64,000 nucleotides of DNA from Liopterus haemorrhoidalis (taxonomy: Eukaryota; Arthropoda; Insecta; Coleoptera; Dytiscidae). Where the stretch lies: NCBI GenBank assembly GCA_963971575.1, contig OZ020622.1, positions 11,012,279 through 11,076,278 on the forward strand. Reading direction: 5' to 3'. Numbering within the stretch: position 1 is the first letter of the stretch; the number at the start of each line of letters is the position of its first letter. The position numbers were made by a program, and so were the translations under genes. Below are positions 1 to 64,000 of this stretch, piece by piece. A model generated the notes under the pieces. It worked only from the letters and a program-made list of their open reading frames with translations. It was not told the DNA's origin and made no database searches.

Positions 1-374
1 ACAATAGTTCAACGAGCACAACTTTTTCGCAAGTTTGTTGATGTGTTGTTCCCAGGTTAACTTGCTGTCTATCTCAAGTCCTAAGAACGAGACCGAAGTG
101 GGGTTATTAACATCTTGTATGTTCCTGGTTGCGAACACCATGTACTGAGTTTTACTATTGTTCATTGTCAATCTATTAGCTAGGAACCAGTTTTGGATAT
201 TGAATAAGGCTAAGTTTCTTTTGTCAAGGAGTGAAGTTATTTGTCTACTGGATTGAAGGATAGTTGTATCGTCAGCGAAGAGGATGGTATCCATGTCGGC
301 ATTAACGTACGGCAAATCCTTGACATATATTAGGAATAAAATGGGACCTCGGACAGATCCTTGTGGTACACCAT
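1..374 (-). pseudogene. Non-LTR retrotransposon reverse transcriptase fragment
   Basis: The minus strand stays open from 374 to the window edge. It encodes the palm of a LINE reverse transcriptase: HGVPQGSVRGPILF (RT motif 4), then LFADDT, the YXDD-type catalytic box, then a SFLGLEIDSKLTWEQHI stretch typical of Jockey/CR1-like elements. The usual glycine-rich and FADD motifs are intact here, but the ORF is cut at 374, where a short tandem repeat begins, so the N-terminal endonuclease is missing. The C-terminus lies beyond the window. Upstream truncation suggests a dead 5'-truncated copy. The exact clade cannot be settled from this piece. Confidence 0.85.
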
Positions 375-385
375 GTTTATTTCAT

Positions 386-605
386 AACAAAGAAATCCTA
401 GACACTCCAGGATCTTAGATCGAGCTGGACCAAATTTTGCAAAGTTTCTCTTTAGGATCCTGCAAATATAATGGCGCATAGAAGTGTTTAGCATTTCGTA
501 GGTACAACAAAGAAATCCTAGACACTTCTACATCCTTAGACCAATCTGTGTGATCTGTGAAATTATGCACATTTATTCTTTAGGACTCAGTGAAAGTAAT
601 GGCAT
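386..605. repeat. Two tandem copies of a ~120-bp repeat
   Basis: A block starting AACAAAGAAATCCTAGACAC occurs at 386 and again at 506, giving a 120-bp period. Each block continues with a diverged TTAGGA(T/C)TC...GTAATGGC stretch. It abuts the RT fragment directly. No coding potential is seen. Confidence 0.6.
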
Positions 606-1298
606 CAAACAATTAAAATATTTGATATTTTTTTGTTCAAAATTTCGCTTTTAATTAAATTGGCTTGTCCAAATAGTCCCGATCAATTCAGCGAGAAGAG
701 AGGAATTTTCTTCAAATCGTTGATTTAGCGGCTGTATTAACACCGTACACCTACTTTCAACAAAGAATTCGTTCGTTTGGGGGGGTCTGATAATTCCCTG
801 TACAATCTCAGCTATCTCAGCTAGTATTTATTAAAGAGAGTCATCTGCAATCAGAAATATACATCAAAATATTCGGTACAGTTGCATATCTCCTTTGGAG
901 ATTTTGTTTTACAATATTCTGCAAAATTTAATATCAAATATAATTTTCAATATTATGATAGGAATGGCGCAGGCTTTGCGGGGCTATATGCAAATATATA
1001 TTCGGGCCCGAAAAAATTGATTTTTTTAGAAATGGAATTTAATATAAGAGACATAAGATGACCTTCATATTTAATATAATTTATAAGTTTATTGTCTTCT
1101 GTCTCGTAGTTTAAATATGAATTTGTCGAAGGGACATTACCAAAAATACAATTGTTTTGAAAGAAACATTTTACGGAATAAGGGTTCATCTGTAAATGTG
1201 ATTGATAGTACAATGAACGATAAAAATAAATAGTCTAGCATGGATAGGATACCTGAAAGTGATCCACTGCTGAAAAAATAGTATAAAAACTCGTTACA
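606..1298. other. Stretch without recognised gene
   Basis: AT-rich sequence. An 86-codon open frame on the minus strand (953-1213) has no recognisable motif and biased amino-acid content, so I do not call it. Confidence 0.5.
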
Positions 1299-2280
1299 TC
1301 AGACTTTTTGCCGATTTTCACAAACAAGTGGGAGAGAACCGGATGAAAAATGGTTCTGGCACGGAGTAGAACTAGAAAAGGTAAAAACATTTAAATATTT
1401 GAGATATATTCTTATCAAAAGAACGGACAAGAACAGGAACATATCAAGGAAGTAACAAAAAAGGCAAATAAAGCCCTTGCACAAGTTTGGGGAGTTGGAG
1501 AAAGAAAGTTTAAAAGTAATTTCAAGTTAAGATGTCTGCTCTTCGACAAATTAATTCTTAGTATCATGCTATATGTGGCTGGAGAGAACAAGAAAGGGTA
1601 GAAAGAGTACAATATAAATATCTGCGATGGTTACTCAGCATAGATAAATTAACACCCATCTACATCTTACTGGAAGAAACCAAAAGGTTCAAAGTGTCGA
1701 AAAGGTTCAAGTGTCCATAGAGGTTGGAAGAAAAACTGTCAGCTACGAAGAAAAGATAAGACTGACTCCTTGGAACGAACTTGCACTCAATAGTTGGCAA
1801 TAAATACAAAGTACAGAAATTAGAAGACAGGAAAAAAACAAATGGGAACAAATGCGCGAGTTTCTACGAAACGATGGGCTACTCGTTGATGGCAGTGGAA
1901 AACAGACGAAGACAAGAATACAGCATGCTGGAAGAAATAACTTTAAGAGAAAAAATATCCAAATACAGATCAGAAGGGAAATAATCCACAACTCCAACTA
2001 CAATAAAAGATACAAGTTTTTAGTATCCATGGAAACGGCAGAATACCTAATGAAAAATGACAAAAATACAAAGACGAGTAGGAAATGAAGAAAATGGAAA
2101 TATGTACTGGAAACAAGAGCAATGAAACAAGTGATATATGTAAAACAGGAGAAGAAACATTGGAACGTCTAACACAGAGGACTTAAGGAACTCCAAATCA
2201 GCTGTACAGATAGTCAATGATTTAAGACCCGACACAAGATGGATGGAGCTGATGAGGAAGAAAAGAGGAGAAAAAAATTG
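1299..2280 (+). pseudogene. LINE C-terminal region, multiply frameshifted
   Basis: Translating across frameshifts gives the C-terminal domain of an insect LINE polyprotein. It begins with an ELEKVKTFKYLRYIL segment (the usual FKYLG motif after the RT thumb), then a KALAQVWGVGERKFK-like connection helix, and much later an NYNKRYKFLV...TAEYL segment followed by an ICKTGEETLERL stretch, the cysteine-containing tail found in these elements. At least four frame changes and several stops separate these parts. The fragment lacks endonuclease and the catalytic RT palm. It resembles the C-terminal scrap at 41590-41791 in type. Clade uncertain. Confidence 0.65.
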
Positions 2281-2489
2281 AAATTTTTTGTTGTGTATTG
2301 TTTATGTTTATGTTAGAATTAATGATTTTTGTTTTGTTTGTGAAAGGTTATACGTAGTACATGAAATGTGAAATGTTTATGAAGATTTTAATCCGAAAGG
2401 AAACAAATAAAAAACTTTACTATATAAAACTTTTTTCCGCACGTGTTGAAGTTAGAAAACGAGTCGTAAAGCGACGAATGTTTTTTTTT

Positions 2490-2760
2490 GACAATTCGTA
2501 TTTATTGTAAAAGTTCCCCAGTTTTTTTAACTAAAAAGGATCTTGGTAGAAAATAGTCTGTAAATTTCAAAAATTCTAACTGCAGGTCCCTATGTCGTGT
2601 AGTTTTTGAGATACCATCTTTCGAAAATGAATTTAACAAATTTTCAAAACTACATGGATCAAAAAGGCGTTAACTCAGGAGAGCCTAAATTTATATTTAG
2701 GTAGATAAAAGCCTAGATTTCAAAAATTATAAATAATCGTCCGATAGATTAGGAAGGAGA
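2490..2760 (-). repeat. Satellite-like repeat unit, inverted relative to 13541-14010
   Basis: Read on the minus strand, this stretch aligns with the array at 13.5-14.0 kb: shared words are GAGTTAACGCC, GGGACCTGCRGTT and AATTTTTGAAAT, at matching spacing. It appears to hold one to two units of about 150 bp. Confidence 0.5.
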
Positions 2761-3352
2761 CTATTTTGAAAGAATAAGAATGAATTTATGTAAAAAGATC
2801 ATTTTTATCGCTGTATTTGCAGTCATATTGTCACTTGGGTGGTTTGCTTGAAGACGAGTCCTGGTTTTAACAATACAAATTTATTAATTATGTATCCTAT
2901 TTACAATATAATGGTATGAATTTGTCCATTGAATTAGGGATGTTTTCGGTCCACCCCGTGTTGGCCAGAATCGGATTTGACCATCAAGGAGTCGAGGAGC
3001 GTGGAGAAGCCTTCTCCCATTTACATGGTGACTGCTTGCTTGGCTCACCAGCGGTACGAGTATCTGGCGTCGGTTTCGTGGTCGTCACGTGTAAAGGAGT
3101 GGTCTAGGTTCCTCTGCCTCAATACCGTGCGACGTCCACGCATTTGTACTTACTGGTTGACCCAGTTCCAATATTCATTCGTCATGACAAATATTTCCTT
3201 ATTACGAAAATGCGGCGTATGCATTTTCGTAATCAGGTAACATATGCTAGACGCTTACACATAGTTTTTTAATCAAACAGCTGAGCGTTACAATGTCTAG
3301 ATGTCGTAATCCTGACCTAGGATTACCTTTGTGACAAAATCTTGGCGTATTG
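2761..3352. other. Stretch without recognised gene
   Basis: Short open frames at 2916-3107 and 2977-3240 overlap each other and show no domain or convincing splice sites. No repeat family recognised. Confidence 0.4.
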
Positions 3353-4275
3353 TACGAGGGCGTATTGAAAAGTAAGGTCTCCTATTTTTTTTTTTTTTTC
3401 ATATAAAATCAAATTTATTCACAGTTTTGCGTACATTGTTGGAAAGGTTGAACATTTATCTATTTTTCTACAAAGTCGCCTTGACGAACAATCACTTTTT
3501 GCATCCTGGTAACCAGCTTTTTAATGCCGGCGTCGTACCACTCTACCGCCGCGTCGCGAAGCCAACGATTTTTGAATGCAAAAAAGGTTTCTCCGATAGA
3601 CATTCATCGCCAGTTAGTGGAAGTGTACGGTGAGAAGTGTATTGACATAAAAAACGTGCGGGCCGGGAGTTTTCTGAGAGCCAGGAAAACGTCCACGATG
3701 AGCAGCGGTCGGGGCGGCTGAGTTTGCCGGAATCAACGGCGGATCGAATCGACGAGATGGTGCGCAATAACCGGAGAATAACCCTTCATGAGATAAGGGA
3801 AGGTCTTAATGAAAAGTGTGGCTACTTATCCGTGCAGAATATTGTGTCGGAGGTCCTCGGTTACCACAAGGTGTCCGCCAGGTGGGTCCCTAAGCGGTGA
3901 GTTGCTGAACACAAGAGAAAGCGCGTGGAAAGTGCCACAGAATGTCTCCGCCGCTATGAGGAAGAGGGCGAAGAATTTCTGGATTCGATTGTGACTGGAG
4001 ACGAAACTTGGGCACATCATTACACCCCGGAAATGAGGAAGCGCAAGAAGCTGTCGTTAGTTGGCTTCGCGACGCGGCGGGAGATTGGTACGACGCTGGC
4101 ATTAAAAAGGTGGTTACCAGGATGCAAAAAGTGATTGATCGTCAAGGCGAGTTTGTAGAAAAATAGCTAAATGTTCAACCTTTCCAACGATGTATGTAGG
4201 GTTGTAAATAAATGTGATTTTCTATGAAAAAAAAAAAAGAAAATAGGAGACCTTACTTTTCAATACGCCCTCGTA
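3353..4275 (+). mobile_element. Rearranged mariner element with ~215-bp inverted arms
   Basis: The element is flanked by TA and has outer ends TACGAGGGCGTATTGAAAAG and its inverse. The match between ends does not stop at a normal ~30-bp TIR. The left arm (3353-3566) is an inverted copy of the right arm (4060-4275), which holds the 3' end of the transposase gene and 3' UTR. The 5' end of the original mariner has therefore been replaced by an inverted copy of its own 3' end, giving a foldback derivative with a ~490-bp unique centre. Confidence 0.85.
3590..4166 (+). pseudogene. Mariner transposase, internally deleted
   Basis: Frames joined by eye give the mariner N-terminal helix-turn-helix region (IHRQLVEVYGE, DIKNVR, NVHDEQRSGR), the linker (KVSARWVPK) and the block around the first catalytic aspartate (IVTGDETWAHHYTPE). 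Sequence then jumps to the extreme C-terminus, GDWYDAGIKKVVTRMQK ending GEFVEK. The second and third catalytic aspartates are missing, so the product cannot transpose. Stops and frameshifts occur near 3900 and 4050. A full mariner transposase is about 345 residues; roughly 190 remain. Confidence 0.85.
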
Positions 4276-4841
4276 CTTATCATTTATTACTTCTGCTTTG
4301 TAATAGCTTCAACGTATTGAATTTTTGTATCGCGTTACGAAATTTTCTGTTGTATTTGAAACACGTCGGGACGGTGGGCGTTTTACACAACAATACTAAT
4401 AATACTATTAAAAAAATCATAATTTCAATCCAAAACCAAGTGTTTCTAATCAAAAAAATCCACTCAAATTTAATCCTGTGTAATCCACTGTGAACCGCGA
4501 CTTTATCGACATAACTTGAATACTAAGTAAGCTGCATTGTACATGAAAAACAGTAGACTAAAGAAGGGAAAAAGGAAAATGTATACGCCTCTACGTGAGA
4601 TTTATTTAAAACCTTTCTAAAAATAGGACTTTTGTTTTGATAAAACTGTATAAACCCAAACAAATATCACAGTGTCGCTTTGAATACAGTCGACAATATT
4701 AAGTGACAACGAAAACAGTGTCAGGTTATGATATGTGTTGAGCATGAAAGAATAGAGAAAAGTAAGAGATTTGGGAAGAAAACTTAAGCCACGGTCCACC
4801 TTGTATAAGATATATTAGCTAGAAGATCCAGCGAGGATTAG
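4276..4841. other. Stretch without recognised gene
   Basis: AT-rich spacer between two TA-flanked transposons. No motif recognised in its short open frames. Confidence 0.4.
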
Positions 4842-5761
4842 TACAAGGTGTCTCAAAAGAAATTTTATATTTATTTAGCTTACTGCGTGAACGCAACGTA
4901 TCCGAGGGGCGCGGGGGTTATGTCAATCGGTAGCCTGGCTCTTGGGAATTCAGTCGCTATGGAGCGTTTCTCGGGAGAAGACCGCGCGTTATGCGTGCGA
5001 GAGTTTTACAAAAACGGTCATTCGGCGACTGTAGCGCGTAGAAAATTCTGCAGTATTCGAGGTTTTCGCCACTTAAATGATGCGCCAAGCATTCCTCTCA
5101 TTCGACATTGGGTTAAAAAGTTTGAAGAGACTGGTACAACGCTGGATAAATCAAAATCCGGGCGACCTAGGTCATCAAGAACGGTAGAAAACGTGGAGAA
5201 TGTTAATCAGTCTGTTCGTGACGACCCGAACCTTTCAATTCGGAAGCGCGCAAGTGCTTTAAATGTGCATAGATCATCATTACATCGCATTATGTACAAA
5301 GACCTAAAGCTGCACCCCTACAAAATTCAATTGGTGCAAGAATTAAAGCCCCAAGATGCCAGTCAGAGGCTTAATTCTCAGGCAAATTGATCTCCCGGAG
5401 AGTTGACATAAATTGGCCTCCACGCAGTCCAGATTTAACCCCTATGGACTTTTTCCTATGGGGTTATCTTAAATCTAAAGTTTACGCCAATAAACCGACT
5501 TCACTGGCGCATTTGAAAGAAAATATCCGTCACGAAATGGCAGCCATCCCTGAGTCCACCTGCCGAGACGTCATAAGTAATTTTACTGTTCGATTAAATG
5601 AGTGCCGAGAACGCGAGGGTCTACATTTAGACGATATTATTTTTAAGAAATAAATCCCCAAAAAGTGTATTTTAATAATTAATAAACATTTTTTCTATAT
5701 ACGGTTTACTTTTTTTTTAATCGATCCACTAAATATAAAATTTCTTTTGAGACACCTTGTA
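4842..5761 (+). mobile_element. Tc1/mariner-like element with 28-bp TIRs
   Basis: The ends read TACAAGGTGTCTCAAAAGAA at 4842 and its inverse at 5733-5761, with TA at both borders. The pairing continues into AATTTTATATTTA. The element carries one internally deleted transposase gene and is non-autonomous. Confidence 0.88.
4920..5653 (+). pseudogene. Tc1/mariner-type transposase (DUF4817-like N-terminus), central deletion
   Basis: The first part begins near MERFSGEDRALCVREFYK, the start common to insect transposases with a DUF4817-like helix-turn-helix. It runs through APSIPLIRHWVKKFEETG, SGRPRSSRT and a second HTH (SIRKRASALNVHRSSLHRIM) to HPYKIQLVQELKPQD. A deletion near 5370 joins this, out of frame, to the C-terminus: FSGKLISRRVDINWPPRSPD, then LTPMDFFLWGYLKSKVY, which carries the last catalytic aspartate. 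The first two catalytic residues are missing. The downstream frame continues to 5653. Confidence 0.85.
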
Positions 5762-6544
5762 TTTAAAATACATGGACAAAAACCTGATGAAATACATGGA
5801 GTGATCAAAAAGTTGCAATTTTTTTAAATTTCTGCGCTACATTTTCGAATCGGTAAACTTTTTTGCTGCCACGTTGGTTAACCTGTCTTTGACCTTGGAT
5901 ACATTGCTGGAAGTGCAGAATACGACTGCGGAAAATACCAGGATTACCAACATCTACTGGTTTGTACAAACATAGGAGGTAGCTGCACACCTAACGACCT
6001 CAATGATGCCAATGACGAAGCGCTCTTAGTAACAAGATTTTAGGAGAAGTGTATATGACGTGGTATTGTGGACACGAAATGATGATGATGATCTGCCTTT
6101 GACGACTGTCTCAATTGGCAGCAATATTGGATGTGTATTAAATAGCGTATTCGATTGGGTGCTCTATGCACCTTAGGTCACTCGGCGAGCAAGTTTCATA
6201 TTCGATTGAGCGAGTAGTTGCTCTATAGTTGATAAAATTTGTATTCGATTGGGAATGGTAACTGCTCTGAGAGTGCACTGCGAACATTTTTTCTTGCTCT
6301 GGCTAAAGAGTCAGAGCAGCGTCGAGCAATGTGGCACATAGCGGTATTTCAAAGCTTGTATGTTTATTAGAACTAATTGAATATTTATAACGTAGTGATG
6401 CATCTTTTTGTATAATAAATCAAATCAGGAAATTAAAAGACATAAAATAATTTAAAAAAAGTAATATTTTGAGAATATAAATAAACAGAAAACAAATAAA
6501 TTATTGCAATTACAAAAATAAAATTATAAAAATTATACATAAAA
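5762..6544. other. Stretch without recognised gene
   Basis: No gene, TIR pair or tandem repeat recognised. Three occurrences of a TATTCGATTGGG/TATTCGATTGAG word lie between 6140 and 6260, spaced irregularly. Confidence 0.4.
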
Positions 6545-6598
6545 TACGAGGGATGTTTCCAAAGTTCTGGAAATTTAGCTATAATTTTTATTATTTTG

Positions 6599-7120
6599 TT
6601 AATTTTCGTCAATATTACAATGTAGTTTTTCAACATAATCTCCATTTAACTGAATACATTTATCCCAACGATAAACTAATTTTTTTAAGCCGCCATCTAA
6701 GAACTTTTTCGGACGTTTTCTATTGAGTTTCTGTTCTGGTCCCAACAGCCTTGGCACCCAGCGCGGCGAAACCTTGCTAACGCCCAAACAATCATGCAAG
6801 ATGTTATGAACTTGTCGTGTACCTATCCCTAGGCGCACACTAATTTGACGAATAGTCATTCGCCTGTCCTCTTTCAGTAGGTCTTTGACGGCAGTAATGT
6901 TTCTTTCATTTACCAACGTGCTTGGGCACCCACTGCGTGGATCGTCTTCTAGTGATGTTCTACCGGTTTTAAAACGATCGATCCACCGATAAACAGTACT
7001 TTTGGATTCTGCAGACTCACCAAATACTCCTTGCAGACGCTGAATAATTTCTGATGTTTTCACACCTTCTTTCCACAAAAAGAAAATTATTGCTCTTTGA
7101 GATTTTGCTACGTATTCCAT
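6599..7120 (-). pseudogene. Mariner transposase with fused ends (catalytic core deleted)
   Basis: One uninterrupted 173-codon frame starts at ATG 7120. It has the mariner N-terminal HTH (MEYVAKSQRAIIFFLWKEG, then TVYRWIDRFKTGRTSLEDD, SGCPSTLVNERN), the second HTH (MTIRQISVRLGIGTRQVHNI) and the linker SPRWVPRLLGPEQK. It then passes directly into the C-terminal tail (LDGGLKKLVYRWDKCIQLNG, DYVEK). The whole DD34D catalytic core is gone but the frame is preserved. It could in principle make a DNA-binding protein that recognises mariner ends without cutting. No expression evidence. Confidence 0.85.
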
Positions 7121-7234
7121 GGTTACAAAAGCAGTGCTATGAAAACGCGTCTATATCAGTCGAACACCTAAATCAGACTGAACAATATTGCACTAGATAG
7201 TTGCATAAATATGTCAAGACTTGTCTGGCACCAA

Positions 7235-7276
7235 TAACATTATTTTTATTATTATTATTATTTTTTATTTATTTAT

Positions 7277-7311
<35 letters not shown>

Positions 7312-8560
7312 TTTGTTATTTACATGACAAAAATATAAAGTACATTTACAATAACGTTTATACAATTCAAACACGTTTTAAAATATCGTTATTGAATATG
7401 AAAATTAAGTAGGTTAGAACAGAAAAAAAGTAAATTATGAGTAGATAAATAAATAAAGAAGACGCATATTCTAATTCTTCCAGAGAAACTGGAGGATAAG
7501 TATATGCTACCACTATAGACTGTAGGAGACCAGTCTGTGTGTGGTGTTCAAATACAATTTTATTTGTGAATTTATAAATTATTATTTATGCTATTTATTT
7601 ACGCTTATTACAATAAAGTTAAGAAACAAATTGTTCAATTAATTATTTACATATTATATAACGATTTTAAATCCTCACCAGATAAGTTTTTACAAAATTC
7701 TTTTGACAATTTCTTATAATTATATTTTATTATATTACCATTATTGTTTACATTTTGATTACAGTATTGTTGGAATTTATTAAATATTTTTGGTACAAAG
7801 TAAGAAAAGCATCGTTGTCCAATTTTCTTAATAGATTTGTTATGTTTAGCTTGTTGTTTATTGCGAGTGTTATAACTGTGAGACAGCCTTGTTATAATAT
7901 TTTTGTTTTTATGTGTATATTGCAATATTGACAAGGTATATAATTGATACAAATTCATGGCTTTTGATTCATTGAAAAGTTTATCGCTTGGATATGACAT
8001 AGGTTTTTTATTTAAAATTTTAAGAATAATTTTTTGACATATAACTATTTTCTTAAGATATTTATCGGCTGCAGCACCCCAGCCAATTATCCCATAAGAC
8101 AATATCGACTGTACTAATCCATAATAAAAATTATACAGAATTCTGACTGGCATGATCTCCCTTAATTTTTTAAAAATATAGTAAGTTTTCCGTAAATTAG
8201 TTACTAATTTGTTTATATGTTCATCCCATCTAAAGTGCTCGTCTATAATTAAACCCAGATATTTGATTTTATCTGATTTTCTGATACCTATCTCGCACTG
8301 ACAGTCTAATAATACCTTACAATCTTCATTATGGAGTACAATAGTATCGAAGGAGGGTTGATTGTTATTATATATTGAGAAATTAATAAAACAGGATTTA
8401 GAATCATTTAAAGTTAACAAATTTGTATCTAGCCAGTTTTTTATTATTGTCATATCCCGCTCCATTGCAATTTTTACATCTTTCCATGATTGCGCCTCAT
8501 TGTATAATACTGTATCAGCATAAGCAATTATTTTACCGGTTACATTGCCTATAAGTTCTG
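7235..8560 (-). mobile_element. 5'-truncated LINE nested in the mariner
   Basis: A minus-strand retrotransposon fragment ends in an A/T-rich tail of TAAATAAA and TAA units around 7235-7270. It includes a long 3' UTR with an AT microsatellite and starts abruptly near 8560 inside RT sequence. That is the signature of 5'-truncated target-primed insertion. It separates the mariner right TIR from its transposase. Confidence 0.8.
7647..8555 (-). pseudogene. LINE reverse transcriptase C-terminal half
   Basis: The reading frame enters through the RT catalytic region as KIIAYADTVLYNE. The usual YADDT has lost one aspartate codon, which should abolish polymerase activity. The frame then stays open to the stop at 7647. 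It has the typical NWLDTNLLTLNDSKS segment, KIKYLGLIIDEHFRWDEHI, a connection region (LVQSILSYGIIGWGAA) and a lysine/asparagine-rich C-terminus with HSYNTRNK, all features of Jockey/CR1-like LINEs. About 300 residues remain of a protein usually near 900. Confidence 0.85.
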
Positions 8561-8880
8561 CGTAATTTAATTATAGCACAATTCCCAGAATTTAGGAAAC
8601 ATCCCTCGTATTATCCTGCACAGTTTACGCAAGGAAATCACTATATTTTTAAATAATTAATAATAACAATAATAAAAACGTATTTAATTGGGAGTTAATC
8701 CGATGCGTTCGCTAGTTAAACTAGGATACAGCATGACGTCATTTGTTCGCTCGGAGAGCAATTCCAGAGTGGTCCACTCGAATACGCCATTATATTTGAC
8801 AGCTAATTTAAGAAGTTGTGTTTCTGTATATTCGGAGATTTTTGATTTTTCACGAGGGATAAAAGATTATTCAAACGTCT

Positions 8881-9009
8881 GTAACCGACCAGCTGAAAGC
8901 TATTGCCGTATCCAAGTTCCAGCACTGCTATGAGGATTGGAAGAACCGTCTCCAGCGTTGTGAGGCTTCCCAAGGAAGTTATTTTGAGGGAGACAATATT
9001 GAATTGTAA
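8881..9009 (+). pseudogene. Mariner-type transposase C-terminal scrap
   Basis: A 42-residue frame reads LKAIAVSKFQHCYEDWKNRL then QRCEASQGSYFEGD and a stop. This is the classic mariner/SETMAR-like transposase tail (a W-K-R...C...G-Y-F-E pattern). Nothing upstream in frame is recognisable, and no TIR is visible. Confidence 0.6.
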
Positions 9010-9235
9010 TTCTATTCGAATAAAAAAAAAATAAATAAATAATAATCAGTCCGGTTACTTAATTTACACATTTCGTAAGTGCGTTATAATCGATGGGAAT
9101 TATTTTAAAAGGGACAATATAAAAATTGATAAATAAATAAATATTGTTTTGTAAATTAAAAAATTGCACGAAATTTTTGATCACATCTCAAACCTCACAC
9201 CTCATAGTTATAAATTATCTGGTGTTTTATTTTTT

Positions 9236-9665
9236 AATCTGTCCAATATTGCTCGAGAATACAGTTTGAGAAAACTATGCTACAAATACTATTAAACTTT
9301 TCTCGCATCCGACATTTTCATGCGATATTCAAGAATAGCACCCCCAGAAGGTAAAAACTCAAAGGAGAGTAGAAACTGATGAATGAATTAAAAAACGCCA
9401 ACGCACACCTGCTTCATAAGTTGATTTTAATGAAATTTGAACGACGTGGTTTATAAAGTGCATCTCGTATTTGTATTCCGTAGTTGTATTACGTTTATCA
9501 ATAGTATTGGAGTGTTGTCTCATTCTCTGTAATACTATACACTACAGAATACTCCAAGGAAATATAAATCGACTATTCATTGCTTTAACATAATATGTTT
9601 AAACTCTTGTAACACAGTGTCATCGAAAAGCAATCATACACTGTCGAAAGATATGAACAATAGGT
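9236..9665. repeat. Dispersed repeat, copy 1 (direct partner at 11248)
   Basis: About 430 bp aligns in the same direction with 11248-11665. Shared words include TGATTTTAATG, ATTTGAACGA, GGCTCATTCTCTGTAAT (here TCTCATTCTCTGTAAT) and ACACTACAGAATACTC. Divergence is roughly a quarter of positions by eye. No coding potential. Confidence 0.7.
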
Positions 9666-10163
9666 AAATAAAATAGGTTTTAAAATATTATTTTATTATA
9701 CTGTTATACGCTGTGATTCAACCTATATTTTTAATTAATTTAGATTTGTGTTTTTAAGCTATCAAAGAGGAATAACTCATTTATAGTAATGAAATACTTA
9801 TAAACCAAATAACACATTGTTAATAGAGAAAAATACGTTTTTGAAATTGAAAAAAATGAAGCCGTTTATCAATATATTTCTTATTAATCTAATGAAGACT
9901 TGAATACGAAGCAAATGTAGAAAAAGGCGCTGGCATTTTTTCCCAGGTATATAATAAGTAAAGGCGGCATGAATGTGTAGGACAAATTTTGCTTTGTAGT
10001 AATCACGGCAAAATGAACGATATTTGTTACATAATTTATTGTCTGTTAATCTAAGAGCTTTAAAAACAAATTTTATGTTAAAATATTTTTTTGTTAATTT
10101 TAATTCGAATACCTAATACCATTATTTAGGTTTCTAGATATGTGCAGTATTTTTTAAACATAT

Positions 10164-10190
10164 ATATGTGTGTGTGTGTGTGTGTGTGTA
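10164..10190. repeat. (TG)n microsatellite
   Basis: An ATATATATG lead-in is followed by about 11 TG units, inside Helentron-like copy A. Confidence 0.9.
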
Positions 10191-10394
10191 TAGCAAGGTT
10201 CATTAAGATTTTGAAAATTGCGCCTATGGTTTCCATTGGTTGTCATATGCTCGCCCCTCTGGTTTCGTATACATGACATATAGAATGAAAATATAATTCC
10301 AACAATTCCAACAGTTTATTAAAGTTACGCTCTTAAAAATTAAATGCAACATTTGCTAAAATGTAACTAGAATATTGAAAAAATAATTGTCTCC

Positions 10395-10470
10395 TCTGCC
10401 CGGGAGCGAATCCTAGATTGCCGCGTAGCAAGCGAGCAAGCTAACCATTAGACCAGGTTACGCCTTCTAG
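10395..10470 (-). ncRNA. tRNA-like Pol III unit in element copy A
   Basis: On the minus strand TGGTCTAATGGTTAG (10455-10441) matches the tRNA A box with its D-loop GG. GGATTCGCTCCC (10413-10402) is a degenerate B box with a complementary GGGAGC/GCTCCC-like arm nearby. Spacing fits a tRNA body. A T-run follows. It lies at the same internal position as different tRNA-like sequences in the other copies. It is unlikely to be a functional tRNA. Confidence 0.6.
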
Positions 10471-11247
10471 TATAGTGTGTTACATAACTATAACTTTTGT
10501 ACATCGTCCTCCAAAAAACACAAAAAATGCGTTATTTTCCGAAAATATAATCTGATCAAAAATTTCTGTTGTACTATTCCGGTTCACACAAATGTACATT
10601 ATTTAGAATTTTTTCAGATTTTTAGTTTAAAACATCTGGGCTACAGGGTGTGGGACAACATTTGTTTGCACTATTTTGGCAAAAATCGCATCAAAATAAT
10701 TTATTTTGCAAAAACTAATAGCTTTCATTTGATACCCTAGTCAGAATTGTTTATATTTTTAGGGGAATATGTTTTTTAGATGTTTTAGTATTTTTCCTAT
10801 GTGTGGGTTAAAGACTTGTATAAGCATGCCAAATTTCAACTCTCTAGGTTTAGCCGTTTGGCTAAAATTTTTACTGAACAGACAGACAGACAGACGACAA
10901 AATGACGGTATATGGGTTTTTTGGTCATACCTACAAAACCCTAAAAACTGTTGACTTTGGTGTGATTATACAACAAATATTCCTAGACATCCAGGATTAT
11001 GTTGGCTTCTTATAATTACTAAATGCCTACAAAACCCTGAAATGAAAATTCACTCTTTACATCAATTTTTTAAAAGTATTCGAACAAAAACTGAAGTGGT
11101 TGTTTGTATGCATCCTTCACGGCAAATTGCAATCACGTTGAGATTTTTCCAGCCAAATAAATGTACCTTGTTTATTTATTTTGTTTGTAAGTCTTGTTAT
11201 GTCTGGCATTTAAAAATTGTCATATGTGAAAATTGTTACATCAATTG

Positions 11248-11665
11248 TAGAAAACTGCTGAAGAATACAATTTGAGGAATGCTACGATTCAATTTTTCTC
11301 AAATGCGACAGTATTATGCTGAATTTAAGAATACACCCTCAGAAGGTAAAAACTTTCAAAGTAGAGTTGAAATTGTTGAACGAATTATAGAACGCTAATG
11401 TACATCTACTTAACAGGTGGATTTTAATGGAATTTGAACGATATGGTTTATTGAAATACGTCTGGGATATTGCATTACGTTTACCAATAACCTTGGAGTA
11501 TTGGCTCATTCTCTGTAATGATGTACACTACAGAATACTCAAGGGTCATAGAATTCTGCCTATTTCCTACTCTAACAAGCGATGTTTAAACTCTTAAAAC
11601 ATAGTGTTATCAAAGAGCATCGAGAAACTGCTGAGGGGCAAGAAAAATGAAAATAAAATAATAAG
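11248..11665. repeat. Dispersed repeat, copy 2 (direct partner at 9236)
   Basis: Second copy of the ~430-bp repeat. The two copies flank Helentron-like copy A in direct orientation, about 1.6 kb apart. They may be remnants of one larger element or of a local duplication. Confidence 0.7.
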
Positions 11666-11984
11666 TTCATAATTCCTAGATGGGAGCATAAAATAAGATT
11701 ATTTCATAGAAATATCATTATATCCTTCAAACTACTGAACATATTTTCAAAATTATTTTTATTCTGGTAAGGATATAAACATATGTTGTCAGAGAATGCG
11801 ATAAATATCATTGGACAATACTGATTTCGTTTTACCCGCACACACAAATTATTATAACTTTGAAACCAATTAACCAATTTATCTTTATATTTAGATGTAG
11901 CCACAGACAGAGAAAAACCGCATGTAGAATCATCAGTTCTCAACTGAAAGGAGCACATACGGATAGACAGAGAGACGTTGCCTT

Positions 11985-13165
11985 TTATATATACGTGGCT
12001 ATCTTTTAAGTTTTTACAAAAACTAAGAAAGATAACATTTTTTTTTGGAACAAACTGTTCTATTACTTTTCAAAATATTCGCCTTTAAGATTTATACACT
12101 TTTGTATGTATTCAAACAAATTCTCGAAACATTGTTTCCACTCTGAAATTGGTATCTCAAAAACATGGTTTTCGAAGGCGAATGAAAATCGCTGTCCATG
12201 CATTTTTTGTTTGACATTGGTTGACAAAAAAATGTCAGTGGATAAATCAGGTGAATACGAGCAATGAGATATTCATTCAAGGTTTTTCTCCTTCAAATAA
12301 TCAATTGTTTGACGTGCTGTGTGGGACCTTGCATTGTTATGATGAAGAATGATGCGAAATGTTTGGTGGTTTTTCCTGATTTTGTCAATGACTTCTGGCA
12401 AACAAATTATACCATTCAGCATTAATTGTTCTCCAATCCTCTAAAGGAATGTTGCGACATGTCTAGTACAACCGAAGAAAGAAGCGATCATTTTAGTGTT
12501 GCCTTTTTGTTTTTAATGCCTTTATTGTTGCTTAGTTTCCGGCTCATATGTAAAAATCCAAGTTTCGTCACCTGCAATGATATTGTATACGGATTTGCTG
12601 TGTCTAGGTTGGATTTTATTAGCATTCCTTTACACCAATCAACACGAGCCTTTTTTGAGCTTCGGTCAAATTTTGCGGAATCCATCGGGAACAGATCATT
12701 TTCACAGCTAAATTTTCATGCAAAATTGAATGTATTGCAGTCTGCGATATGCCAAAGGCTGCCTCTATCTTACGGTAAGTCACATGCCAATCTTCTTCAA
12801 TCATTTTGCGCACAGCATCGATGTTTTTTTTCAACCACAAGCAATTTTGGCCGTCCTTCATGAGATTCATTACTGACGGACGCACATAGTCTTTTAGTAA
12901 ACAGTCTTTTCTAATGTTGCTTCATTACCAAAAGTTAGGCCTTTACTAAAATCGTAAAAAATCATCCAACGAAAACCTTCACGAGTAATATCCATTTTTT
13001 CACAAACTTGTTTTTTAAACGCTGTCAACAAACTACTCGGTCAGTTTATAAGCTGCCACTGATTTCACAATAACAAATCTCAAATTTTACAAATATAGCA
13101 ACGACACATTTCAATATTGCCTTCTAGCGGCCGTTTGTAAAAACATAAAAGGTAACCTCATATAG
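11985..13165 (-). pseudogene. Decayed mariner, family A copy 1
   Basis: Read from 13165 to 11985 with frameshifts, this holds a whole mariner transposase outline. It begins MDITREGFRWMIF...DFSKGL (12993 downward), then IDAVRKMIEEDWHVTYRKIE, GISQTAIHSILHE and CSRWIPQNLTEAQK. Next come the first catalytic block GDETWIF, a decayed middle, HHNNARSHTARQTIDYLKE (second aspartate now N), CSYSPDLST (third aspartate block) and KCINLKGEYFEK. The right end has the CATAAAAGGTAACC TIR shared with copy 3 at 52717; the left end is GTTGCCTTTTATATATACG. A deletion removes most of the first HTH. Clearly dead. Confidence 0.8.
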
Positions 13166-13540
13166 TGGCTCTGGGACATTTCGTCATTATTGACTTACAT
13201 TTTTTGGAACATACAACAAACATGCTCAGAATTAGGTGACATAAGACAATACTATAAACATGTGAAAGGCCAGGATTAAACTGAAAAGGGTCACTTATCT
13301 GAGAACCTTTTTCTAAACAATGTTTTTAGTTTTACCATTAGGCGCTAGAAGGTAAAGGTTGTTGCTAGAATTAACAAGTGAATATACTGCATATTATTGC
13401 CCATGCGAGAAACATGGACTCCGCAAATCAAACCTGCTATCTTCGGGGTTTGATCCTGTGACGTATTAATAGACACGCAAAACAAATCCTTGCAGGAAAA
13501 TGGAGGCGTTTTAATTGAAATGGTAAATTGTGCAATTTTA
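13166..13540. other. Stretch without recognised gene
   Basis: No motif, TIR or repeat recognised in this spacer. Confidence 0.4.
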
Positions 13541-14010
13541 ATTTAAAAAATATTTGAAATCCCGAGGTCCTAAAGAGTTTCTTATTATAACACAACCCCG
13601 AATCAATTTTTTTTTTTAATTTTTAATTTTTTTTTTTTATTTCAAAAATATTAACTGAAGAACAATAAATTATAAGGCCCTGCGGTTTGAATTTTTCAAA
13701 TCCAGAGAGTTTTTTCTACTTAGATAAAAAATAGGTCCTTCCTTAGTTAACGCCATTTTGTTCCGTGTCGTATTGAAAATTTTGTAAATATTTCATTTTC
13801 AAGACTAAAATCTACATGGGATAGAGACCTGCGGTTAAAATTTTTGATATCCTGATATCCTAAATGGTCTTAGGACTCATTTGAAACAACTCGCAAGCAA
13901 AATGAAATTTCAAAAATTCTTAACTTAAAAATAATAAAATATAGGGATCTGCGGTTTTAATTTTTGAAATCTTCGTATATTGTTTAGTCTAGAAAAAAGC
14001 GCTAAAAAGT
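13541..14010 (+). repeat. Satellite-like array, about three diverged ~150-bp units
   Basis: The phrase CTGCGGTTNNAATTTTTNAAATC recurs near 13680, 13830 and 13950, each preceded by a run-up with TTAACTxAAxAAxAATAAAxTA. The same unit occurs inverted at 2490-2760. Units are strongly diverged, so this is an old array. Confidence 0.6.
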
Positions 14011-14046
14011 GAGCTAGTGACAACTTAAGAAAATAAAAATTCCATT

Positions 14047-14076
14047 TAGTTCCGCTTAAACATTTGGAATAGACTA
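14047..14076. repeat. MITE-2-like terminal fragment
   Basis: TTAGTTCCGCTTAAACATTT GGAATAGACTA is a diverged MITE-2 right terminus. It lies immediately outside MITE-3. Confidence 0.6.
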
Positions 14077-14150
14077 TCAGATCAATTCTGTAAAAAGTTA
14101 CTGTGTAGTATCGTTACTACAAGATAAAATATTATAATAGTATAACTTTA

Positions 14151-15012
14151 AAGGATTCCACACACCAAAGCGGCCGCGGTGGCGGCCACGGTAGCGATAC
14201 GACTAGCGATCAGGTCTCCTCACATTAACGCGGTGGGAGTGGCGGTAGCGGTAGCGATCAGTTAGTGAATCACGGTATATAGTTGTATGATAATATTGAT
14301 TGCGAGAATACAATAGAATAATTAATTGTATGTAGAGGAAAAATAATAATCTACTTACAGTCTGTTTCAAACGGTTAGGCGGAACTTAATGGGAATTTCG
14401 TTCTTTTAGGTTGGAAAAGGGACCTTACTTGGGATATTTGTATTAAGAATGACACAAAAAATCAAAATATAAAGAAAATGACATTTTAAAATGATATTAA
14501 CCTTAACCAAAAAATGTTTGTTGCAAGTATGATTTACAAAGCTAAACAAAACGGCTGAAAAGCATGATTTAAACGATGAAAGTAGCTAGATTGAAAAATC
14601 TAGTTCCGCCTAACCGTTTGGAACAGACTTTACTATCAATTTCCAAAACTTTTCCTACTTCGTTCCACACTTTATTTGTTTTTCTAATATTCTTGTAATC
14701 AGGATGAGCTTAGTCCTACAAAATTAAATGATCCTTTACTGATCTATGATTTTTTCTGTTAAATTATCTATTTTCGACATTATTTTCTTAAATATATTCA
14801 CTCTGTGGTATATAAACAATGAATATCGCGCGGCCTAACGCAACTTGTCGAGTTCGGCCGCCAGTGTTTGGTGATCGCTAGACTGAACGCTGCATTCGGT
14901 GGCGTTCTCAGATAGCGGAACGCTTGTATGTGCGTGGTCTCATTGTATTGTATAGGTTGCGTTAGGTCGCTGCATTAACGCCACCGCGGCCGCTTTGGTG
15001 TGTGGAATCCTT
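14151..15012. mobile_element. GC-rich MITE (MITE-1) with 33-bp TIRs
   Basis: AAGGATTCCACACACCAAAG continues to GCGGCCGCGGTGGCG at the left end and is inverted at the right end (14979-15012) almost perfectly. TA flanks both ends. The subterminal parts are rich in GGTAGCGATC-type words and markedly more GC-rich than their surroundings. No coding region. Superfamily not assigned. Confidence 0.85.
14359..14629. mobile_element. 271-bp MITE (MITE-2) with TTAC duplication
   Basis: AGTCTGTTTCAAACGGTTAG (+GCGGAAC) at 14359 is inverted at 14603-14629 with one change. Both borders carry TTAC. The interior is AT-rich. One end of a related copy lies at 14047-14076 and a longer relative at 63297-63545. 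Confidence 0.85.
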
Positions 15013-15094
15013 TATTCATGATAGTAACTGACCTTGCTCATAGTGACAAATTTAGTTACTATAATCATAGTAACTGAGTTACAGAATTGGTCTG

Positions 15095-15690
15095 TATATC
15101 TATATAAGGACTATAATGCATTCATCCATCACCATCTGTTGGCTAAAACCTAAATTATAATTTAATAACACATTTTTTGTGTAAGTTTTAGTTTAACACA
15201 GCCACAAATGTTTTTATAATATGAAAAACATGCATAATATCGCTAATTGTGCTTCTGTTTTTACATTCACGTGTCAATATGAACAATAACATTCAACAAA
15301 TCATTCATTATGAATACATTTTGATTATTGAAATGTAACGATGTAACCATTAAAGCTCAATTTACATCTCCCAAGGTCATTGTAATTCAAAACCGGATAT
15401 TATTTCAGTTTGAATGGAATGAATATTGATATAATGATAAATTTAAGAAAGTTGAAATACGAGCATCATTTGAAGTCTAATTACTTTTATATGTAAAGAT
15501 TTCAGCAGTTCAGCAACCTTATCAATAAAAAGTACATTGACAGACTACAAGAAAATAACATCAAAGTCATGTAAAATTAAAGTAAAAGTTAATTTCTTAT
15601 AAAAATCGCCATTCTGGATTGGAACAGGCATCCAAATTTAGAAAGATGTAGGATGAAAAAGCCAGATTTGGTTACAAGGTACGGTATAGT
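15095..15690. other. Stretch without recognised gene
   Basis: AT-rich spacer. A hAT-like end motif, CAGTGGCGTGCTAAGATTTG, follows at 15693 with no visible partner. Confidence 0.4.
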
Positions 15691-15809
15691 CGCAGTGGCG
15701 TGCTAAGATTTGTTGGAAGGGTGTGTGCTATTAACCATTCTTTTGTTTGATAAAGCTATATAACCGACACAATTCTGCTCTTCGAGTCTTTTACTTCTTT
15801 TTGAGACAG

Positions 15810-16270
15810 AAGTGTGGTGTTGACACAATACCTGTTTTATCTTATGCTAGGATTGACATTGAAGCAGGGGTGGAAAATTCTAGATGTCGTATTTCTTGGA
15901 ATTATGCATTTTCTACCACCATCTTCTGTCGGCCAATATACCAGATATCATCCTGCAGGACTTTGTCATATCGAATTATCCTTTCTAGCTGAAAATATCA
16001 TCACTCTCAAAGAGGAAGAGAAGAGAACCAAGTACCTACTTGGATCTCTTGTCCTAAGCTAAGAATGATATACATGGGATATTCTGTCAAGCTTGTAGTC
16101 TTGATTTTGGGTGGCCTTAAAGCTGTTTTCCAGAAAGAAATCAAGAACATTCCTATCTGCTATATCTCTGGTCTGCAGAATGGAAAAATCAATGCTGCTT
16201 GGATCACTTTATATTGTGCGAACGCTGGATTTGTTATGATCCCATTGGTTGCAAATCGCAGGAGGTCAGG
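15810..16270 (+). pseudogene. LINE C-terminal region (restriction-like endonuclease type?)
   Basis: Frame 1 ends with CHIELSFLAENIITLKEEEK then RTKYLLGS. A frameshift near 16050 leads to MIYMGYSVKLVVLILGGLK then AVFQKEIKNIPIC. Together they match the C-terminal block of a group of insect LINEs, where the ELS.PAE...KEEEKRTKY segment looks like the catalytic PD-(D/E)XK region of restriction-like endonucleases. The assignment to that endonuclease class is inference. The palm domain is absent upstream, so the copy is truncated. Confidence 0.5.
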
Positions 16271-16639
16271 TATGTAGCAGATTGCTGGGATAAAGTTCCC
16301 TAGACTTTCTTTGTGAAGCTTAAAGGTGAACATCTCGTCTGTCCCGAACACGTTGCGGGCAAACCTGGACGGTAGTAGCGGTACTACAAACTCCCCCTCT
16401 TTAAATAGTAATAATAAACGGATACGGCTGTTATTCAACCGAAAAGTCTTAGCGCCCAGTTTAAAGTTACCATGGTAGGAATCTCAACTCAATTGAGGCT
16501 AACCTGAACTCTACCATCTTTTCGATATATCCTGCCACCGTTTCATGGGGTCAACCATAAAAAAAACGTATAAAATTTCCAAACACGACAGGAAACTCTA
16601 TTGCTTCCCACAACAAGTCCTTGTCGGATGAAGACCTAC

Positions 16640-16979
16640 AAACAGTTGGTAGAAGCTACAATCCCGCTAGTCACCTGCCACAGGTGGACACTTAAGGAGA
16701 AGGAAGATCTGCTTCAAGTTTACGAGGTACCGTCACCATCGCAGGCGCTATATTGTCAAATTCCATTCGCATTGGTATGAAACTCACCCCGAGCTGGACT
16801 TCATGACGCAGCGAAATCTGCGTAATCAAGTTTCACGTCAGCGACGGATGAGGCGTTCGAAAAGAAGAAAGTCGAGGAGGCTGTCACAAATATCTGTACA
16901 ACCGTCGACACCTACAAGCCCACCAACTGCTTGTGAGCAAATACCCACTGATTTGTCTCCAGTAAAGCCAGGATATTAG
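16640..16979 (+). pseudogene. Possible LINE N-terminal domain (Myb-like), interrupted by mariner
   Basis: The frame reads CHRWTLKEKEDLLQVYE, then after a shift HRRRYIVKFHSHWYETHPEL, DFMTQRNLRNQVSRQRR and a basic, Ser/Pro-rich stretch to a stop at the mariner border. The RWT..EK.DLL..Y and HPEL.FMT..NLR.Q patterns resemble the Myb-like N-terminal domains of some insect LINEs. A possible continuation (RENF/SERTQPWT) resumes after the mariner at 19100-19190. Weak call. Confidence 0.35.
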
Positions 16980-17139
16980 GTGTGTGAATTAATTCGGTCC
17001 ATCTGGCGGTTACTTGCTGTACTATGTAATTTTAATGTCTGCAACCGGCTTTATGTTTTAGTGCTGACATTTGGCAATAAAATTCAAGTGATAAACGTTT
17101 GGGTTTGCAACAATTACACCGTGTTTATCTGATTCGAAA

Positions 17140-18190
17140 ATGTCGAAATTCGAGCCAAAAAAGCATCATTTTCGGAAAGTTCTCATTTTCTGTTTTCATT
17201 TGAAAAAGTCAGCCGCTGAAGCTCATCGAATGCTCGTAGAAGCTTATGGTGAAAGTGCTTCCACCGATAAATTATGCAAAAAAATGGTTTCGACGTTTCA
17301 AAAGTGATGATTTCAGTGTCAATGACAAACCTGGTCAAGGTCAGCCTAAGAAATTCGAGGACGAGGAATTGCAGGCGCTAATCGATGAAGATCCGTGTCA
17401 ATCGAAACATGAGCTCGCGCAATTGTTGTATGTTGATTGATCAACAATTTCTGTGCATTTGGCAGACATGGGAAAGATTTACAAAGAAGGAAGATGGGTG
17501 CCGTTTGAACTGAAAGAAATCAAACATCGAGAGGCGCAAAACCATGATTGAAATCTTGCTTGCCAGGCAAAAAAAGGTTTTTGCATCGTATTGTGACTGG
17601 AGACAAAAACTGGATATATTTCGATAATCCCAAACGAAGGAAATCCATTTGCGACCCAGGAAAATCATCCGCATCGAGACCAAAGCGGAATATTCACGGC
17701 AAAAAAGTATGCTCTGTGTATGAGCTATTATATCAGAGCCAAACCATCACTGCCAAACTTTACCAACAACAGTTGCTCCGTTTAAGCAACACATTGAAGA
17801 ATAAGCGGCCGGAATATGCAAAGAGACACGATAAAGTGATCCTCCAGATTGATAACGCCAGACCACATGTTGGAAAGATTGTGAAGACCACCTTGGAAGC
17901 ACTTAGCTGGGACGTTTTACTTCACCCGCCGTATTCATCAGACATTGCTCCATCAGACTATTACTTGTTTAGATCGATGGCACACGGGCTTTTGAGACAG
18001 CACTTGAACAATTATGAAAAAATAGAGAAATGGCACTATGAATGGATCGCTTGGAAGGTTTTTCCGTCACGGAATACAACAACTGCCAGACAGATGGAAA
18101 AAAATAATAGCAATCGATGGCAAATACTTTGTATAGTGTATTTTTTCATGTTTTACACAATAAAGTCTTTTCTGGAAGAAAAAAATTTAC
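17140..18190 (+). pseudogene. Mariner transposase, near full length, frameshifted
   Basis: Starts MSKFEPKKHHFRKVLIFCFH then LKKSAAEAHRMLVEAYGES, a mariner HTH. Frameshifts occur near 17240, with a stop at 17438 and another near 17545. The catalytic blocks are recognisable: HRIVTGDKNWIYFDNPKRRK (first D kept, usual GDE(K/T)W changed), VILQIDNARPHVGK (second D), and PYSSDIAPSDYYLFRSMAHG (third D, DD34D spacing). The frame runs on past the usual GxYFE tail in altered form. All three aspartates survive but the frame is broken. The same subfamily is at 35384-36376. Confidence 0.87.
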
Positions 18191-19068
18191 GTGAAGTGTG
18201 AATATTCACACATTTCAGGATTTCGCAGGTATATAATAAGTGAAGGCGACATGCTGAGTGTGTAGGACAAATTTTACTTTGTAGTAATCACGGCAAAATG
18301 AACGATATTTTTAAAATAATTTATCGTCTGTTAATCATATAATAAGACTGGTTATTAAATTTACGCTCTTAAAAATTAAATGCAACATTTGTCAAAATAT
18401 AACTATAATTTTGACAAATAATTTCTACATAATAAATATGCAAAAAAAACAGAAAAAATAAAATTCACTCCGTATTCGAACTCGAAATCCTTCGTTTCCA
18501 GCGCATTTTAGCTTACGACACCAGTGCTCTAACCATTACGCTATCGCACGCCTTGCATGTGAGTGTCTTACATTGGTATAACTTTTGTACTTTGTGAACC
18601 AAAAACCACAAAAAATGCGTTATTTTCCGAAAACATAATCTGATCAAAAATTCCTGTTGTACTTTTTCGGTTCACACCAATATACATTACTTAGAATTTT
18701 TTTAGATTTTTAGTTTAAACCATTGCACAATTTTGGCAAAAATCGCATCAAAATAATTTATTTTGCAAAAATAAAAATTTGATCGTTAATCCACGTACTA
18801 AGGGCTTTCATTTGATAACCTACTCAGAATTAAAAAAAAATATTTTTGTTTTCGATGAGCACATATTTGTTTATATTTTTAGGTGGGTATGTTTTTTAGA
18901 TGTTTTAGTATTTTTCCTATGTGCGGAGTTGTATAAGCATGCCAAATTTCAACTCTCTAGGTTTAGCCGTTTGGCTACAATTTTTACCGAACAGACAGAC
19001 AGACAGACAGACAGACGACAAAATGACGGTATAAGGGTTTTTTGGTCATACCTACAAAACTCTAAAAA
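18185..19068 (-). mobile_element. Helentron-like element, copy B
   Basis: On the minus strand it starts TTTTTAGAGTTTTGTAGGT at 19068. It has a (GTCT)5 tract next to the 5' subterminal repeat and the conserved body, and ends AAATGTGTGAATATTCACAC (terminal palindrome) near 18190. It sits wholly inside the mariner, so it is younger than that insertion. It shares with copies A and G a TGTAGGACAAATTTT/TTGTAGTAATCACGGC 3' segment absent from copies C, E and F. Confidence 0.7.
18465..18552 (-). ncRNA. tRNA-like Pol III unit in element copy B
   Basis: On the minus strand TAGCGTAATGG (18543-18533) followed by TTAGAGC is a good A box and D arm. GAGTTCGAATAC (18483-18472) is a B box. A TTTT-A-TTTTTT run follows at 18461-18451, as for a Pol III terminator. 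The anticodon region differs from the other copies. Confidence 0.65.
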
Positions 19069-19451
19069 CGGACCAAATTAATTCACACACCTAATACGTA
19101 ACTTCCTCTCTGGAAAAAAATCTTCGAGAGGATTTTTTGGCCCATCCCTCGCTTCTTTCTGAACGCACCCAACCTTGGACTCAATAAGTTCAAAGTTTGC
19201 ATGATGACCCACTATTTTAGTAGTCTTCCTTCTTTCATAAAATTTGCTTTTGCCATCCTACATGCTCGTTCCGCAATCTCTTATTTTTATATATAAACAA
19301 ACGGTTTTGTGTTTATGAAATTTTTTGTACTCTCCTGTACTACATTTTGAAGTGAATAGGTGAATTTAAACCTCTTCATCTTTCGCAATCTTATATATTA
19401 TGTTTTCATGCTCTCAACAATTTCATAAAATCTGTTTTCTTTTTGTTGCAG

Positions 19452-19549
19452 TTGGTTCCGGAGCAACGAGAAGCACGGCTATGTTACATGGTGTAATACG
19501 AACTTCAGCTGGAACACCTATTACTGCAAATCATGTCACGCTAGTCAAA
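19452..19549 (+). CDS. Possible internal exon of an unidentified plus-strand gene
   Basis: A strong pyrimidine tract and TTTTTGTTGCAG precede 19452, and AAA|GTAAGG follows 19549. Two of three frames are open across all 98 nt. One reads GSGATRSTAMLHGVIRTSAG then TPITANHVTLVK and ends on a codon boundary, compatible with the phase-0 start of the exon at 59158. The other reads WFRSNEKHGYVTWCNTNFSW and is Cys/Trp-rich. GC content exceeds the surroundings. I do not recognise either peptide. The exon call rests on splice sites and composition only. Confidence 0.4.
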
Positions 19550-19552
19550 GTA

Positions 19553-20053
19553 AGGGTTATCAAATTTTTATATAAATCTTAAAAATTCATACTTGAAACT
19601 AATCACGTAAAACATTGTTGAAATATTTAATAATTCAAAATTTTAAGACACATAGATCGTAATTAAGATTTGATTATCTGAATCAAAATTTAAATTTCTT
19701 ATTAATTAGATTAGGCACGTGAGATTTGGAGTAAAGCACAACACAGATTAAATACCGCCGGTGAGAATTTATTGTTCGCAACTTTGATTTGACAAATAAG
19801 GATTAGTAACGTTTCACTAAAGTTTTGAATATTATGATTTCGAACAAATCAGAAACTCTGAATTATGTAAAATATTTATTGCTTTGCAAAGTAGTACAAT
19901 AAAACATTTTTTTTTACAAATTAGAATGCATACATATATCAATAAATTTCCTATGTATTCTTAGAATTAAATATATAGTTTTCCCTATACAGGCATATAT
20001 GTACATCATTAAACTGACAAACAAATTTATTTAGGGGGGGGAAGGGTCTGATA
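19553..20053. other. Stretch without recognised gene
   Basis: AT-rich sequence, possibly intronic. No repeat recognised apart from a G-run at 20034. Confidence 0.4.
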
Positions 20054-20747
20054 ACCACATTTTAAGCATATTTTTGTGAATTTTTTTCAAATCTATGGTT
20101 AAATTTATTCATTTTCAAACTAAGTAAACATATAAAGTAAGTTTTGAAGAAGATACAAAAAAATTTTGAAGGCAAAAATATGGCGAAATGAGCCAGCTGT
20201 GGCAAATCTTCTCAGACTCCGGGAAAAAAATTAGATTTTGCGGTGACCAGCATAACTCGTCACTGGATCATCTGAAATCAAAAATCCAAAAAGATTTTGT
20301 TAGTTTATGAGTTTGCCGAGGTAATGACGTTGAGTTTTTACATTTAAAATGATTTTTCAGTTTTTAGCTTTAGTTATAACACAAAAAAAATTAATTCTCC
20401 CTAAAAAAAACATAAAAATGAGTATATTTGTGATTGTTAAATAAAAAAAAAAACATGAAAAAAAAAATATCTCAACGTCCGTACCTCGGCAAACTCATAA
20501 ACTAACAAAATCTTTTTGGATTTTTGATTTCAGATGATTCAGTGACGAGTTATGCTGGTCACCGCAAAATCTAATTTTTTTCCCGGAGTCTGAGAAGATT
20601 TGCCACAGCTGGCTCATTTCGCCATATTTTGCCTTCAAAATTTTTTTGTATCTTCTTCAAAACATACTTTATATATGTACTGTTTGAAAATGAATCAATT
20701 TAACAAAGGATTTGAAAAAAATTCACAAAAATATGCTTAAAATGTGG
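20054..20747. repeat. Long palindrome: 280-bp arms, ~135-bp spacer
   Basis: The left arm (20054-20335) and right arm (20471-20747) are near-identical inverse copies. For example, GAGCCAGCTGTGGCAAATCT in the left arm returns as AGATTTGCCACAGCTGGCTC in the right. The spacer is AT-rich. Transcribed, this would fold into a very long hairpin. No protein motif is recognised. Confidence 0.85.
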
Positions 20748-20749
20748 TA

Positions 20750-20978
20750 AATGCGCAAAGCCATGTTTTGGCGCCCTTGGCAAATAAAAACAAGGTTCTC
20801 ACGTCCAAAATTTAAGTGATGAGCAAAAAAAAAGGTCTTCACCTCTCAAATTCCAAGTAACGAGCAAAAAAAAGGTCCTCGCCTTCCCAATGGCGCCCCT
20901 TAGTCAAGCTCGTCAGCGCCCTTTTCCTTAGTGCGCCCAGGGCCGTCGCCCCCTCCGCCCCCCCTTACTGCGGCTCTG
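20750..20978. repeat. Possible hAT end with three ~55-bp tandem units
   Basis: Read inverted from 20978, CAGAGCCGCAGTAAGGGGGG resembles the hAT terminus at 29047 (CAGTGCCGCAACAA). Three diverged units built on GAGCAAAAAAAAGGTC(C/T)TC(A/G)C occupy 20770-20890. No opposite terminus is visible. Confidence 0.4.
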
Positions 20979-21719
20979 AATGTATCTGTTAAAAAATAAG
21001 TTTAGATTTGCACTTCTGGACATGGCGTCACTGCCGAAATATGTATAGAGTAACATTAAACTTATAATTGTGAAACTTACCGAGTGCTTTATTTATTTAT
21101 TTATTTTATATTAACTATGTTTCACCGAGTATACACGGACTCCTTTGTCAGTTATATTATATTTTTGGTTACAGTTAATGAAAAAATTTTAAAAATGACG
21201 ATTAACAGATTTTTTATACAGTTTTTTAACCGGTTTCCAGTCCTGCAAGACAAGTTGAGGACACTTCTTTAATGGTGTATAATTTTTTAAATTAAATTAA
21301 TATGAATGACTAAATACTGCTGCAGGATCCATTCATTTCGCAGCTTAATGTTGAAGATTATTATTGACCTTATTTTTATATTTTTTTATAAACTCCTTTT
21401 CTTATAACCTGGAGATAAGAAAACGTAATTCTCTCTCATCTGTATAATTTAGATCCATTAGCAGCTTAAATATTTCCCTCATCCGTTCATCTTTAACTCA
21501 AGAACAGTGAAAGGTCGGAGAAAGGAAGATTAATGTTTTCTGTATCTCTAAAAAATTAGAGTAATTAAGAATTCCAAATAATCAATTTTGGTATCACTTT
21601 CCCAGTTTGACACAACATTAATTAAATGTATATAATATTAGACACTCAAACCACGAAAGTAATTTGTCAATAAATTAATTTCAAACTTTTAAAGAAGCTT
21701 AAAAGTGTTTTTAGTTAAA
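20979..21719. other. Stretch without recognised gene
   Basis: AT-rich. The 62-codon frame at 21084-21272 shows no motif. Confidence 0.4.
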
Positions 21720-22083
21720 AAATTGATGTGAAGTATGAATTTTCACACATTCCAGGGTTTCTCAGGTATTTAGTAAGTAAATAATGATTATTTGGGATAC
21801 CAAAACAAATTTTATGTTAAAATATTTTTTTTTTGTTAATTTTAATTTCAATGCCTAATACCATTATGTAGGTTTCTAAATATGTGCAGTATTTTTTTTA
21901 TATATCAAGGTTTACTAAGATTTTGAAAATTGCGCCTATGGCTTCCATTGGTTGTTTTAGTCATAAGCTCCGCCCTTCTGTTTTCGTGTATTTATAGGAA
22001 TATAAATAGCAGTATAGCAGTAATATATTTAGGCACTAATATGATACAGACATTATAACACATGACATAACATATATTTTATA

Positions 22084-23676
22084 CTAGGGGCCTCAGCCCG
22101 GCTACGCCGGGCTTCTCCCCCTACGTTGACAAAACTCGTCGCTTCGCGACTCGTTTTAATATAATAAGGCATTTTGCCGCAATGTCGATTATAACACTCG
22201 GGAAGTTCTAATCTATACATACAATGTTCAAAGGATTATCCAAATCAGTTAATTAATTTACGTTTGTACCATTTAAACGTAACAATAATATTTTATTTCA
22301 CTATAAAGAATACATGGATTCTGAATAAAATAGAGAAAAATTAATAAAATAGTTAAATATTATTGCATATGATTTACTATTAATTATGTCACTTGGAAAT
22401 TTAGAAAAACTTTTGAGTAACACTGATAGATGTGAAATTTGCGGATTTTCGTTGTAATAATATATTCGTTGTAGTAATATTTTACGTTATTAAATTTAAT
22501 ATTTTGTTTAACTATTTAAAAAGGTATTTATAATTTTCAGTTTTTTTGAAAATAATTTGGTTTACATGTAAATATATTATAGTCGTTTTTTAATTTATTT
22601 AATCACTAAAATTTCACCTATACTTGTTATAATTCAGTAATGCGAAGGAATTGCCTCCTAAATTTGAATGTCGGTAGTTGTCTCGTTGTTCGAGAGAGGC
22701 GCTGATGAATACTTTTATCATAATATTTAAGTTTTTTTGAAATACGTCTTAAAATTTGCATTTTTACTGCAAAAAGAAAACAGCGGAAGACCTTCAAGAT
22801 GATAAAAAAACACTTTCATCCTATAGTAATCCATTATATAAATAAATAAGATATTAAATTGACATCTGGGTATTTTATACTTCAAGATTTAACACAATTA
22901 AAATTACGCGATTACTAAATATCGAATATTATTCTGTCTTATCTATCCTCCTAATACACTCTACTTTATACTTTCGTTAATATAGTTAGTAAAATAGTTA
23001 ATGACATACAGTTTCCAGAATTAAAATAACAAAACTGCTTAACACATCTATCCTCACCCTGAAAACTTATTTGAACGTATTCTACAGATAGGTTTAACAT
23101 TTAAAACGTTCGAACGACCCTTAAAATATATTTTGATAACTCAAAACTGATTCTTACTTTCTTAATTCTTACCTTCTTTTCCGTTAAATAGCATTTTTAA
23201 CTGAAGGCAATTTTATGGTCAGCAAAAATTGTCAAAATTTATGGAAATGTGTTAAAACCTTAAAAAACTGCATTATCTTTATCAACTCTTATGTATTTTT
23301 TACACATTTCATCAATTTTATAAATAAAATACCTTCAACTGTAGTTTTTCAACTCAGTTTTGGTCTGAAATCGCCTCCTTAATAGTAGAAATATGAATAA
23401 ACATATTTTATCGTCTGGTACAACCTATCCGTGCCCATTGCTCGGCACGGGTCGGTGACGATCAACGACACGGTTTCGAGGAAAAAATGCATGATTTTTA
23501 TCAATAAAAATTAGTCAGTACTCCCTGTCGTAATAAAATTAAGCCTAAGAACTAAAAAAATATCACGCGGGTAAGACGGCGGTTCATTTTCCTCTCTCTG
23601 CGTTACCGGAAAAATGAAGATACACCAGAAGTTGAATAGAACATACATACCAACACTTGTACAATATAATAGTAGA
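22084..23676 (-). mobile_element. Non-autonomous Helitron
   Basis: Read on the minus strand, the 3' end is a perfect 8-bp hairpin AGCCCGGC-GTA-GCCGGGCT (22113-22095), seven spacer bases and CTAG (22087-22084), followed by host T: the canonical Helitron 3' terminus. The proposed 5' end is TCTACTATTATATT at 23676, preceded by A, so insertion fits an A|T target inside Helentron-like copy C. A second hairpin (CGTCGC-TTC-GCGACTCG) lies near 22140 and another (CCGTGCC...GGCACGG) near 23430-23450. No Rep or helicase ORF. The 5' boundary is less certain than the 3' one. Confidence 0.75.
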
Positions 23677-23899
23677 TATTTCATTTTTTTACTTGTATCC
23701 ATGGTATTATATATTTATAGTTACGTTATATTTTAAGTTACTTGGTTGTAAGTCCAATAGTAATCAATTTCGACAATTTCCACTGGTCATTAAATTAACG
23801 CTTTTAAAAATAATGCAATATTTGCCCAAATATAACTAGAATTTAAAAAAAATAATTTAAACAAAATAAAAATGCAAAAAAACAGAAAAAATGAAATTG

Positions 23900-23975
23900 C
23901 CTCGAGGCCGATTTGAACTCGAGTTGGCAAATTAGAACACCAGTATACTAACCATTGCAACATCGAAGCGCTTCA
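23900..23975 (-). ncRNA. tRNA-like Pol III unit in element copy C
   Basis: Minus strand: TGTTGCAATGGTTAG (23962-23948) as A box, GAGTTCAAATCGG (23920-23908) as B box, short T-run at 23895-23885. Same position in the element as in copies A, B, E and F, but a different sequence. Confidence 0.55.
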
Positions 23976-24598
23976 TTTACTGTGCTACATAATATCATTC
24001 AATATTTTACATGGTCACGCAAAAAACACAAAAAAATGCGTTATTTTCCGAAAACATAATCAGATCAAAAATTCCTGTTATACTATTCCGGTTAACACAA
24101 ATTTACATTACTTAGAATTTTTTCAGATTTTTAGTTTAAACCATCTGGGCTACATGCTGTGGGACAAATTTTTTTTGCACAATTTTGGCAAAAATCACGT
24201 CAATATAATTTATTTTGCAAAAATAAAATTTTGATCGTTAATCCATGTACTAAGGGCTTTCATTTGATACCCTGCTCAGAATTTAATTTTTCTTTTTTTT
24301 TTTCGATGAGCACGTATTTGTTTATATTTTTAGGGGGATATGTTTTTTAGATGTTTTGGTATTTTTCTTATGTGCGGATCAACGAGTTGTATAAGCATGC
24401 CAAATTTCAACTCTCTAGGTTTAGCCGTTTGGCTACAATTTTTACCGAACAGACAGACAGACGACAAAATGACGGTATAAGGGTTTTTTGGTCATACCTA
24501 CAAAACCCTAAAACGGCTCAGAACCGACAAAATGTGAGCCTGGTATTTCCTTTAATTATCTTTATAAACTAATACTTACTTCTTATCTATCACCATTT

Positions 24599-24743
24599 CA
24601 GAGTTTACCAAACTATGCTCCGCGCGTGTCTTCTAGTATTCCGCGATCTACTAGTGTTGCTATATATATAGCAACGATAGTGCTCCGCGACGAATTCTTC
24701 TCGTGAAAAGTGCTCCGCGGCTCAATAAGTTTGGGAAACTCTA
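24599..24743. mobile_element. hAT-like MITE, ~145 bp
   Basis: CAGAGTTTACCAAACTATG at the left pairs with the right end, which reads inverted as TAGAGTTTCCCAAACTTATT. GC-rich CTCCGCG words lie inside both ends and a TTGCTATATATATAGCAA hairpin in the middle. No clean 8-bp duplication. Confidence 0.65.
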
Positions 24744-24754
24744 ATAAATAAAAT

Positions 24755-24895
24755 TGAAGGTTTTGGGCCCCATAATTGGCATAGTTTCTACACGTTTCAG
24801 GCGATTTTAAGACAATATCCGCAAAAAATCAATTCTTATCTGTCTGTCTGAGATTCTCGCAAAAACGGCTAAACATATTATGTAGAAAGAACAAG
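24755..24895 (+). repeat. Second GTCT-bearing repeat family, copy 1
   Basis: Shares with 40100-40250 a TTTTGGGCCCCATA-like start, TACACGTTTCAG, CTGTCTGTCTG and GAGATTCTCGCAAAAACGGC. Probably another non-autonomous element family; ends not defined. Confidence 0.55.
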
Positions 24896-25389
24896 AAGAA
24901 ATTTATAAATCTTTAAAGTGAGTTATCAATGTTTTCTTCTGTGTTTTACAAATTAACACATAATTTAAATTGCACTCCCTCGTCTTTATTACTCGTTTTA
25001 TTTTCTCTTTGCTCCAATTCATGCAGTATTTATGATGTTCTCAGTATTTGTTTAATTCTTTTTTATCTTCTCGAGTTACTTCTCCGTTGTGAAAATGAAA
25101 ACTGAATCAATTAAAGAAATTTACGCTTTTCCAACTGAGTGAAACAAATACGTCGATGCACCGATTGTTAATAGGGGAAAATTAAAATTAATTACACTGG
25201 TAAATGGTTTTATAATGTGCTTTAATGAACATTTTAGTTCCTATCATTAACCAGTTAGAAACTCACTTCATTTGAAAATTGAAAATGCATCAGCAAATTG
25301 AGACAATAAAGGAATAAATCGACCACATACACCCAGACCCAATTTCGCGTCGGAGATGCGTTCTTGAAAATTGCGACGCGTATTGATAC
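24896..25389. other. Stretch without recognised gene
   Basis: AT-rich spacer; nothing recognised. Confidence 0.4.
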
Positions 25390-25390
25390 C

Positions 25391-25550
25391 AGTGCTTCAC
25401 AACCTTTACTCACTTAAGTTCACCAAAGCTCTTCCCAAAATTTTGCGGCAAACCACAAACAAAAATAGGAGCTATAGAGCAGTGTTTCTCAACCTTTTCT
25501 GGCATGGAACCCCCCGAAATTGTGTAAATATTGTCTGCGGCCCTATATAT
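25391..25550. repeat. Two overlapping hAT left ends
   Basis: CAGTGCTTCACAACCTTTA at 25391 and CAGTGTTTCTCAACCTTTTC at 25490 are hAT-type termini. The second is preceded by CTATAGAG, close to the nTCTAGAn target of Buster/SPIN-like hATs. It looks inserted into the first. Neither right end is found. Confidence 0.5.
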
Positions 25551-25552
25551 GT

Positions 25553-26110
25553 ATATAGGGTGTTTGTTTGAAACGGGGCACCCCGAAAATCTCCTTTATT
25601 TGTAAAGATACAAAAAATCTTCAGAACAAAAGTTAAACTAGACAAAAAGGCCCATCTAAAGGTTACTATAAGAATTCTGAGGCACTTCCGGTTTCACCGG
25701 AAATGATGTCAACTTTTGATCTAGCATAGGGAATCGATAATTTTATATTTTTTTCCTAAAAGTATATTAAATTAGCTTTACAATGACACCAAAAAATCAT
25801 ATTTTTATGTTAACCATTTCAAAATGGCGACCATTTATTTACGAAATAATAATCAACATAAGTTTTACAAAGTTGAACGTAGCAAGCTTTGAAAACAATA
25901 AAAAAAGAAACAAAATATCTCTAAAATAAACTATTTGACTATTTAAAAAAAAACTATTACTTTTTACAATTAATTTACAAAAAAAAAAAATACAAATGTT
26001 CGATCAAACCACCATTATTGTCCACACATTTTCTCATTCTTAATAAAAACTCCTCCATCGCCCATCGCATATTGTTTTCAAAGCAAGTATAGTTATTTTA
26101 AAAAGCAATT
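25553..26110 (-). pseudogene. Tc1/mariner-like transposase relic
   Basis: A TATAGGGTGTTTGTTTGAAA terminus starts at 25553. Near the other side the minus strand (26085-25990) reads MRWAMEEFLLRMRKCVDNNG then GLIEHL, the usual C-terminal tail (R...R...C....GG..EHL) of Tc1/mariner-like transposases. The rest is not alignable. Confidence 0.4.
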
Positions 26111-28290
26111 ACTAGTATATATATACTTTTTTTTTTTCAAAAATATATTCCATTAGCGAAATAACCTGATCTGTCTTATGTCAGAACTGACATTGATGAC
26201 AATTCTCATATTTATCGATACGGTAAAGGGTGCTCATCGGCAATATAACGTATCAATAAGTTATGTGTTCAATATCTCATCAATAAATAGAAAAATATAT
26301 TCCAGAAACCCAAATTCTGCTATTGTGTCGATAAGTTTCGGTATCCATGGATATGGATACTATATTGATACGATATCTACAACTGATTTTTTTGAGAAAC
26401 CGGCCCTTAATTATTTGGACTAAAACATTTTCCATTATAAACCCTTCTGGAAACAAGGTGCAGGACAAAAGTTTTATGCCGCATTTTTGGAGAATCTCTG
26501 TTGCTTCAATGAAAAGACATTTTTCAGACAAAGAAATGCAGGCCTGTTTTACATTTTGAGTTTATTATATATATTTTTAAATTATGTTATTTCAAAAAAG
26601 CATTGTTGCTACATATTCTACCTTTAATTTCAACTTTAATTTTTTTATCATGTAGTTTATGAATAAACCTTTTAGCATTTATAAAAGTCTAATCAGGCAA
26701 ATAGAAAATAAGAAATGTGCATGTGACATGTGTTAAAATTCCCATACTTTGATGCAAAAACTAAAATAAACTGAATAGTTTTTATAACAAAATGTAATGT
26801 TTCATTCTCTTTTATAGCGTCTCGAAATATTATACATATCTTTCTAAACGATACAACGTGCAAAATATTACTGAAAACTCGGATAATAAAAACCAAAATG
26901 AATAAAAATAAGAATTCTATTCGGCACTTAGAAATGTTATAAAATGAGACAAACTTATAAAATACATAGTTGCAAAAAGCGTATAGGTTTAGGTAGTTTT
27001 CACACAGTTGCAAACCCAGTGCTGGTGCTGGTTTTAACTACTGAAGTCTTTCAAACACGCTGTCTTTTGTTTTTTGTACATTAGAAGAAGTACTGAAGGG
27101 GCAAAAACAAAAGGTATCACTGGGTAAATCCCATTTTGACTGTCAGTTACTTGGAAGTTAGTTTTTACACGTTCTTTGGAAAACTTCGAGAGGATAATTT
27201 TAAAATCTTCGGCTAAATATGGTCGGGGATATATAACAAAAACAGAATAAATAAATTAAGATATTATTGCCCAATGATACTAAATTTTGATTGCGCTAAT
27301 GTTGGGGAAAAATAAGGTAGTGTGCACCTAAAAAGGTTGGGTTTAGTTAGTAAAAGTTTTAAACAGAAGAAGTGTTGGTCAACTTGACTACATTTTTCCC
27401 AATTCTTCATAAGCAAAACAACGCTTGTCCATTCTTATAATTTTTGGATTTCCACTTTGGATAAATAAATTTGCCATTTCAGCTAATCTTCACTTCAATT
27501 TTTAATCGTTTTGACAAAACAAACAAAATTATACAAAAATGGGTTAAAACCTGAAAAAGATTTAAAAAAATTTATTTCGACAACGTCACAAAACGTTTAT
27601 AAATGTTTCGTTTTCTTTACACCATTATAGAGCGTTAATATTACAGCACTTAACTTTTTGAATCATTAAAATGTATCACTTGCTTTTACCACTTTCAAAC
27701 TATTATGAAAATTAACCATTTTTCACCTTACAACCATTATGAGAATGAGTCAATTCACACCATACCACTATGAGAATGAGTCCCTCCCACTTCTGCTGTT
27801 AGATATTCTATACCACAACCCAAATATTTTCTTTTATTTTTTAATCAGTACTGTTTCAATATTTACACATATTTGTTTAACATATTTGATTTTCGAAAAT
27901 TTAAATTTACATCGAGTAATAAATTTACACGAGTAATAAATTTAAAAGTAAGTAATTTACAGTTCTGTACCGTGATAAATTTTAATCACTTTTTAACGTT
28001 ATCTCCCGGAGATTTCTCGTTTAAAATACATTTGCTGTAGGCCATTTTACGAAGCTTGAAAGGTTGGCTTTGTTTAACACACGACATATAACAGTTGAAG
28101 CTTATCTCTAATGTTATTCAGATAAGGCAACATTTTTGCAGCCATTGAATATTTGATGCTTAAGATTGATGGAGCAGCACAGTGATACTTAAAACGTTGA
28201 TAATTATAGATCATTTGAGTTCTTGGTAATTTTAAACGATACATTTGTCAAGCAGGTAGATAGTTAAAAGTTTAACCATTCCTTTAGAGT
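26111..28290. other. 2.2 kb without recognised gene
   Basis: Several short open frames (26178-26423, 26347-26559, 26693-27013 minus, 27739-27936) lack domains, start context or splice sites I would trust. A 17-bp word CTATGAGAATGAGTC recurs at 27735 and 27768. No transposon terminus identified. Confidence 0.4.
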
Positions 28291-28708
28291 CTAAAGGAAT
28301 GGTTGCGATATGTCTAGTACAACCGAAGAAACAAGCGATCATTTTCTTGGAAGTGTTTCGTGAACGAACAACCTTTTTGGGTTTCGGTTCATCTTGGAAG
28401 ACCCAAACAGTGGATTATTGCTTAGTTTCCGGTTCATATGAATAAATCCAAGTTTCTTCACCTGTACCGATGTTGTACGGATTTTACTAAAATCGGAATA
28501 AATCATCCAATGAAAACCTTTATGAGTAATATCTATTTTTTCACAAACTTTGGTTTTTTTAAACGCTCACTGTCAACAATCAACTCGGTCAATTTATAAG
28601 CTGCCACTGATTTCACAATAACAAGTCAAATTCTAGGAATATAGTAATGACACATTTCAATATTGCCATCTAGTGGTCCTTTGTAAAAACATTAAAGGTG
28701 ACCCTTGT
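28291..28708 (-). pseudogene. Mariner family A copy 2, internally deleted
   Basis: The minus strand contains the 5' TIR region (AAAGGTGACC style end near 28705), the 5' UTR shared with copies at 13165 and 52717, the N-terminal start, and then, after a deletion at about 28487, the block around the first catalytic aspartate (GEETWIYSYEPE-like) and the downstream LVCTRHIATIP frame. The second and third catalytic blocks are absent. Confidence 0.7.
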
Positions 28709-28744
28709 CTGAAGCATAATTTTATTATTTTTTTGACATGATTT

Positions 28745-28850
28745 TCAATATATTAAAAATAAAGTGCTTACTAGCGTTTTTGCATATTTCTCATTTTCCA
28801 TAATCACAACAGGAAAATACAATAATAGACAAATTGTGTTAACAACTATA
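28745..28850 (-). repeat. Dispersed repeat, inverted partner at 33880-33948
   Basis: On the minus strand this reads ATTTGTCTATTATTGTATTT then TCCTGTTGTGATTATGGAAA and ATGAGAAATATGCAAAAAC, nearly identical to 33880-33948. The shared block includes a possible start codon (MENEKYAKTLVS). Nothing further can be said. Confidence 0.5.
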
Positions 28851-29046
28851 AATTGTATTTAAAATAAAAAAATAAATAATGGAAGAAAAATAAACTGGCA
28901 ACATAAATAAAATAAAAATGCGAGTAAAATTCGACGGCAATATGAAACACCAAACGATACAATATATTTATAAAAACGCTTATTAAATTCTGACTAGCTA
29001 ATTAGATTTCGAAAGGATGTTGATCTTCCTTCTAGGATACTTTATG

Positions 29047-30312
29047 CAGTGCCGCAACAACATAAATTGGCGCCTGGTGCGTAAAATTATTTGGCCCCCC
29101 CCCCCACTCTTATAACATACGCAATTTTTAAAATTTTATGGTAGGGTGATTGCATCAGTAAGGGAACGTTTAAAACATTTACTTACGTTGTTTTCTTCAC
29201 CAAAATGTTATTTAAGATATTTACTTGCCAAATTTTATAGAGAATCCTTAAAATCTTATTGTTTTATTTTGATGCAAGTGAAAATAAAAGAACTTGGAAA
29301 AATAAAAAACATAACTTTATTCATAAAAATCACAAAATCGCCAGAAAAGCAACACTTACTCCTAATAAAGGAACTATCTTATTACCAGTAAAGGAACATA
29401 CAAAAATATATATTATAAAGTCATTTTTTTAACAATAAATGTATAAACTAATTTAAAAAAAAACATTCGTTGGTATTATATTTTAGTTTAGTTTTAACCT
29501 TTTTCTTTGGTTTGGTTTAAATTGCAATATTAACGATTATATTAACAAATTATGTTACAAATATTTAATAAACTCAAAAATCATGATAATCAACTAATAT
29601 AAAAAGGGACAAAATATATACTCTAGGTCAATAAAACACAAAATGAAAAACACCTAAAATGAAACACAAAAGGGCTAAAGAAATATTATATTACATAATT
29701 GAATAACAAAATAAATAAAAAACTATATATTTAATGACAAAAAAAAGAGATATTTGAACAAAAAATAATAAATATTTAGGTATTTTAATAATATATTATA
29801 TAATCACTGTAACGGAATGGAAAATTAAATAAATTGAACTTTTCTGGCTTTTAACTGTGAAAATTCGTTAATTAAGTCTTCATAATTTAATGACTGCGCT
29901 GTAGTATTTTCTATTGATATTAAAGCTAAATTTTACAAGCTCTTGGCCCATTGTAGAACGCAAATAATTTTTTATTAACTTTAATTTACTAAAACTGCGT
30001 TAATTCGAAGCAACAGTTACAGGGAACGTTAAAAATATGCGCAGTGCAATGCCAATATTAGGGTACACATCTTTTAAATCATAAGTGTGGATCACTTCTA
30101 ATAATTGCATTGCAGTGGCAGTTGTACAGTCATCAATTAATGATCTTGCCTGCCATTTGAAACTTTCGATTATGAAATCAAATTTGTGTTGATTATAGTT
30201 TATTAATATAAAAGATAATAATAAAAAAAAATTAAATTTGGCCATTCGGCGCCCCTATGAATCCGGCGCCTGGTGCGGCGGCACCTGTCGCACCACCCTT
30301 GTTGCGGCACTG
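29047..30312 (-). mobile_element. hAT element with perfect 8-bp target duplication
   Basis: ACTTTATG occurs immediately outside both ends (29039-29046 and 30313-30320). The TIRs are CAGTGCCGCAACAA with further subterminal GGCGCCTGGTGCG words in inverted arrangement. The 8-bp duplication, the CAGTG-type end and the transposase remnant on the minus strand all agree with hAT. The internal sequence has mostly decayed or been deleted. Confidence 0.93.
29840..30245 (-). pseudogene. hAT transposase C-terminal dimerisation domain
   Basis: The frame from 30245 reads LEVIHTYDLKDVYPNIGIAL then RIFLTFPVTVASN. A stop replaces the next residue, and RSFSKLKLIKNYLRSTMGQ follows. After a frameshift NLALISIENTTAQSLNYEDL and INEFSQLKARK lead to the normal stop. 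This is the conserved hAT C-terminal (hATC) domain of the ZMYM-like group. The RNase H core is missing. Confidence 0.85.
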
Positions 30313-30970
30313 ACTTTATGACATTCTCTCCTTTCTCATCTTTATCACGTTCTGTTCATTGTAATTCTCTACATTTTATTACGTAGGTGAATTTATAAGA
30401 AAATTATTAAAATTAATTATTTTCTTAAATAAGTCAATATAAAAGTTAAATATTTAAATTAAATTTCTTTTAAAATTTTTATACATTTTTCCATAAATTT
30501 AATTTACCTACTTTAAAGTTTACTTTAAAAGTTTGAATAATTCGTGGTAAAATGCAGTTTTATAATGAAAACAGAATACTAAAGAACTTTTATGTAAATG
30601 AAATTTTCTATAATTTTATCAAATATTTTCATAATAAAATTACTTAATAATACATAGGTAAGCTATTGTTCTGTCAACGACAAAGGCCCCTGATCGTGCC
30701 GCTACCCGCACAACAGATGTGTTATGCTGGTCATGATGTAGAGTATGAATGCTGTGTTCTGGTATTGATAAGCTCAATGAAGGTGGAATTGTACTTAAAA
30801 TAACAGCTCATGTTTTATTTTATGTTTGCTTAGGACATTTTGACAGAAAATACATAATGACACATTAAAGTATACAGGGTAGAAGGAACACGGGTTTTCT
30901 CGAAAACGCGACGCATGAGCAAGTTGAAAGAAAAATTTTGTTGAAAGTTTACCCAAAGAATAGAATTGTA
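30313..30970. other. Stretch without recognised gene
   Basis: AT-rich. ATACAGGGTAGAAGGAACAC at 30872 resembles a generic transposon terminus, without a partner. Confidence 0.4.
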
Positions 30971-30974
30971 ATAT

Positions 30975-31262
30975 TGAAATTGTATTTATTTATTTATTTA
31001 TTTATTTTATATTTATTCATTTATTTATTTAAATTTACATCTGTCCTACGGAAAGAATCCAAATAGGGACAGGTACATGGTAGTAGCATATTTAAAGTTA
31101 CAGTGAAATATATAAATTTAAGTAGTGCTCTAAGTCTAATACATATAATACAAAAAAGTTCATACATATAAAATCTATATGTATAAAACTGAATATTTGT
31201 GATATCTTTGAAATTATTTTGCAATGGTCCAATATTAATGCAGACACCTTTATTTTTCAATT
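30975..31262 (-). repeat. Retroelement 3' tail and Penelope-like end, minus strand
   Basis: (TTTA)n at 30985-31030 is a minus-strand TAAA tail following CTGTCCCTATTTGGATTC. Next, 31195-31262 repeats in the same orientation a stretch present at 33372-33432 (TTTGAAATTATTTTGCAATG...CCAATATTAATGC), which belongs to a Penelope-like terminal region. Confidence 0.5.
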
Positions 31263-32409
31263 CCAACTCCACGAATTCCATCAATACTTAAATTCAGTAC
31301 ACACTAACATTAAGTTTACTGTTGAACTGGAAGTTAGCAATCAACTGCCTTTCCTAGATGTATTGATAATCAGAAATGGCAAGGGGGTTCTAGCAACCAC
31401 GGTCTACAGAAAACCAACACACACAGGTCTATATCTTAATTTCAACTCATTCCATCATAATAGCACTATGAGAGCTGTTGCACTGAGTCTAGTTAATAGA
31501 GCCAAAGTAATTTGTTCTTCTAAAAGGCTTCTAAAAGTTGAATTGAAGAACATCCGTTCCACCTTACAAGATAATGGCTACAGTCATAAAATTATTACTG
31601 ATGCTATCAATCATAAGAAAAATGACGCACCTAGAACTGACGAAGTGAGATATGTCTCTATGCCCTATTATAAAGGAGTATCTGAGAAAATTGGTAAGAT
31701 ACTAAAGAAGCATAATATCCCCTTCGAAGGAGCCTTCAAATCGAGTTCGACTTTAAGATCTATCCTATCATGTACGAAACCCAAATCTGTCCTAAACAAA
31801 AACTGTGTCTACTCTATTCCCTGCCAGTGCGGGAAACAATATATTGGCGAGACTTGCAGACCTCTACAGGTTAGGGTAAACGAGCATAAGAAGAAAGTTC
31901 AGCAGGGCGAAATTTACAGTTCCAAACTGGCTGAACATGCTTGGGAAAATGAACACCATTTCCAATGGAAAGATGCTAAACCCTTAATGTATGAGGAAAA
32001 CAAGTTCAAAAGAAAATTGAAAGAGTCTGCTTTGATCGAAAACTCGGGAGATGCTGTCAGCCAAGCCAGCATAGAATTTCCTCAACTCTGGCTTTCCATT
32101 ATTCAAAACAATCCTTTTAATCCTCAAGTCAATAATTCGGTAACAAACAACTCATTACCACACAATAATGTGACAAACAACCTTAATCCGGTCGTTAATC
32201 CTCCGCAGGTAGTCCCGTCCCTACCCATACCTGATCCCAACCACCCAACCAATAGCAACGCACCTATACCTGCTCCCACTCTTACAATACTCGGTATAAA
32301 AACTCGAAGAAAACTGAAATGTTTATCACTTCTCGTGATAGCTGAAGACGGAAACAGATTGTTGAGCAGTTTCCGAAACGTCCGAATTTATTTTTTATAT
32401 TACTCTTGA
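31219..32409 (+). CDS. Penelope-like element ORF: RT C-terminus plus GIY-YIG endonuclease
   Basis: An uninterrupted 396-codon frame. From about residue 16 it reads HQYLNSVHTNIKFTVELE, NQLPFLDVLI and TTVYRKPTHTGLYLNFNS, the Penelope RT motif 7/thumb region. Residues 190-290 are a GIY-YIG nuclease: VYSIPCQCGKQYIGETCRPL with RVNEHKK, then the glutamate in KESALIEN as the usual catalytic E. The RT palm with its YADD box is missing, so this is a 5'-truncated element lacking polymerase activity, though the endonuclease half is intact. A Pro/Asn-rich tail follows, and the frame runs through the hammerhead-like motif at 32342. The first codons precede the Penelope homology, so the ATG is probably fortuitous. 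Confidence 0.87.
   Translation: MQWSNINADTFIFQFQLHEFHQYLNSVHTNIKFTVELEVSNQLPFLDVLIIRNGKGVLATTVYRKPTHTGLYLNFNSFHHNSTMRAVALSLVNRAKVICSSKRLLKVELKNIRSTLQDNGYSHKIITDAINHKKNDAPRTDEVRYVSMPYYKGVSEKIGKILKKHNIPFEGAFKSSSTLRSILSCTKPKSVLNKNCVYSIPCQCGKQYIGETCRPLQVRVNEHKKKVQQGEIYSSKLAEHAWENEHHFQWKDAKPLMYEENKFKRKLKESALIENSGDAVSQASIEFPQLWLSIIQNNPFNPQVNNSVTNNSLPHNNVTNNLNPVVNPPQVVPSLPIPDPNHPTNSNAPIPAPTLTILGIKTRRKLKCLSLLVIAEDGNRLLSSFRNVRIYFLYYS
32341..32383 (+). ncRNA. Hammerhead-ribozyme-like motif in Penelope 3' region
   Basis: CTGAAGA (32342-32348) fits the CUGANGA core. GGAAAC and GTTTCC form stem II around a 13-nt loop, then GAAAC-GTC (32375-32382) supplies the GAAA core and a cleavable GUC with minimal stem III. 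One base separates the core from stem II, and stem I is only one pair here. Penelope-like elements are known to carry minimal hammerheads. Confidence 0.6.
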
Positions 32410-32520
32410 AGTATTATATCTTTTTGATACTAATACTCATTATATTGTACTATTCTAACCTAGTACTATCAGCAATGGCAAACGTCCAAAATAAAGGTGC
32501 CTGCATGAATATTTGTGGGT
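32400..32520 (+). repeat. Penelope-like terminal repeat, plus-strand copy
   Basis: TATATCTTTTTGATACTAAT then ACTCATTATATTGTACTATT and GGCAAACGTCCAAAATAA recur inverted at 33420-33510. This is the downstream pseudo-LTR-like segment. Confidence 0.65.
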
Positions 32521-32530
32521 ATGTCCGGGT

Positions 32531-33369
32531 ATTCTAACCCACTTGCAAATATGCTACCGAGTTGAACTTTTGCATACAGGCAGTAAATGCCTTCATCATA
32601 ACTAGAAAAATCGAAAATCTCAAAAAAGTTCCACCAGAAACGAGATATTAATAATTTTGATTTTAATTATATTAGACCATTGGAATATCTATTAAATATG
32701 CAGTGAGGGGATAGGAATTTTCGTTCAACAGTTGATTGGATGACTGTATTCAGATAGTGGCTCTTCGGGCGGCATCGGAAATTGTCGGCTCAAATATTGT
32801 CGATAAACAGCACTGATATTTTTTCAGTTATTTAGCAAAACTATGATTAGTCTATATAGAACGAGACAGCATCTATATTGTTTGACATATTTTAACCAAA
32901 TTTAGTATGATAATAGAGTAGAACCAGGATTCGAACAGAGGCCATATAGCATTTCAAAATTCTCATTCTAAGGGAGTGTTCCGGGATTAAAACTGTTTAC
33001 TTAAAAACCTTTTAACATATTTTTTTAATTGCACCCCGAAAGGAGTAAATTTCTATTTTTATTCTATAAAATGTGAGATAAATGAGATCTTTTTCTGTTA
33101 GTTGTTCTGTACAAACCAAACATTTTTTACTTTCTGGGCGACCGTCGTATATTAACTGATACAAATTGAATGCAATGTGTATTTAAATCATCTATGTAAA
33201 GCCAGTGTTTTGTTTTAAACATAAATTTCTATGCAATATTCAGAGTATGACAATGATATATTGCTACCTAAATCATGTTACCTATGTATTAAACTTAACA
33301 AATGAAATGAATATATGCATTTAGAAACAAATATAGAATATCCTTAGCATTCTGCAAGATAATTTATAA
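32531..33369. other. Stretch without recognised gene
   Basis: No motif recognised. It lies between two inverted Penelope-like terminal segments. Confidence 0.4.
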
Positions 33370-33604
33370 TTTGCATCTTTGAAATTATTTTGCAATGATC
33401 CAATATTAATGCGGATACCATTATTTTGGACGTTTGCCGTTGCTGACAGTACTAGGCTAGAATAGTACAATATAATGAGTATTAGTATCAAAAAGATATA
33501 ATACTTCATGAGTATATAAAATATATTCGGACGTTTCGGAAACTGCTCAACAATCTGTTTCCGTCTTCAGCGATCACGAGAAGTGATCGTCACTTCTCGT
33601 GATC
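33370..33604 (-). repeat. Penelope-like terminal segment, minus-strand copy, ending in a palindrome
   Basis: On the minus strand this matches 32336-32510, with a second hammerhead-like motif at 33570-33530. It continues into the CATTAATATTGG...GCAAAATAATTTCAAAG stretch also seen at 31195-31262. At its start GATCACGAGAAGTGA-TCG-TCACTTCTCGTGATC (33572-33604) is a perfect 15-bp inverted junction, so two copies meet head to head. Confidence 0.65.
33530..33573 (-). ncRNA. Hammerhead-ribozyme-like motif (minus strand)
   Basis: Reading down from 33573: TCG, CTGAAGA, one base, GGAAAC-loop-GTTTCC, GAAAC-GTC, CGA. Stem I is three pairs (UCG with CGA), better than in the plus copy. Cleavage would fall after GUC at 33530. 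Confidence 0.6.
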
Positions 33605-33948
33605 ACTGAAAGGAGTTAAATTAAAGAATTTTTTCTCTTTTTGACGATTTTTTTTTTAATTCACGGCAAAATTATGCATAATTATATTATAGATTTTTTG
33701 TATTTGTAACTAACGTAGTGTGTGCCTTTTTTAAAATAAAAAATATAATAAAAAAAAATTAACTTCTGAGAACCGAATTCATGTGTGTAGAGTGTAATGT
33801 GCAGTGTTCAGTAGGCGGAGCACTATACTTCGTGATACAAGCTTTTTTGAGTCACTTTAGTTTTTTGTTTTTAACATAATTTGTCTATTATTGTATTTTC
33901 CTGTTGTGATTATGGAAAATGAGAAATATGCAAAAACACTAGTAAGCA
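33605..33948. other. Stretch without recognised gene
   Basis: AT-rich. Its last ~70 bases are the inverted partner of 28745-28850. Confidence 0.4.
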
Positions 33949-34597
33949 CCCAGCAAACATTTTTATACGGGCCAGTACTGTTGAAGCACATATTTCCCGG
34001 CATTGAAAGTAATGGGCCAGTATCCCGGTGTCCCCGTGGCTGTTAGCTGGCCCATTGAGGTATCAATTGCCGGCCCAGCAGCGGTAAAGTGCAAAATAAT
34101 CGCATTAATTGCAAGATTTATTTCTGATGGACCAGTGCTTATATTATACCCACTCTCTAGTATTTCAAATGTAACATATATATATATTTACCTTATTTAC
34201 CCAGTATTAAAATAAATTAATAGTTAGGTGCAAAATAAATACTCATTTGGCCATTTCACCATCGTTGAATAAATTTATTTAACAAATAAAGTTGACAATA
34301 TCGCATCGGTTTTAAACTATTAATGGAGAAATTAACGTTGAGGTCAATATAATGATGCGATATTGTCAACTTATTCAATTTATTCAACGATGGTGAAACA
34401 AAAGTAAAATGTAACATATTATCAAAAATACGGAGTGCTCATAAAATGCTGGTAAATTACTTCGTATAGGAGGAGTGCGAAATACAAATGTTAAGTATAT
34501 TATTAATACTGGCGTTGCACAAACTTTTAGTGCCAGCAATTTACCAACAGAAAAAGCAATTTGCCGGCATTCGGCCGATGGTTGAATGTTTGCTGGG
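33949..34597. mobile_element. MITE with CCCAGCAAACATT ends
   Basis: CCCAGCAAACATT opens the element and its inverse closes it at 34597. Subterminal CGGGCCAGT/GCCGGCCCAGC and TGCCGGCATTCGGCC words give GC-rich ends around an AT-rich centre. No clear target duplication and no ORF of note. Superfamily not assigned. Confidence 0.7.
34254..34398. repeat. Nested palindromic insert inside the CCCAGC MITE
   Basis: Arms TTTCACCATCGTTGAATAAA...GTTGACAATATCGCATC (34254-34307) and the inverse (34354-34398) surround a 46-bp centre. Probably a small foldback MITE. Confidence 0.75.
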
Positions 34598-35285
34598 AAC
34601 ATATCAAGAAGGAATAAATCATTTATCACATATTTAAACTTAAATTTTCCAAATAATTACAAAAAAATCCTCTTATTGAGGAACTTTTATAGATGGCAGA
34701 CCGTAAATGAATCCTTTGTACGATTTAGTAAGATCATTAAAAAGTTTATAACATAAAAGAATTCACTTTTTCAATTGTTTTATTTATTTTTCTTTACTTT
34801 TATTTTGTTCTTGTTTTCACGTTTTAAATTGTTCAGAACACGTTTTAGATTAATTTAACGATTTTAGTTTATACATTTATCAAAGAGGAAGACACTGATA
34901 CAATTTTGAAATTTGAGTCACAAATCACTTTTTTATACTTGGCGTTCACAAGTCGGATTGTTGATAAGTGACTGTTCGTTCCTACAAGTATCGATATTCA
35001 ATACTATATGCTTTCTCTGTCTATATCATTATAATTATTTGCATACCCATAGTAACGTATAGTGACCCAAGTTGACAACTAACCTTCCAAATTATTTGAA
35101 AAAACAAAGCATTAGAAAGAAACAGCATAATTCGTAGATATTTTCACGCTCTAATTTTTGAAAATATTGATAAGGGCGTATTATTACATCCCTTAACTCA
35201 CATTCACACAAAAAAAATTAATCAAAATCGTTAGAGCCATTTTTGAGAAAAATTGATTTTTGTAAGTTGCTTTTGTAAGTACCAG
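34598..35285. other. Stretch without recognised gene
   Basis: No feature recognised. Confidence 0.4.
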
Positions 35286-35383
35286 GTCTACAAGTATGAA
35301 ATGCGGATTTTTTTTTAAATAAAACACATTAATCTCAAAAGAACAGTAAAAGTTTATTTATTCAAAGTATGCTCCATTAGAAG

Positions 35384-36376
35384 TTATACATTTTTCCCAT
35401 CTTTCAGGCAATTTGTGAATACCTCGCCAGTAGAACTCTTCCCCGCAAACCATTCATCTAGCCATTCTTTCACATTTTCATATGAACAAAAGTGCTGCTC
35501 GGCAAGTGCGTGACCCATCGATGCGAACAAGTGGTAATCTGAAGGGGCCAAGTCTGGTGAGTAAGCGGCATGGGGTATCACTTCCCACTTGAGTGCCTCC
35601 ACTGTGTTGTAAACTGCTTTTGCCTTATGTGATGCAGCGTTATCGTGAAGAAAGATTACCTTGTGCTGTCTTCTTTCGTATTCTGGTCGTTTTATGAGCA
35701 TCGAATGGTTCAATTCGATCAGTTGTTGTTGGTAGCATTGTGTATTAACTGTTTCACCAGGTTTTAACAATTCATAATAGACCACACCCTTTTGGTCCCA
35801 CCAAGCACATAGCATTGTCTTTTTGCCAAAGCGATTCGGTCTTGCAGTTGATGTGGATGGCGAACCTGGGTTCATCCATGATTTTTTGCGTTTAGAATTT
35901 TCATAATAAATCCATTTTTCATCGCCAGTAATGATACGATGCAAACAAGACTTTCTTTTTTATCGTGCAAGCAAAATTTCACAAGTGTTTTTGCGTTTTT
36001 TCATCTGCCTCTCATTCAGTGCATGTGGAACCCATCTGCCGACTTTCTGGATCTTACCCATCTCTCGTAGGCGATTGGAAACAGCTTGTTGACTAACGCC
36101 TAACTGCTCTGCTAGTTGTTTTTGTGATTGACTATCGTCTTCCTATAACAATGTTTTCAATTTTGTATCTTCATATTTTTTTGGAGGTTTTCCATGTTCT
36201 TTGTCTGTAAGATCAAAGTCACCGCTTTTGAAACGCCGAAACCATCGTTCACACGTATCTTGCGATGGAGCATATTCACCATAAGCTTCTCGAAGCAGTC
36301 GGTATGATTCAGCAGCATTTTTTTTCAAATGAAAACAAAATAGTAGTACTGTCCGCGAACGCTTTTTATTTGGCAC
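35384..36376 (-). pseudogene. Mariner transposase, nearly full length with few lesions
   Basis: From ATG 36376: MPNKKRSRTVLLFCFHLKKN, then CERWFRRFKSGDFDLTDKE (HTH 1). An in-frame stop at 36143 is followed by QSQKQLAEQLGVSQQAVSN (HTH 2) and GRWVPHALNERQ. A second stop lies near 35945. Then RIITGDEKWIYYENSKRKKS (first D), VIFLHDNAASHKAKAV (second D; the usual DNARPH reads DNAASH) and AYSPDLAPSDYHLFASMGHA (third D). A late frameshift near 35445 spoils the tail, after which CITSNGAYFE is readable. All three catalytic aspartates remain, so this is a recent pseudogene. The left end may be CTACAAGTATGAAATGCGG at 35288; a right TIR was not found. Confidence 0.9.
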
Positions 36377-36489
36377 AAAATTTGTAAATATTCAATTAAT
36401 CATGGTTCGGACAAAGTTAGCATCGGCGTCGACTAAAAAAATGTGCTATATACACGTGAACAAAGTGTGCATCTACATGATTCGGTCGA

Positions 36490-36562
36490 AATTTTTCGCG
36501 GACCGGCAGAAATTGTCTGCGGTCTGGCACCAGTCCGCGGACCACGGGTTGAAGAACACTGA
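36490..36562. repeat. hAT terminus
   Basis: Read inverted from 36562: CAGTGTTCTTCAACCCGTGG then TCCGCGGACTGGTG, a hAT end related to those at 40391 and 44790. The partner end is not visible. Confidence 0.55.
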
Positions 36563-37704
36563 GTTAGTACATATAATAATAAACTATTTGAATATTATTT
36601 TCTTATATGTATGTGATTTATTTATTTACTTTTTTTTTGTCGGCCTGCTCTTACTATTTCTTTTATTTGAATACTCGTTATTTTATTACACAAAAAATAA
36701 AGTACAATTTTTATCTACACGCAGTTTTTTTCCTAAATATTATACTACACATCAGTGTACCCCATATTTGTATTACTTGTTTATTTATTAAATCGCCTAC
36801 AGAATTTTTTGTTTGCCATACTGTTTTATTCAGTCTGTACGAAAATATTCTCTTTTTTTAATGAAAAACACTCAGTTTTTTCTTTTAGATTTTTCAATTA
36901 TCTTTACCGCTAAAATCAAAAGATAAAAGGACATATATTGTCATCAAATTAAAGTGACAAGGACATGAAGCTATTGTGTTAAACACGAACAGAAGTGGTT
37001 GCTTTATGTGTTACTATGGTAGTATGTGATGCATTTGCAATATTAAAAATGAAGAAAAAACTTATCAAAGAACACTTCTCTGTGTACTGATGCCAAGCAT
37101 CATTAAATACAAAAACGAACTATTAAATAAAAGAAACGAGACACTAGGAAACATATAACAAAGAAGTATAATTTAGTTCTATAAAAACATTCAAGCAAGG
37201 AAGAAAAAGTCTATTTCGTGTTCTTTGAAATTCGTAAATTAAAAGTATTCTAGTTCTCAGAACTGGTAGAATGTACAGAGGCGTATTTAATCATGCCTTT
37301 CTGGAAGTTAATGAAGATTATTTTTATAATAGTACTTAATTTGAATCAATAAAACAAAACGTACACTAAATTTTTAAATTAGTATTTTTTTTTTTAATAC
37401 AATCAGTAGGTTTCTAATGGTTAATCTTTCCGTTATATAATGTGTTATTATAAATGGTGTACCAATAATAATTCGTATGAATTTGCTACAACCAATCTGT
37501 TTTGGAACTAAGAAATTGGAGATTAGAGTTGTGGAGCGAAGAAGATTTATTATTATTATAATTATTTTTTTTTTTTTCAAGATTTCGACTAAAAAAGGCT
37601 ACTGTAGCTGGTTTGCATGACCAAATAAGACAGCTAATAGAGTTTCAAAGAGATAGAAACGATGCCTTGAGCTAAATGAACCAATTACTTTCAACGCTAA
37701 TTTC

Positions 37705-37705
<1 letters not shown>
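36563..37705. other. Stretch without recognised gene
   Basis: AT-rich; frames at 36402-36791 and 36607-36861 are Tyr/Phe-rich translations of low-complexity DNA and are not called. Confidence 0.4.

Positions 37706-37774
<69 letters not shown>
37706..37774. repeat. (AAT)n microsatellite
   Basis: About 23 AAT units. Shorter AAT runs end each of the two following tandem units (37965-37978 and 38113-38131). Confidence 0.95.
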
Positions 37775-37775
<1 letters not shown>

Positions 37776-37830
37776 GCAGTGCTGCTCGGGTCACTCCGCA
37801 TTGTGCGGGCACTGGATCTAGCGTAATTTC

Positions 37831-38131
37831 CGCGGCTGCATATCGCCAGGGTTTGGGATGCAGTCGTGTGTATTTAGCTCCACTAGTCTCTAGTATGACG
37901 CGGCTCAAAAGGTTGCTGAAGTTTGAGATTAGTGGACGCTTGTCAAGACCTGACAAACCCCAAAATAATAATAATAATTTGGCGGCTGCATATCGCCAGG
38001 GTTTGGGATGCAGTCGTGTGTATTTAGCTCCACTATTCTCTAGTATGACGCGGCTCCAAAGTTTGCTGAAGTTTGAGATTAGTGGACGCTTGTCAAGACC
38101 TGACAAACTCCATAATAATAATAATAATAAT
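37831..38131 (-). repeat. Two tandem ~150-bp units, each ending in (AAT)n
   Basis: Units at 37831-37978 and 37981-38131 are more than 90% identical (GCATATCGCCAGGGTTTGGG, GATTAGTGGACGCTTGTCAA). Both stay open on the minus strand with the same predicted peptide (SGLDKRPLISNFS...GAKYTRLHPKPWRYAAA). They immediately follow the 3' end of a minus-strand LINE with the same AAT-type tail. They look like serial insertions or template jumps of a short retro-tail. Confidence 0.75.
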
Positions 38132-39034
38132 ACTTTATTGATCCAAAAATTACATAATTTCAGGACAAGTCAATTATATCACATATTTATTGATTAAAAA
38201 ATATTATTACAGTCATATGATAAAAAAATAAATAAAATACAAAATGTTATAAAGTGTTATAAGTATAAAATGTAAAAGTATAAAATGTATAAATAAAATA
38301 TAAGCTAAATAGCCACTCATGTTAGACTAACCGTTGTTAAAAAAATCCTCAACAGAGTATATGTTTCTATTGATTAAAATTGACTTCACTTCTTTCTTAA
38401 AGGATTTTATATTATTTATTTCCTTTAAAGTTGTAGGCAAATTACTATAAAATTTACAAGCATTATACCTAATACTTTTTTCAAATAGTGTTTGATTGTA
38501 CTTGTTAGTGTTTAGTTCATTTTTGTGTCGAGTGTTATGTTGATGCTGTGGGATGTTAGCGTTAAATAAATGTATATTTTTGAAAGTGAAAATTAATATT
38601 TCATAGATGTAAACACTAGGATCAGTCAGAATTTCGAGATTTTTCAATGCCGTTCTACATGAGTCTCTATTTCTTAAGTTAGCTAAAATTCGAATAGCCC
38701 GTTTAGTGAATGAAAATTAGCGAAATAAATGTTCTTCATAACCAATTTGCTGCACTTGGAAGACATTATTCTCATTCCGTATAGAGCCCTGTTTAGTTTT
38801 TTGCACAATTCATTAATGTGTTCAGTCCAAGTAAGATTTGAATTAATGTGTAGGCCTAAAATTTTAGTGGTGCTGACTTCTGGTAATTTTTCAATGCTCT
38901 GAAAGTTTAAATTAGATCTAGAGGTTTTGAAAATTACTGCTGCTGATTTTGAACTGTTGACTACTAGATTATTTTTCTCAGCTCACTCGATAAGGGTTTT
39001 GTACAGCAATTCTATATGCCAATTAGGATCGCTT
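38132..39034 (-). pseudogene. LINE (Jockey/CR1-like) RT C-terminal half
   Basis: From about 39030 downward: KNNLVVNSSKSAAVIFKTSR, then VSTTKILGLHINSNLTWTEH and INELCKKLNRALYGMR. Then, after frameshifts, RNRDSCRTALKNLEILTDPS and the C-terminal FEKSIRYNACKFYSNLPTTL, KEINNIKSFKKEVKSIL. The palm with FADD is missing. The 3' tail is an ATT/AAT run. The 5' truncation point sits exactly against a Harbinger fragment. Confidence 0.8.
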
Positions 39035-39190
39035 TAATTAAGCGCTTAGGTTCTATGCTTGTGAAAATATGCTTATAACTGTTGGAGATTTCTGTGGAGT
39101 ACAAAATTCCACAGCCTCAAGAATCATAGCAAAAGTTAGTGGAACCATTGCAAATTTATGTAAAGAATTTATAAAATTTCCCCGAAGTGG
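39035..39190 (+). pseudogene. PIF/Harbinger transposase fragment
   Basis: The frame reads ALRFYACENMLITVGDFCGV then QNSTASRIIAKVSGTIANLC and KEFIKFP. This matches the HTH region of HARBI1-type nucleases (ALRFYATG...VGD..GVS.STVSRII..VS.A+A.L...FI.FP). The fragment starts at the LINE junction and fades after 39190. No DDE residues are present. Confidence 0.75.
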
Positions 39191-39738
39191 TTTTAGAGGG
39201 ACCGCAAAAGGATCATATAATATTTTACATGTATATTTTATTAAAATGTGTATTTGATAATCAGTAATTTTTTTGTACAAAGATACAACATGAATCAATT
39301 CTTAGCGAAGATTATTATTATTTTCCTGACTTACAAGAATTTGAAAAATACTTAAGTCACTAGATTATACAAAGTAGCGCAACGGCGGCCATACTGGGAA
39401 GGAGACACCCCGGTCTCCTTAAAATTCCTGAAAGCAAGAAATCCTTAAAGTTTGAGAATCCCTGGAATAGACATTCAAAAATATATTTAACCATTACTCT
39501 CTTAAATAAAATACTCCTATCTTATTTTATTTATTTAATATATCTTTCAAAATAATACATTATAAATAAGTATTTAAGCCAAATTACAACTTACAGCGGT
39601 CCAATATATTTAAATAAAATAAAATAAATTTAAAAAGTTAAGATAATACTAATTTTGGTCCACTGTAACTTGTTCAGAAACAGATATTATAAGATAAAAA
39701 AAATGTTATCGAGCAGATAAAATTGACACACTTTCAAA
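39191..39738. other. Stretch without recognised gene; 3' flank of the MBF2-like gene
   Basis: AT-rich. TTTGAGAATCCCTGG near 39455 resembles a hAT end. Part of this is presumably 3' UTR or downstream flank of the minus-strand gene. Confidence 0.4.
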
Positions 39739-39744
39739 TTTAAT
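39739..39744 (-). promoter_or_regulatory. Possible poly(A) signal (ATTAAA)
   Basis: ATTAAA lies on the minus strand seven bases after the MBF2-like stop codon. It is unusually close to the stop; no AATAAA was seen in the next ~100 bases. Confidence 0.3.
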
Positions 39745-39750
39745 CATGGT

Positions 39751-42700
39751 TTAATATTGTGTACTCCAAATTTCAATGTCATATTTGAATGCTGTCCTCG
39801 GTTGGGATTCGAACCTGAGTTTGACATAATTGTTGCCAATCCCTCCTCCTAAGAAATCCTGGGTAACACAACCACCTTGACCCCCAGGCATTTTATCAAT
39901 AATCTGAAACAAGTAGATGTCAGAATAAAAATGTTTAAAAATATTGTTTTAATTCTTACTTTGTAGCAACCAATATTTCCGGCAAAGGCGCCGTAGCCTG
40001 GATATTGTTGATGGGCTATAGTAGGGCCTTGAGGTTGGGCTGGTTGACTGAAGGTATCTCGTAACAATAACCTAAAAAAAAAATATATTAATAAAATTGG
40101 AGGCTTTCTTTTATATTTTCGGCCTCATATTTGGTTGCTACGCGTTTTAGATAATTATAAGACAATTTTTGTCTGTCTGTCTGTCTATCCGAGATTCACG
40201 CAAAAACGGCTAGTCATATTTTCACGTAATTTGGTATGAGTAGGGTTGCCATCTGTCCCGATATATCGGGACTGTCACCGTTATTGAGCCTCATGTCCCG
40301 ACGTCCCGACTGGCTATCAAGAGTCCCGAATACTCATTTATATTTTCTTAATTAAACAATACAGTTTAATTAAATAATATGCGCCTAGACCAGTGTGTCT
40401 CAACCGGTGGTCCGCGGACCACTGGTGTTCCTTGGAAAAATTTTAGTGGTCCGCGAAAACTTTATAAATTAGTATTTTTAGATTTTTTGTTAATTTTTTT
40501 ATGATCTTTTGTTCATTTTCTGTGTATTTTGTTCATTTTTCAGTGATTTTTTATCATTAAGTTATATGCAGAATCTACATATACAATTTGTTCAATAGTA
40601 CATTTATTTTTAGGGGTCCGCGGTAAAAAATTAAATATTTTACTGGTCAGCGGTACGTTTTCAGTTGAGAAACACTGGTCTAGACCATGCGCCGTTCATC
40701 AAAGGATGAACGCCGCGTTTATATTCTCATCTAGATGAGCTGTTTCAGGCGCAAATAGCCATCGTTGCTGGGCTCCAAAAAATTTATCTAATTGTTTAAA
40801 TATTCCTGTTTGAATAAAATATTATAAAAATATAAAGTTTGAACATTTCTGTAACTAAAGTAAAAAATATTTTACTTGATACAAATATTTCTTTGGCTAG
40901 CAGAAAAGCATGCAATTTTATGGAACTAACGAACTTAAGAAAAATAGGACAACAGAAACCGAAAAAATTGATGCAGAAATTAAGTTTTTATGGAATACCT
41001 TAAAAAAACGGTCAGTATCTTTCCAGAAATTTAAAGTTTTGATTGGATGTTGCTTTTCGAAATTCTAGGATCAGAATAATTCGAAGAAGCTATTATTTAT
41101 GCATCACCTGACTTGGATATTTCGGGAAAGAAGTTTTTCCAGCAGTACATATATTTAAAAAATATCTTGGAAAATAGTATTTTTTCTGAGTGGAAAAATA
41201 AGAGCGTTGAAGAAAAGTGGATTACGTATTACCTTTCTCGCATGTGTTGTTTATAGTAAGAAAACAAATCTTTTTGTTCAATGCATTTTTTCTAACCTAA
41301 AACTAAAATCTACATATATCTCCCTTATTATTAACTTAACAGCAAAATCATATATGACAAAAATAGTTTATAACGGGAAAGAAAAAATCTTTCTGCTTTA
41401 TTTCTGTACATTTTTTTTTTCTCTTCAATGCAGTTTATAAAAAGAATATTATTTAGAGGGCAAGGGGAGTATTACACTTATAGGGTTGAAATATCTTATT
41501 TATTATTTATTCAACAGCAAAAATGAATATGAGAAAAGAAACTATTCCTCTCTGTTCAGTGCTAGGCTGACCAGATTTTTTATACAGAAATAGAGTAGAA
41601 ATATGCGTAGAACATTTGTTGGAAGAATGTGAAGAAATACGACACACGAGACTAGAAACGAGAACGAGAAAGGAAATTTTGGATGAAACAGGAAGGAGGT
41701 ATGAATGGATGAAAGAAGTGAATAACAGAAGGGAGGAAATTAAGGAAAGGAGTCAACGAAGACATTTTTTGTTACCCTTTAACAAACAATAAAAGAGTAT
41801 ATTGAGAGTTCTTGTATAAAAAGTAAAAGATATTACTTAGAAAAGAGTATATAACTCTAAGAGTACATATATAACTATATAGCTATAAGAGTACATCTGG
41901 TCAGCCTATTTAATCCAGTTTTTAATAAGATATTTGGGGAGCTACGGAGAAAGCTACCTATAAACCAAAGTATATATGAAGAAAAAAAAAATACTCTACA
42001 AGTCTATTGTATGCCCATTTATAATAAAAAAATACATTACATATTTTGATAACCACTAGTCTAAAAAAGAAATTGTATTGCTCATTGATATTCTTTTATA
42101 AAATGACAATTATTCTGTAATTTAACCAACCTTGTGGCTCTTATAATTCTCGATATAGCAAGTATGGGCAAATTAAAATTGTCAGACTGTATAGAGCGCC
42201 ATAGTTCTTGACAGAGATTCTACTTTTCTGCCCTTTTGTGTCACTTAAGTGCTTGGAACATAATAATTATTGACACTAATAGCCCAAATTCTAGTAATTC
42301 AAAACAATAACAATAAGCTTTTTTTTAGTTTCACGTTTATGGCCTTTGCTACTAAAGCAAGAAGCCAGGACAATTCTAATTTTTTATGGTGAAAGTTCCA
42401 TGCCTGAACAGGGTTCGAACCCGAGACCTTAGCAATGCAGGACACGTGTGTTAACATTACGCTACGGTCAGCAAACAATAAGCTTATTACAATGTTTTTA
42501 CTTGCCTGACCTTAATATATAAGGGGCAAGTATTGTAATCGCGAAAATTTTCGATGTCGAGATTTTGACTGATGACCACGTTTCATGGTCCAGGGAATCC
42601 AAAAAACCTATTTTCGAAGTGCCGTCCATATGTGTGTGTGTCTGTGTGTGTGTGTGTTTGTGTGTGTTACTGTGTGTATACACGATAACTCAAAAACGGT

Positions 42701-43177
42701 TTAACTTAAAGAGTTAGTTCTGATACTAAAAAATTCTCCTAATAAATGGGAAGAACCCTATTGTTTTTTATTAAAATCCGAAAGCGGAAACGGAAGTTAT
42801 TAAACTTTAACTAGTAAACCAAGCCTTGGACAAAAAATTGTATAGGATATAATTTGATGTATTTTTGAAGATTTGCCTAAATCTTTTTTTAAATAAAAAA
42901 ATAAAATAAAAAAATATATTTATGTATTTTTTTTATTATTAATATTTTTTTTATGGGAGGGCAAGTCTAACGAAGGTCTCCCTTCGCCACTGGTTTAGAT
43001 TTGCAACAAAAACATATGGTAAAGAAAAAATTATATTTATTTACGTTTTAAATTAAAAAAAATTACTTACGTTCCTACTCTATTACAATTTCCCACAATA
43101 AGACTATGGGAACTACTAGAAGAACAACTTCCAAGTACATAAGGTACTAAACAAACCAGCAAAATCACAATTTTCAT
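39751..43177 (-). CDS. MBF2-family / salivary-secreted-peptide-like secreted protein, 3 exons
   Basis: Coding exons are 43177-43071, 40071-39960 and 39903-39751, with introns of 2999 and 56 bp, all GT...AG (AAC|GTAAGT, TTTTAG|GTT, AAA|GTAAGA, TTTCAG|ATT). They give 123 residues. MKIVILLVCLVPYVLGS is a clear signal peptide. The mature part has four cysteines (18, 31, 71, 85) and the family pattern: VGTLLLRD, a Pro/Gln/Tyr-rich middle (AHQQYPGYG), then GGGIGNNYVKLRFESQ and FKYDIEIW at the C-terminus. MBF2-type proteins are small secreted insect proteins named after a silkworm factor and also annotated as salivary secreted peptides; their biochemical role is unsettled. Start context CAAAATG is good. 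Intron 1 is filled with transposon debris. No lesions seen, so probably functional. Confidence 0.9.
40100..40250 (+). repeat. Second GTCT-bearing repeat family, copy 2
   Basis: Matches 24755-24895 (GTCTGTCTGTCTGTCTATCC, GAGATTCACGCAAAAACGGC). Lies in intron 1 of the MBF2-like gene, in the opposite orientation to it. Confidence 0.55.
40391..40677. mobile_element. 287-bp hAT MITE at an nTCTAGAn-like target
   Basis: CAGTGTGTCTCAACCGGTGG at the left and the inverse of CAGTGTTTCTCAACTGAAAA at the right are flanked by GCCTAGAC and GTCTAGAC (one mismatch), an 8-bp duplication. The end motif and target match Buster/SPIN-type hAT elements. No coding region. Confidence 0.85.
40680..41589. other. Intronic stretch without recognised gene
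   Basis: GGGTTGCCATCTGTCCCG upstream at 40243 and AAGGATGAACGCCG here suggest old DNA-transposon sequence, but no domain is recognised. The 77-codon frame at 41207 is not called. Confidence 0.4.
41590..41791 (+). pseudogene. LINE C-terminal tail
   Basis: The frame VEICVEHLLEECEEIRHTRL then EILDETGRRYEWMKEVNNRR and a stop after LLPFNKQ matches the C-terminal CCHC-like tail and helical end of insect LINE polyproteins (C.EHLL.EC). Related in type to 1299-2280. Sits in intron 1 of the MBF2-like gene in opposite orientation. Confidence 0.7.
41800..42334. other. Intronic stretch without recognised gene
   Basis: AT-rich with TATAACTATATAGCTATA-type low complexity near 41870. Confidence 0.4.
42335..42472 (-). 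repeat. tRNA-derived SINE, copy 1
   Basis: On the minus strand the head reads CCGTAGCGTAATGTTAACAC (A-box region) and GGGTTCGAACCC (B box, 42422-42411). It continues GTTCAGGCATGGAA and a body with AATTGTCCTGGCTTCTTGC. The B box is intact, the A box weak. Shares head and body with copies at 44990 and 57077. Confidence 0.75.
42505..42990 (+). repeat. Repeat with TG-rich microsatellite and 3' hairpin
   Basis: ATATATAAGGGGCAAGTATT leads into a block with CACGTTTCATGGTCCAGGGA, a TGTGTGTG/TCTG tract (42631-42680), AACTCAAAAACGG, and a hairpin CGAAGGTCTCCCTTCG near 42975. Layout resembles the GTCY-bearing repeat at 49128 (ATATATAAGGGAGGTATTGT). Family not identified. Confidence 0.5.
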
Positions 43178-43207
43178 TTTGATGAGTATTCTACAGCTTC
43201 TTTATCA

Positions 43208-43244
43208 AACTGAATACTGAACGCCGACTGTAAACACTTATATA
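43208..43244 (-). promoter_or_regulatory. TATA box and initiator of the MBF2-like gene
   Basis: On the minus strand TATATAAG (43244-43237) is followed, with its first T 33 bases upstream, by TCAGTT (43213-43208), an arthropod initiator match with A at 43211. A second TCAGT sits at 43220. The ATG follows 34 bases after the putative start site, giving a short 5' UTR. Confidence 0.7.
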
Positions 43245-43598
43245 CTATCTCCAGTGATAAAAAAATCACGTTTATGACTTAACGGTATTAAAAATTACGA
43301 AGAAATGTATTGTGTATTTTGCTGTATCCATTAAAATACTACGTATATAGAGTTAAAAACAATTCTTTGAAAAGTTACGAGATAAGAAATATAGAGTTAT
43401 CATATTCGCAGAAAATAATAGGTATTTATTAATAGTGAAAGGTTTTAGTTGATTGCGTTTTTAATCTTGGCGTATTTTCCCATCAAAACAGGGGAAGAAC
43501 ACTTTTAAAACAAATTAATACTTATGTAAACCCATTTCAGTTTTTATACGGAATTTTTTTTTTTTATATTTAAAATCTAGATTTATTACGGTCTAGAA

Positions 43599-43612
43599 CA
43601 GTGGTTTTTAAC
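43599..43612. repeat. Isolated hAT terminus at a TCTAGA target
   Basis: CAGTGGTTTTTAAC is preceded by GTCTAGAA (nTCTAGAn). Helentron-like copy E begins directly after it, so the rest of the hAT is missing. Confidence 0.55.
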
Positions 43613-43665
43613 ATTTTTAGGGTTTTGTAGGTATGACCAAAAAACCCTTATACCGTCATTTTGTC

Positions 43666-43720
<55 letters not shown>

Positions 43721-44704
43721 CGGTAAAAATTGTAACCAAACGGCTAAACCTAGATAGTTGAAATTTGGCATGCTTGTACAACTTTTTGACCCGCACATAG
43801 GAAAAATACTAAAACATCTAAAAAACATATCCCCCTAAAAATATAAACAAATATGTGTTCATCGAAAAAAAAATATATTTTTTTAAAATTCTGAGTAGGG
43901 TATCAAATGAAAGCCCTTAGTACGTGGATTAATGCACAAAATTTTATATTTGCAAAATAAATTATTTTGACGCGATTTTTGCCAAAATTGTGCAAAAAAA
44001 TTTTTGTCCCACACCCTGTAGCCCAGATGGTTTAAACTAAACATGTGAAAAAATTCTAAGTAATGTATATTGGTGTGAACCGGAATAGTACAACAGGAAT
44101 TTTTGATCAGATTATGTTTTCGGAAAATAATGCATTTTTTGTGTTTTTAACCAAAATATGTTAAATATTTAATTTGCTATGTAAGCAAGTTGTTACGTCA
44201 GCACTCATAGCTATGTGCGTTTAGTCATTGGTTTTCTAATTTGCTAAACAGTTAACTTGCAAACTAGAGTTCGAATCCTGTCAATTTGAATTTTTTTGTT
44301 TTTTTTGCAGTTTTCTTTTGTTTAAATTATTTTGTAAAAATTCTAGTTAAATTTTGGTTGCATTTAATTTTTAAAAGCGTAAATTTAATAACCAGTGGGA
44401 AGTGTTGAAATTATAATTTAATTCTGTTTGAAGTATATGAAATCAGAGGGCGGGGCTAATGATTTAAGCCACCAGTAGAAGCCATAGGTGCAATTTTCAA
44501 AATCTTAATGAACCTTGCTATGTAAAAAATCAATACTGCACATATTTAGAAATTTAAATACTGGTATTAGGCATTCGAATTAAAATTCATAAAAAAATAT
44601 TTTGACATTAAATTTGTTTTGGCATCCCAAATAATCATTATTCAGTTATTAAATACCTGCAAAACCCTGAAATGTGTGAAAATTCACACTTCACATCAAT
44701 TTTT
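43613..44704 (+). mobile_element. Helentron-like element, copy E (best full-length copy)
   Basis: Starts TTTTTAGGGTTTTGTAGGT, then ACCGTCATTTTGTC and about 14 GTCT units (43666-43720). The conserved body follows (CAAACGGCTAAACCTAGA, GGGTATCAAATGAAAGCCC, GAACCGGAATAGTACAACAG). It ends AATACCTGCAAAACCCTGAA then TGTGTGAAAATTCACAC and TTCACATCAATTTTT. The 16-bp subterminal inverted repeats differ at one base. No ORF: frames through the GTCT tract are artefacts. Confidence 0.75.
44215..44285 (+). ncRNA. tRNA-like Pol III unit in element copy E
   Basis: GAGTTCGAATCC (44267-44278) is a perfect B box. TTAGTCATTGG (44221-44231) is a weak A box. T-runs start at 44292. Sequence between the boxes is unlike the other copies. 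Confidence 0.5.
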
Positions 44705-44989
44705 GATGTAGTTGGACACTTTTGATAATAAAACATATTTTTACCGAACACAAAAATCAGTAACATAAACTCATCAAAATGGTCTAGGGCAGTGTTTCCC
44801 AACCGCCAGGTCTATGGACCAGCACCGGTCCGCGGACTGCAAAAATAATATTGATTAAAATATGGTTTTAAAAAATCGGGGCAGTCATTGTAATAAATTT
44901 GTGTAAATATACGAAGGTCTGGATTTCTCTGAAGAACTGCATCAATTCTATTATTTAAATAAAGGCCGAAGTCACGAGATACTTGTTTT

Positions 44990-45128
44990 ATTTTTTTTTT
45001 ATGGCCTTTTCTGCATCGGAAATTAACCAGGACAATTCTTATTCTTTGAAACATTCCATGCCTGAACGGGATTCGAACCCGAGACTTTAGCAACGCAGAG
45101 CGCATGTGTTACGCTACGCCGGTCGGCA
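44990..45128 (-). repeat. tRNA-derived SINE, copy 2
   Basis: Minus strand: GCCGACCGGCGTAGCGTAAC head, GGGTTCGAATCC B box (45080-45069), GTTCAGGCATGGAA, then ATTGTCCTGGTTAATTTCC body. Inserted in a hAT coding remnant. Confidence 0.8.
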
Positions 45129-45324
45129 TTAAAATTATCTTGTAATCCATCGACATAGTTCTATGTATCTTTCCACTGACGTGTTGAGTTAAATGATTTA
45201 TTTTTGTGCATATTATATATTTTTTACAAACTATACAAAACAGGTGTTTTTCATTAATAACTTGAAAATGATCAGTAAATCCATTTTCTGTTAAAATCTG
45301 TTGTAAAACATTTAATTTAGCCAT
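45109..45324 (-). pseudogene. hAT-type N-terminal zinc-finger fragment
   Basis: From ATG 45324: NVLQQILTENGFTDHFQVIN, then LFCIVCKKYI (CxxC) and HLTQHVSGKIH, a C2H2-like finger similar to the BED/CGGBP1-type domain at the start of many hAT transposases. The frame ends in SINE sequence. Farther down, on the other side of the SINE, FGLYLNNRIDAVLQRNPDLR (44985-44860) may be another transposase piece. Confidence 0.55.
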
Positions 45325-45345
45325 TTTAATATCTCCAAAATAATA

Positions 45346-45873
45346 AAAATATAGATAGCAATAATAAGAAAAATGTCTACAAATTTTTCTTTTAGAAAGA
45401 AATATATTTTAAAAAAGCTATAATTATTATTATTGTAAAAAAGTGAATATTAGTAGATATATTCAAGAAGTGTTTGAAAGTATATGGTCTAAATCTAAAT
45501 ACCTATAAGAATTATTGTTCAGCTATGTTCACAGTTTAGAAGAAAAATAAATATTTCACAAGACTTGCAAAGTCTATACAGATTAAATAACGGTTCAAAA
45601 TATTACAGGTTTGAATGTATTTGACGTTTGCATTAAAATAAACGTTTTTCTTTAATAACATTTCTTAACAATGATAACATCTTACAATGATATTGCATTC
45701 AACAGTGCACATTATGTATTAATAAGACAGGAATGTTTTTAGATAACGAGTACCCATTTATTGATACTATGATGTGATTTTTTTACATCTATGAACATCT
45801 CATTAATAATGTCGTTAGTGCAGATTTGCCTAAAAACGTCCGAGCCCTGGTTATAACCAAAAAAATTACCTTA
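45346..45873. other. Stretch without recognised gene
   Basis: AT-rich; nothing recognised. Confidence 0.4.
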
Positions 45874-46032
45874 CGTCCACAGATGCGAAATTTTTTCTGT
45901 TAAGGGAATTTTGTAGAGAGCGGAACGAACAGTAGTCGGAGCATATGGTCTAGACATCGCACCATCCAACTAGCATTTGTTCTGCTTTCTACAAAATTCC
46001 CTTAACGGAAAAAAATTTCGCATCTTTGGACG
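45874..46032. mobile_element. 159-bp foldback MITE
   Basis: CGTCCACAGATGCGAAATTT continues to about 56 bp and is matched in inverse at 45974-46032 (one to three mismatches), leaving a ~45-bp centre. It lies immediately upstream of a mariner C-terminal remnant. Confidence 0.8.
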
Positions 46033-46036
46033 ATAC

Positions 46037-46154
46037 AAAAATACACCTGGACAGATTTTTCGAGAGCAAAGACGGAACCTTCTGGAGAGATGGCATTATG
46101 AAATTGCCTGAGCGTTTGTCCAAAGTGATAGAAAATAATGGACAATACATTTGA
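46037..46154 (+). pseudogene. Mariner transposase C-terminal scrap
   Basis: KIHLDRFFESKDGTFWRDGI, MKLPERLSKVIENNGQYI and stop: the mariner tail (SK...F.R.GI.KLPERW.KV...NG.Y). Same subfamily type as the elements at 17140 and 35384. Upstream sequence is replaced by the foldback MITE. Confidence 0.75.
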
Positions 46155-46467
46155 TAATAAAAGTTTTTTTTAGAATGTAAATTTTATTGAATAAAAGGTG
46201 AAAAAAAAAACGAACGGGTTTATGTAACAACCCAATAAATTATTTAAAAATAATCGACAATATTTTTTTATTTCAGTATAAATTAAAGTAGATTACTAAA
46301 TTATTTTGAATTTATTTTGATATACATTCGTAATTATTATACATAATAAAATAGTACACATAATGGAAACAGGTGTATGTAATATGTATATAAAGTGTAG
46401 TTATGTCTAATATGTACATGATACCTGTTATATTATATATTTTACGTATATATATTTATATTATGTA
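46155..46467. other. Stretch without recognised gene
   Basis: AT-rich, ATATATGTA low complexity. Confidence 0.4.
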
Positions 46468-47408
46468 TTATCTGTCTCAATTTGTAATACGAAACTAAGA
46501 GGAAAATTTCATTTTTTATGTTGTCTATTTAAAATATCATCTTAGGGTGGTACTGTTGAAATTGCACCTTTCAAAACATTTGACAATTCATATTTGACAT
46601 TAAATTATATGTCAATTTATTTTTTTAATTGAAAAGTATTTTTATACAACCAAAATAAGAACATAACATCAAAAAATATGCATAAGAGACAACAATTAGA
46701 TAAATATACAAAAAAACACATATATAACGCTTATGGAAAACTTTTAGAAAAAAATGGAACAAAACTAAAAAGAAGCGAAATTATAGACCTTGTGGCAGAT
46801 ATTTTTTCAGTAAATCTTAGTGTCCTTTTCGTTGTGAAATATAAAATAATTTACCCATTTCAATTTCTTTAGATTTCTGAAGGAGAAGTAAGAAAAATTT
46901 TAAATGAAGGTGTAGAAAATTTAAGACCGACGAACATGGGGAGAGGTAATAATAAGGAAACAGATGGAACCACAGACTACATGTTTCGGAAAGATTTACA
47001 GAGAAAAATTTGGGATTTACATTCAAAAAATGAATATTTTTTTTAAAATATGTTATTAAATTTTGAAAAACCAGAATTAGATTTTAAGGGCAGCAGAATA
47101 AAATGATAAATTATTATTATATAATATGTATTTTTGTTTTTTATATTTTATCACAATATTTCATTGATAATCATAATATTATTTACTATTATACGAGTAA
47201 TAATCGAAAGTTGGATGAAATAAATATTAATATATACATTCAAAATATTTGACATGTCAATTTAGTAATAACCTCACTATGATGAAACTTAACCATACTT
47301 TTAAAAGCCAGATTTACAAGTTCACATGATTCTACAAAAGTCTATTTACTCCACAACAGTCACTAAAGTAACCAGATTTAGTTTCGTATTACAAAGTGAG
47401 ACAGATTA
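46468..47408 (+). mobile_element. TA-flanked transposon (family T), copy 1
   Basis: Ends TTATCTGTCTCAATTTGTAA (continuing TACGAAACTAA) and the inverse ending at 47408; TA lies on both sides. Related copies are at 53334 and 56080. It carries a small spliced gene. TA target duplication and a helix-turn-helix product point to the Tc1/mariner (DDE_3) superfamily, but no catalytic domain remains. Confidence 0.85.
46678..47046 (+). CDS. Small helix-turn-helix protein of transposon T, two exons (46678-46809, 46873-47046)
   Basis: The first frame meets a stop at 46872, but removing a 63-bp GT...AG intron (TTTTCA|GTAAAT to TTTCTTTAG|ATT) gives a continuous 101-residue protein. MHKRQQLDKYTKKHIYNAYG, KRSEIIDLVADIFSISEGEV and RKIL form an HTH of the type found at the N-terminus of DDE_3 transposases. 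A TTDYMFRKDLQRKIWDLHSK motif resembles the DDF...IRRKI..FY segment that follows it in those proteins. It then stops, so only the DNA-binding half remains. It is the only element-encoded frame in the window, apart from the Penelope ORF, with no lesion if spliced. Confidence 0.6.
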
Positions 47409-48245
47409 TACATATATTTATCAATAAAATGTTTTTTTGACACCTATCTGTCAAAATCTGTAATTTTTATCCAATGGATTACATTTATCTGTACCGACAC
47501 GGTGGGAATAACTTATCCTATGGATAATGTAGTTACTAATAATTGGAAATACGCAAAAAATCGTTTATTCCCTTAATAACTACTTATCCCATTGGTATTT
47601 AATTTTATATATCGTTGGAAATACCTGGTCTAATACAGATAAAGAGCTAAATTATCGCTGGCAGTAGAATCTTCGTGTACCGTATAAGAACTAATACTGA
47701 AAAAGCCAAAAGGTACTTATAACGCTATGACATAATGCCGAATAATTAAGTAATTTTAATTAAAGTTTATACCGTAGTTTATAGATTTTTCTACTTAAAA
47801 CTATTTTAAAAACACGTTAAAGCGTATAATTATGCCTTCTAAAAGCTTCTAATTTATAAAACGGATTTAATAGCCTCTTCTAACGTTCATAAGATAACGT
47901 CGGTTTTAACTAATACTTTTTTGAAATGGTTTTAATTGCTTATTTTAGCGTTCTCAAGATAACGTTGAATAGTTAAATCAAAATAAATTTCTGAATTCCG
48001 GAAACACGATATAATTTTTTTTATTCCAGATGCTGCTTCTTAATGTTCTATTTAAGAAATTTACATTAACTTACGATGAATATAAAACATGTTTTTAAAA
48101 GCTTTTGCAAAATTCTTAAAAGGTAAATGGACTACGTATAAAAGTATTTTAAATGTCCATATTTTTTAACTGAAATATTATTAAAAAATTATAGTTGAAG
48201 GTAATGGGATTCGGACCAGTCAGAAAATAAAACAAATTTATTAAC
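47409..48245. other. Stretch without recognised gene
   Basis: A weak repeat of AACGTTCATAAGATAACGTC / GCGTTCTCAAGATAACGTT occurs at 47882 and 47949. Nothing else recognised. Confidence 0.4.
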
Positions 48246-48248
48246 TTC

Positions 48249-48286
48249 GCTTACGTTTCGATTTAATTTAAATCTTCATCAGAGCT
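48249..48286 (-). ncRNA. Hammerhead-ribozyme-like motif with consensus core
   Basis: Minus strand from 48286: AGCT, CTGATGA (48282-48276), one base, GATTT-AAATT-AAATC as stem II, GAAAC (48259-48255), GTA, AGC. Core matches CUGANGA...GAAA...UH exactly; stem I is three pairs (GCU with AGC), stem III minimal (AC with GU). Typical of Penelope-like minimal hammerheads. Confidence 0.6.
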
Positions 48287-48555
48287 TAGTTAATAGTCAC
48301 GATATAAAATAACATATTAAAAATTATTAAAAAACACATCATATTGTCCGGTCAATATGATGTGAAGGATTATATCGCTGTAAATCAATAGGTTTAGAAA
48401 ACAAAATATTTCAAAACAGTTCAGCCGTGTAATATTACACCCCCAATATGCGAATAGCCGACAGAAACCCAATACGTTCTAAGTTAGGTAATTTGCAGAG
48501 ATTAGTTTTGTGTGTATATATAATTTCAAACCTGTTATTTCTCCTAGTTTGTTCA

Positions 48556-48598
48556 ACTACTGGAGATGGCTACTTCGTAGCCGAAATGTACGTCTAGT
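48556..48598 (+). ncRNA. Hammerhead-ribozyme-like motif, one core change
   Basis: ACTA, CTGGAGA (48560-48566; core A to G), one base, GGCTAC-TTC-GTAGCC stem II, GAAA (48583-48586), TGTACGTC, TAGT. Stem I is four pairs (ACUA with UAGU). The changed core A should weaken or abolish cleavage. Faces the motif at 48249-48286. Confidence 0.5.
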
Positions 48599-48610
48599 GA
48601 CAATAAAATA

Positions 48611-49026
48611 ATTTGTGAAGTAAAGAATCTCTTTAAGTTTACCTCATAAAATAAAGATAAAATTGTAGTAACCAAGATTGTCTCAGATGAAATGAAATTC
48701 TCTGTTTAAGTTCTAAAGAATTTTGTATAGTTTTAAATGTTGTTCCTCCTTATTCAACTAGTTTTAAAGAATATTGCAAATCTGAGTTTTCAAGTTGAAG
48801 ATTTCGGAATACGGGTAGGTCTGTTAAAAGTTTCATATAGAAGTATATTTGCAGTCGTTTTTCAAGTAAAATGGTTTATGCGGGAATCCCGCAGAGAAAT
48901 GCATAAGAAATATATTTTATATTGATATATTTTACGGTTGGTTTACTAGTTCATTGAAGCAAACTTAATAGAAAAATACTGCTAGATTGAGAGCGTTTAA
49001 TTTTGTAGTAGAGGTTATAAGACATA
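48611..49026. other. Stretch without recognised gene
   Basis: A 62-codon frame at 48737-48925 lacks motifs. Confidence 0.4.
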
Positions 49027-49905
49027 TATCAGGTCGTCAAAGATGAAATTTGTAGTTAATAATTGCCAACTTTAACAGCTTATTATTTGACATTGGCTTA
49101 ATATTTTACCGTTCTTTTTTTTACCAATCGCCAACATATATAAGGGAGGTATTGTGATCATACCAATTTTGACGTTTCGAGATTTCGATGGATCTCCACG
49201 AATTGAGGTAGGGACCTCAACTCAAACGTTATGTAGGGACATAACGTTTTGTCTAATTTTAGCATGATGTCTGTCGGTCTGTCCGTCCGTCCGTCTGTCT
49301 GTCTGTCCGTCTGTCTGTCCGTTTGTCCGTCTGCCCGTCCGTCTGTCTGTCCGTCTATCTGTGCACGTGCAGAGCAAATTCGGCTGAAAGGATTTTCATG
49401 AAACTTCATATTTAAGCTTCTGCCATCAATGGCACGAATTGATCAACTTTTGGTAAAAATCGGTTGACTAAAAATGGGAGTTTACTCGTGTCGTTTTTAA
49501 GATTTTTGCGAATATTTCACCATAGAAAAATATCTCGAAAAAATTTAGTAATCAAAAGTTGCTATAAACGCAATAACTAATAACTTTTATTTGAGACGTT
49601 TTTTGATAAAACGAAAAATTTCGAATAATTTCTATAAAATTTTTCGAAATTTTTTCCAAGTCTCAATATTTTCATATTTATATGTAACGTTTCCATGGTC
49701 ATGATAAATAATATCTCTGTTAGAAAATATTAGGTCAAGTTATTTCTACTCTGCTGCTAGAATGTAATTTATATAAGTACTTTATGATGGCGGTCGGTCC
49801 TGTGGTGGCCACAGCTGATTTTTTTTTTTTTTTTGTTGAAAAGTTACATATCTCTAAAGAAATCATTGTATGATCTAAAAAATATCAAAAACGTTTTTTA
49901 AAAAT
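49027..49905 (+). mobile_element. Truncated SETMAR-type mariner copy with a GTCY repeat inserted
   Basis: TATCAGGTCGTCAAAGATGA at 49027 and the following 5' UTR match the mariner at 55931. A ~690-bp repeat interrupts it (49128-49813), after which the mariner resumes to about 49905 (ATCATTGTATGATCTAAAAA). No transposase remains. Its uninterrupted ATCATTGTATGATC supplies the empty site for transposon T copy 3. Confidence 0.7.
49128..49813 (+). repeat. Repeat with (GTCY)n tract
   Basis: Starts about CAACATATATAAGGGAGGTA. A run of GTCT/GTCC/GTCG units occupies 49262-49362, and it ends around GTCCTGTGGTGGCCACAGCT. (GTCY)n tracts are a hallmark of Helentron-derived elements, but subterminal repeats were not recognised here. 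Flanking mariner sequence defines its borders. Confidence 0.6.
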
Positions 49906-49921
49906 TAACTTGCTATTCCCA

Positions 49922-50170
49922 TTATGCCATTTCTGCTTTAGATAGTTCTACCGCCTGGGTCTTTGAGTTTCTGTATCCAGTCTCGTCCTTGAGAAAGCTC
50001 TTTCTGTAGTTTTTTTGTTGAGCCGTAGTCTCCAGAATTTCTTGGACTCTTCGTTCTTTGAATTGTCTTACATCTTTTCTTATTTCCTTTGTGACTTGCT
50101 TCTTGATCTCTGTAAATTCTTTTACCTGATGTAGTGTTTTGTTTCTTATTGACTTCAATTCTTAGCGTAT
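49922..50170 (-). pseudogene. LINE endonuclease-RT linker fragment
   Basis: The minus-strand frame has TKEIRKDVRQFKERRVQEIL, ETTAQQKNYRKSFLKDETG. This matches the charged linker between endonuclease and RT of RTE/Jockey-like LINEs (IRKDIR.YKE..I.E.IE...). No flanking domain is preserved. Confidence 0.5.
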
Positions 50171-50955
50171 GTTTATAAGTTTTTTGGATTTTACCAAATA
50201 CTGCTCCCCATATTAACGTCCAAACTCCGTAATGCTATCAGTCAAAAGATAATTTTTTCCCTCTTCTAATGATACTGATAATCTTGCAATCTATTTTGAT
50301 ATTTTCAGTGTTTTTATTTACCTTTAAGTACGAAACGTGGTTTAACCGAAATATAAGTTAATTTTATCTAGCAAGTTGCAACTAGTTGCAATCTACAATG
50401 TCTTTACGTGTTTTATTACATGAATAATTTCGCACCTAACACATCATTGCAATTAAATATCGCTTAAAATGTTTTTAAATGTCAGCTACATGCTTTAGCT
50501 TGAGAGTGGTCGAAATATCGCCACGTGTAGGCAGTAACGTAACAATTTTGCGAGTGATGTGGTTAGAACAGTCACTAAGAGAAATTAAACACCTAATTAA
50601 CAGGATTGTGATAAAATTACGCTATTATTTTACACAACACGTGCCAATCAATACTTACTTGTTAGCTCTTTTGTTACAGTTTTCTCAAATATTTTTATTG
50701 ATGAGGACCTGAAGCTTAAAGCTTTAAGATTGCGTTCCTTAAAGATTTAAGCAGTGCTTACACTATGCCACTTAGCAAAGACAAGTGGCATTGTGTAGAC
50801 ATGTTGTTGGCTTAAGGTGCCTACACTCGGCTTGGCAAATCACGGCTAATGTTTATACTTGTCTAGCTCTGCGGATCAATGTAGGGGTAACAAGTCACAA
50901 GTTACAGCCAGCGCAATCTGGGCTTCGTGACAATAGCCAAGATATTATTATTATT
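50171..50955. other. Stretch without recognised gene
   Basis: Probably contains the unrecognisable 5' part of the following pogo-like relic. Frames at 50479 and 50785 not called. Confidence 0.4.
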
Positions 50956-50959
50956 ATTT

Positions 50960-51290
50960 TGATGAAGATGATATTCAGACTTTGTTAAAATCACACGGTG
51001 AACCTTTGACTAATGAAGAGCTGCAGAAAATGGACTGCCATACGTCCCTAGAAAATGACCAACCTGTTCCCATGCGAAATTTAACTGTTAAAACCATCTA
51101 AAAGGCCCTTTCTCTTCACAATCAATGCATGAAGTTGTTAGAAGAGAACGACGAAGATTACGAGCGGGTGAGTGCTGTTAAACGTGGCTGTAATGCATGA
51201 CTTGACAGTTATCGGCAAATTTTGCGCAATAAACGCATAGAGGCCAAACAAGATAATCTAGATTCCTTTTTGCAACGTGGAACAAAATAA
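50960..51290 (+). pseudogene. pogo/Tigger transposase C-terminal region
   Basis: DEDDIQTLLKSHGEPLTNEE, then after a stop LSLHNQCMKLLEENDEDYER and DNLDSFLQRGTK with a stop. This is the C-terminal helical region shared by Tigger-derived transposases (DI..LL..H.E.LTNEEL ... K...LD.FF). The HTH and DDE domains are absent. Confidence 0.75.
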
Positions 51291-51509
51291 ATAAATTATT
51301 AATTATTTAATGTACGCCTTTTTGTTATTCTTAATATTTATTTAATAAATAAAGTGTTTTTCGAAGTTTACAATGTTTTTTTCAAAAATCCCTCGTTGGT
51401 TGCGAAATTTCGCTTAACGCGATCATGTCCAGAACGTATCCATCGCGTTTAACGGGGGTAACCTGTACATATAATAATAAACTGAAGCTAAAAAACTATA
51501 CTGTCATCA

Positions 51510-52009
51510 TTACTTTCCGCTGTTGTAGATTGACCTGGTTTAAAATGTGTCCAACGTTGTTTGTCTTGCTTTGTTTTCTGCGTCTTTTTGCAGTTCTTTA
51601 TAACAGCGAGTGGTTGAGTTAATTCCTCGAAAATCTTTAGCGCTGCGTTCTACGTCGAGATCATTTTGAAGAAGGATGTTTATTCCTTGTTCGAAATAAG
51701 AAAACGAATTCAACAAGTTCTTTGATGTTAGCTGTTTGCATACAGCAGGCTCTGGCTCCTCATCAAGTGCTCTTTCAGCTTCTAATTGGATCAGTTCCAC
51801 GTGTGAAAGGGGTCAATCAAGCACATCACCTTTAAAATCCTCAAAACCTTTTGCTAGGTTCAATATGGTTTGTCAAATTTCAGAAAGAGAATCAATTTGA
51901 GGATTATTAGTTTTTATGTATTCTTAAAAAGTGTCATAATTAAAGAAGGACGTTATAACGAAAAGACGTATAAAGAGCGGCCGTATAGCGAGGTATGAGT
52001 GTATACTGT
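51510..52009 (-). pseudogene. Second pogo/Tigger fragment, opposite orientation
   Basis: The frame at 51800-51540 reads MELIQLEAERALDEEPEPAV, FEQGINILLQNDLDVERSAK and ARQTTLDTF, the same C-terminal region as the plus-strand fragment. Outer ends TATACACTCATACCTCGC (52009 inward) and TACAGGTTACCCCCGTTAAA (near 51467 inward) resemble pogo/Tigger termini. The two Tigger relics lie tail to tail. Confidence 0.7.
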
Positions 52010-52716
52010 GTTTGAATTTATATCTTTTTGTCGCTTCTTTCTACAATAATTATTCCATTCTCTTCTGTTTCCCACATCTCAATGTATCTGGATGAGAAGA
52101 CATGTCTTTAATAATTTCTCCCATCTAGAAATGTCTTTTATCTCTTTGATTAAGTTCTCGCCAGCATTCTCTCAATATTATATCCATTTCAATATTTCTC
52201 ATTCATAGTGATGATAAACTTTATCAAAAATATGGAACGCTGGATAACACAGAATTATTTTTTAATTAATGAAATATGTATCTAAAATTTTATAAACGAA
52301 TGGTATTTTAATATGGCAACTATGAAAAATATTATTGATTCAAATTGAATAATTTATAAATTGTGTAACATTTATTAATATTAATACCTGTATTATATCA
52401 ATCTAAAATATAAAAATATATTAGCAAATATACCAGGTGACGCCCGGGAAAAAATAAAGTTTATTAAACAATATTTACATTTAAAAAAACTCTTATTTAA
52501 TATAATATAATTTAAAAGCGTTAATTTATCAAAATAGTATTATGTAGGGTTTTAATAATGGACATACGCTGCGTATGTTTTCTCGTCAACTGATACGTGT
52601 TAACAGCACCCATTCGGCAGAGAAGGTCAATTTTACGAAGTCTTACAACTTGACACGAAGCCTAACTAGCACACAACACCTCACACAAATAAACGTACTT
52701 TGCGCTTTATATATTA
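52010..52716. other. Stretch without recognised gene
   Basis: AT-rich; nothing recognised. Confidence 0.4.
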
Positions 52717-53333
52717 CGAGGGTCACCTTTTATGTTTTTACCAACGACCACTAGATGGCAATATTGAAGTGTCATTACTATATTCGTAAAATTTGACATT
52801 TGGTATTGTGAAATCAGTCCCAGATTATAAATTGACCGAGTAGTTTGTTCACAGTGAGCGTTCAGAAACACAAGTTTGTGAAAAAATGGATATTAATCGT
52901 GAAGGCTTTCGTTAGATGATTTTTAACGATTTTAGTAAAGGCCTAACTCAACAACAATGCACAGAATCGCTTCGTTCAACTTTTGGTTAACACCATCAGA
53001 CTGTTTACAATGGATTGCAGAATTTCGTCGTGGTCGTGCGTCCGTCAGTTATGAATCTCGTGAAGGAACAAAATCGGTTATAATTCAAAAAAACATCGAT
53101 GTTGTGCGTAAAATGATTGAAGAAGATCAGCATGTGACTTACCGTGAGATAGAGGCATCCTTTGGCATATCGCAGACTGGAATACATTCGATTTTGCATG
53201 AACATTTAGCTGTGAAAATGATCTGTTCCCGATGGATTCCGCATAATTTCACCGTAGCTCAAAAAAAGGCTCGTGTTGATTGGTGAAAGGGAATGCTAAA
53301 AAAAATCAACCTAGGCACTGCAAAATTCGTATA
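52717..53333 (+). pseudogene. Mariner family A copy 3 (5' half)
   Basis: TA-CGAGGGTCACCTTTTATG is the TIR. MDINREGF begins at 52886, with a stop soon after, then DFSKGLTQQQCTESLRSTFG, CLQWIAEFRRGRASVS, KKNIDVVRKMIEEDQHVTYR, GISQTGIHSILHEHLAVKMI and CSRWIPHNFTVAQKKARVDW. It stops at the border of transposon T copy 2, inserted at a TA just before the first catalytic block. The remainder is not found beyond that insert. Confidence 0.85.
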
Positions 53334-53744
53334 TTATCTGTCTCATTTTGTAATACGAAACTAACAGGGAAACTTCATTATTTATGTTGTATATTTAAAA
53401 TATCACCTTAAGGTGGTAACACCTTTCAAAATATTTGACAATTCATAATTGACATTAAATTACGTATATGTCAACTTACTAACACAAATTGTATAAAACA
53501 CAAATTGACAAGCATTTGAAATATATTTTATGCAACCAGAACAGAAAATATGAATAAGCGAATTAAGATGAAATAAATATTTGTATACAATTCAAAATAT
53601 TTGGTATCTGACATGTAGTTTTTGAGTGAATATAACCTCAGTATAATGCAACTTCACTAAAAATGTAAAAGCCAGATTTACAAGTTTACATGGTTTCAAA
53701 AAAGTCTATTTACACCACAACAGTCACCAAAGTAACCAGATTTA

Positions 53745-54439
53745 TACAATGTTCCGTAACTGCATACCTAACTACCGCGGTCGCGGTTGCGGTAAGGTTA
53801 TGGTAAGTTGTGGTTACCCAGTGGTTACCTGAAAACGAGTTTTAGTTACGGAACGGTAGTCACACTTCACAGTTGATAAAACAACAGTGAAGTGTGACTA
53901 CTGAACAGTTGACAACTGAACTGTCATTTTATGGACGTTATAGGTTATAGATATTCTCTTACAAACTTATTAATAAAAATATTTGTTTGATTAGTACTTG
54001 TTTACAATGGCACATTATATAAGAACATATATGATTTTTCCCGATATTATTTTTCACGACATCGATCAATATTACTAAAAAGCAGTTACTTACACTCATT
54101 CTTACTGTTTTAATTATAGACTATAGTAAAATAATATTATAATTTACTACTTGCACTACAAAGAAACGATTAATTCCCTCCACTTAACTCTCGCCTTATT
54201 GTAATTGTTTTGAAATTCCCGCCTTTTGTAGTTTACATTAGATCTAAAGTTTGTAGTGGGAGGAAATAACCACACTAACCGCGATATTTCCACGGTTAGT
54301 TTGGTTACAAAAAAGTAACCAAAATTTTCAGTAACCGCGTTCCGAAACTTAACAATTTTCCTGAAAAGGTTAATGTCGTACACTTTCGGAACGGGAAACT
54401 TCAACCGCGGTTACTTTCGTCGAGTAATGGAACATTGTA
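53745..54439. mobile_element. Harbinger-like MITE with TTA duplication
   Basis: TACAATGTTCCGTAACT and the inverse of TACAATGTTCCATTACT form the ends. TTA flanks both sides, and transposon T copy 1 gives the empty site (ACCAGATTTAGTTTCG). A 3-bp TTA duplication is the PIF/Harbinger signature. Internal GTTACCGCGG-type words are repeated in both subterminal regions. No transposase. Confidence 0.8.
53856..53901. repeat. Perfect 15-bp hairpin
   Basis: GTAGTCACACTTCAC and its inverse GTGAAGTGTGACTAC surround a 16-base loop, inside the Harbinger-like MITE. Confidence 0.9.
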
Positions 54440-54470
54440 TTAGTTTCGTATTACAAATTGAGACAGATTA

Positions 54471-55170
54471 TACTAATTTTGTATGTCTTGTATCGCAGTT
54501 ATCTGAATGATCTTTATTTATTTGAAAATAAATTCATAATTTCTTACAAAATTTAAACCTTGTTTATTATGTCATTAAAAATTTACACTTTGACATGACA
54601 TGGCTGCCAGAGTGTTAAAATATTTTTTTTTTATTATTATGATTTTACTTTTTTTCCTAATTGTATGCGTCTATGGCGGTGGGTGGTTCTTGACCCGTCT
54701 TTTCATATTTTTCAACGGAAATTACTTGTAAAAACGGAATATATTTTTTTGGAATTTATTGTAAAATTCTCTCGTAAAGCTGGCCAGACATTATTCATAA
54801 CAAAAAATGTCTCAACTACTGTCGATGTCCAGGGTAAAAAATACATACATATTCGGACAATATCATCAAATTTTTCTACATTCATTGTAAGTTTTTAGAC
54901 CATTTTTAAGACGTCAATGTTAAGTTGATTCACCATAGCAGACGACAAACGCAGTGGCGGCTCATGACTTTTTGGGACTCAGAGCTCCAAATTATAATAC
55001 AAGGATAGGTTTAGGTGTTTAACCACGACGTTTTATCATATAAGACTCTGTTGAATTGCGTCTTATAATTATAATTTTTGCTTTTTGCACTTTTCGAAAT
55101 ATTTAAATTTGGTGTGTGTCGCCCCAATTTTTTAATATCAATTTTCGTCACGTTAAATGGAATTTCCAAA
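54471..55170. other. Stretch without recognised gene
   Basis: A 77-codon plus frame at 54665-54898 is not recognised. CAGTGGCGGCTCATGAC at 54952 looks like a hAT-type terminus without a partner. Confidence 0.4.
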
Positions 55171-55174
55171 AAAA

Positions 55175-55296
55175 TATCGTTCATTTTGCCGTGATTACTA
55201 CAAAGCAAAATTTGTCCTACACACTCAGCATGCCGCCTTCACTTATTATATTCCTACGAAACCCTGCAATGTGTGAAAATTCACACAATTTTTTAG
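55175..55296 (+). mobile_element. Helentron-like element, copy G (3' end only)
   Basis: GCCGTGATTACTACAAAGCA, TTGTCCTACACACTCAGCAT, then TACGAAACCCTGCAATGTGT and the palindrome GTGTGAAAATTCACAC. Matches the 3' ends of copies A and B. The rest is missing. Confidence 0.7.
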
Positions 55297-55299
55297 GAT

Positions 55300-55930
55300 A
55301 ATAACCTTATAAAATGCATCAATTAAAAATCAATGCTAATGGGTCACATATTTCACTATTTATGTATTTAAGAATTTTGCTAGAAATGACATTAATATCC
55401 ATTAGTGAAGACTCGAATCCGGGCGCTTTGATTGGAGAAATAATACGTTTTCTTCCATGTCAGTTTAAACAGTAATCAGCTAGTATATTGTATGTATTGT
55501 ATCAGCTTGTGTATTGTATATACCTTGCAAAATATCACTTTTGCGTAATATGAAGTGTTTTCTTGTGTTCACTCTAAAATTTATATTCATAAATTACTAG
55601 ACGGTTTGCAGAGTAACCTAATTTATATTTCATTCTTTAAACGTTCCTTTGGGAACCATAATAATTCAGTAACTGGAATGTGGAAGCCGTATGCCTTTGA
55701 CATTTCGTGCTTTCGTTTCAAATTAGATTCATTCATTTTATTTGTCCTGTTATTGGAATGTGAATTTTACTTAATAATACAAAGACGTGACAAAACTGAA
55801 GAGACAGACTACTTAACAAAAGCAATGAATTCAATATATATCAGAATATTTACTAGATTGCTGTACGTAGAATTTAATATATTTCTAATTAAATTTGTTT
55901 AGGTGTAAAAGCTGCTCCTATGCGCCTATA
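55300..55930. other. Stretch without recognised gene
   Basis: A 115-codon frame at 55555-55902 is rich in Phe/Ile/Leu with no motif or promoter; I treat it as chance in AT-rich DNA. Confidence 0.4.
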
Positions 55931-56079
55931 TATCAGGTCGTCAAGGATAAAATTTGTAGTTAATAATATTGTCAATTTTAACAGCTTATTATTTGACATT
56001 GGCTTAATATTTTACCGTTCTGTTTTTTTTTTTTTTGTTGGAAAGTTAAACATCTCGCCTGTTTAAAGAAATCATTGTA

Positions 56080-56262
56080 TTATCTGTCTCATTTTGTAAT
56101 ACGGAACTAACAGGAGAAGTTCATTTTTTATGTTGTATATTGACAATACATTTATAATATTATCATAGTATTGGTTCACACGGATACGCCAAAGTCTGTT
56201 TACACCACAACAGTCACCAAAGTAACCAGATCTAGTTTCGTATTACAAATTGAGATAGATTA
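56080..56262. mobile_element. Transposon T, copy 3 (183-bp MITE form)
   Basis: TTATCTGTCTCATTTTGTAA to TTGAGATAGATTA, flanked by TA on both sides. The mariner at 49027 shows the same target without the insert (ATTGTATGATCT), confirming the borders. Confidence 0.9.
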
Positions 56263-56313
56263 TATGCTCTAAAAAATATCAAAAACATTTTTTTTATATT
56301 AATTTTGTTGAAA

Positions 56314-56790
56314 ATGGAACGGTCGGCAAATCGCACTATTATGAAGTATGAGTTCTTACGAGGTAACTTAAAAACCAAACAAAAAAAAAAAAAAAACTGG
56401 CTCATCGATCACAGCAGAAATATACTGTAACCGACTGGACAAAATGATGCAAAAACTTAAAGAAAAACAGCCTAGATTGGTCAACAGATCAACTCCTATT
56501 TTATTGCATGATAACGCTAGACCACACACTGCACAAATGACTGTGGCAAAACTACAGGAATTGGAGGTGGAACTTCTTCATCATCCTCCATACTCACCAG
56601 ACCTAGCCCCCACTGACTACCACTTCTTCCGCAATTTGGACAACTTTTTAATAGGAAATGCTGTAAAACTGGCCTTCCAGGAATTCATTGACTCTCGTCC
56701 GTCAGGGTTTTTACCACCGGCCTGAACAACCTGCCGCTTAAATGGCAAAAGTGTATAGACAATATGGGTGCATACTTTGATGAATAAAAT
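56314..56790 (+). pseudogene. Mariner transposase (Hsmar/SETMAR-like), internally deleted
   Basis: Starts MERSANRTIMKYEFLRGN, then an A-rich deletion junction (56380-56397). It resumes at SSITAEIYCNRLDKMMQKLK-like sequence, PILLHDNARPHTAQMTVAKL (second D) and HHPPYSPDLAPTDYHFFRNL (third D). A frameshift near 56695 precedes LPLKWQKCIDNMGAYFDE. HTH and first catalytic aspartate are lost. The middle frame (56444-56725) is intact. Confidence 0.85.
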
Positions 56791-57076
56791 AATTCCTTAT
56801 ATTTGTAAGTTATCAACCAGCTTTGCCTTTTTTTCTACAAATTTCATCCTTGACGACTATATAGGTGTGGGAACCTATTATTTATTTATTTTATTAATTA
56901 ATTTATGTATGACGCATTAACTCTAATGCTAACCCAATAATGGAATTTTGATAGTGAAGTATAAACCGCAATAATTCGAAAATTATAATTAATACCGCAA
57001 TTAATCTAAAACTACAATAACTAAAACCGCAGTAACCGTTTTTTTTTTTTTTTTTCTATATATTAAATTTTTAAAT

Positions 57077-57390
57077 GCCGACCGGCGAAGCGCAGTGGTA
57101 ACATACGTGCCTTGTGTTGCTAAAGTCTCGGGTTCGAATCCTGTTCAGGGATGGAATTTTCTGTTGATATGTTTTGAAATTTTAGCTTGTTGTAAATATG
57201 TGTTGTTATGGTAGTATTAGATAAATAAAAAAAATATAGGGTTGTAGATTGGAGCTGTTAATAAAATAATAAATATTGTGTAATAAATTAATATTGTAAT
57301 TTTAGAATTTCGAAATATATCAAGTGTACCAATATTTTCAACACGAAAAATTACAATTGTCCTGGCTATTTGCCTTAAGTTGTGTTCGGA
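57077..57390 (+). repeat. tRNA-derived SINE, copy 3 (with internal insert)
   Basis: Head GCCGACCGGCGAAGCGCAGT with A box AGCGCAGTGGTAAC (57089-57102) and B box GGTTCGAATCC (57131-57141), then GTTCAGGGATGGAA. The AATTGTCCTGGCTATTTGCC body motif follows only at 57350, about 150 bp later than in copies 1 and 2, so extra DNA lies between. Confidence 0.75.
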
Positions 57391-57404
57391 GCTCTTAAAT
57401 TAAT

Positions 57405-58740
57405 CGACTATGAACCGATATCGTTGAGATTTTGCATCGGGGTGTAGAATTAGATAATCTTTAAGGCCTACGGATGCCCGCAAATTTAAAAAACGTCATT
57501 AACTCGCTTATCTACGAACAGATTTCGTTGGAATTCGGTATGAAGGCTCAAAATTAATTCTGTGATGTAGAAAGATACAGCAAGTTACAGCCGTGCTCCA
57601 ATTTCAGCAAAAACTAGAGCACCGTTTTGCCAAATTTTAACATTTATCAATAAGACTGTACTATCGATCCCGATAGAAATTCTCATCCAAATCAGTCAAT
57701 ATATACGGAAGTTATACACATTTTTCAACTTTGTGGGCCTTTTGAGGCCCGTGTGCACTACATGTCCCGTTTTCGTGCACCTACGTTTAAAGATTACCTA
57801 ATTTTACATCGCGGTGCTAAATATCAACGATATCGGCCAATAAATAAGCGAGTAATAGCCGTGCTCTACTTTCGACCGAAACTGGAGCAGAATTTTTTGT
57901 CAAAGTCCGAATTTGGCACTTTTAAGGATACAGGCAGAAGCATCTTGATGTCCTGATTCTAGAAGTGTGAGTTTTTGGAAAATCGGTTCATAAATAAGGG
58001 AATTATAGGCATTTGAACTAGTTTTCACTTAATCCGCGGTCTAGTTGGCGGATTAAGACTGAAACTAGAGCAGATTAAGTGAAAACTAGTTATAAGTAAT
58101 AGCTATAAGTTCCTTATTTATGAACCGATTTTCAAAAACATCACACTTCTGGAATCAGGACTTGAAGATGCTTCTGCCTGTATCCTTAAAAGTGCCAAAT
58201 TCGAACTTTGACAAAAAATTCTGCTCCAGTTTCGGCCGAAAGTAGAGCACGGCTATTACTCGCTTATTTATGGACCGATATCGTTGATATTTTGCACCGG
58301 GATGTAAAATTAGGTAATCTTTAAACGTAGGTGCACGAAAGTTAAATACATGAAGCACGGGGGCCTCCGGAGGCCCTCAAATTTGAAAAATATCCATAAC
58401 TCGCTTATTTTACGAGCAGATTCTATTCAAATTTCTTATGAGGTCACAAAATTACTTCTGTGATAGAGAGAGATGTTAAAAATGTAAAAAAATTGCTCCA
58501 GTTTAGACCATTATTGGATCAGAACCATAACTCTCTTATTTATGAGCCGATATCGCTGAAATTTCGCATAGAAGTGTGGAATTCAGTAATCTTTAAACGC
58601 AAGTACACGAGAGTTGAATTTATGAAAAACAGAGGCCTCAGGAGGCCCTCAAATTTTAAAAATGTCCTTAACTCGCTTATTTATGTACCGATTTTGTTGG
58701 AATTCGGTATGAAGGCTCAAAATTAATTCTGTGATTTATA
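57405..58740. repeat. ~275-bp satellite array with an internal inversion
   Basis: Two alternating half-units recur: GAACCGATATCGTTGAGATTTT (57413, inverted near 57830, 58268, 58543) and ACTCGCTTATxTACGxxCAGATT (57504, 58394, 58671). Spacing between like half-units is 275-278 bp. ATTCTGTGAT and CTCAAATTTxAAAAAT words are conserved. Short peptides in these units are repeat artefacts. Confidence 0.75.
57719..58390. repeat. Long palindrome within the satellite, ~317-bp arms
   Basis: 57719-58036 and 58074-58390 are inverse copies at about 85-90% identity, meeting at a 37-bp spacer. Innermost arm is AACTAGTTTTCACTTAATC / GATTAAGTGAAAACTAGTT. Both arms encode nearly the same 67-residue frame in opposite directions, as expected for an inverted repeat. 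Confidence 0.85.
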
Positions 58741-58750
58741 AAGATGTTGA

Positions 58751-59157
58751 AAATTAAATATATTTTCTTATCTTCTTTTTTATCCGTTAAATTAATAAAA
58801 AAAATTAATATGTTTCAAATTTTATGATAATAATTTTAACTCTGATTTTTATAAATATTTTTTGCAAGCTTTGAGAATGGTTCAGATAGAACCGAAACTA
58901 GTTACTAAATAAATAAATCTTTCTAAATATTTGATTAAATTTGCCTTTAATTATCGACCGAAACCCAAGAAAATACCTATATATTTATCTATAAAATACG
59001 GTCAAGAATTCTTTTTATTCAGAAGATTGTCTAACAAATCGAAATATATATCAAATTCTAATGAAATATTTTATGGAATATAACCCAGTGTTTTATTTAC
59101 TATTTAAAAAAATGTAATTAAACTGTAATCTGATTTTATTTATTTTTTGTTTTTCAG
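58751..59157. other. Putative intron end
   Basis: AT-rich; closes with a strong TTTATTTATTTTTTGTTTTTCAG acceptor at 59157. Confidence 0.4.
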
Positions 59158-59367
59158 AGTCCCAGGAGAGAATTGGAAAGACCACCAAGTGTTGGGCAAA
59201 TATCACTCCTTTCTGAACCTCTGGGAAACGATCGAGCTTACAGACCAAGTTTCCACAGTGATCCCACAGGTCAATCACCATTCCTTAGAGGAGAACGTGA
59301 TCTATCAGACTTGGAGCTGTGTATTGGAAACCATTTGGATTGTGCAAGCTCTAGACCGATTCTCTAG
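59158..59367 (+). CDS. Terminal coding exon of an unidentified gene
   Basis: A long T-rich tract and TTTTTCAG precede 59158. The phase-0 frame reads SPRRELERPPSVGQISLLSE, PLGNDRAYRPSFHSDPTGQS, PFLRGERDLSDLELCIGNHL, DCASSRPIL and stop at 59367. GC content is well above the flanks and codon use is balanced, unlike chance frames here. The Ser/Pro/Arg-rich, hydrophilic tail resembles a cytoplasmic C-terminus of a membrane or signalling protein, but I do not recognise the family. An overlapping frame (open 59147-59455) is longer but less protein-like. AATAAA follows at 59451. Upstream exons should lie to the left, possibly including 19452-19549. Confidence 0.6.
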   Translation, partial: SPRRELERPPSVGQISLLSEPLGNDRAYRPSFHSDPTGQSPFLRGERDLSDLELCIGNHLDCASSRPIL

Positions 59368-59450
59368 GACAAGATTTCGCACGCTAAGTGCGAAATTATT
59401 AACGGAAACCCTGGTGCAATTTTTACAACAAGACTTTAGTGATAAAGAAC

Positions 59451-59456
59451 AATAAA
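59451..59456 (+). promoter_or_regulatory. Poly(A) signal AATAAA
   Basis: AATAAA 84 bases after the terminal-exon stop, fitting a short 3' UTR. Confidence 0.6.
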
Positions 59457-60332
59457 AAAAGACTAATAATGAGACTAGAATGAAGAAAACCATTGTTTTA
59501 GTGCTCAGAATTTTAACTAATGCGGTGAAAACAAGGTTCAGTTACTATTAGTGAAATTTTTGTGATAAAATTAATTTTAAGAATGAATCGTAACAAAGAA
59601 CAAGAATGATAATTGAACACACAAGGATAAAGATAATATTTTTCGCCGTCCATTTCATTTAAACCTCTTCTTTTGAAACCTCCAAAACCAAATGAAATAA
59701 TCTATGCTTCAACTCACCCTTGAATACGCATCATACAGCCGTGTCCACAAATTATAATATTTTAGAACTGTCCTAATTTCGGTTCAGATCCAATTTGATC
59801 ACCGGTGGTCTGTTACACCCTGTATAATATTTGAAGGCCCCTTTTGTTCGAATACTTTTTAGAGGAATGGACATTGTGTAATCATTAAATATTTATAAAT
59901 TCAAAAATTACTATTCTCATAAAATTTGTCGTGGTTTTAAAAATATACCAGTTTTACCCTCAATAATTTTATGAAATGCAAATAAAAAATTTTAATAAAA
60001 ATCTCGTATAGGATAACTTTTTACTGTTAGTTTTTTTTGCTCTCTCTTTTGTCTAAATAAAGGGACGCATATAACGACAGTAATGTTTGTTATGTTATCA
60101 AATGCTAACAGGCCTGTTGCATATTGAAAAATGCCGTTGAATTACAGGGAAAAAGATGGAATTTCAGATATTTTTATAAGGTAATGAAAAGCTGAAATAG
60201 TCTGCGTCAAAGTCTATGGAAAATCCAAGGGTGAACATAATTAACAGGGGTAAACTTGTACAGCGAACAATTGCAAGTGATTTTGTACACCCATTTTCCC
60301 TATTGCCTCCTAGTGATACTAGACGTCTAGAG
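59457..60332. other. Stretch without recognised gene
   Basis: GGTGGTCTGTTACACCCTGT near 59810 resembles a Tc1/mariner-type terminus without a partner. Confidence 0.4.
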
Positions 60333-60440
60333 CAGCGATTCTTAATCTCTGGGTCCCAAAGAGAAAGCTGGGGTCGTGAAAATTAATTTCTGACATACGA
60401 ATTTAATGTTAATACGTGGGCAGATTGATATATAAGGTCT
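60333..60440. repeat. hAT terminus at a TCTAGA target
   Basis: CAGCGATTCTTAATCTCTGG (then GTCC) is a hAT left end, preceded by GTCTAGAG, an exact nTCTAGAn site. Right end not seen. Confidence 0.6.
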
Positions 60441-60512
60441 CCAACTCTATAAAATAAGAATAGAAAAAGACAAAATAAAGAAATCAGTCTCAAATTGAAG
60501 TATTACTATTAT

Positions 60513-60712
60513 AATTTTTCCACATAATCACCATTTAGTGCAACAAATTTCTCCAAACGCTGAATCCATTTCTTCATTCCGTCTATGTAAACATTTTCTT
60601 GTTTACTGTTGATCCAATTGCGAACAGCAGCCCGAACTTCAGTGTCTGATGAAAAATGTTAACCTTTCAATAACTCCTTCAACTTTGGGAACAACCAGAA
60701 ATCTGAAGGTGC
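60513..60712 (-). pseudogene. Mariner transposase C-terminal fragment
   Basis: Minus strand: PSDFWLFPKLKELLKG (third catalytic D block), a stop, then HFSSDTEVRAAVRNWINSKQ, YIDGMKKWIQRLEKFVALNG, DYVEKL. A mariner-type tail, truncated on its upstream side. Confidence 0.8.
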
Positions 60713-60759
60713 TTTTTATTAATACTCTTTATTTAACTAGATCTACATACATGATGTAA

Positions 60760-61385
60760 CACATAGTTTTGATTATACAGTGTTTGTCAGGGTTTGTCAC
60801 GTTATGGGGTCGGTTCGAAAAACTCCCCTGTCACTTAATTTTATGTCTGTTAATTCGCTACTAATGTTTAATTGTTCGCTATCCGCACTATCACTGTCAC
60901 TGTCTATTATAGTGTCTTGCGGTAATTTTCTCTTTAATCTTCTGTGGATTTTTCGCTTGCCCAGTTCATAGTGTTTGGCACCGGAGCACTATCCAATTCT
61001 GTGGAAAAATTTTGTTGACAGCTTTTTCATGAATTCTTCTATTATCATTATACCCAGTTCCTCGTGTAAATGGCTGTTCCTGATAAACCACGGGCTGTTG
61101 GTGGTGATCCGTAATACTTTCGACTGAAAAGCTTGCAATTTTTTAATGTGTGTTCGGTGTGCAGCACCCGGTATGCATGCACGCGTAGGTCAAGGTAGGT
61201 CTCAGTATTCTTTTATTTATTAAGAGGGAACATTTTCTTTTTAGGGTTGATTTTCTATTTACTAATGGATAGAGCATCGCTAATTTAGTAGTCTGTTATC
61301 GAGATGCACCCCTAAATATCTTAATGCTTAGGCAGGTTCCATGGAATAATGTTGTTGTTAATAATTATATCTGGCAGGTTACTAG
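60760..61385 (-). pseudogene. Jockey-like LINE, C-terminal part
   Basis: Reading down from 61385: TCQI...NNNIIPW, a YLGVHLDNRLL-like block with frameshifts, CIPGAAHRTHIKKLQAFQSK, VLRITTNSPWFIRNSHLHEE, LGIMIIEEFMKKLSTKFFHR, one stop, then a Ser/Asp-rich tail to the stop at about 60800. This is the Jockey-clade C-terminus (KLQ.FQ.KVLR.I...PW++RN..LH.EL). It continues the RT piece on the far side of Helentron-like copy F. Confidence 0.8.
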
Positions 61386-61437
61386 TTTTTAGGGTTTTGT
61401 AGGTATGACCAAAAAACCCTTATACCGTCATTTTGTC

Positions 61438-61483
<46 letters not shown>

Positions 61484-62457
61484 TCGGTAAAAATTGTAGC
61501 CAAACGGCTAAACCTAGAGAGTTGAAATTTGGCATGCTTATACAATTCTTTGACCCACATATAGGAAAAATACTAAAACATCTAAAAAACATATCCCCCT
61601 AAAAATATAAACAAAAATGTGCTAAAAATTTTTTTAAAATTCTGAGTAGGGTATCAAATGAAAGCCCTTAGTACGTGGATTAACGATCAAAATTTTATTT
61701 TTGCAAAATAAATTATTTTGATGCGATTTTTGCCAAAATTGTGCAAAAAATGTTTTGTCCCACACCCTGGGACAAAAATGGATGGTTTAAACTAAAAATC
61801 TGAAAAAATTCTAAGTAATGTACATTGGTGTGAACCGGAATAGTACAACAGGAATTTTTGATCAGATTATGTTTTTGGAAAATAACGCATTTTTTGTGTT
61901 TTTAACTAAAATATGTTAAATATTTAATTCGCTATGTAACACTTCAGATAAGAAACTCTGGTAGCTCAGATGGTTTCGTAACGCACTTTGTAAATTGCAG
62001 TGCGAACGTTGCAGAGTTCGAATCCTGTTAATTTTATTTTTTTTCTGTTTTTTTTTTTGCATTTCTATTTTGTTTAAATTATTTTGTCAAAATTCTAGTT
62101 ATATTTTGGTAAATGTTGCATTTATTTTTTAAAAGCGTAAATTTAATAACCAGTGGGAAGTGTTGAAATTATAATTTAATTCTGTTTGACGAAATCAGAG
62201 GGCGGGACTTATGATATAAGCAACCGATGGAAGCCATAGGCGCAATTTTAAAAATCTTACTGAACCTTGCTGTATAAATAAAATACTGTACATATTTAGA
62301 AACTTAAATAATGGTATTAGGCATTCGAATTAAAATTCATAAAAAAATATTTTGACATAAAATTTGTTTTGGCATCCCTAATAATCATCATTCAGTTACT
62401 AAATACCTGCAAAACCCAGAAATGTGTGAAGATTCACACTTCACATAAATTTTTTTT
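61386..62457 (+). mobile_element. Helentron-like element copy F, inserted in the Jockey-like LINE
   Basis: Starts TTTTTAGGGTTTTGTAGGT, has eleven GTCT units (61437-61482), the conserved body, and ends ACCTGCAAAACCCAGAAATG, GTGTGAAGATTCACAC, TTCACATAAATTTTTTT. The two sides of the LINE (KMFTLR at 62458 and upstream; LPDIIINNN at 61385 and downstream) join in frame if it is removed, so the borders are well defined. Confidence 0.8.
61950..62045 (+). ncRNA. tRNA-like Pol III unit in element copy F (best preserved)
   Basis: TAGCTCAGATGG (61962-61973) is an exact A box. AGTTCGAATCC (62015-62025) is a near-perfect B box, and TTTTTTTT (62037-62044) follows as terminator. CGCACT-TTGTAAATTGC-AGTGCG forms an anticodon-like stem-loop in which TTGTAAA resembles the loop of tRNA-Thr(UGU). 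The acceptor stem does not close convincingly, so a functional tRNA is unlikely. Confidence 0.7.
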
Positions 62458-62625
62458 CTTAGCGTGAACATTTTTATTTCGCATTTACTTGTATTTAGTT
62501 TAATGCACCATTTTTTAAAATAATCAGTAGTGATGTCAAGGTTTTTTTTTGTAAATCACTGACTGCTCTGTTTTGAACCTCGTTTTTTGTAGCAATTGCC
62601 GTATCATCTGCAAACATGTTGAAGG
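62458..62625 (-). pseudogene. Jockey-like LINE, RT catalytic region
   Basis: NMFADDTAIATKNEVQNRAV then, across a frameshift, DITTDYFKKWCIKLNTSKCE and IKMFTLR. FADDTA is the RT catalytic box with both aspartates. Interrupted at KMFTLR by Helentron-like copy F. Begins abruptly next to another LINE fragment. Confidence 0.85.
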
Positions 62626-62639
62626 TGCTAAATCAGCAA

Positions 62640-62930
62640 GCGTGATCTGAGCAGACTGTTAAGGGCATAGTAGGCTTTGTTCGCAGAAAGGATTCTTAAA
62701 GTTATTTCTTCCGTAATGTTGCTGTTCATGGTGCTTCCGAGGTATTTAAAGCGTGTTACGGATTCTATTTGCAGTTCTGCGATTGTTGGTGGGCATCCGT
62801 TTTGAGGTATTCTCGATGCCCTGAGGTACTTCGCCTTTTCTGTGTTTATCACAAGCCCTTCTGCTTCTGCTGTTTTCTTTAATGGGTTATACGATTCGAC
62901 AACATTTCTTTCGGATGTGCACTAAATTAA
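62640..62930 (-). pseudogene. LINE RT thumb fragment of a second type
   Basis: KKTAEAEGLVINTEKAKYLR, then VTRFKYLGSTMNSNITEEIT and LRILSANKAYYALNSLLRSR. Matches the post-palm region (GL.IN..KTKYM..SR ... FKYLGS..NS.N....EI..RI..AN..Y..L) of a different LINE group from the adjacent Jockey-like piece. Cut at both ends. Confidence 0.8.
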
Positions 62931-62959
62931 CAGCAACCGAAATACTGTGATCTGTAAGC

Positions 62960-63296
62960 TACTCAACAGTTTCGTTCGCTAAATTGGCCTATTATTAATT
63001 TAAATTTCAAATAAATTATATTTAATTTAATTTGTTTATTTATATCCAAGGTACAAGATAAAATAATTAGATTTTTTTACAAATAATAATAATTGTTTGT
63101 ACATTGGATAAAGGCCCATGATCAGTCATTGTAAGAATAAAAAGACTGTTCTTCCTCATGTGAATAAGAGTCATGTGACATATTGAACCAAAAGTCCAAT
63201 CCTCCGAGTCACCAATGTTGAAATTATCCGGAGAATGTTGCCAACTTAAAGAAAAGGAAAGAGGAACAAGCATAAATAACGTATAGGTCATTTCTT
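62960..63296 (-). repeat. Possible retroelement 3' tail
   Basis: On the minus strand the sequence ends CTTGTACCTTGGATATAAAT then AAACAAATTAAATTAAATAT, resembling a LINE 3' terminus with a simple tail. The 74-codon frame within (63291-63067) has no motif. Confidence 0.35.
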
Positions 63297-63545
63297 TGGT
63301 TTAGGCAGAACTAAATGGAGGTTTCGTATTTTTAATTTGTCCCGAAAACTGAGTAACTGAAAAATGAAATAACTTAGCCATATTTCATTTTTCATGTTGG
63401 CATTTATTATGAAGTGACATTTATTAGAAAAATAAAATAATAGATTTTAAAATTTTTGGGAAATGTAAGAATTTAAGAAATACCACATTTGTATTAAAAA
63501 AGTCACAAAAATTTAATGTAAATGACATTTTATAATGATATTAAC
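63297..63545. repeat. MITE-2-like relic
   Basis: TTAGGCAGAACTAAATGGAG at the start and GACATTTTATAATGATATTA near the end correspond to the start and interior of MITE-2 at 14359. Borders are poor. Confidence 0.4.
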
Positions 63546-64000
63546 TTAAACCTATGGTCTATTTCAAGGTAGAAAAATGTGTGTAAGAAGATATGAGCTG
63601 TTTGTCCTTGCTTCGGATTGATTTAGATCATCATCCCTATTACACTGTTAAAATATTGTTTTTAGTCCAAGTTGACAGATGTTCAGTGTCGTACATTGGA
63701 AATATATATTATTTATATTATTTAACTTTTTTCATATATTTTGTTATTATTTATATATTTAGACTTTTATTTATATTCTTGGCGTAGATTTTATGGAGAA
63801 CATTCTCCATGTAATTTGTTTTTACGCAGTTATATATTTTTTAGGTTATCTGACATATAAATATTTTTTGACACTTGACAATTAAGAGATCAAGAGAGAG
63901 GACTAATGTGAGGCCAAAAGACAGCCCAGCTGATTGTGCCCAAAGAAAAAGTTAGTGATATAATTTTTAGACCTTCATATATACATATATTTTAAATTTT
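63546..64000. other. Stretch without recognised gene
   Basis: AT-rich; nothing recognised to the window end. Confidence 0.4.

Follow-up and report, generated by a model that had tools for sequence, protein, structure and literature searches.

The elements analysed here come closest to the non-autonomous Helentrons (HINEs), which include DINE-1/INE-1 of Drosophila and whose description supplies the definition of Helentron and HINE termini used below (PMC4067079). According to the accessible part of that paper, HINEs are non-coding, reach very high copy numbers and possess subTIRs, a 3′-end palindrome and central repeats, all of which they share with the present family; in contrast, the hypervariable internal block found here has no counterpart in that part of the paper, and its main text does not mention tRNA, whereas the present family carries a putative Pol III module. 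The lepidopteran Hel-2 Helitrons, as described in the accessible part of PMC4344730, have in common with our elements the same (CTGT)n/(GTCT)n unit 3′ of the 5′ subterminal inverted repeat as well as a 3′ hairpin; their termini are 3′-CTRR and were compared over a 250-bp consensus, and tRNA goes unmentioned in the main text. The present family would be a Helentron with a built-in Pol III promoter, of which no description was found in the literature searched. In tRNA-derived SINEs, heads or bodies are exchanged as modules. Our elements resemble such SINEs (insect SINEs are treated in PMC8010984, accessible in part) in their modular evolution and their A/B-box promoter of tRNA type, but about 490 bp of shared element precede the promoter region and each side finishes in a Helentron end, so that they could not be classed as SINEs. 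Also unlike SINEs, a putative Pol III transcript that stopped at the T-run would contain nothing but the cassette. The success of some non-autonomous transposons and their repeated splitting into subfamilies call for an explanation; because it is chiefly a single short module, probably transcribed, that sets related subfamilies of this roughly 30,000-copy family apart, the idea of turnover driven by silencing or transcription becomes directly testable.

The family size, of the order of 30,000 copies genome-wide, was estimated from two patterns, both biased to young copies: the exact flank motif occurs at 17,835 places and the near-exact D1 pattern, which misses most of subfamily G2, at 29,830. 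From the genome we took 100 places and from the window (the whole 64-kb stretch of DNA analysed) 4, giving a sample of 103 flank-selected copies after removal of 1 duplicate; window copy C is left out of this count because of an extra T in its flank motif. As the sequence-only reading had described, the window contains copies A, B, C, E and F (Table 1), with the cassette at one internal site between two conserved flanks and in constant orientation relative to the element. Alignments between these five copies show identities of 73–87% over roughly 500–1,100 bp.

Table 1. Positions of the five element copies and their parts in the window
Feature	Position	Strand	Remarks
Copy A (A subfamily)	9938..10947	-	5′ end 10947; 3′ subTIR-like word 9938-9950
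Cassette of copy A	10390..10475	-	A box 10445-10455, B box 10403-10413, T-rich run 10377-10388
Copy B (B1 subfamily)	18181..19068	-	5′ to 3′ terminus
Cassette of copy B	18465..18555	-	A box 18533-18543, B box 18470-18485, T-run 18450-18465
Copy C (C subfamily)	23766..24513	-	Flank motif 24027-24048, one T extra; 3′ part not recognised
Cassette of copy C	23900..23975	-	A box 23952-23962, B box 23908-23920, T-run 23883-23898
Copy E (E subfamily)	43614..44704	+	5′ to 3′ terminus; flank motif 44123-44143
5′ terminus of copy E	43614..43638	+	TTTTTAGGGTTTTGTAGGTATGACC, matches 3′ subTIR inverted
Cassette of copy E	44180..44282	+	A box 44208-44219, B box 44266-44278, T-run 44283-44306
Copy F (F subfamily)	61386..62454	+	5′ to 3′ terminus; flank motif 61878-61898; divergence-profile reference
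Body (5′ chassis) of copy F	61386..61877	+	Holds (GTCT)n microsatellite; subfamilies almost undifferentiated here
Cassette of copy F	61935..62029	+	A box 61962-61973, B box 62013-62025, T-run 62030-62047
Fast-diverging block, copy F	61935-62016	+	+57..+138 counted from motif start
D1 of copy F	62068..62162	+	Conserved block 3′ of cassette
3′ terminus of copy F	62403..62454	+	subTIR ATACCTGCAAAACCC, palindrome, T-rich end

Their ends identify the elements as non-autonomous Helentrons, in agreement with the Helentron-like assignment made from the window, and HINE termini were recognised at at least one end in all 16 subfamilies. The 5′ subTIR recurs inverted near the 3′ end (GGGTTTTGTAGGTAT and ATACCTGCRAAACCC), and the palindrome AATGTGTGAAWATTCACACTT or a near variant lies just within the 3′ end in most copies in which that end was located. 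A survey of the copies located the 5′ end in 96 of 103 and the 3′ end also in 96 of 103, and placed the element ends in T runs; the seven copies in which no 3′ end was located are window copy A, where the 3′ palindrome was likewise not found, and six others. Helitron_like_N has 91 matches in the genome, many within long open frames, and the 5′ end of the family was absent from the two stretches of about 2 kb upstream of Rep genes that were taken from these matches in search of an autonomous partner. Exact-pattern searches of IMG/VR and of GTDB genome contigs returned no relatives of the family.

Between these ends, the tRNA-like stretch would probably act as an RNA polymerase III promoter. Type 2 promoter features (A box, B box, their spacing and a T-run after them) were scored in the 103 copies, and 93 of them reach a box score of at least 1.55 of 2, so that, as anticipated, most copies keep both boxes; none of the same-length body or downstream stretches of the same copies does so. 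The scoring follows the box consensus of type 2 Pol III promoters. Scores exceeded those of dinucleotide shuffles at p≤0.006 in 14 of 16 subfamilies, B2 (p=0.040) and C (p=0.140) being weak scorers, and together with the same-copy control stretches this shows that the boxes are not due to chance. With the downstream flank alone as query, a whole cassette was present in 12 of the 13 copies found. Averaged over 11 lineages, the box score is 1.736, compared with 1.53–1.60 (sd 0.03–0.05) under simulated drift at 0.20–0.25 divergence per lineage; drift at 0.15 per lineage comes within 1.7–1.8 sd of the observed value, which its simulated maxima (1.743–1.780) reach. What is conserved is the A-box pattern and the B box only, since the A box itself varies like the rest of the fast block (net divergence ~0.24–0.32), and the B box shows a net divergence of 0.16 in a wider set of 8 subfamilies. 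Checks of the cassettes with covariance models and ARAGORN yielded no recognisable tRNA: the window has no Rfam match of any kind at E≤1, the 18 representative loci have no tRNA match at E≤10 (11 hits to other families each fall under the gathering score), and ARAGORN gave no hit in either set. Among the 93 of 103 copies with both anchors, acceptor-stem pairing rises clearly above shuffles in no others than the two scored copies of subfamily C, and a functional tRNA was rejected on these results. The acceptor stem of copy L027 (G9) likewise pairs 7 of 7.

The 103 copies fall into 16 cassette subfamilies, and the same cassettes recur genome-wide. Each copy had been thought to carry a cassette of its own; this does not extend beyond the window, where the pattern appears because the five copies belong to five subfamilies. 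Clustering on overall cassette identity lumped most copies, and subfamily labels were then assigned from diagnostic words. The companion claim, that alignment between cassettes stops at the boxes, stands for some pairs and falls for others: A–G9, C–G9, A–Glu, E–G6 and F–H2 align strongly over the cassette, and by eye E, C, F, G6, G7 and H share much of the B-box half. Some representatives in these pair alignments (C, G9, H2 and A) overran the cassette, and corrected ones were used for comparison with tRNAs, in which 13 of 16 cassettes proved closer to another cassette than to any of 10 host tRNA types. By eye, most cassettes form one homologous series, with copies L062, L097 and L044 as intermediates. 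No cassette clearly outside the chassis was found in our samples; 32 cassette matches away from the listed motif copies were placed by their coordinates, and are by that measure uncounted or motif-mutated copies, locus ends or short D1-side matches. A word of G2 lies within the chassis at all 8 of its exact places at C1:0.49–2.95 Mb. The proposal that different tRNA genes or SINE heads were repeatedly captured or exchanged at one site thus finds no support in the homologous series, the nearness of cassettes to one another or their confinement to the chassis, and we consider it very improbable. Measured against the 10 host tRNA types and one SINE head, independent tRNA capture was rejected for most cassettes, with the exception of the B type, which may have an independent origin. 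On the best reading of these sequences, most cassettes would descend from one ancestral Pol III-type module.

Divergence between related subfamilies is concentrated in a block of about 80 nt that runs from the predicted start site, about 27 nt 5′ of the A box, to the B box and is about 5–40 times more divergent than body, D1 and tail, the flanks being nearly alike. In the clade E/F/H/H2/G6 (32 copies), net divergence is 0.239 in the block (bootstrap 0.209–0.287; label-shuffle maximum 0.108), 0.006 in the body (−0.001 to 0.015; shuffle maximum 0.008), 0.011 in D1 (shuffle maximum 0.011), 0.024 in the tail and 0.033 in the B box, and the fine profile, with copy F as reference, shows one step near +57 and another at the B box. 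Such labelled comparisons tilt toward cassette divergence because the labels derive from cassette words. Without labels, the mean pairwise distance is 0.456 in the cassette, 0.078 in the body and 0.111 in D1, and copies L090 and L084 are 2.1% apart over body and D1 and 43% apart over the cassette; the label-free measures concur with the labelled ones, less sharply. Neither kind of comparison revealed a divergence shared by module and flanks, which bears out the strong difference first noted in the window. The young subfamilies B1–B4, which are easier to align, have fixed 0.082 substitutions per site in the cassette, 0.0044 in the body, 0.015 in D1, 0.005 in the tail and 0 in the 3′ terminus. 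The stretch just 5′ of the block, partly upstream of the expected transcript, is also raised (0.054 in the clade E/F/H/H2/G6, 0.165 in the wider set). When all deep subfamilies are compared, the tail is very different too (net 0.18–0.32, from an alignment that may include non-homologous sequence, versus 0.36–0.46 in the cassette), so that at this depth the cassette does not stand alone.

Tentatively, and at somewhat less than an even chance, we favour a HINE with one promoter-like module at a fixed site, which diversifies fast on a partly recombining chassis and whose RNA is driven to change. Source elements would share and exchange one chassis via replication or gene conversion, and the A and B boxes would be retained since Pol III (or TFIIIC) activity aids amplification. 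The RNA sequence itself would be dispensable and instead pushed to change, most likely by host small-RNA silencing that sees the transcribed stretch only, and each new cassette variant could found a new burst of copies. Escape from small-RNA silencing would be the likely driver of cassette diversification. A stronger version, possible but on the doubtful side, is a self-transcribed hypervariable Pol III locus on a freely recombining chassis, whose promoter is kept while host small RNAs exert negative frequency-dependent selection on its transcript; if true, transposons would have their own equivalent of an antigen-variation or self-recognition locus, each new cassette leading to a new burst.

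There is evidence that recombination partly separates the module from its chassis, as had been suspected. The body alleles 223G/231T/506T are common to most G2 and most E copies, basal-looking copies of each being without some or all of them, and the cassette of L062 is a mosaic, its 5′ half H2-like (0.07 from L035, 0.22 from F) and its 3′ half F-like (0.08–0.13 from F, 0.25 from L035) in a comparison in which L063 and L068 had no anchors. Since body haplotypes cross cassette lineages and one cassette is mosaic, parts of the element recombine. This recombination is partial because the body retains some subfamily signal: its tree requires 34 changes of subfamily label, against about 62 in shuffles and a minimum possible of 12. 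In the accompanying nearest-neighbour counts, up to 3 rows had too few columns. A separate anchor pass, on which the mosaic result does not depend, left 22 of 103 copies without anchors and misplaced those of L062. The shared body alleles, the poor fit of the body tree to the cassettes, the mosaic and the diverged tails of the deep lineages would also follow from homogenisation of the chassis alone, in which the subfamilies are old, their cassettes drift neutrally under promoter constraint, and frequent gene conversion or recombination among active copies keeps body, D1 and tail alike. However, homogenisation must then act on both sides yet never over the 80 nt between, even in the very young B1–B4, and old lineages should have left old copies, for which there is little room: the numbers of motif and D1 places are about those expected at ~2% private divergence (a hand estimate, with the rate taken from motif-selected copies). 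We regard this explanation as doubtful.

In resident copies, private mutations are not enriched in the cassette (equal rates, 0.0218 versus 0.0229), so the excess divergence of the block arose in source lineages, and hypermutation of resident cassettes was rejected. A weak strand bias persists: private changes of A>G plus C>T occur at 35 of 2,554 cassette sites, compared with T>C plus G>A at 34 of 3,591 (ratio 1.45, one-sided p=0.077; body ratios 1.14 and 1.02). Thornlow and others reportedly found in 2018 that tRNA genes mutate faster through transcription, and the fold-excess of mutation in tRNA genes is 7–10x. Heavily Pol III-transcribed source copies might likewise mutate faster over the unit, with selection keeping the boxes only. 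The fast block occupies the stretch where the transcription unit is expected and drops at the B box, its fold-excess resembles that of tRNA genes, and the strand bias lies in the expected direction; but this bias is weak, resident cassettes, unlike mutagenised tRNA genes, are without an excess of private mutations, and transcription must be assumed to occur mainly in source copies. The differences among the B1–B4 cassette majorities, compared by eye, comprise transitions as well as transversions, together with clustered changes and indels, and this mixture also argues against mutagenesis, and we hold this explanation to be unlikely. With resident copies as a gauge of the mutation rate and source lineages as one of the fixation rate, both within one element, the effects of selection, transcription-associated mutation and recombination could be told apart.

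The sequence-only reading had described five window copies (A, B, C, E and F) of a Helentron-like family with a tRNA-like cassette (A box, B box and T-run) at one internal site. All five were confirmed, and the cassette is flanked by the same two conserved stretches in each. In cassette orientation, copies start in a T run with TTTTTAGGGTTTTGTAGGTATGACC. A (GTCT)n microsatellite follows, then the body (measuring about 490 bp between the 5′ end and a 21-bp flank motif), and a proximal stretch (~60 bp) leads to the cassette. Beyond the cassette come its T-run, a conserved block of ~100 bp (D1) and a tail that varies between subfamilies, and the 3′ end consists of ATACCTGCRAAACCC followed by a palindrome and a T run. 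PMC4067079 gives such termini as marks of Helentrons and non-autonomous HINEs, and PMC4344730 places a (CTGT)n repeat of lepidopteran Hel-2 at the position equivalent to our (GTCT)n. In the genome (1.02 Gb, 91 contigs, judged insect-like from its repeats), searches gave 17,835 places for the flank motif and 29,830 for a 38-bp D1 pattern with ≤3 mismatches, against none for the respective controls (reversed, in the case of the motif), so the family has on the order of 30,000 members. Intact-looking Helitron Rep genes are also present, with 91 genomic matches to Helitron_like_N; the 5′ end of this family was not found in the two upstream stretches read among these matches. No Helentron with such a module was found described in the literature searched, as represented largely by titles and abstract openings.

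Copies were selected by the upstream motif alone. All 100 listed motif places on contig C1 were fetched and joined by the four motif-bearing window copies; removal of a tandem duplicate (L064:1265) left 103, with the 5′ end located in 96 and the 3′ end likewise in 96. Eight copies fetched earlier were left out because their query had included a cassette. The motif was checked with the 13 plus-strand D1 places listed on C1:0.5–1.96 Mb, seven of which coincided with motif copies. The remaining six were fetched: in four the usual body carries a mutated motif, in one an E cassette follows different upstream sequence, and the last has lost the 5′ half of its cassette, so that 12 of the 13 carry a whole cassette.

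Diagnostic words divided the 103 copies into 16 cassette subfamilies of 1 to 12 copies each. The best pair of A and B boxes scored at least 1.55 of 2 in 93 copies, a value reached by none of the control stretches from the body or downstream. Averaged over 11 lineages, the box score was 1.736, compared with 1.53–1.60 under simulated drift at 0.20–0.25 divergence per lineage; the boxes are kept better than expected by drift from a good ancestor, with a margin of only 1.7–1.8 standard deviations at 0.15 divergence per lineage. The tRNA fold of the cassettes is mostly lost. Neither Rfam nor ARAGORN found a tRNA in the window or in 18 representative loci, and of 93 copies scored, only the two of subfamily C (7 of 7 pairs each) and a single G9 copy have conspicuous acceptor-stem pairing.

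Mean label-free distance over all pairs was 0.456 for the cassette and 0.402 for the proximal stretch, against 0.111 for D1 and 0.078 for the body; an F and an H copy (L090 and L084) that are 2.1% apart in body and D1 combined are 43% apart in the cassette. Subfamily labels were made from cassette words, so labelled divergence values favour the cassette; the label-free distances, together with body or D1 SNPs characteristic of subfamilies B2, B4, E and H, show that the subfamily lineages are real. Within the clade of E, F, H, H2 and G6 (32 copies, 200 label shuffles), net divergence was 0.239 in the block from +57 to +138, counted from the motif start. It was 0.054 for the proximal part (+21 to +56) and 0.033 for the B box, and lower still for the tail (0.024), D1 (0.011) and the body (0.006). 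The block exceeds the highest shuffle (0.108), and body and D1 stay within the shuffle maximum. The fine profile stays level until near +45, steps up at +57 (some 27 nt 5′ of the A box) and drops again on reaching the B box. The fast-diverging stretch matches the predicted transcribed region as far as the B box. In a wider set of eight subfamilies, the A box (0.32) is as diverged as the rest of the cassette and the B box (0.16) somewhat better kept, with 0.165 in the proximal stretch, 0.007 in the body, 0.026 in D1 and 0.038 in the tail. Among the four youngest subfamilies (B1–B4), fixed substitutions reach 0.082 per site in the cassette, compared with 0.0044 in the body, 0.015 in D1 and 0.005 in the tail, and none fall in the 3′ terminus. 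Across all subfamilies with at least four copies, the tail reached 0.18–0.32 versus 0.36–0.46 for the cassette, in an alignment that may include non-homologous tail sequence; this strong tail divergence counts against a simple picture.

Singletons within subfamilies of at least six copies, with CpG and homopolymers excluded, occurred at 0.0218 per site in the cassette and 0.0229 in the body, with lower rates for D1 (0.0179) and the proximal stretch (0.0148). Simple hypermutation of inserted cassettes is thereby ruled out; the cassette is no more mutable after insertion, and the excess divergence therefore arose in the source lineages. One main rival explanation is that source copies undergo transcription-associated mutagenesis; a weak strand bias of private cassette changes points toward it (ratio 1.45; body, 1.14 and 1.02), without reaching significance (one-sided p = 0.077).

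The other main rival is homogenisation of the chassis alone. Body alleles 223G, 231T and 506T are common to most G2 and most E copies, and are missing in whole or part from basal-looking G2 copies (L040, L081, L094) and the E copy L080; despite these common alleles, G2 and E are far apart by cassette and by D1. With B1–B4 merged, cassette labels change 34 times on the body tree (shuffles about 62, minimum 12), 22 times on the D1 tree and 13 on the cassette tree. Cassettes themselves can be mosaic, as in L062, whose 5′ half lies at 0.07 from L035 (H2) and 0.22 from F, and whose 3′ half lies at 0.08–0.13 from F and 0.25 from L035. Together, these observations indicate a chassis partly uncoupled from its cassette. 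Over both rivals we prefer selection on the predicted transcript, most simply as escape from homology-dependent silencing, as the reading that would fit best. One ancestral Pol III-type module would have been retained at a single place within a HINE family, the retained feature being the predicted promoter pattern and not the RNA sequence.

Additional features in the window and on contigs C1 and C4
Location	Feature	Remarks
Window 42336–42473, 44998–45128, 57070–57160	Three related tRNA-derived SINE-like stretches	Clear B boxes; positions unrelated to Helentron copies
Window 21717–21993, 55169–55286	Detached fragments of this Helentron family (tail or 3′ parts)	About 85–94% like copy parts
Window 31126–32409 (+)	Open frame resembling Penelope-like element C-terminal part with GIY-YIG endonuclease	Translation judged by eye
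Window 17548–18201, 35384–35959, 52939–53286, 56372–56725	Frames like mariner/Tc1-type transposase fragments	Judged by eye
Window 20054–20748, 57710–58401	Large palindromes, about 700 bp	Self reverse-complement matches 87% and 86%
L080:3861 (C1)	E-type copy, expected 5′ end not found	Part of upstream stretch matches opposite strand of other copies; perhaps internal inversion
C4:60114433–60114803	Tandem array of three tRNA genes	149-bp period; one fetched is tRNA-Phe
C4:31619134–31653547	Four like-oriented Helitron_like_N matches, three at 9.59-kb spacing	1664-aa frame in each; autonomous Helitrons may be arrayed in tandem here
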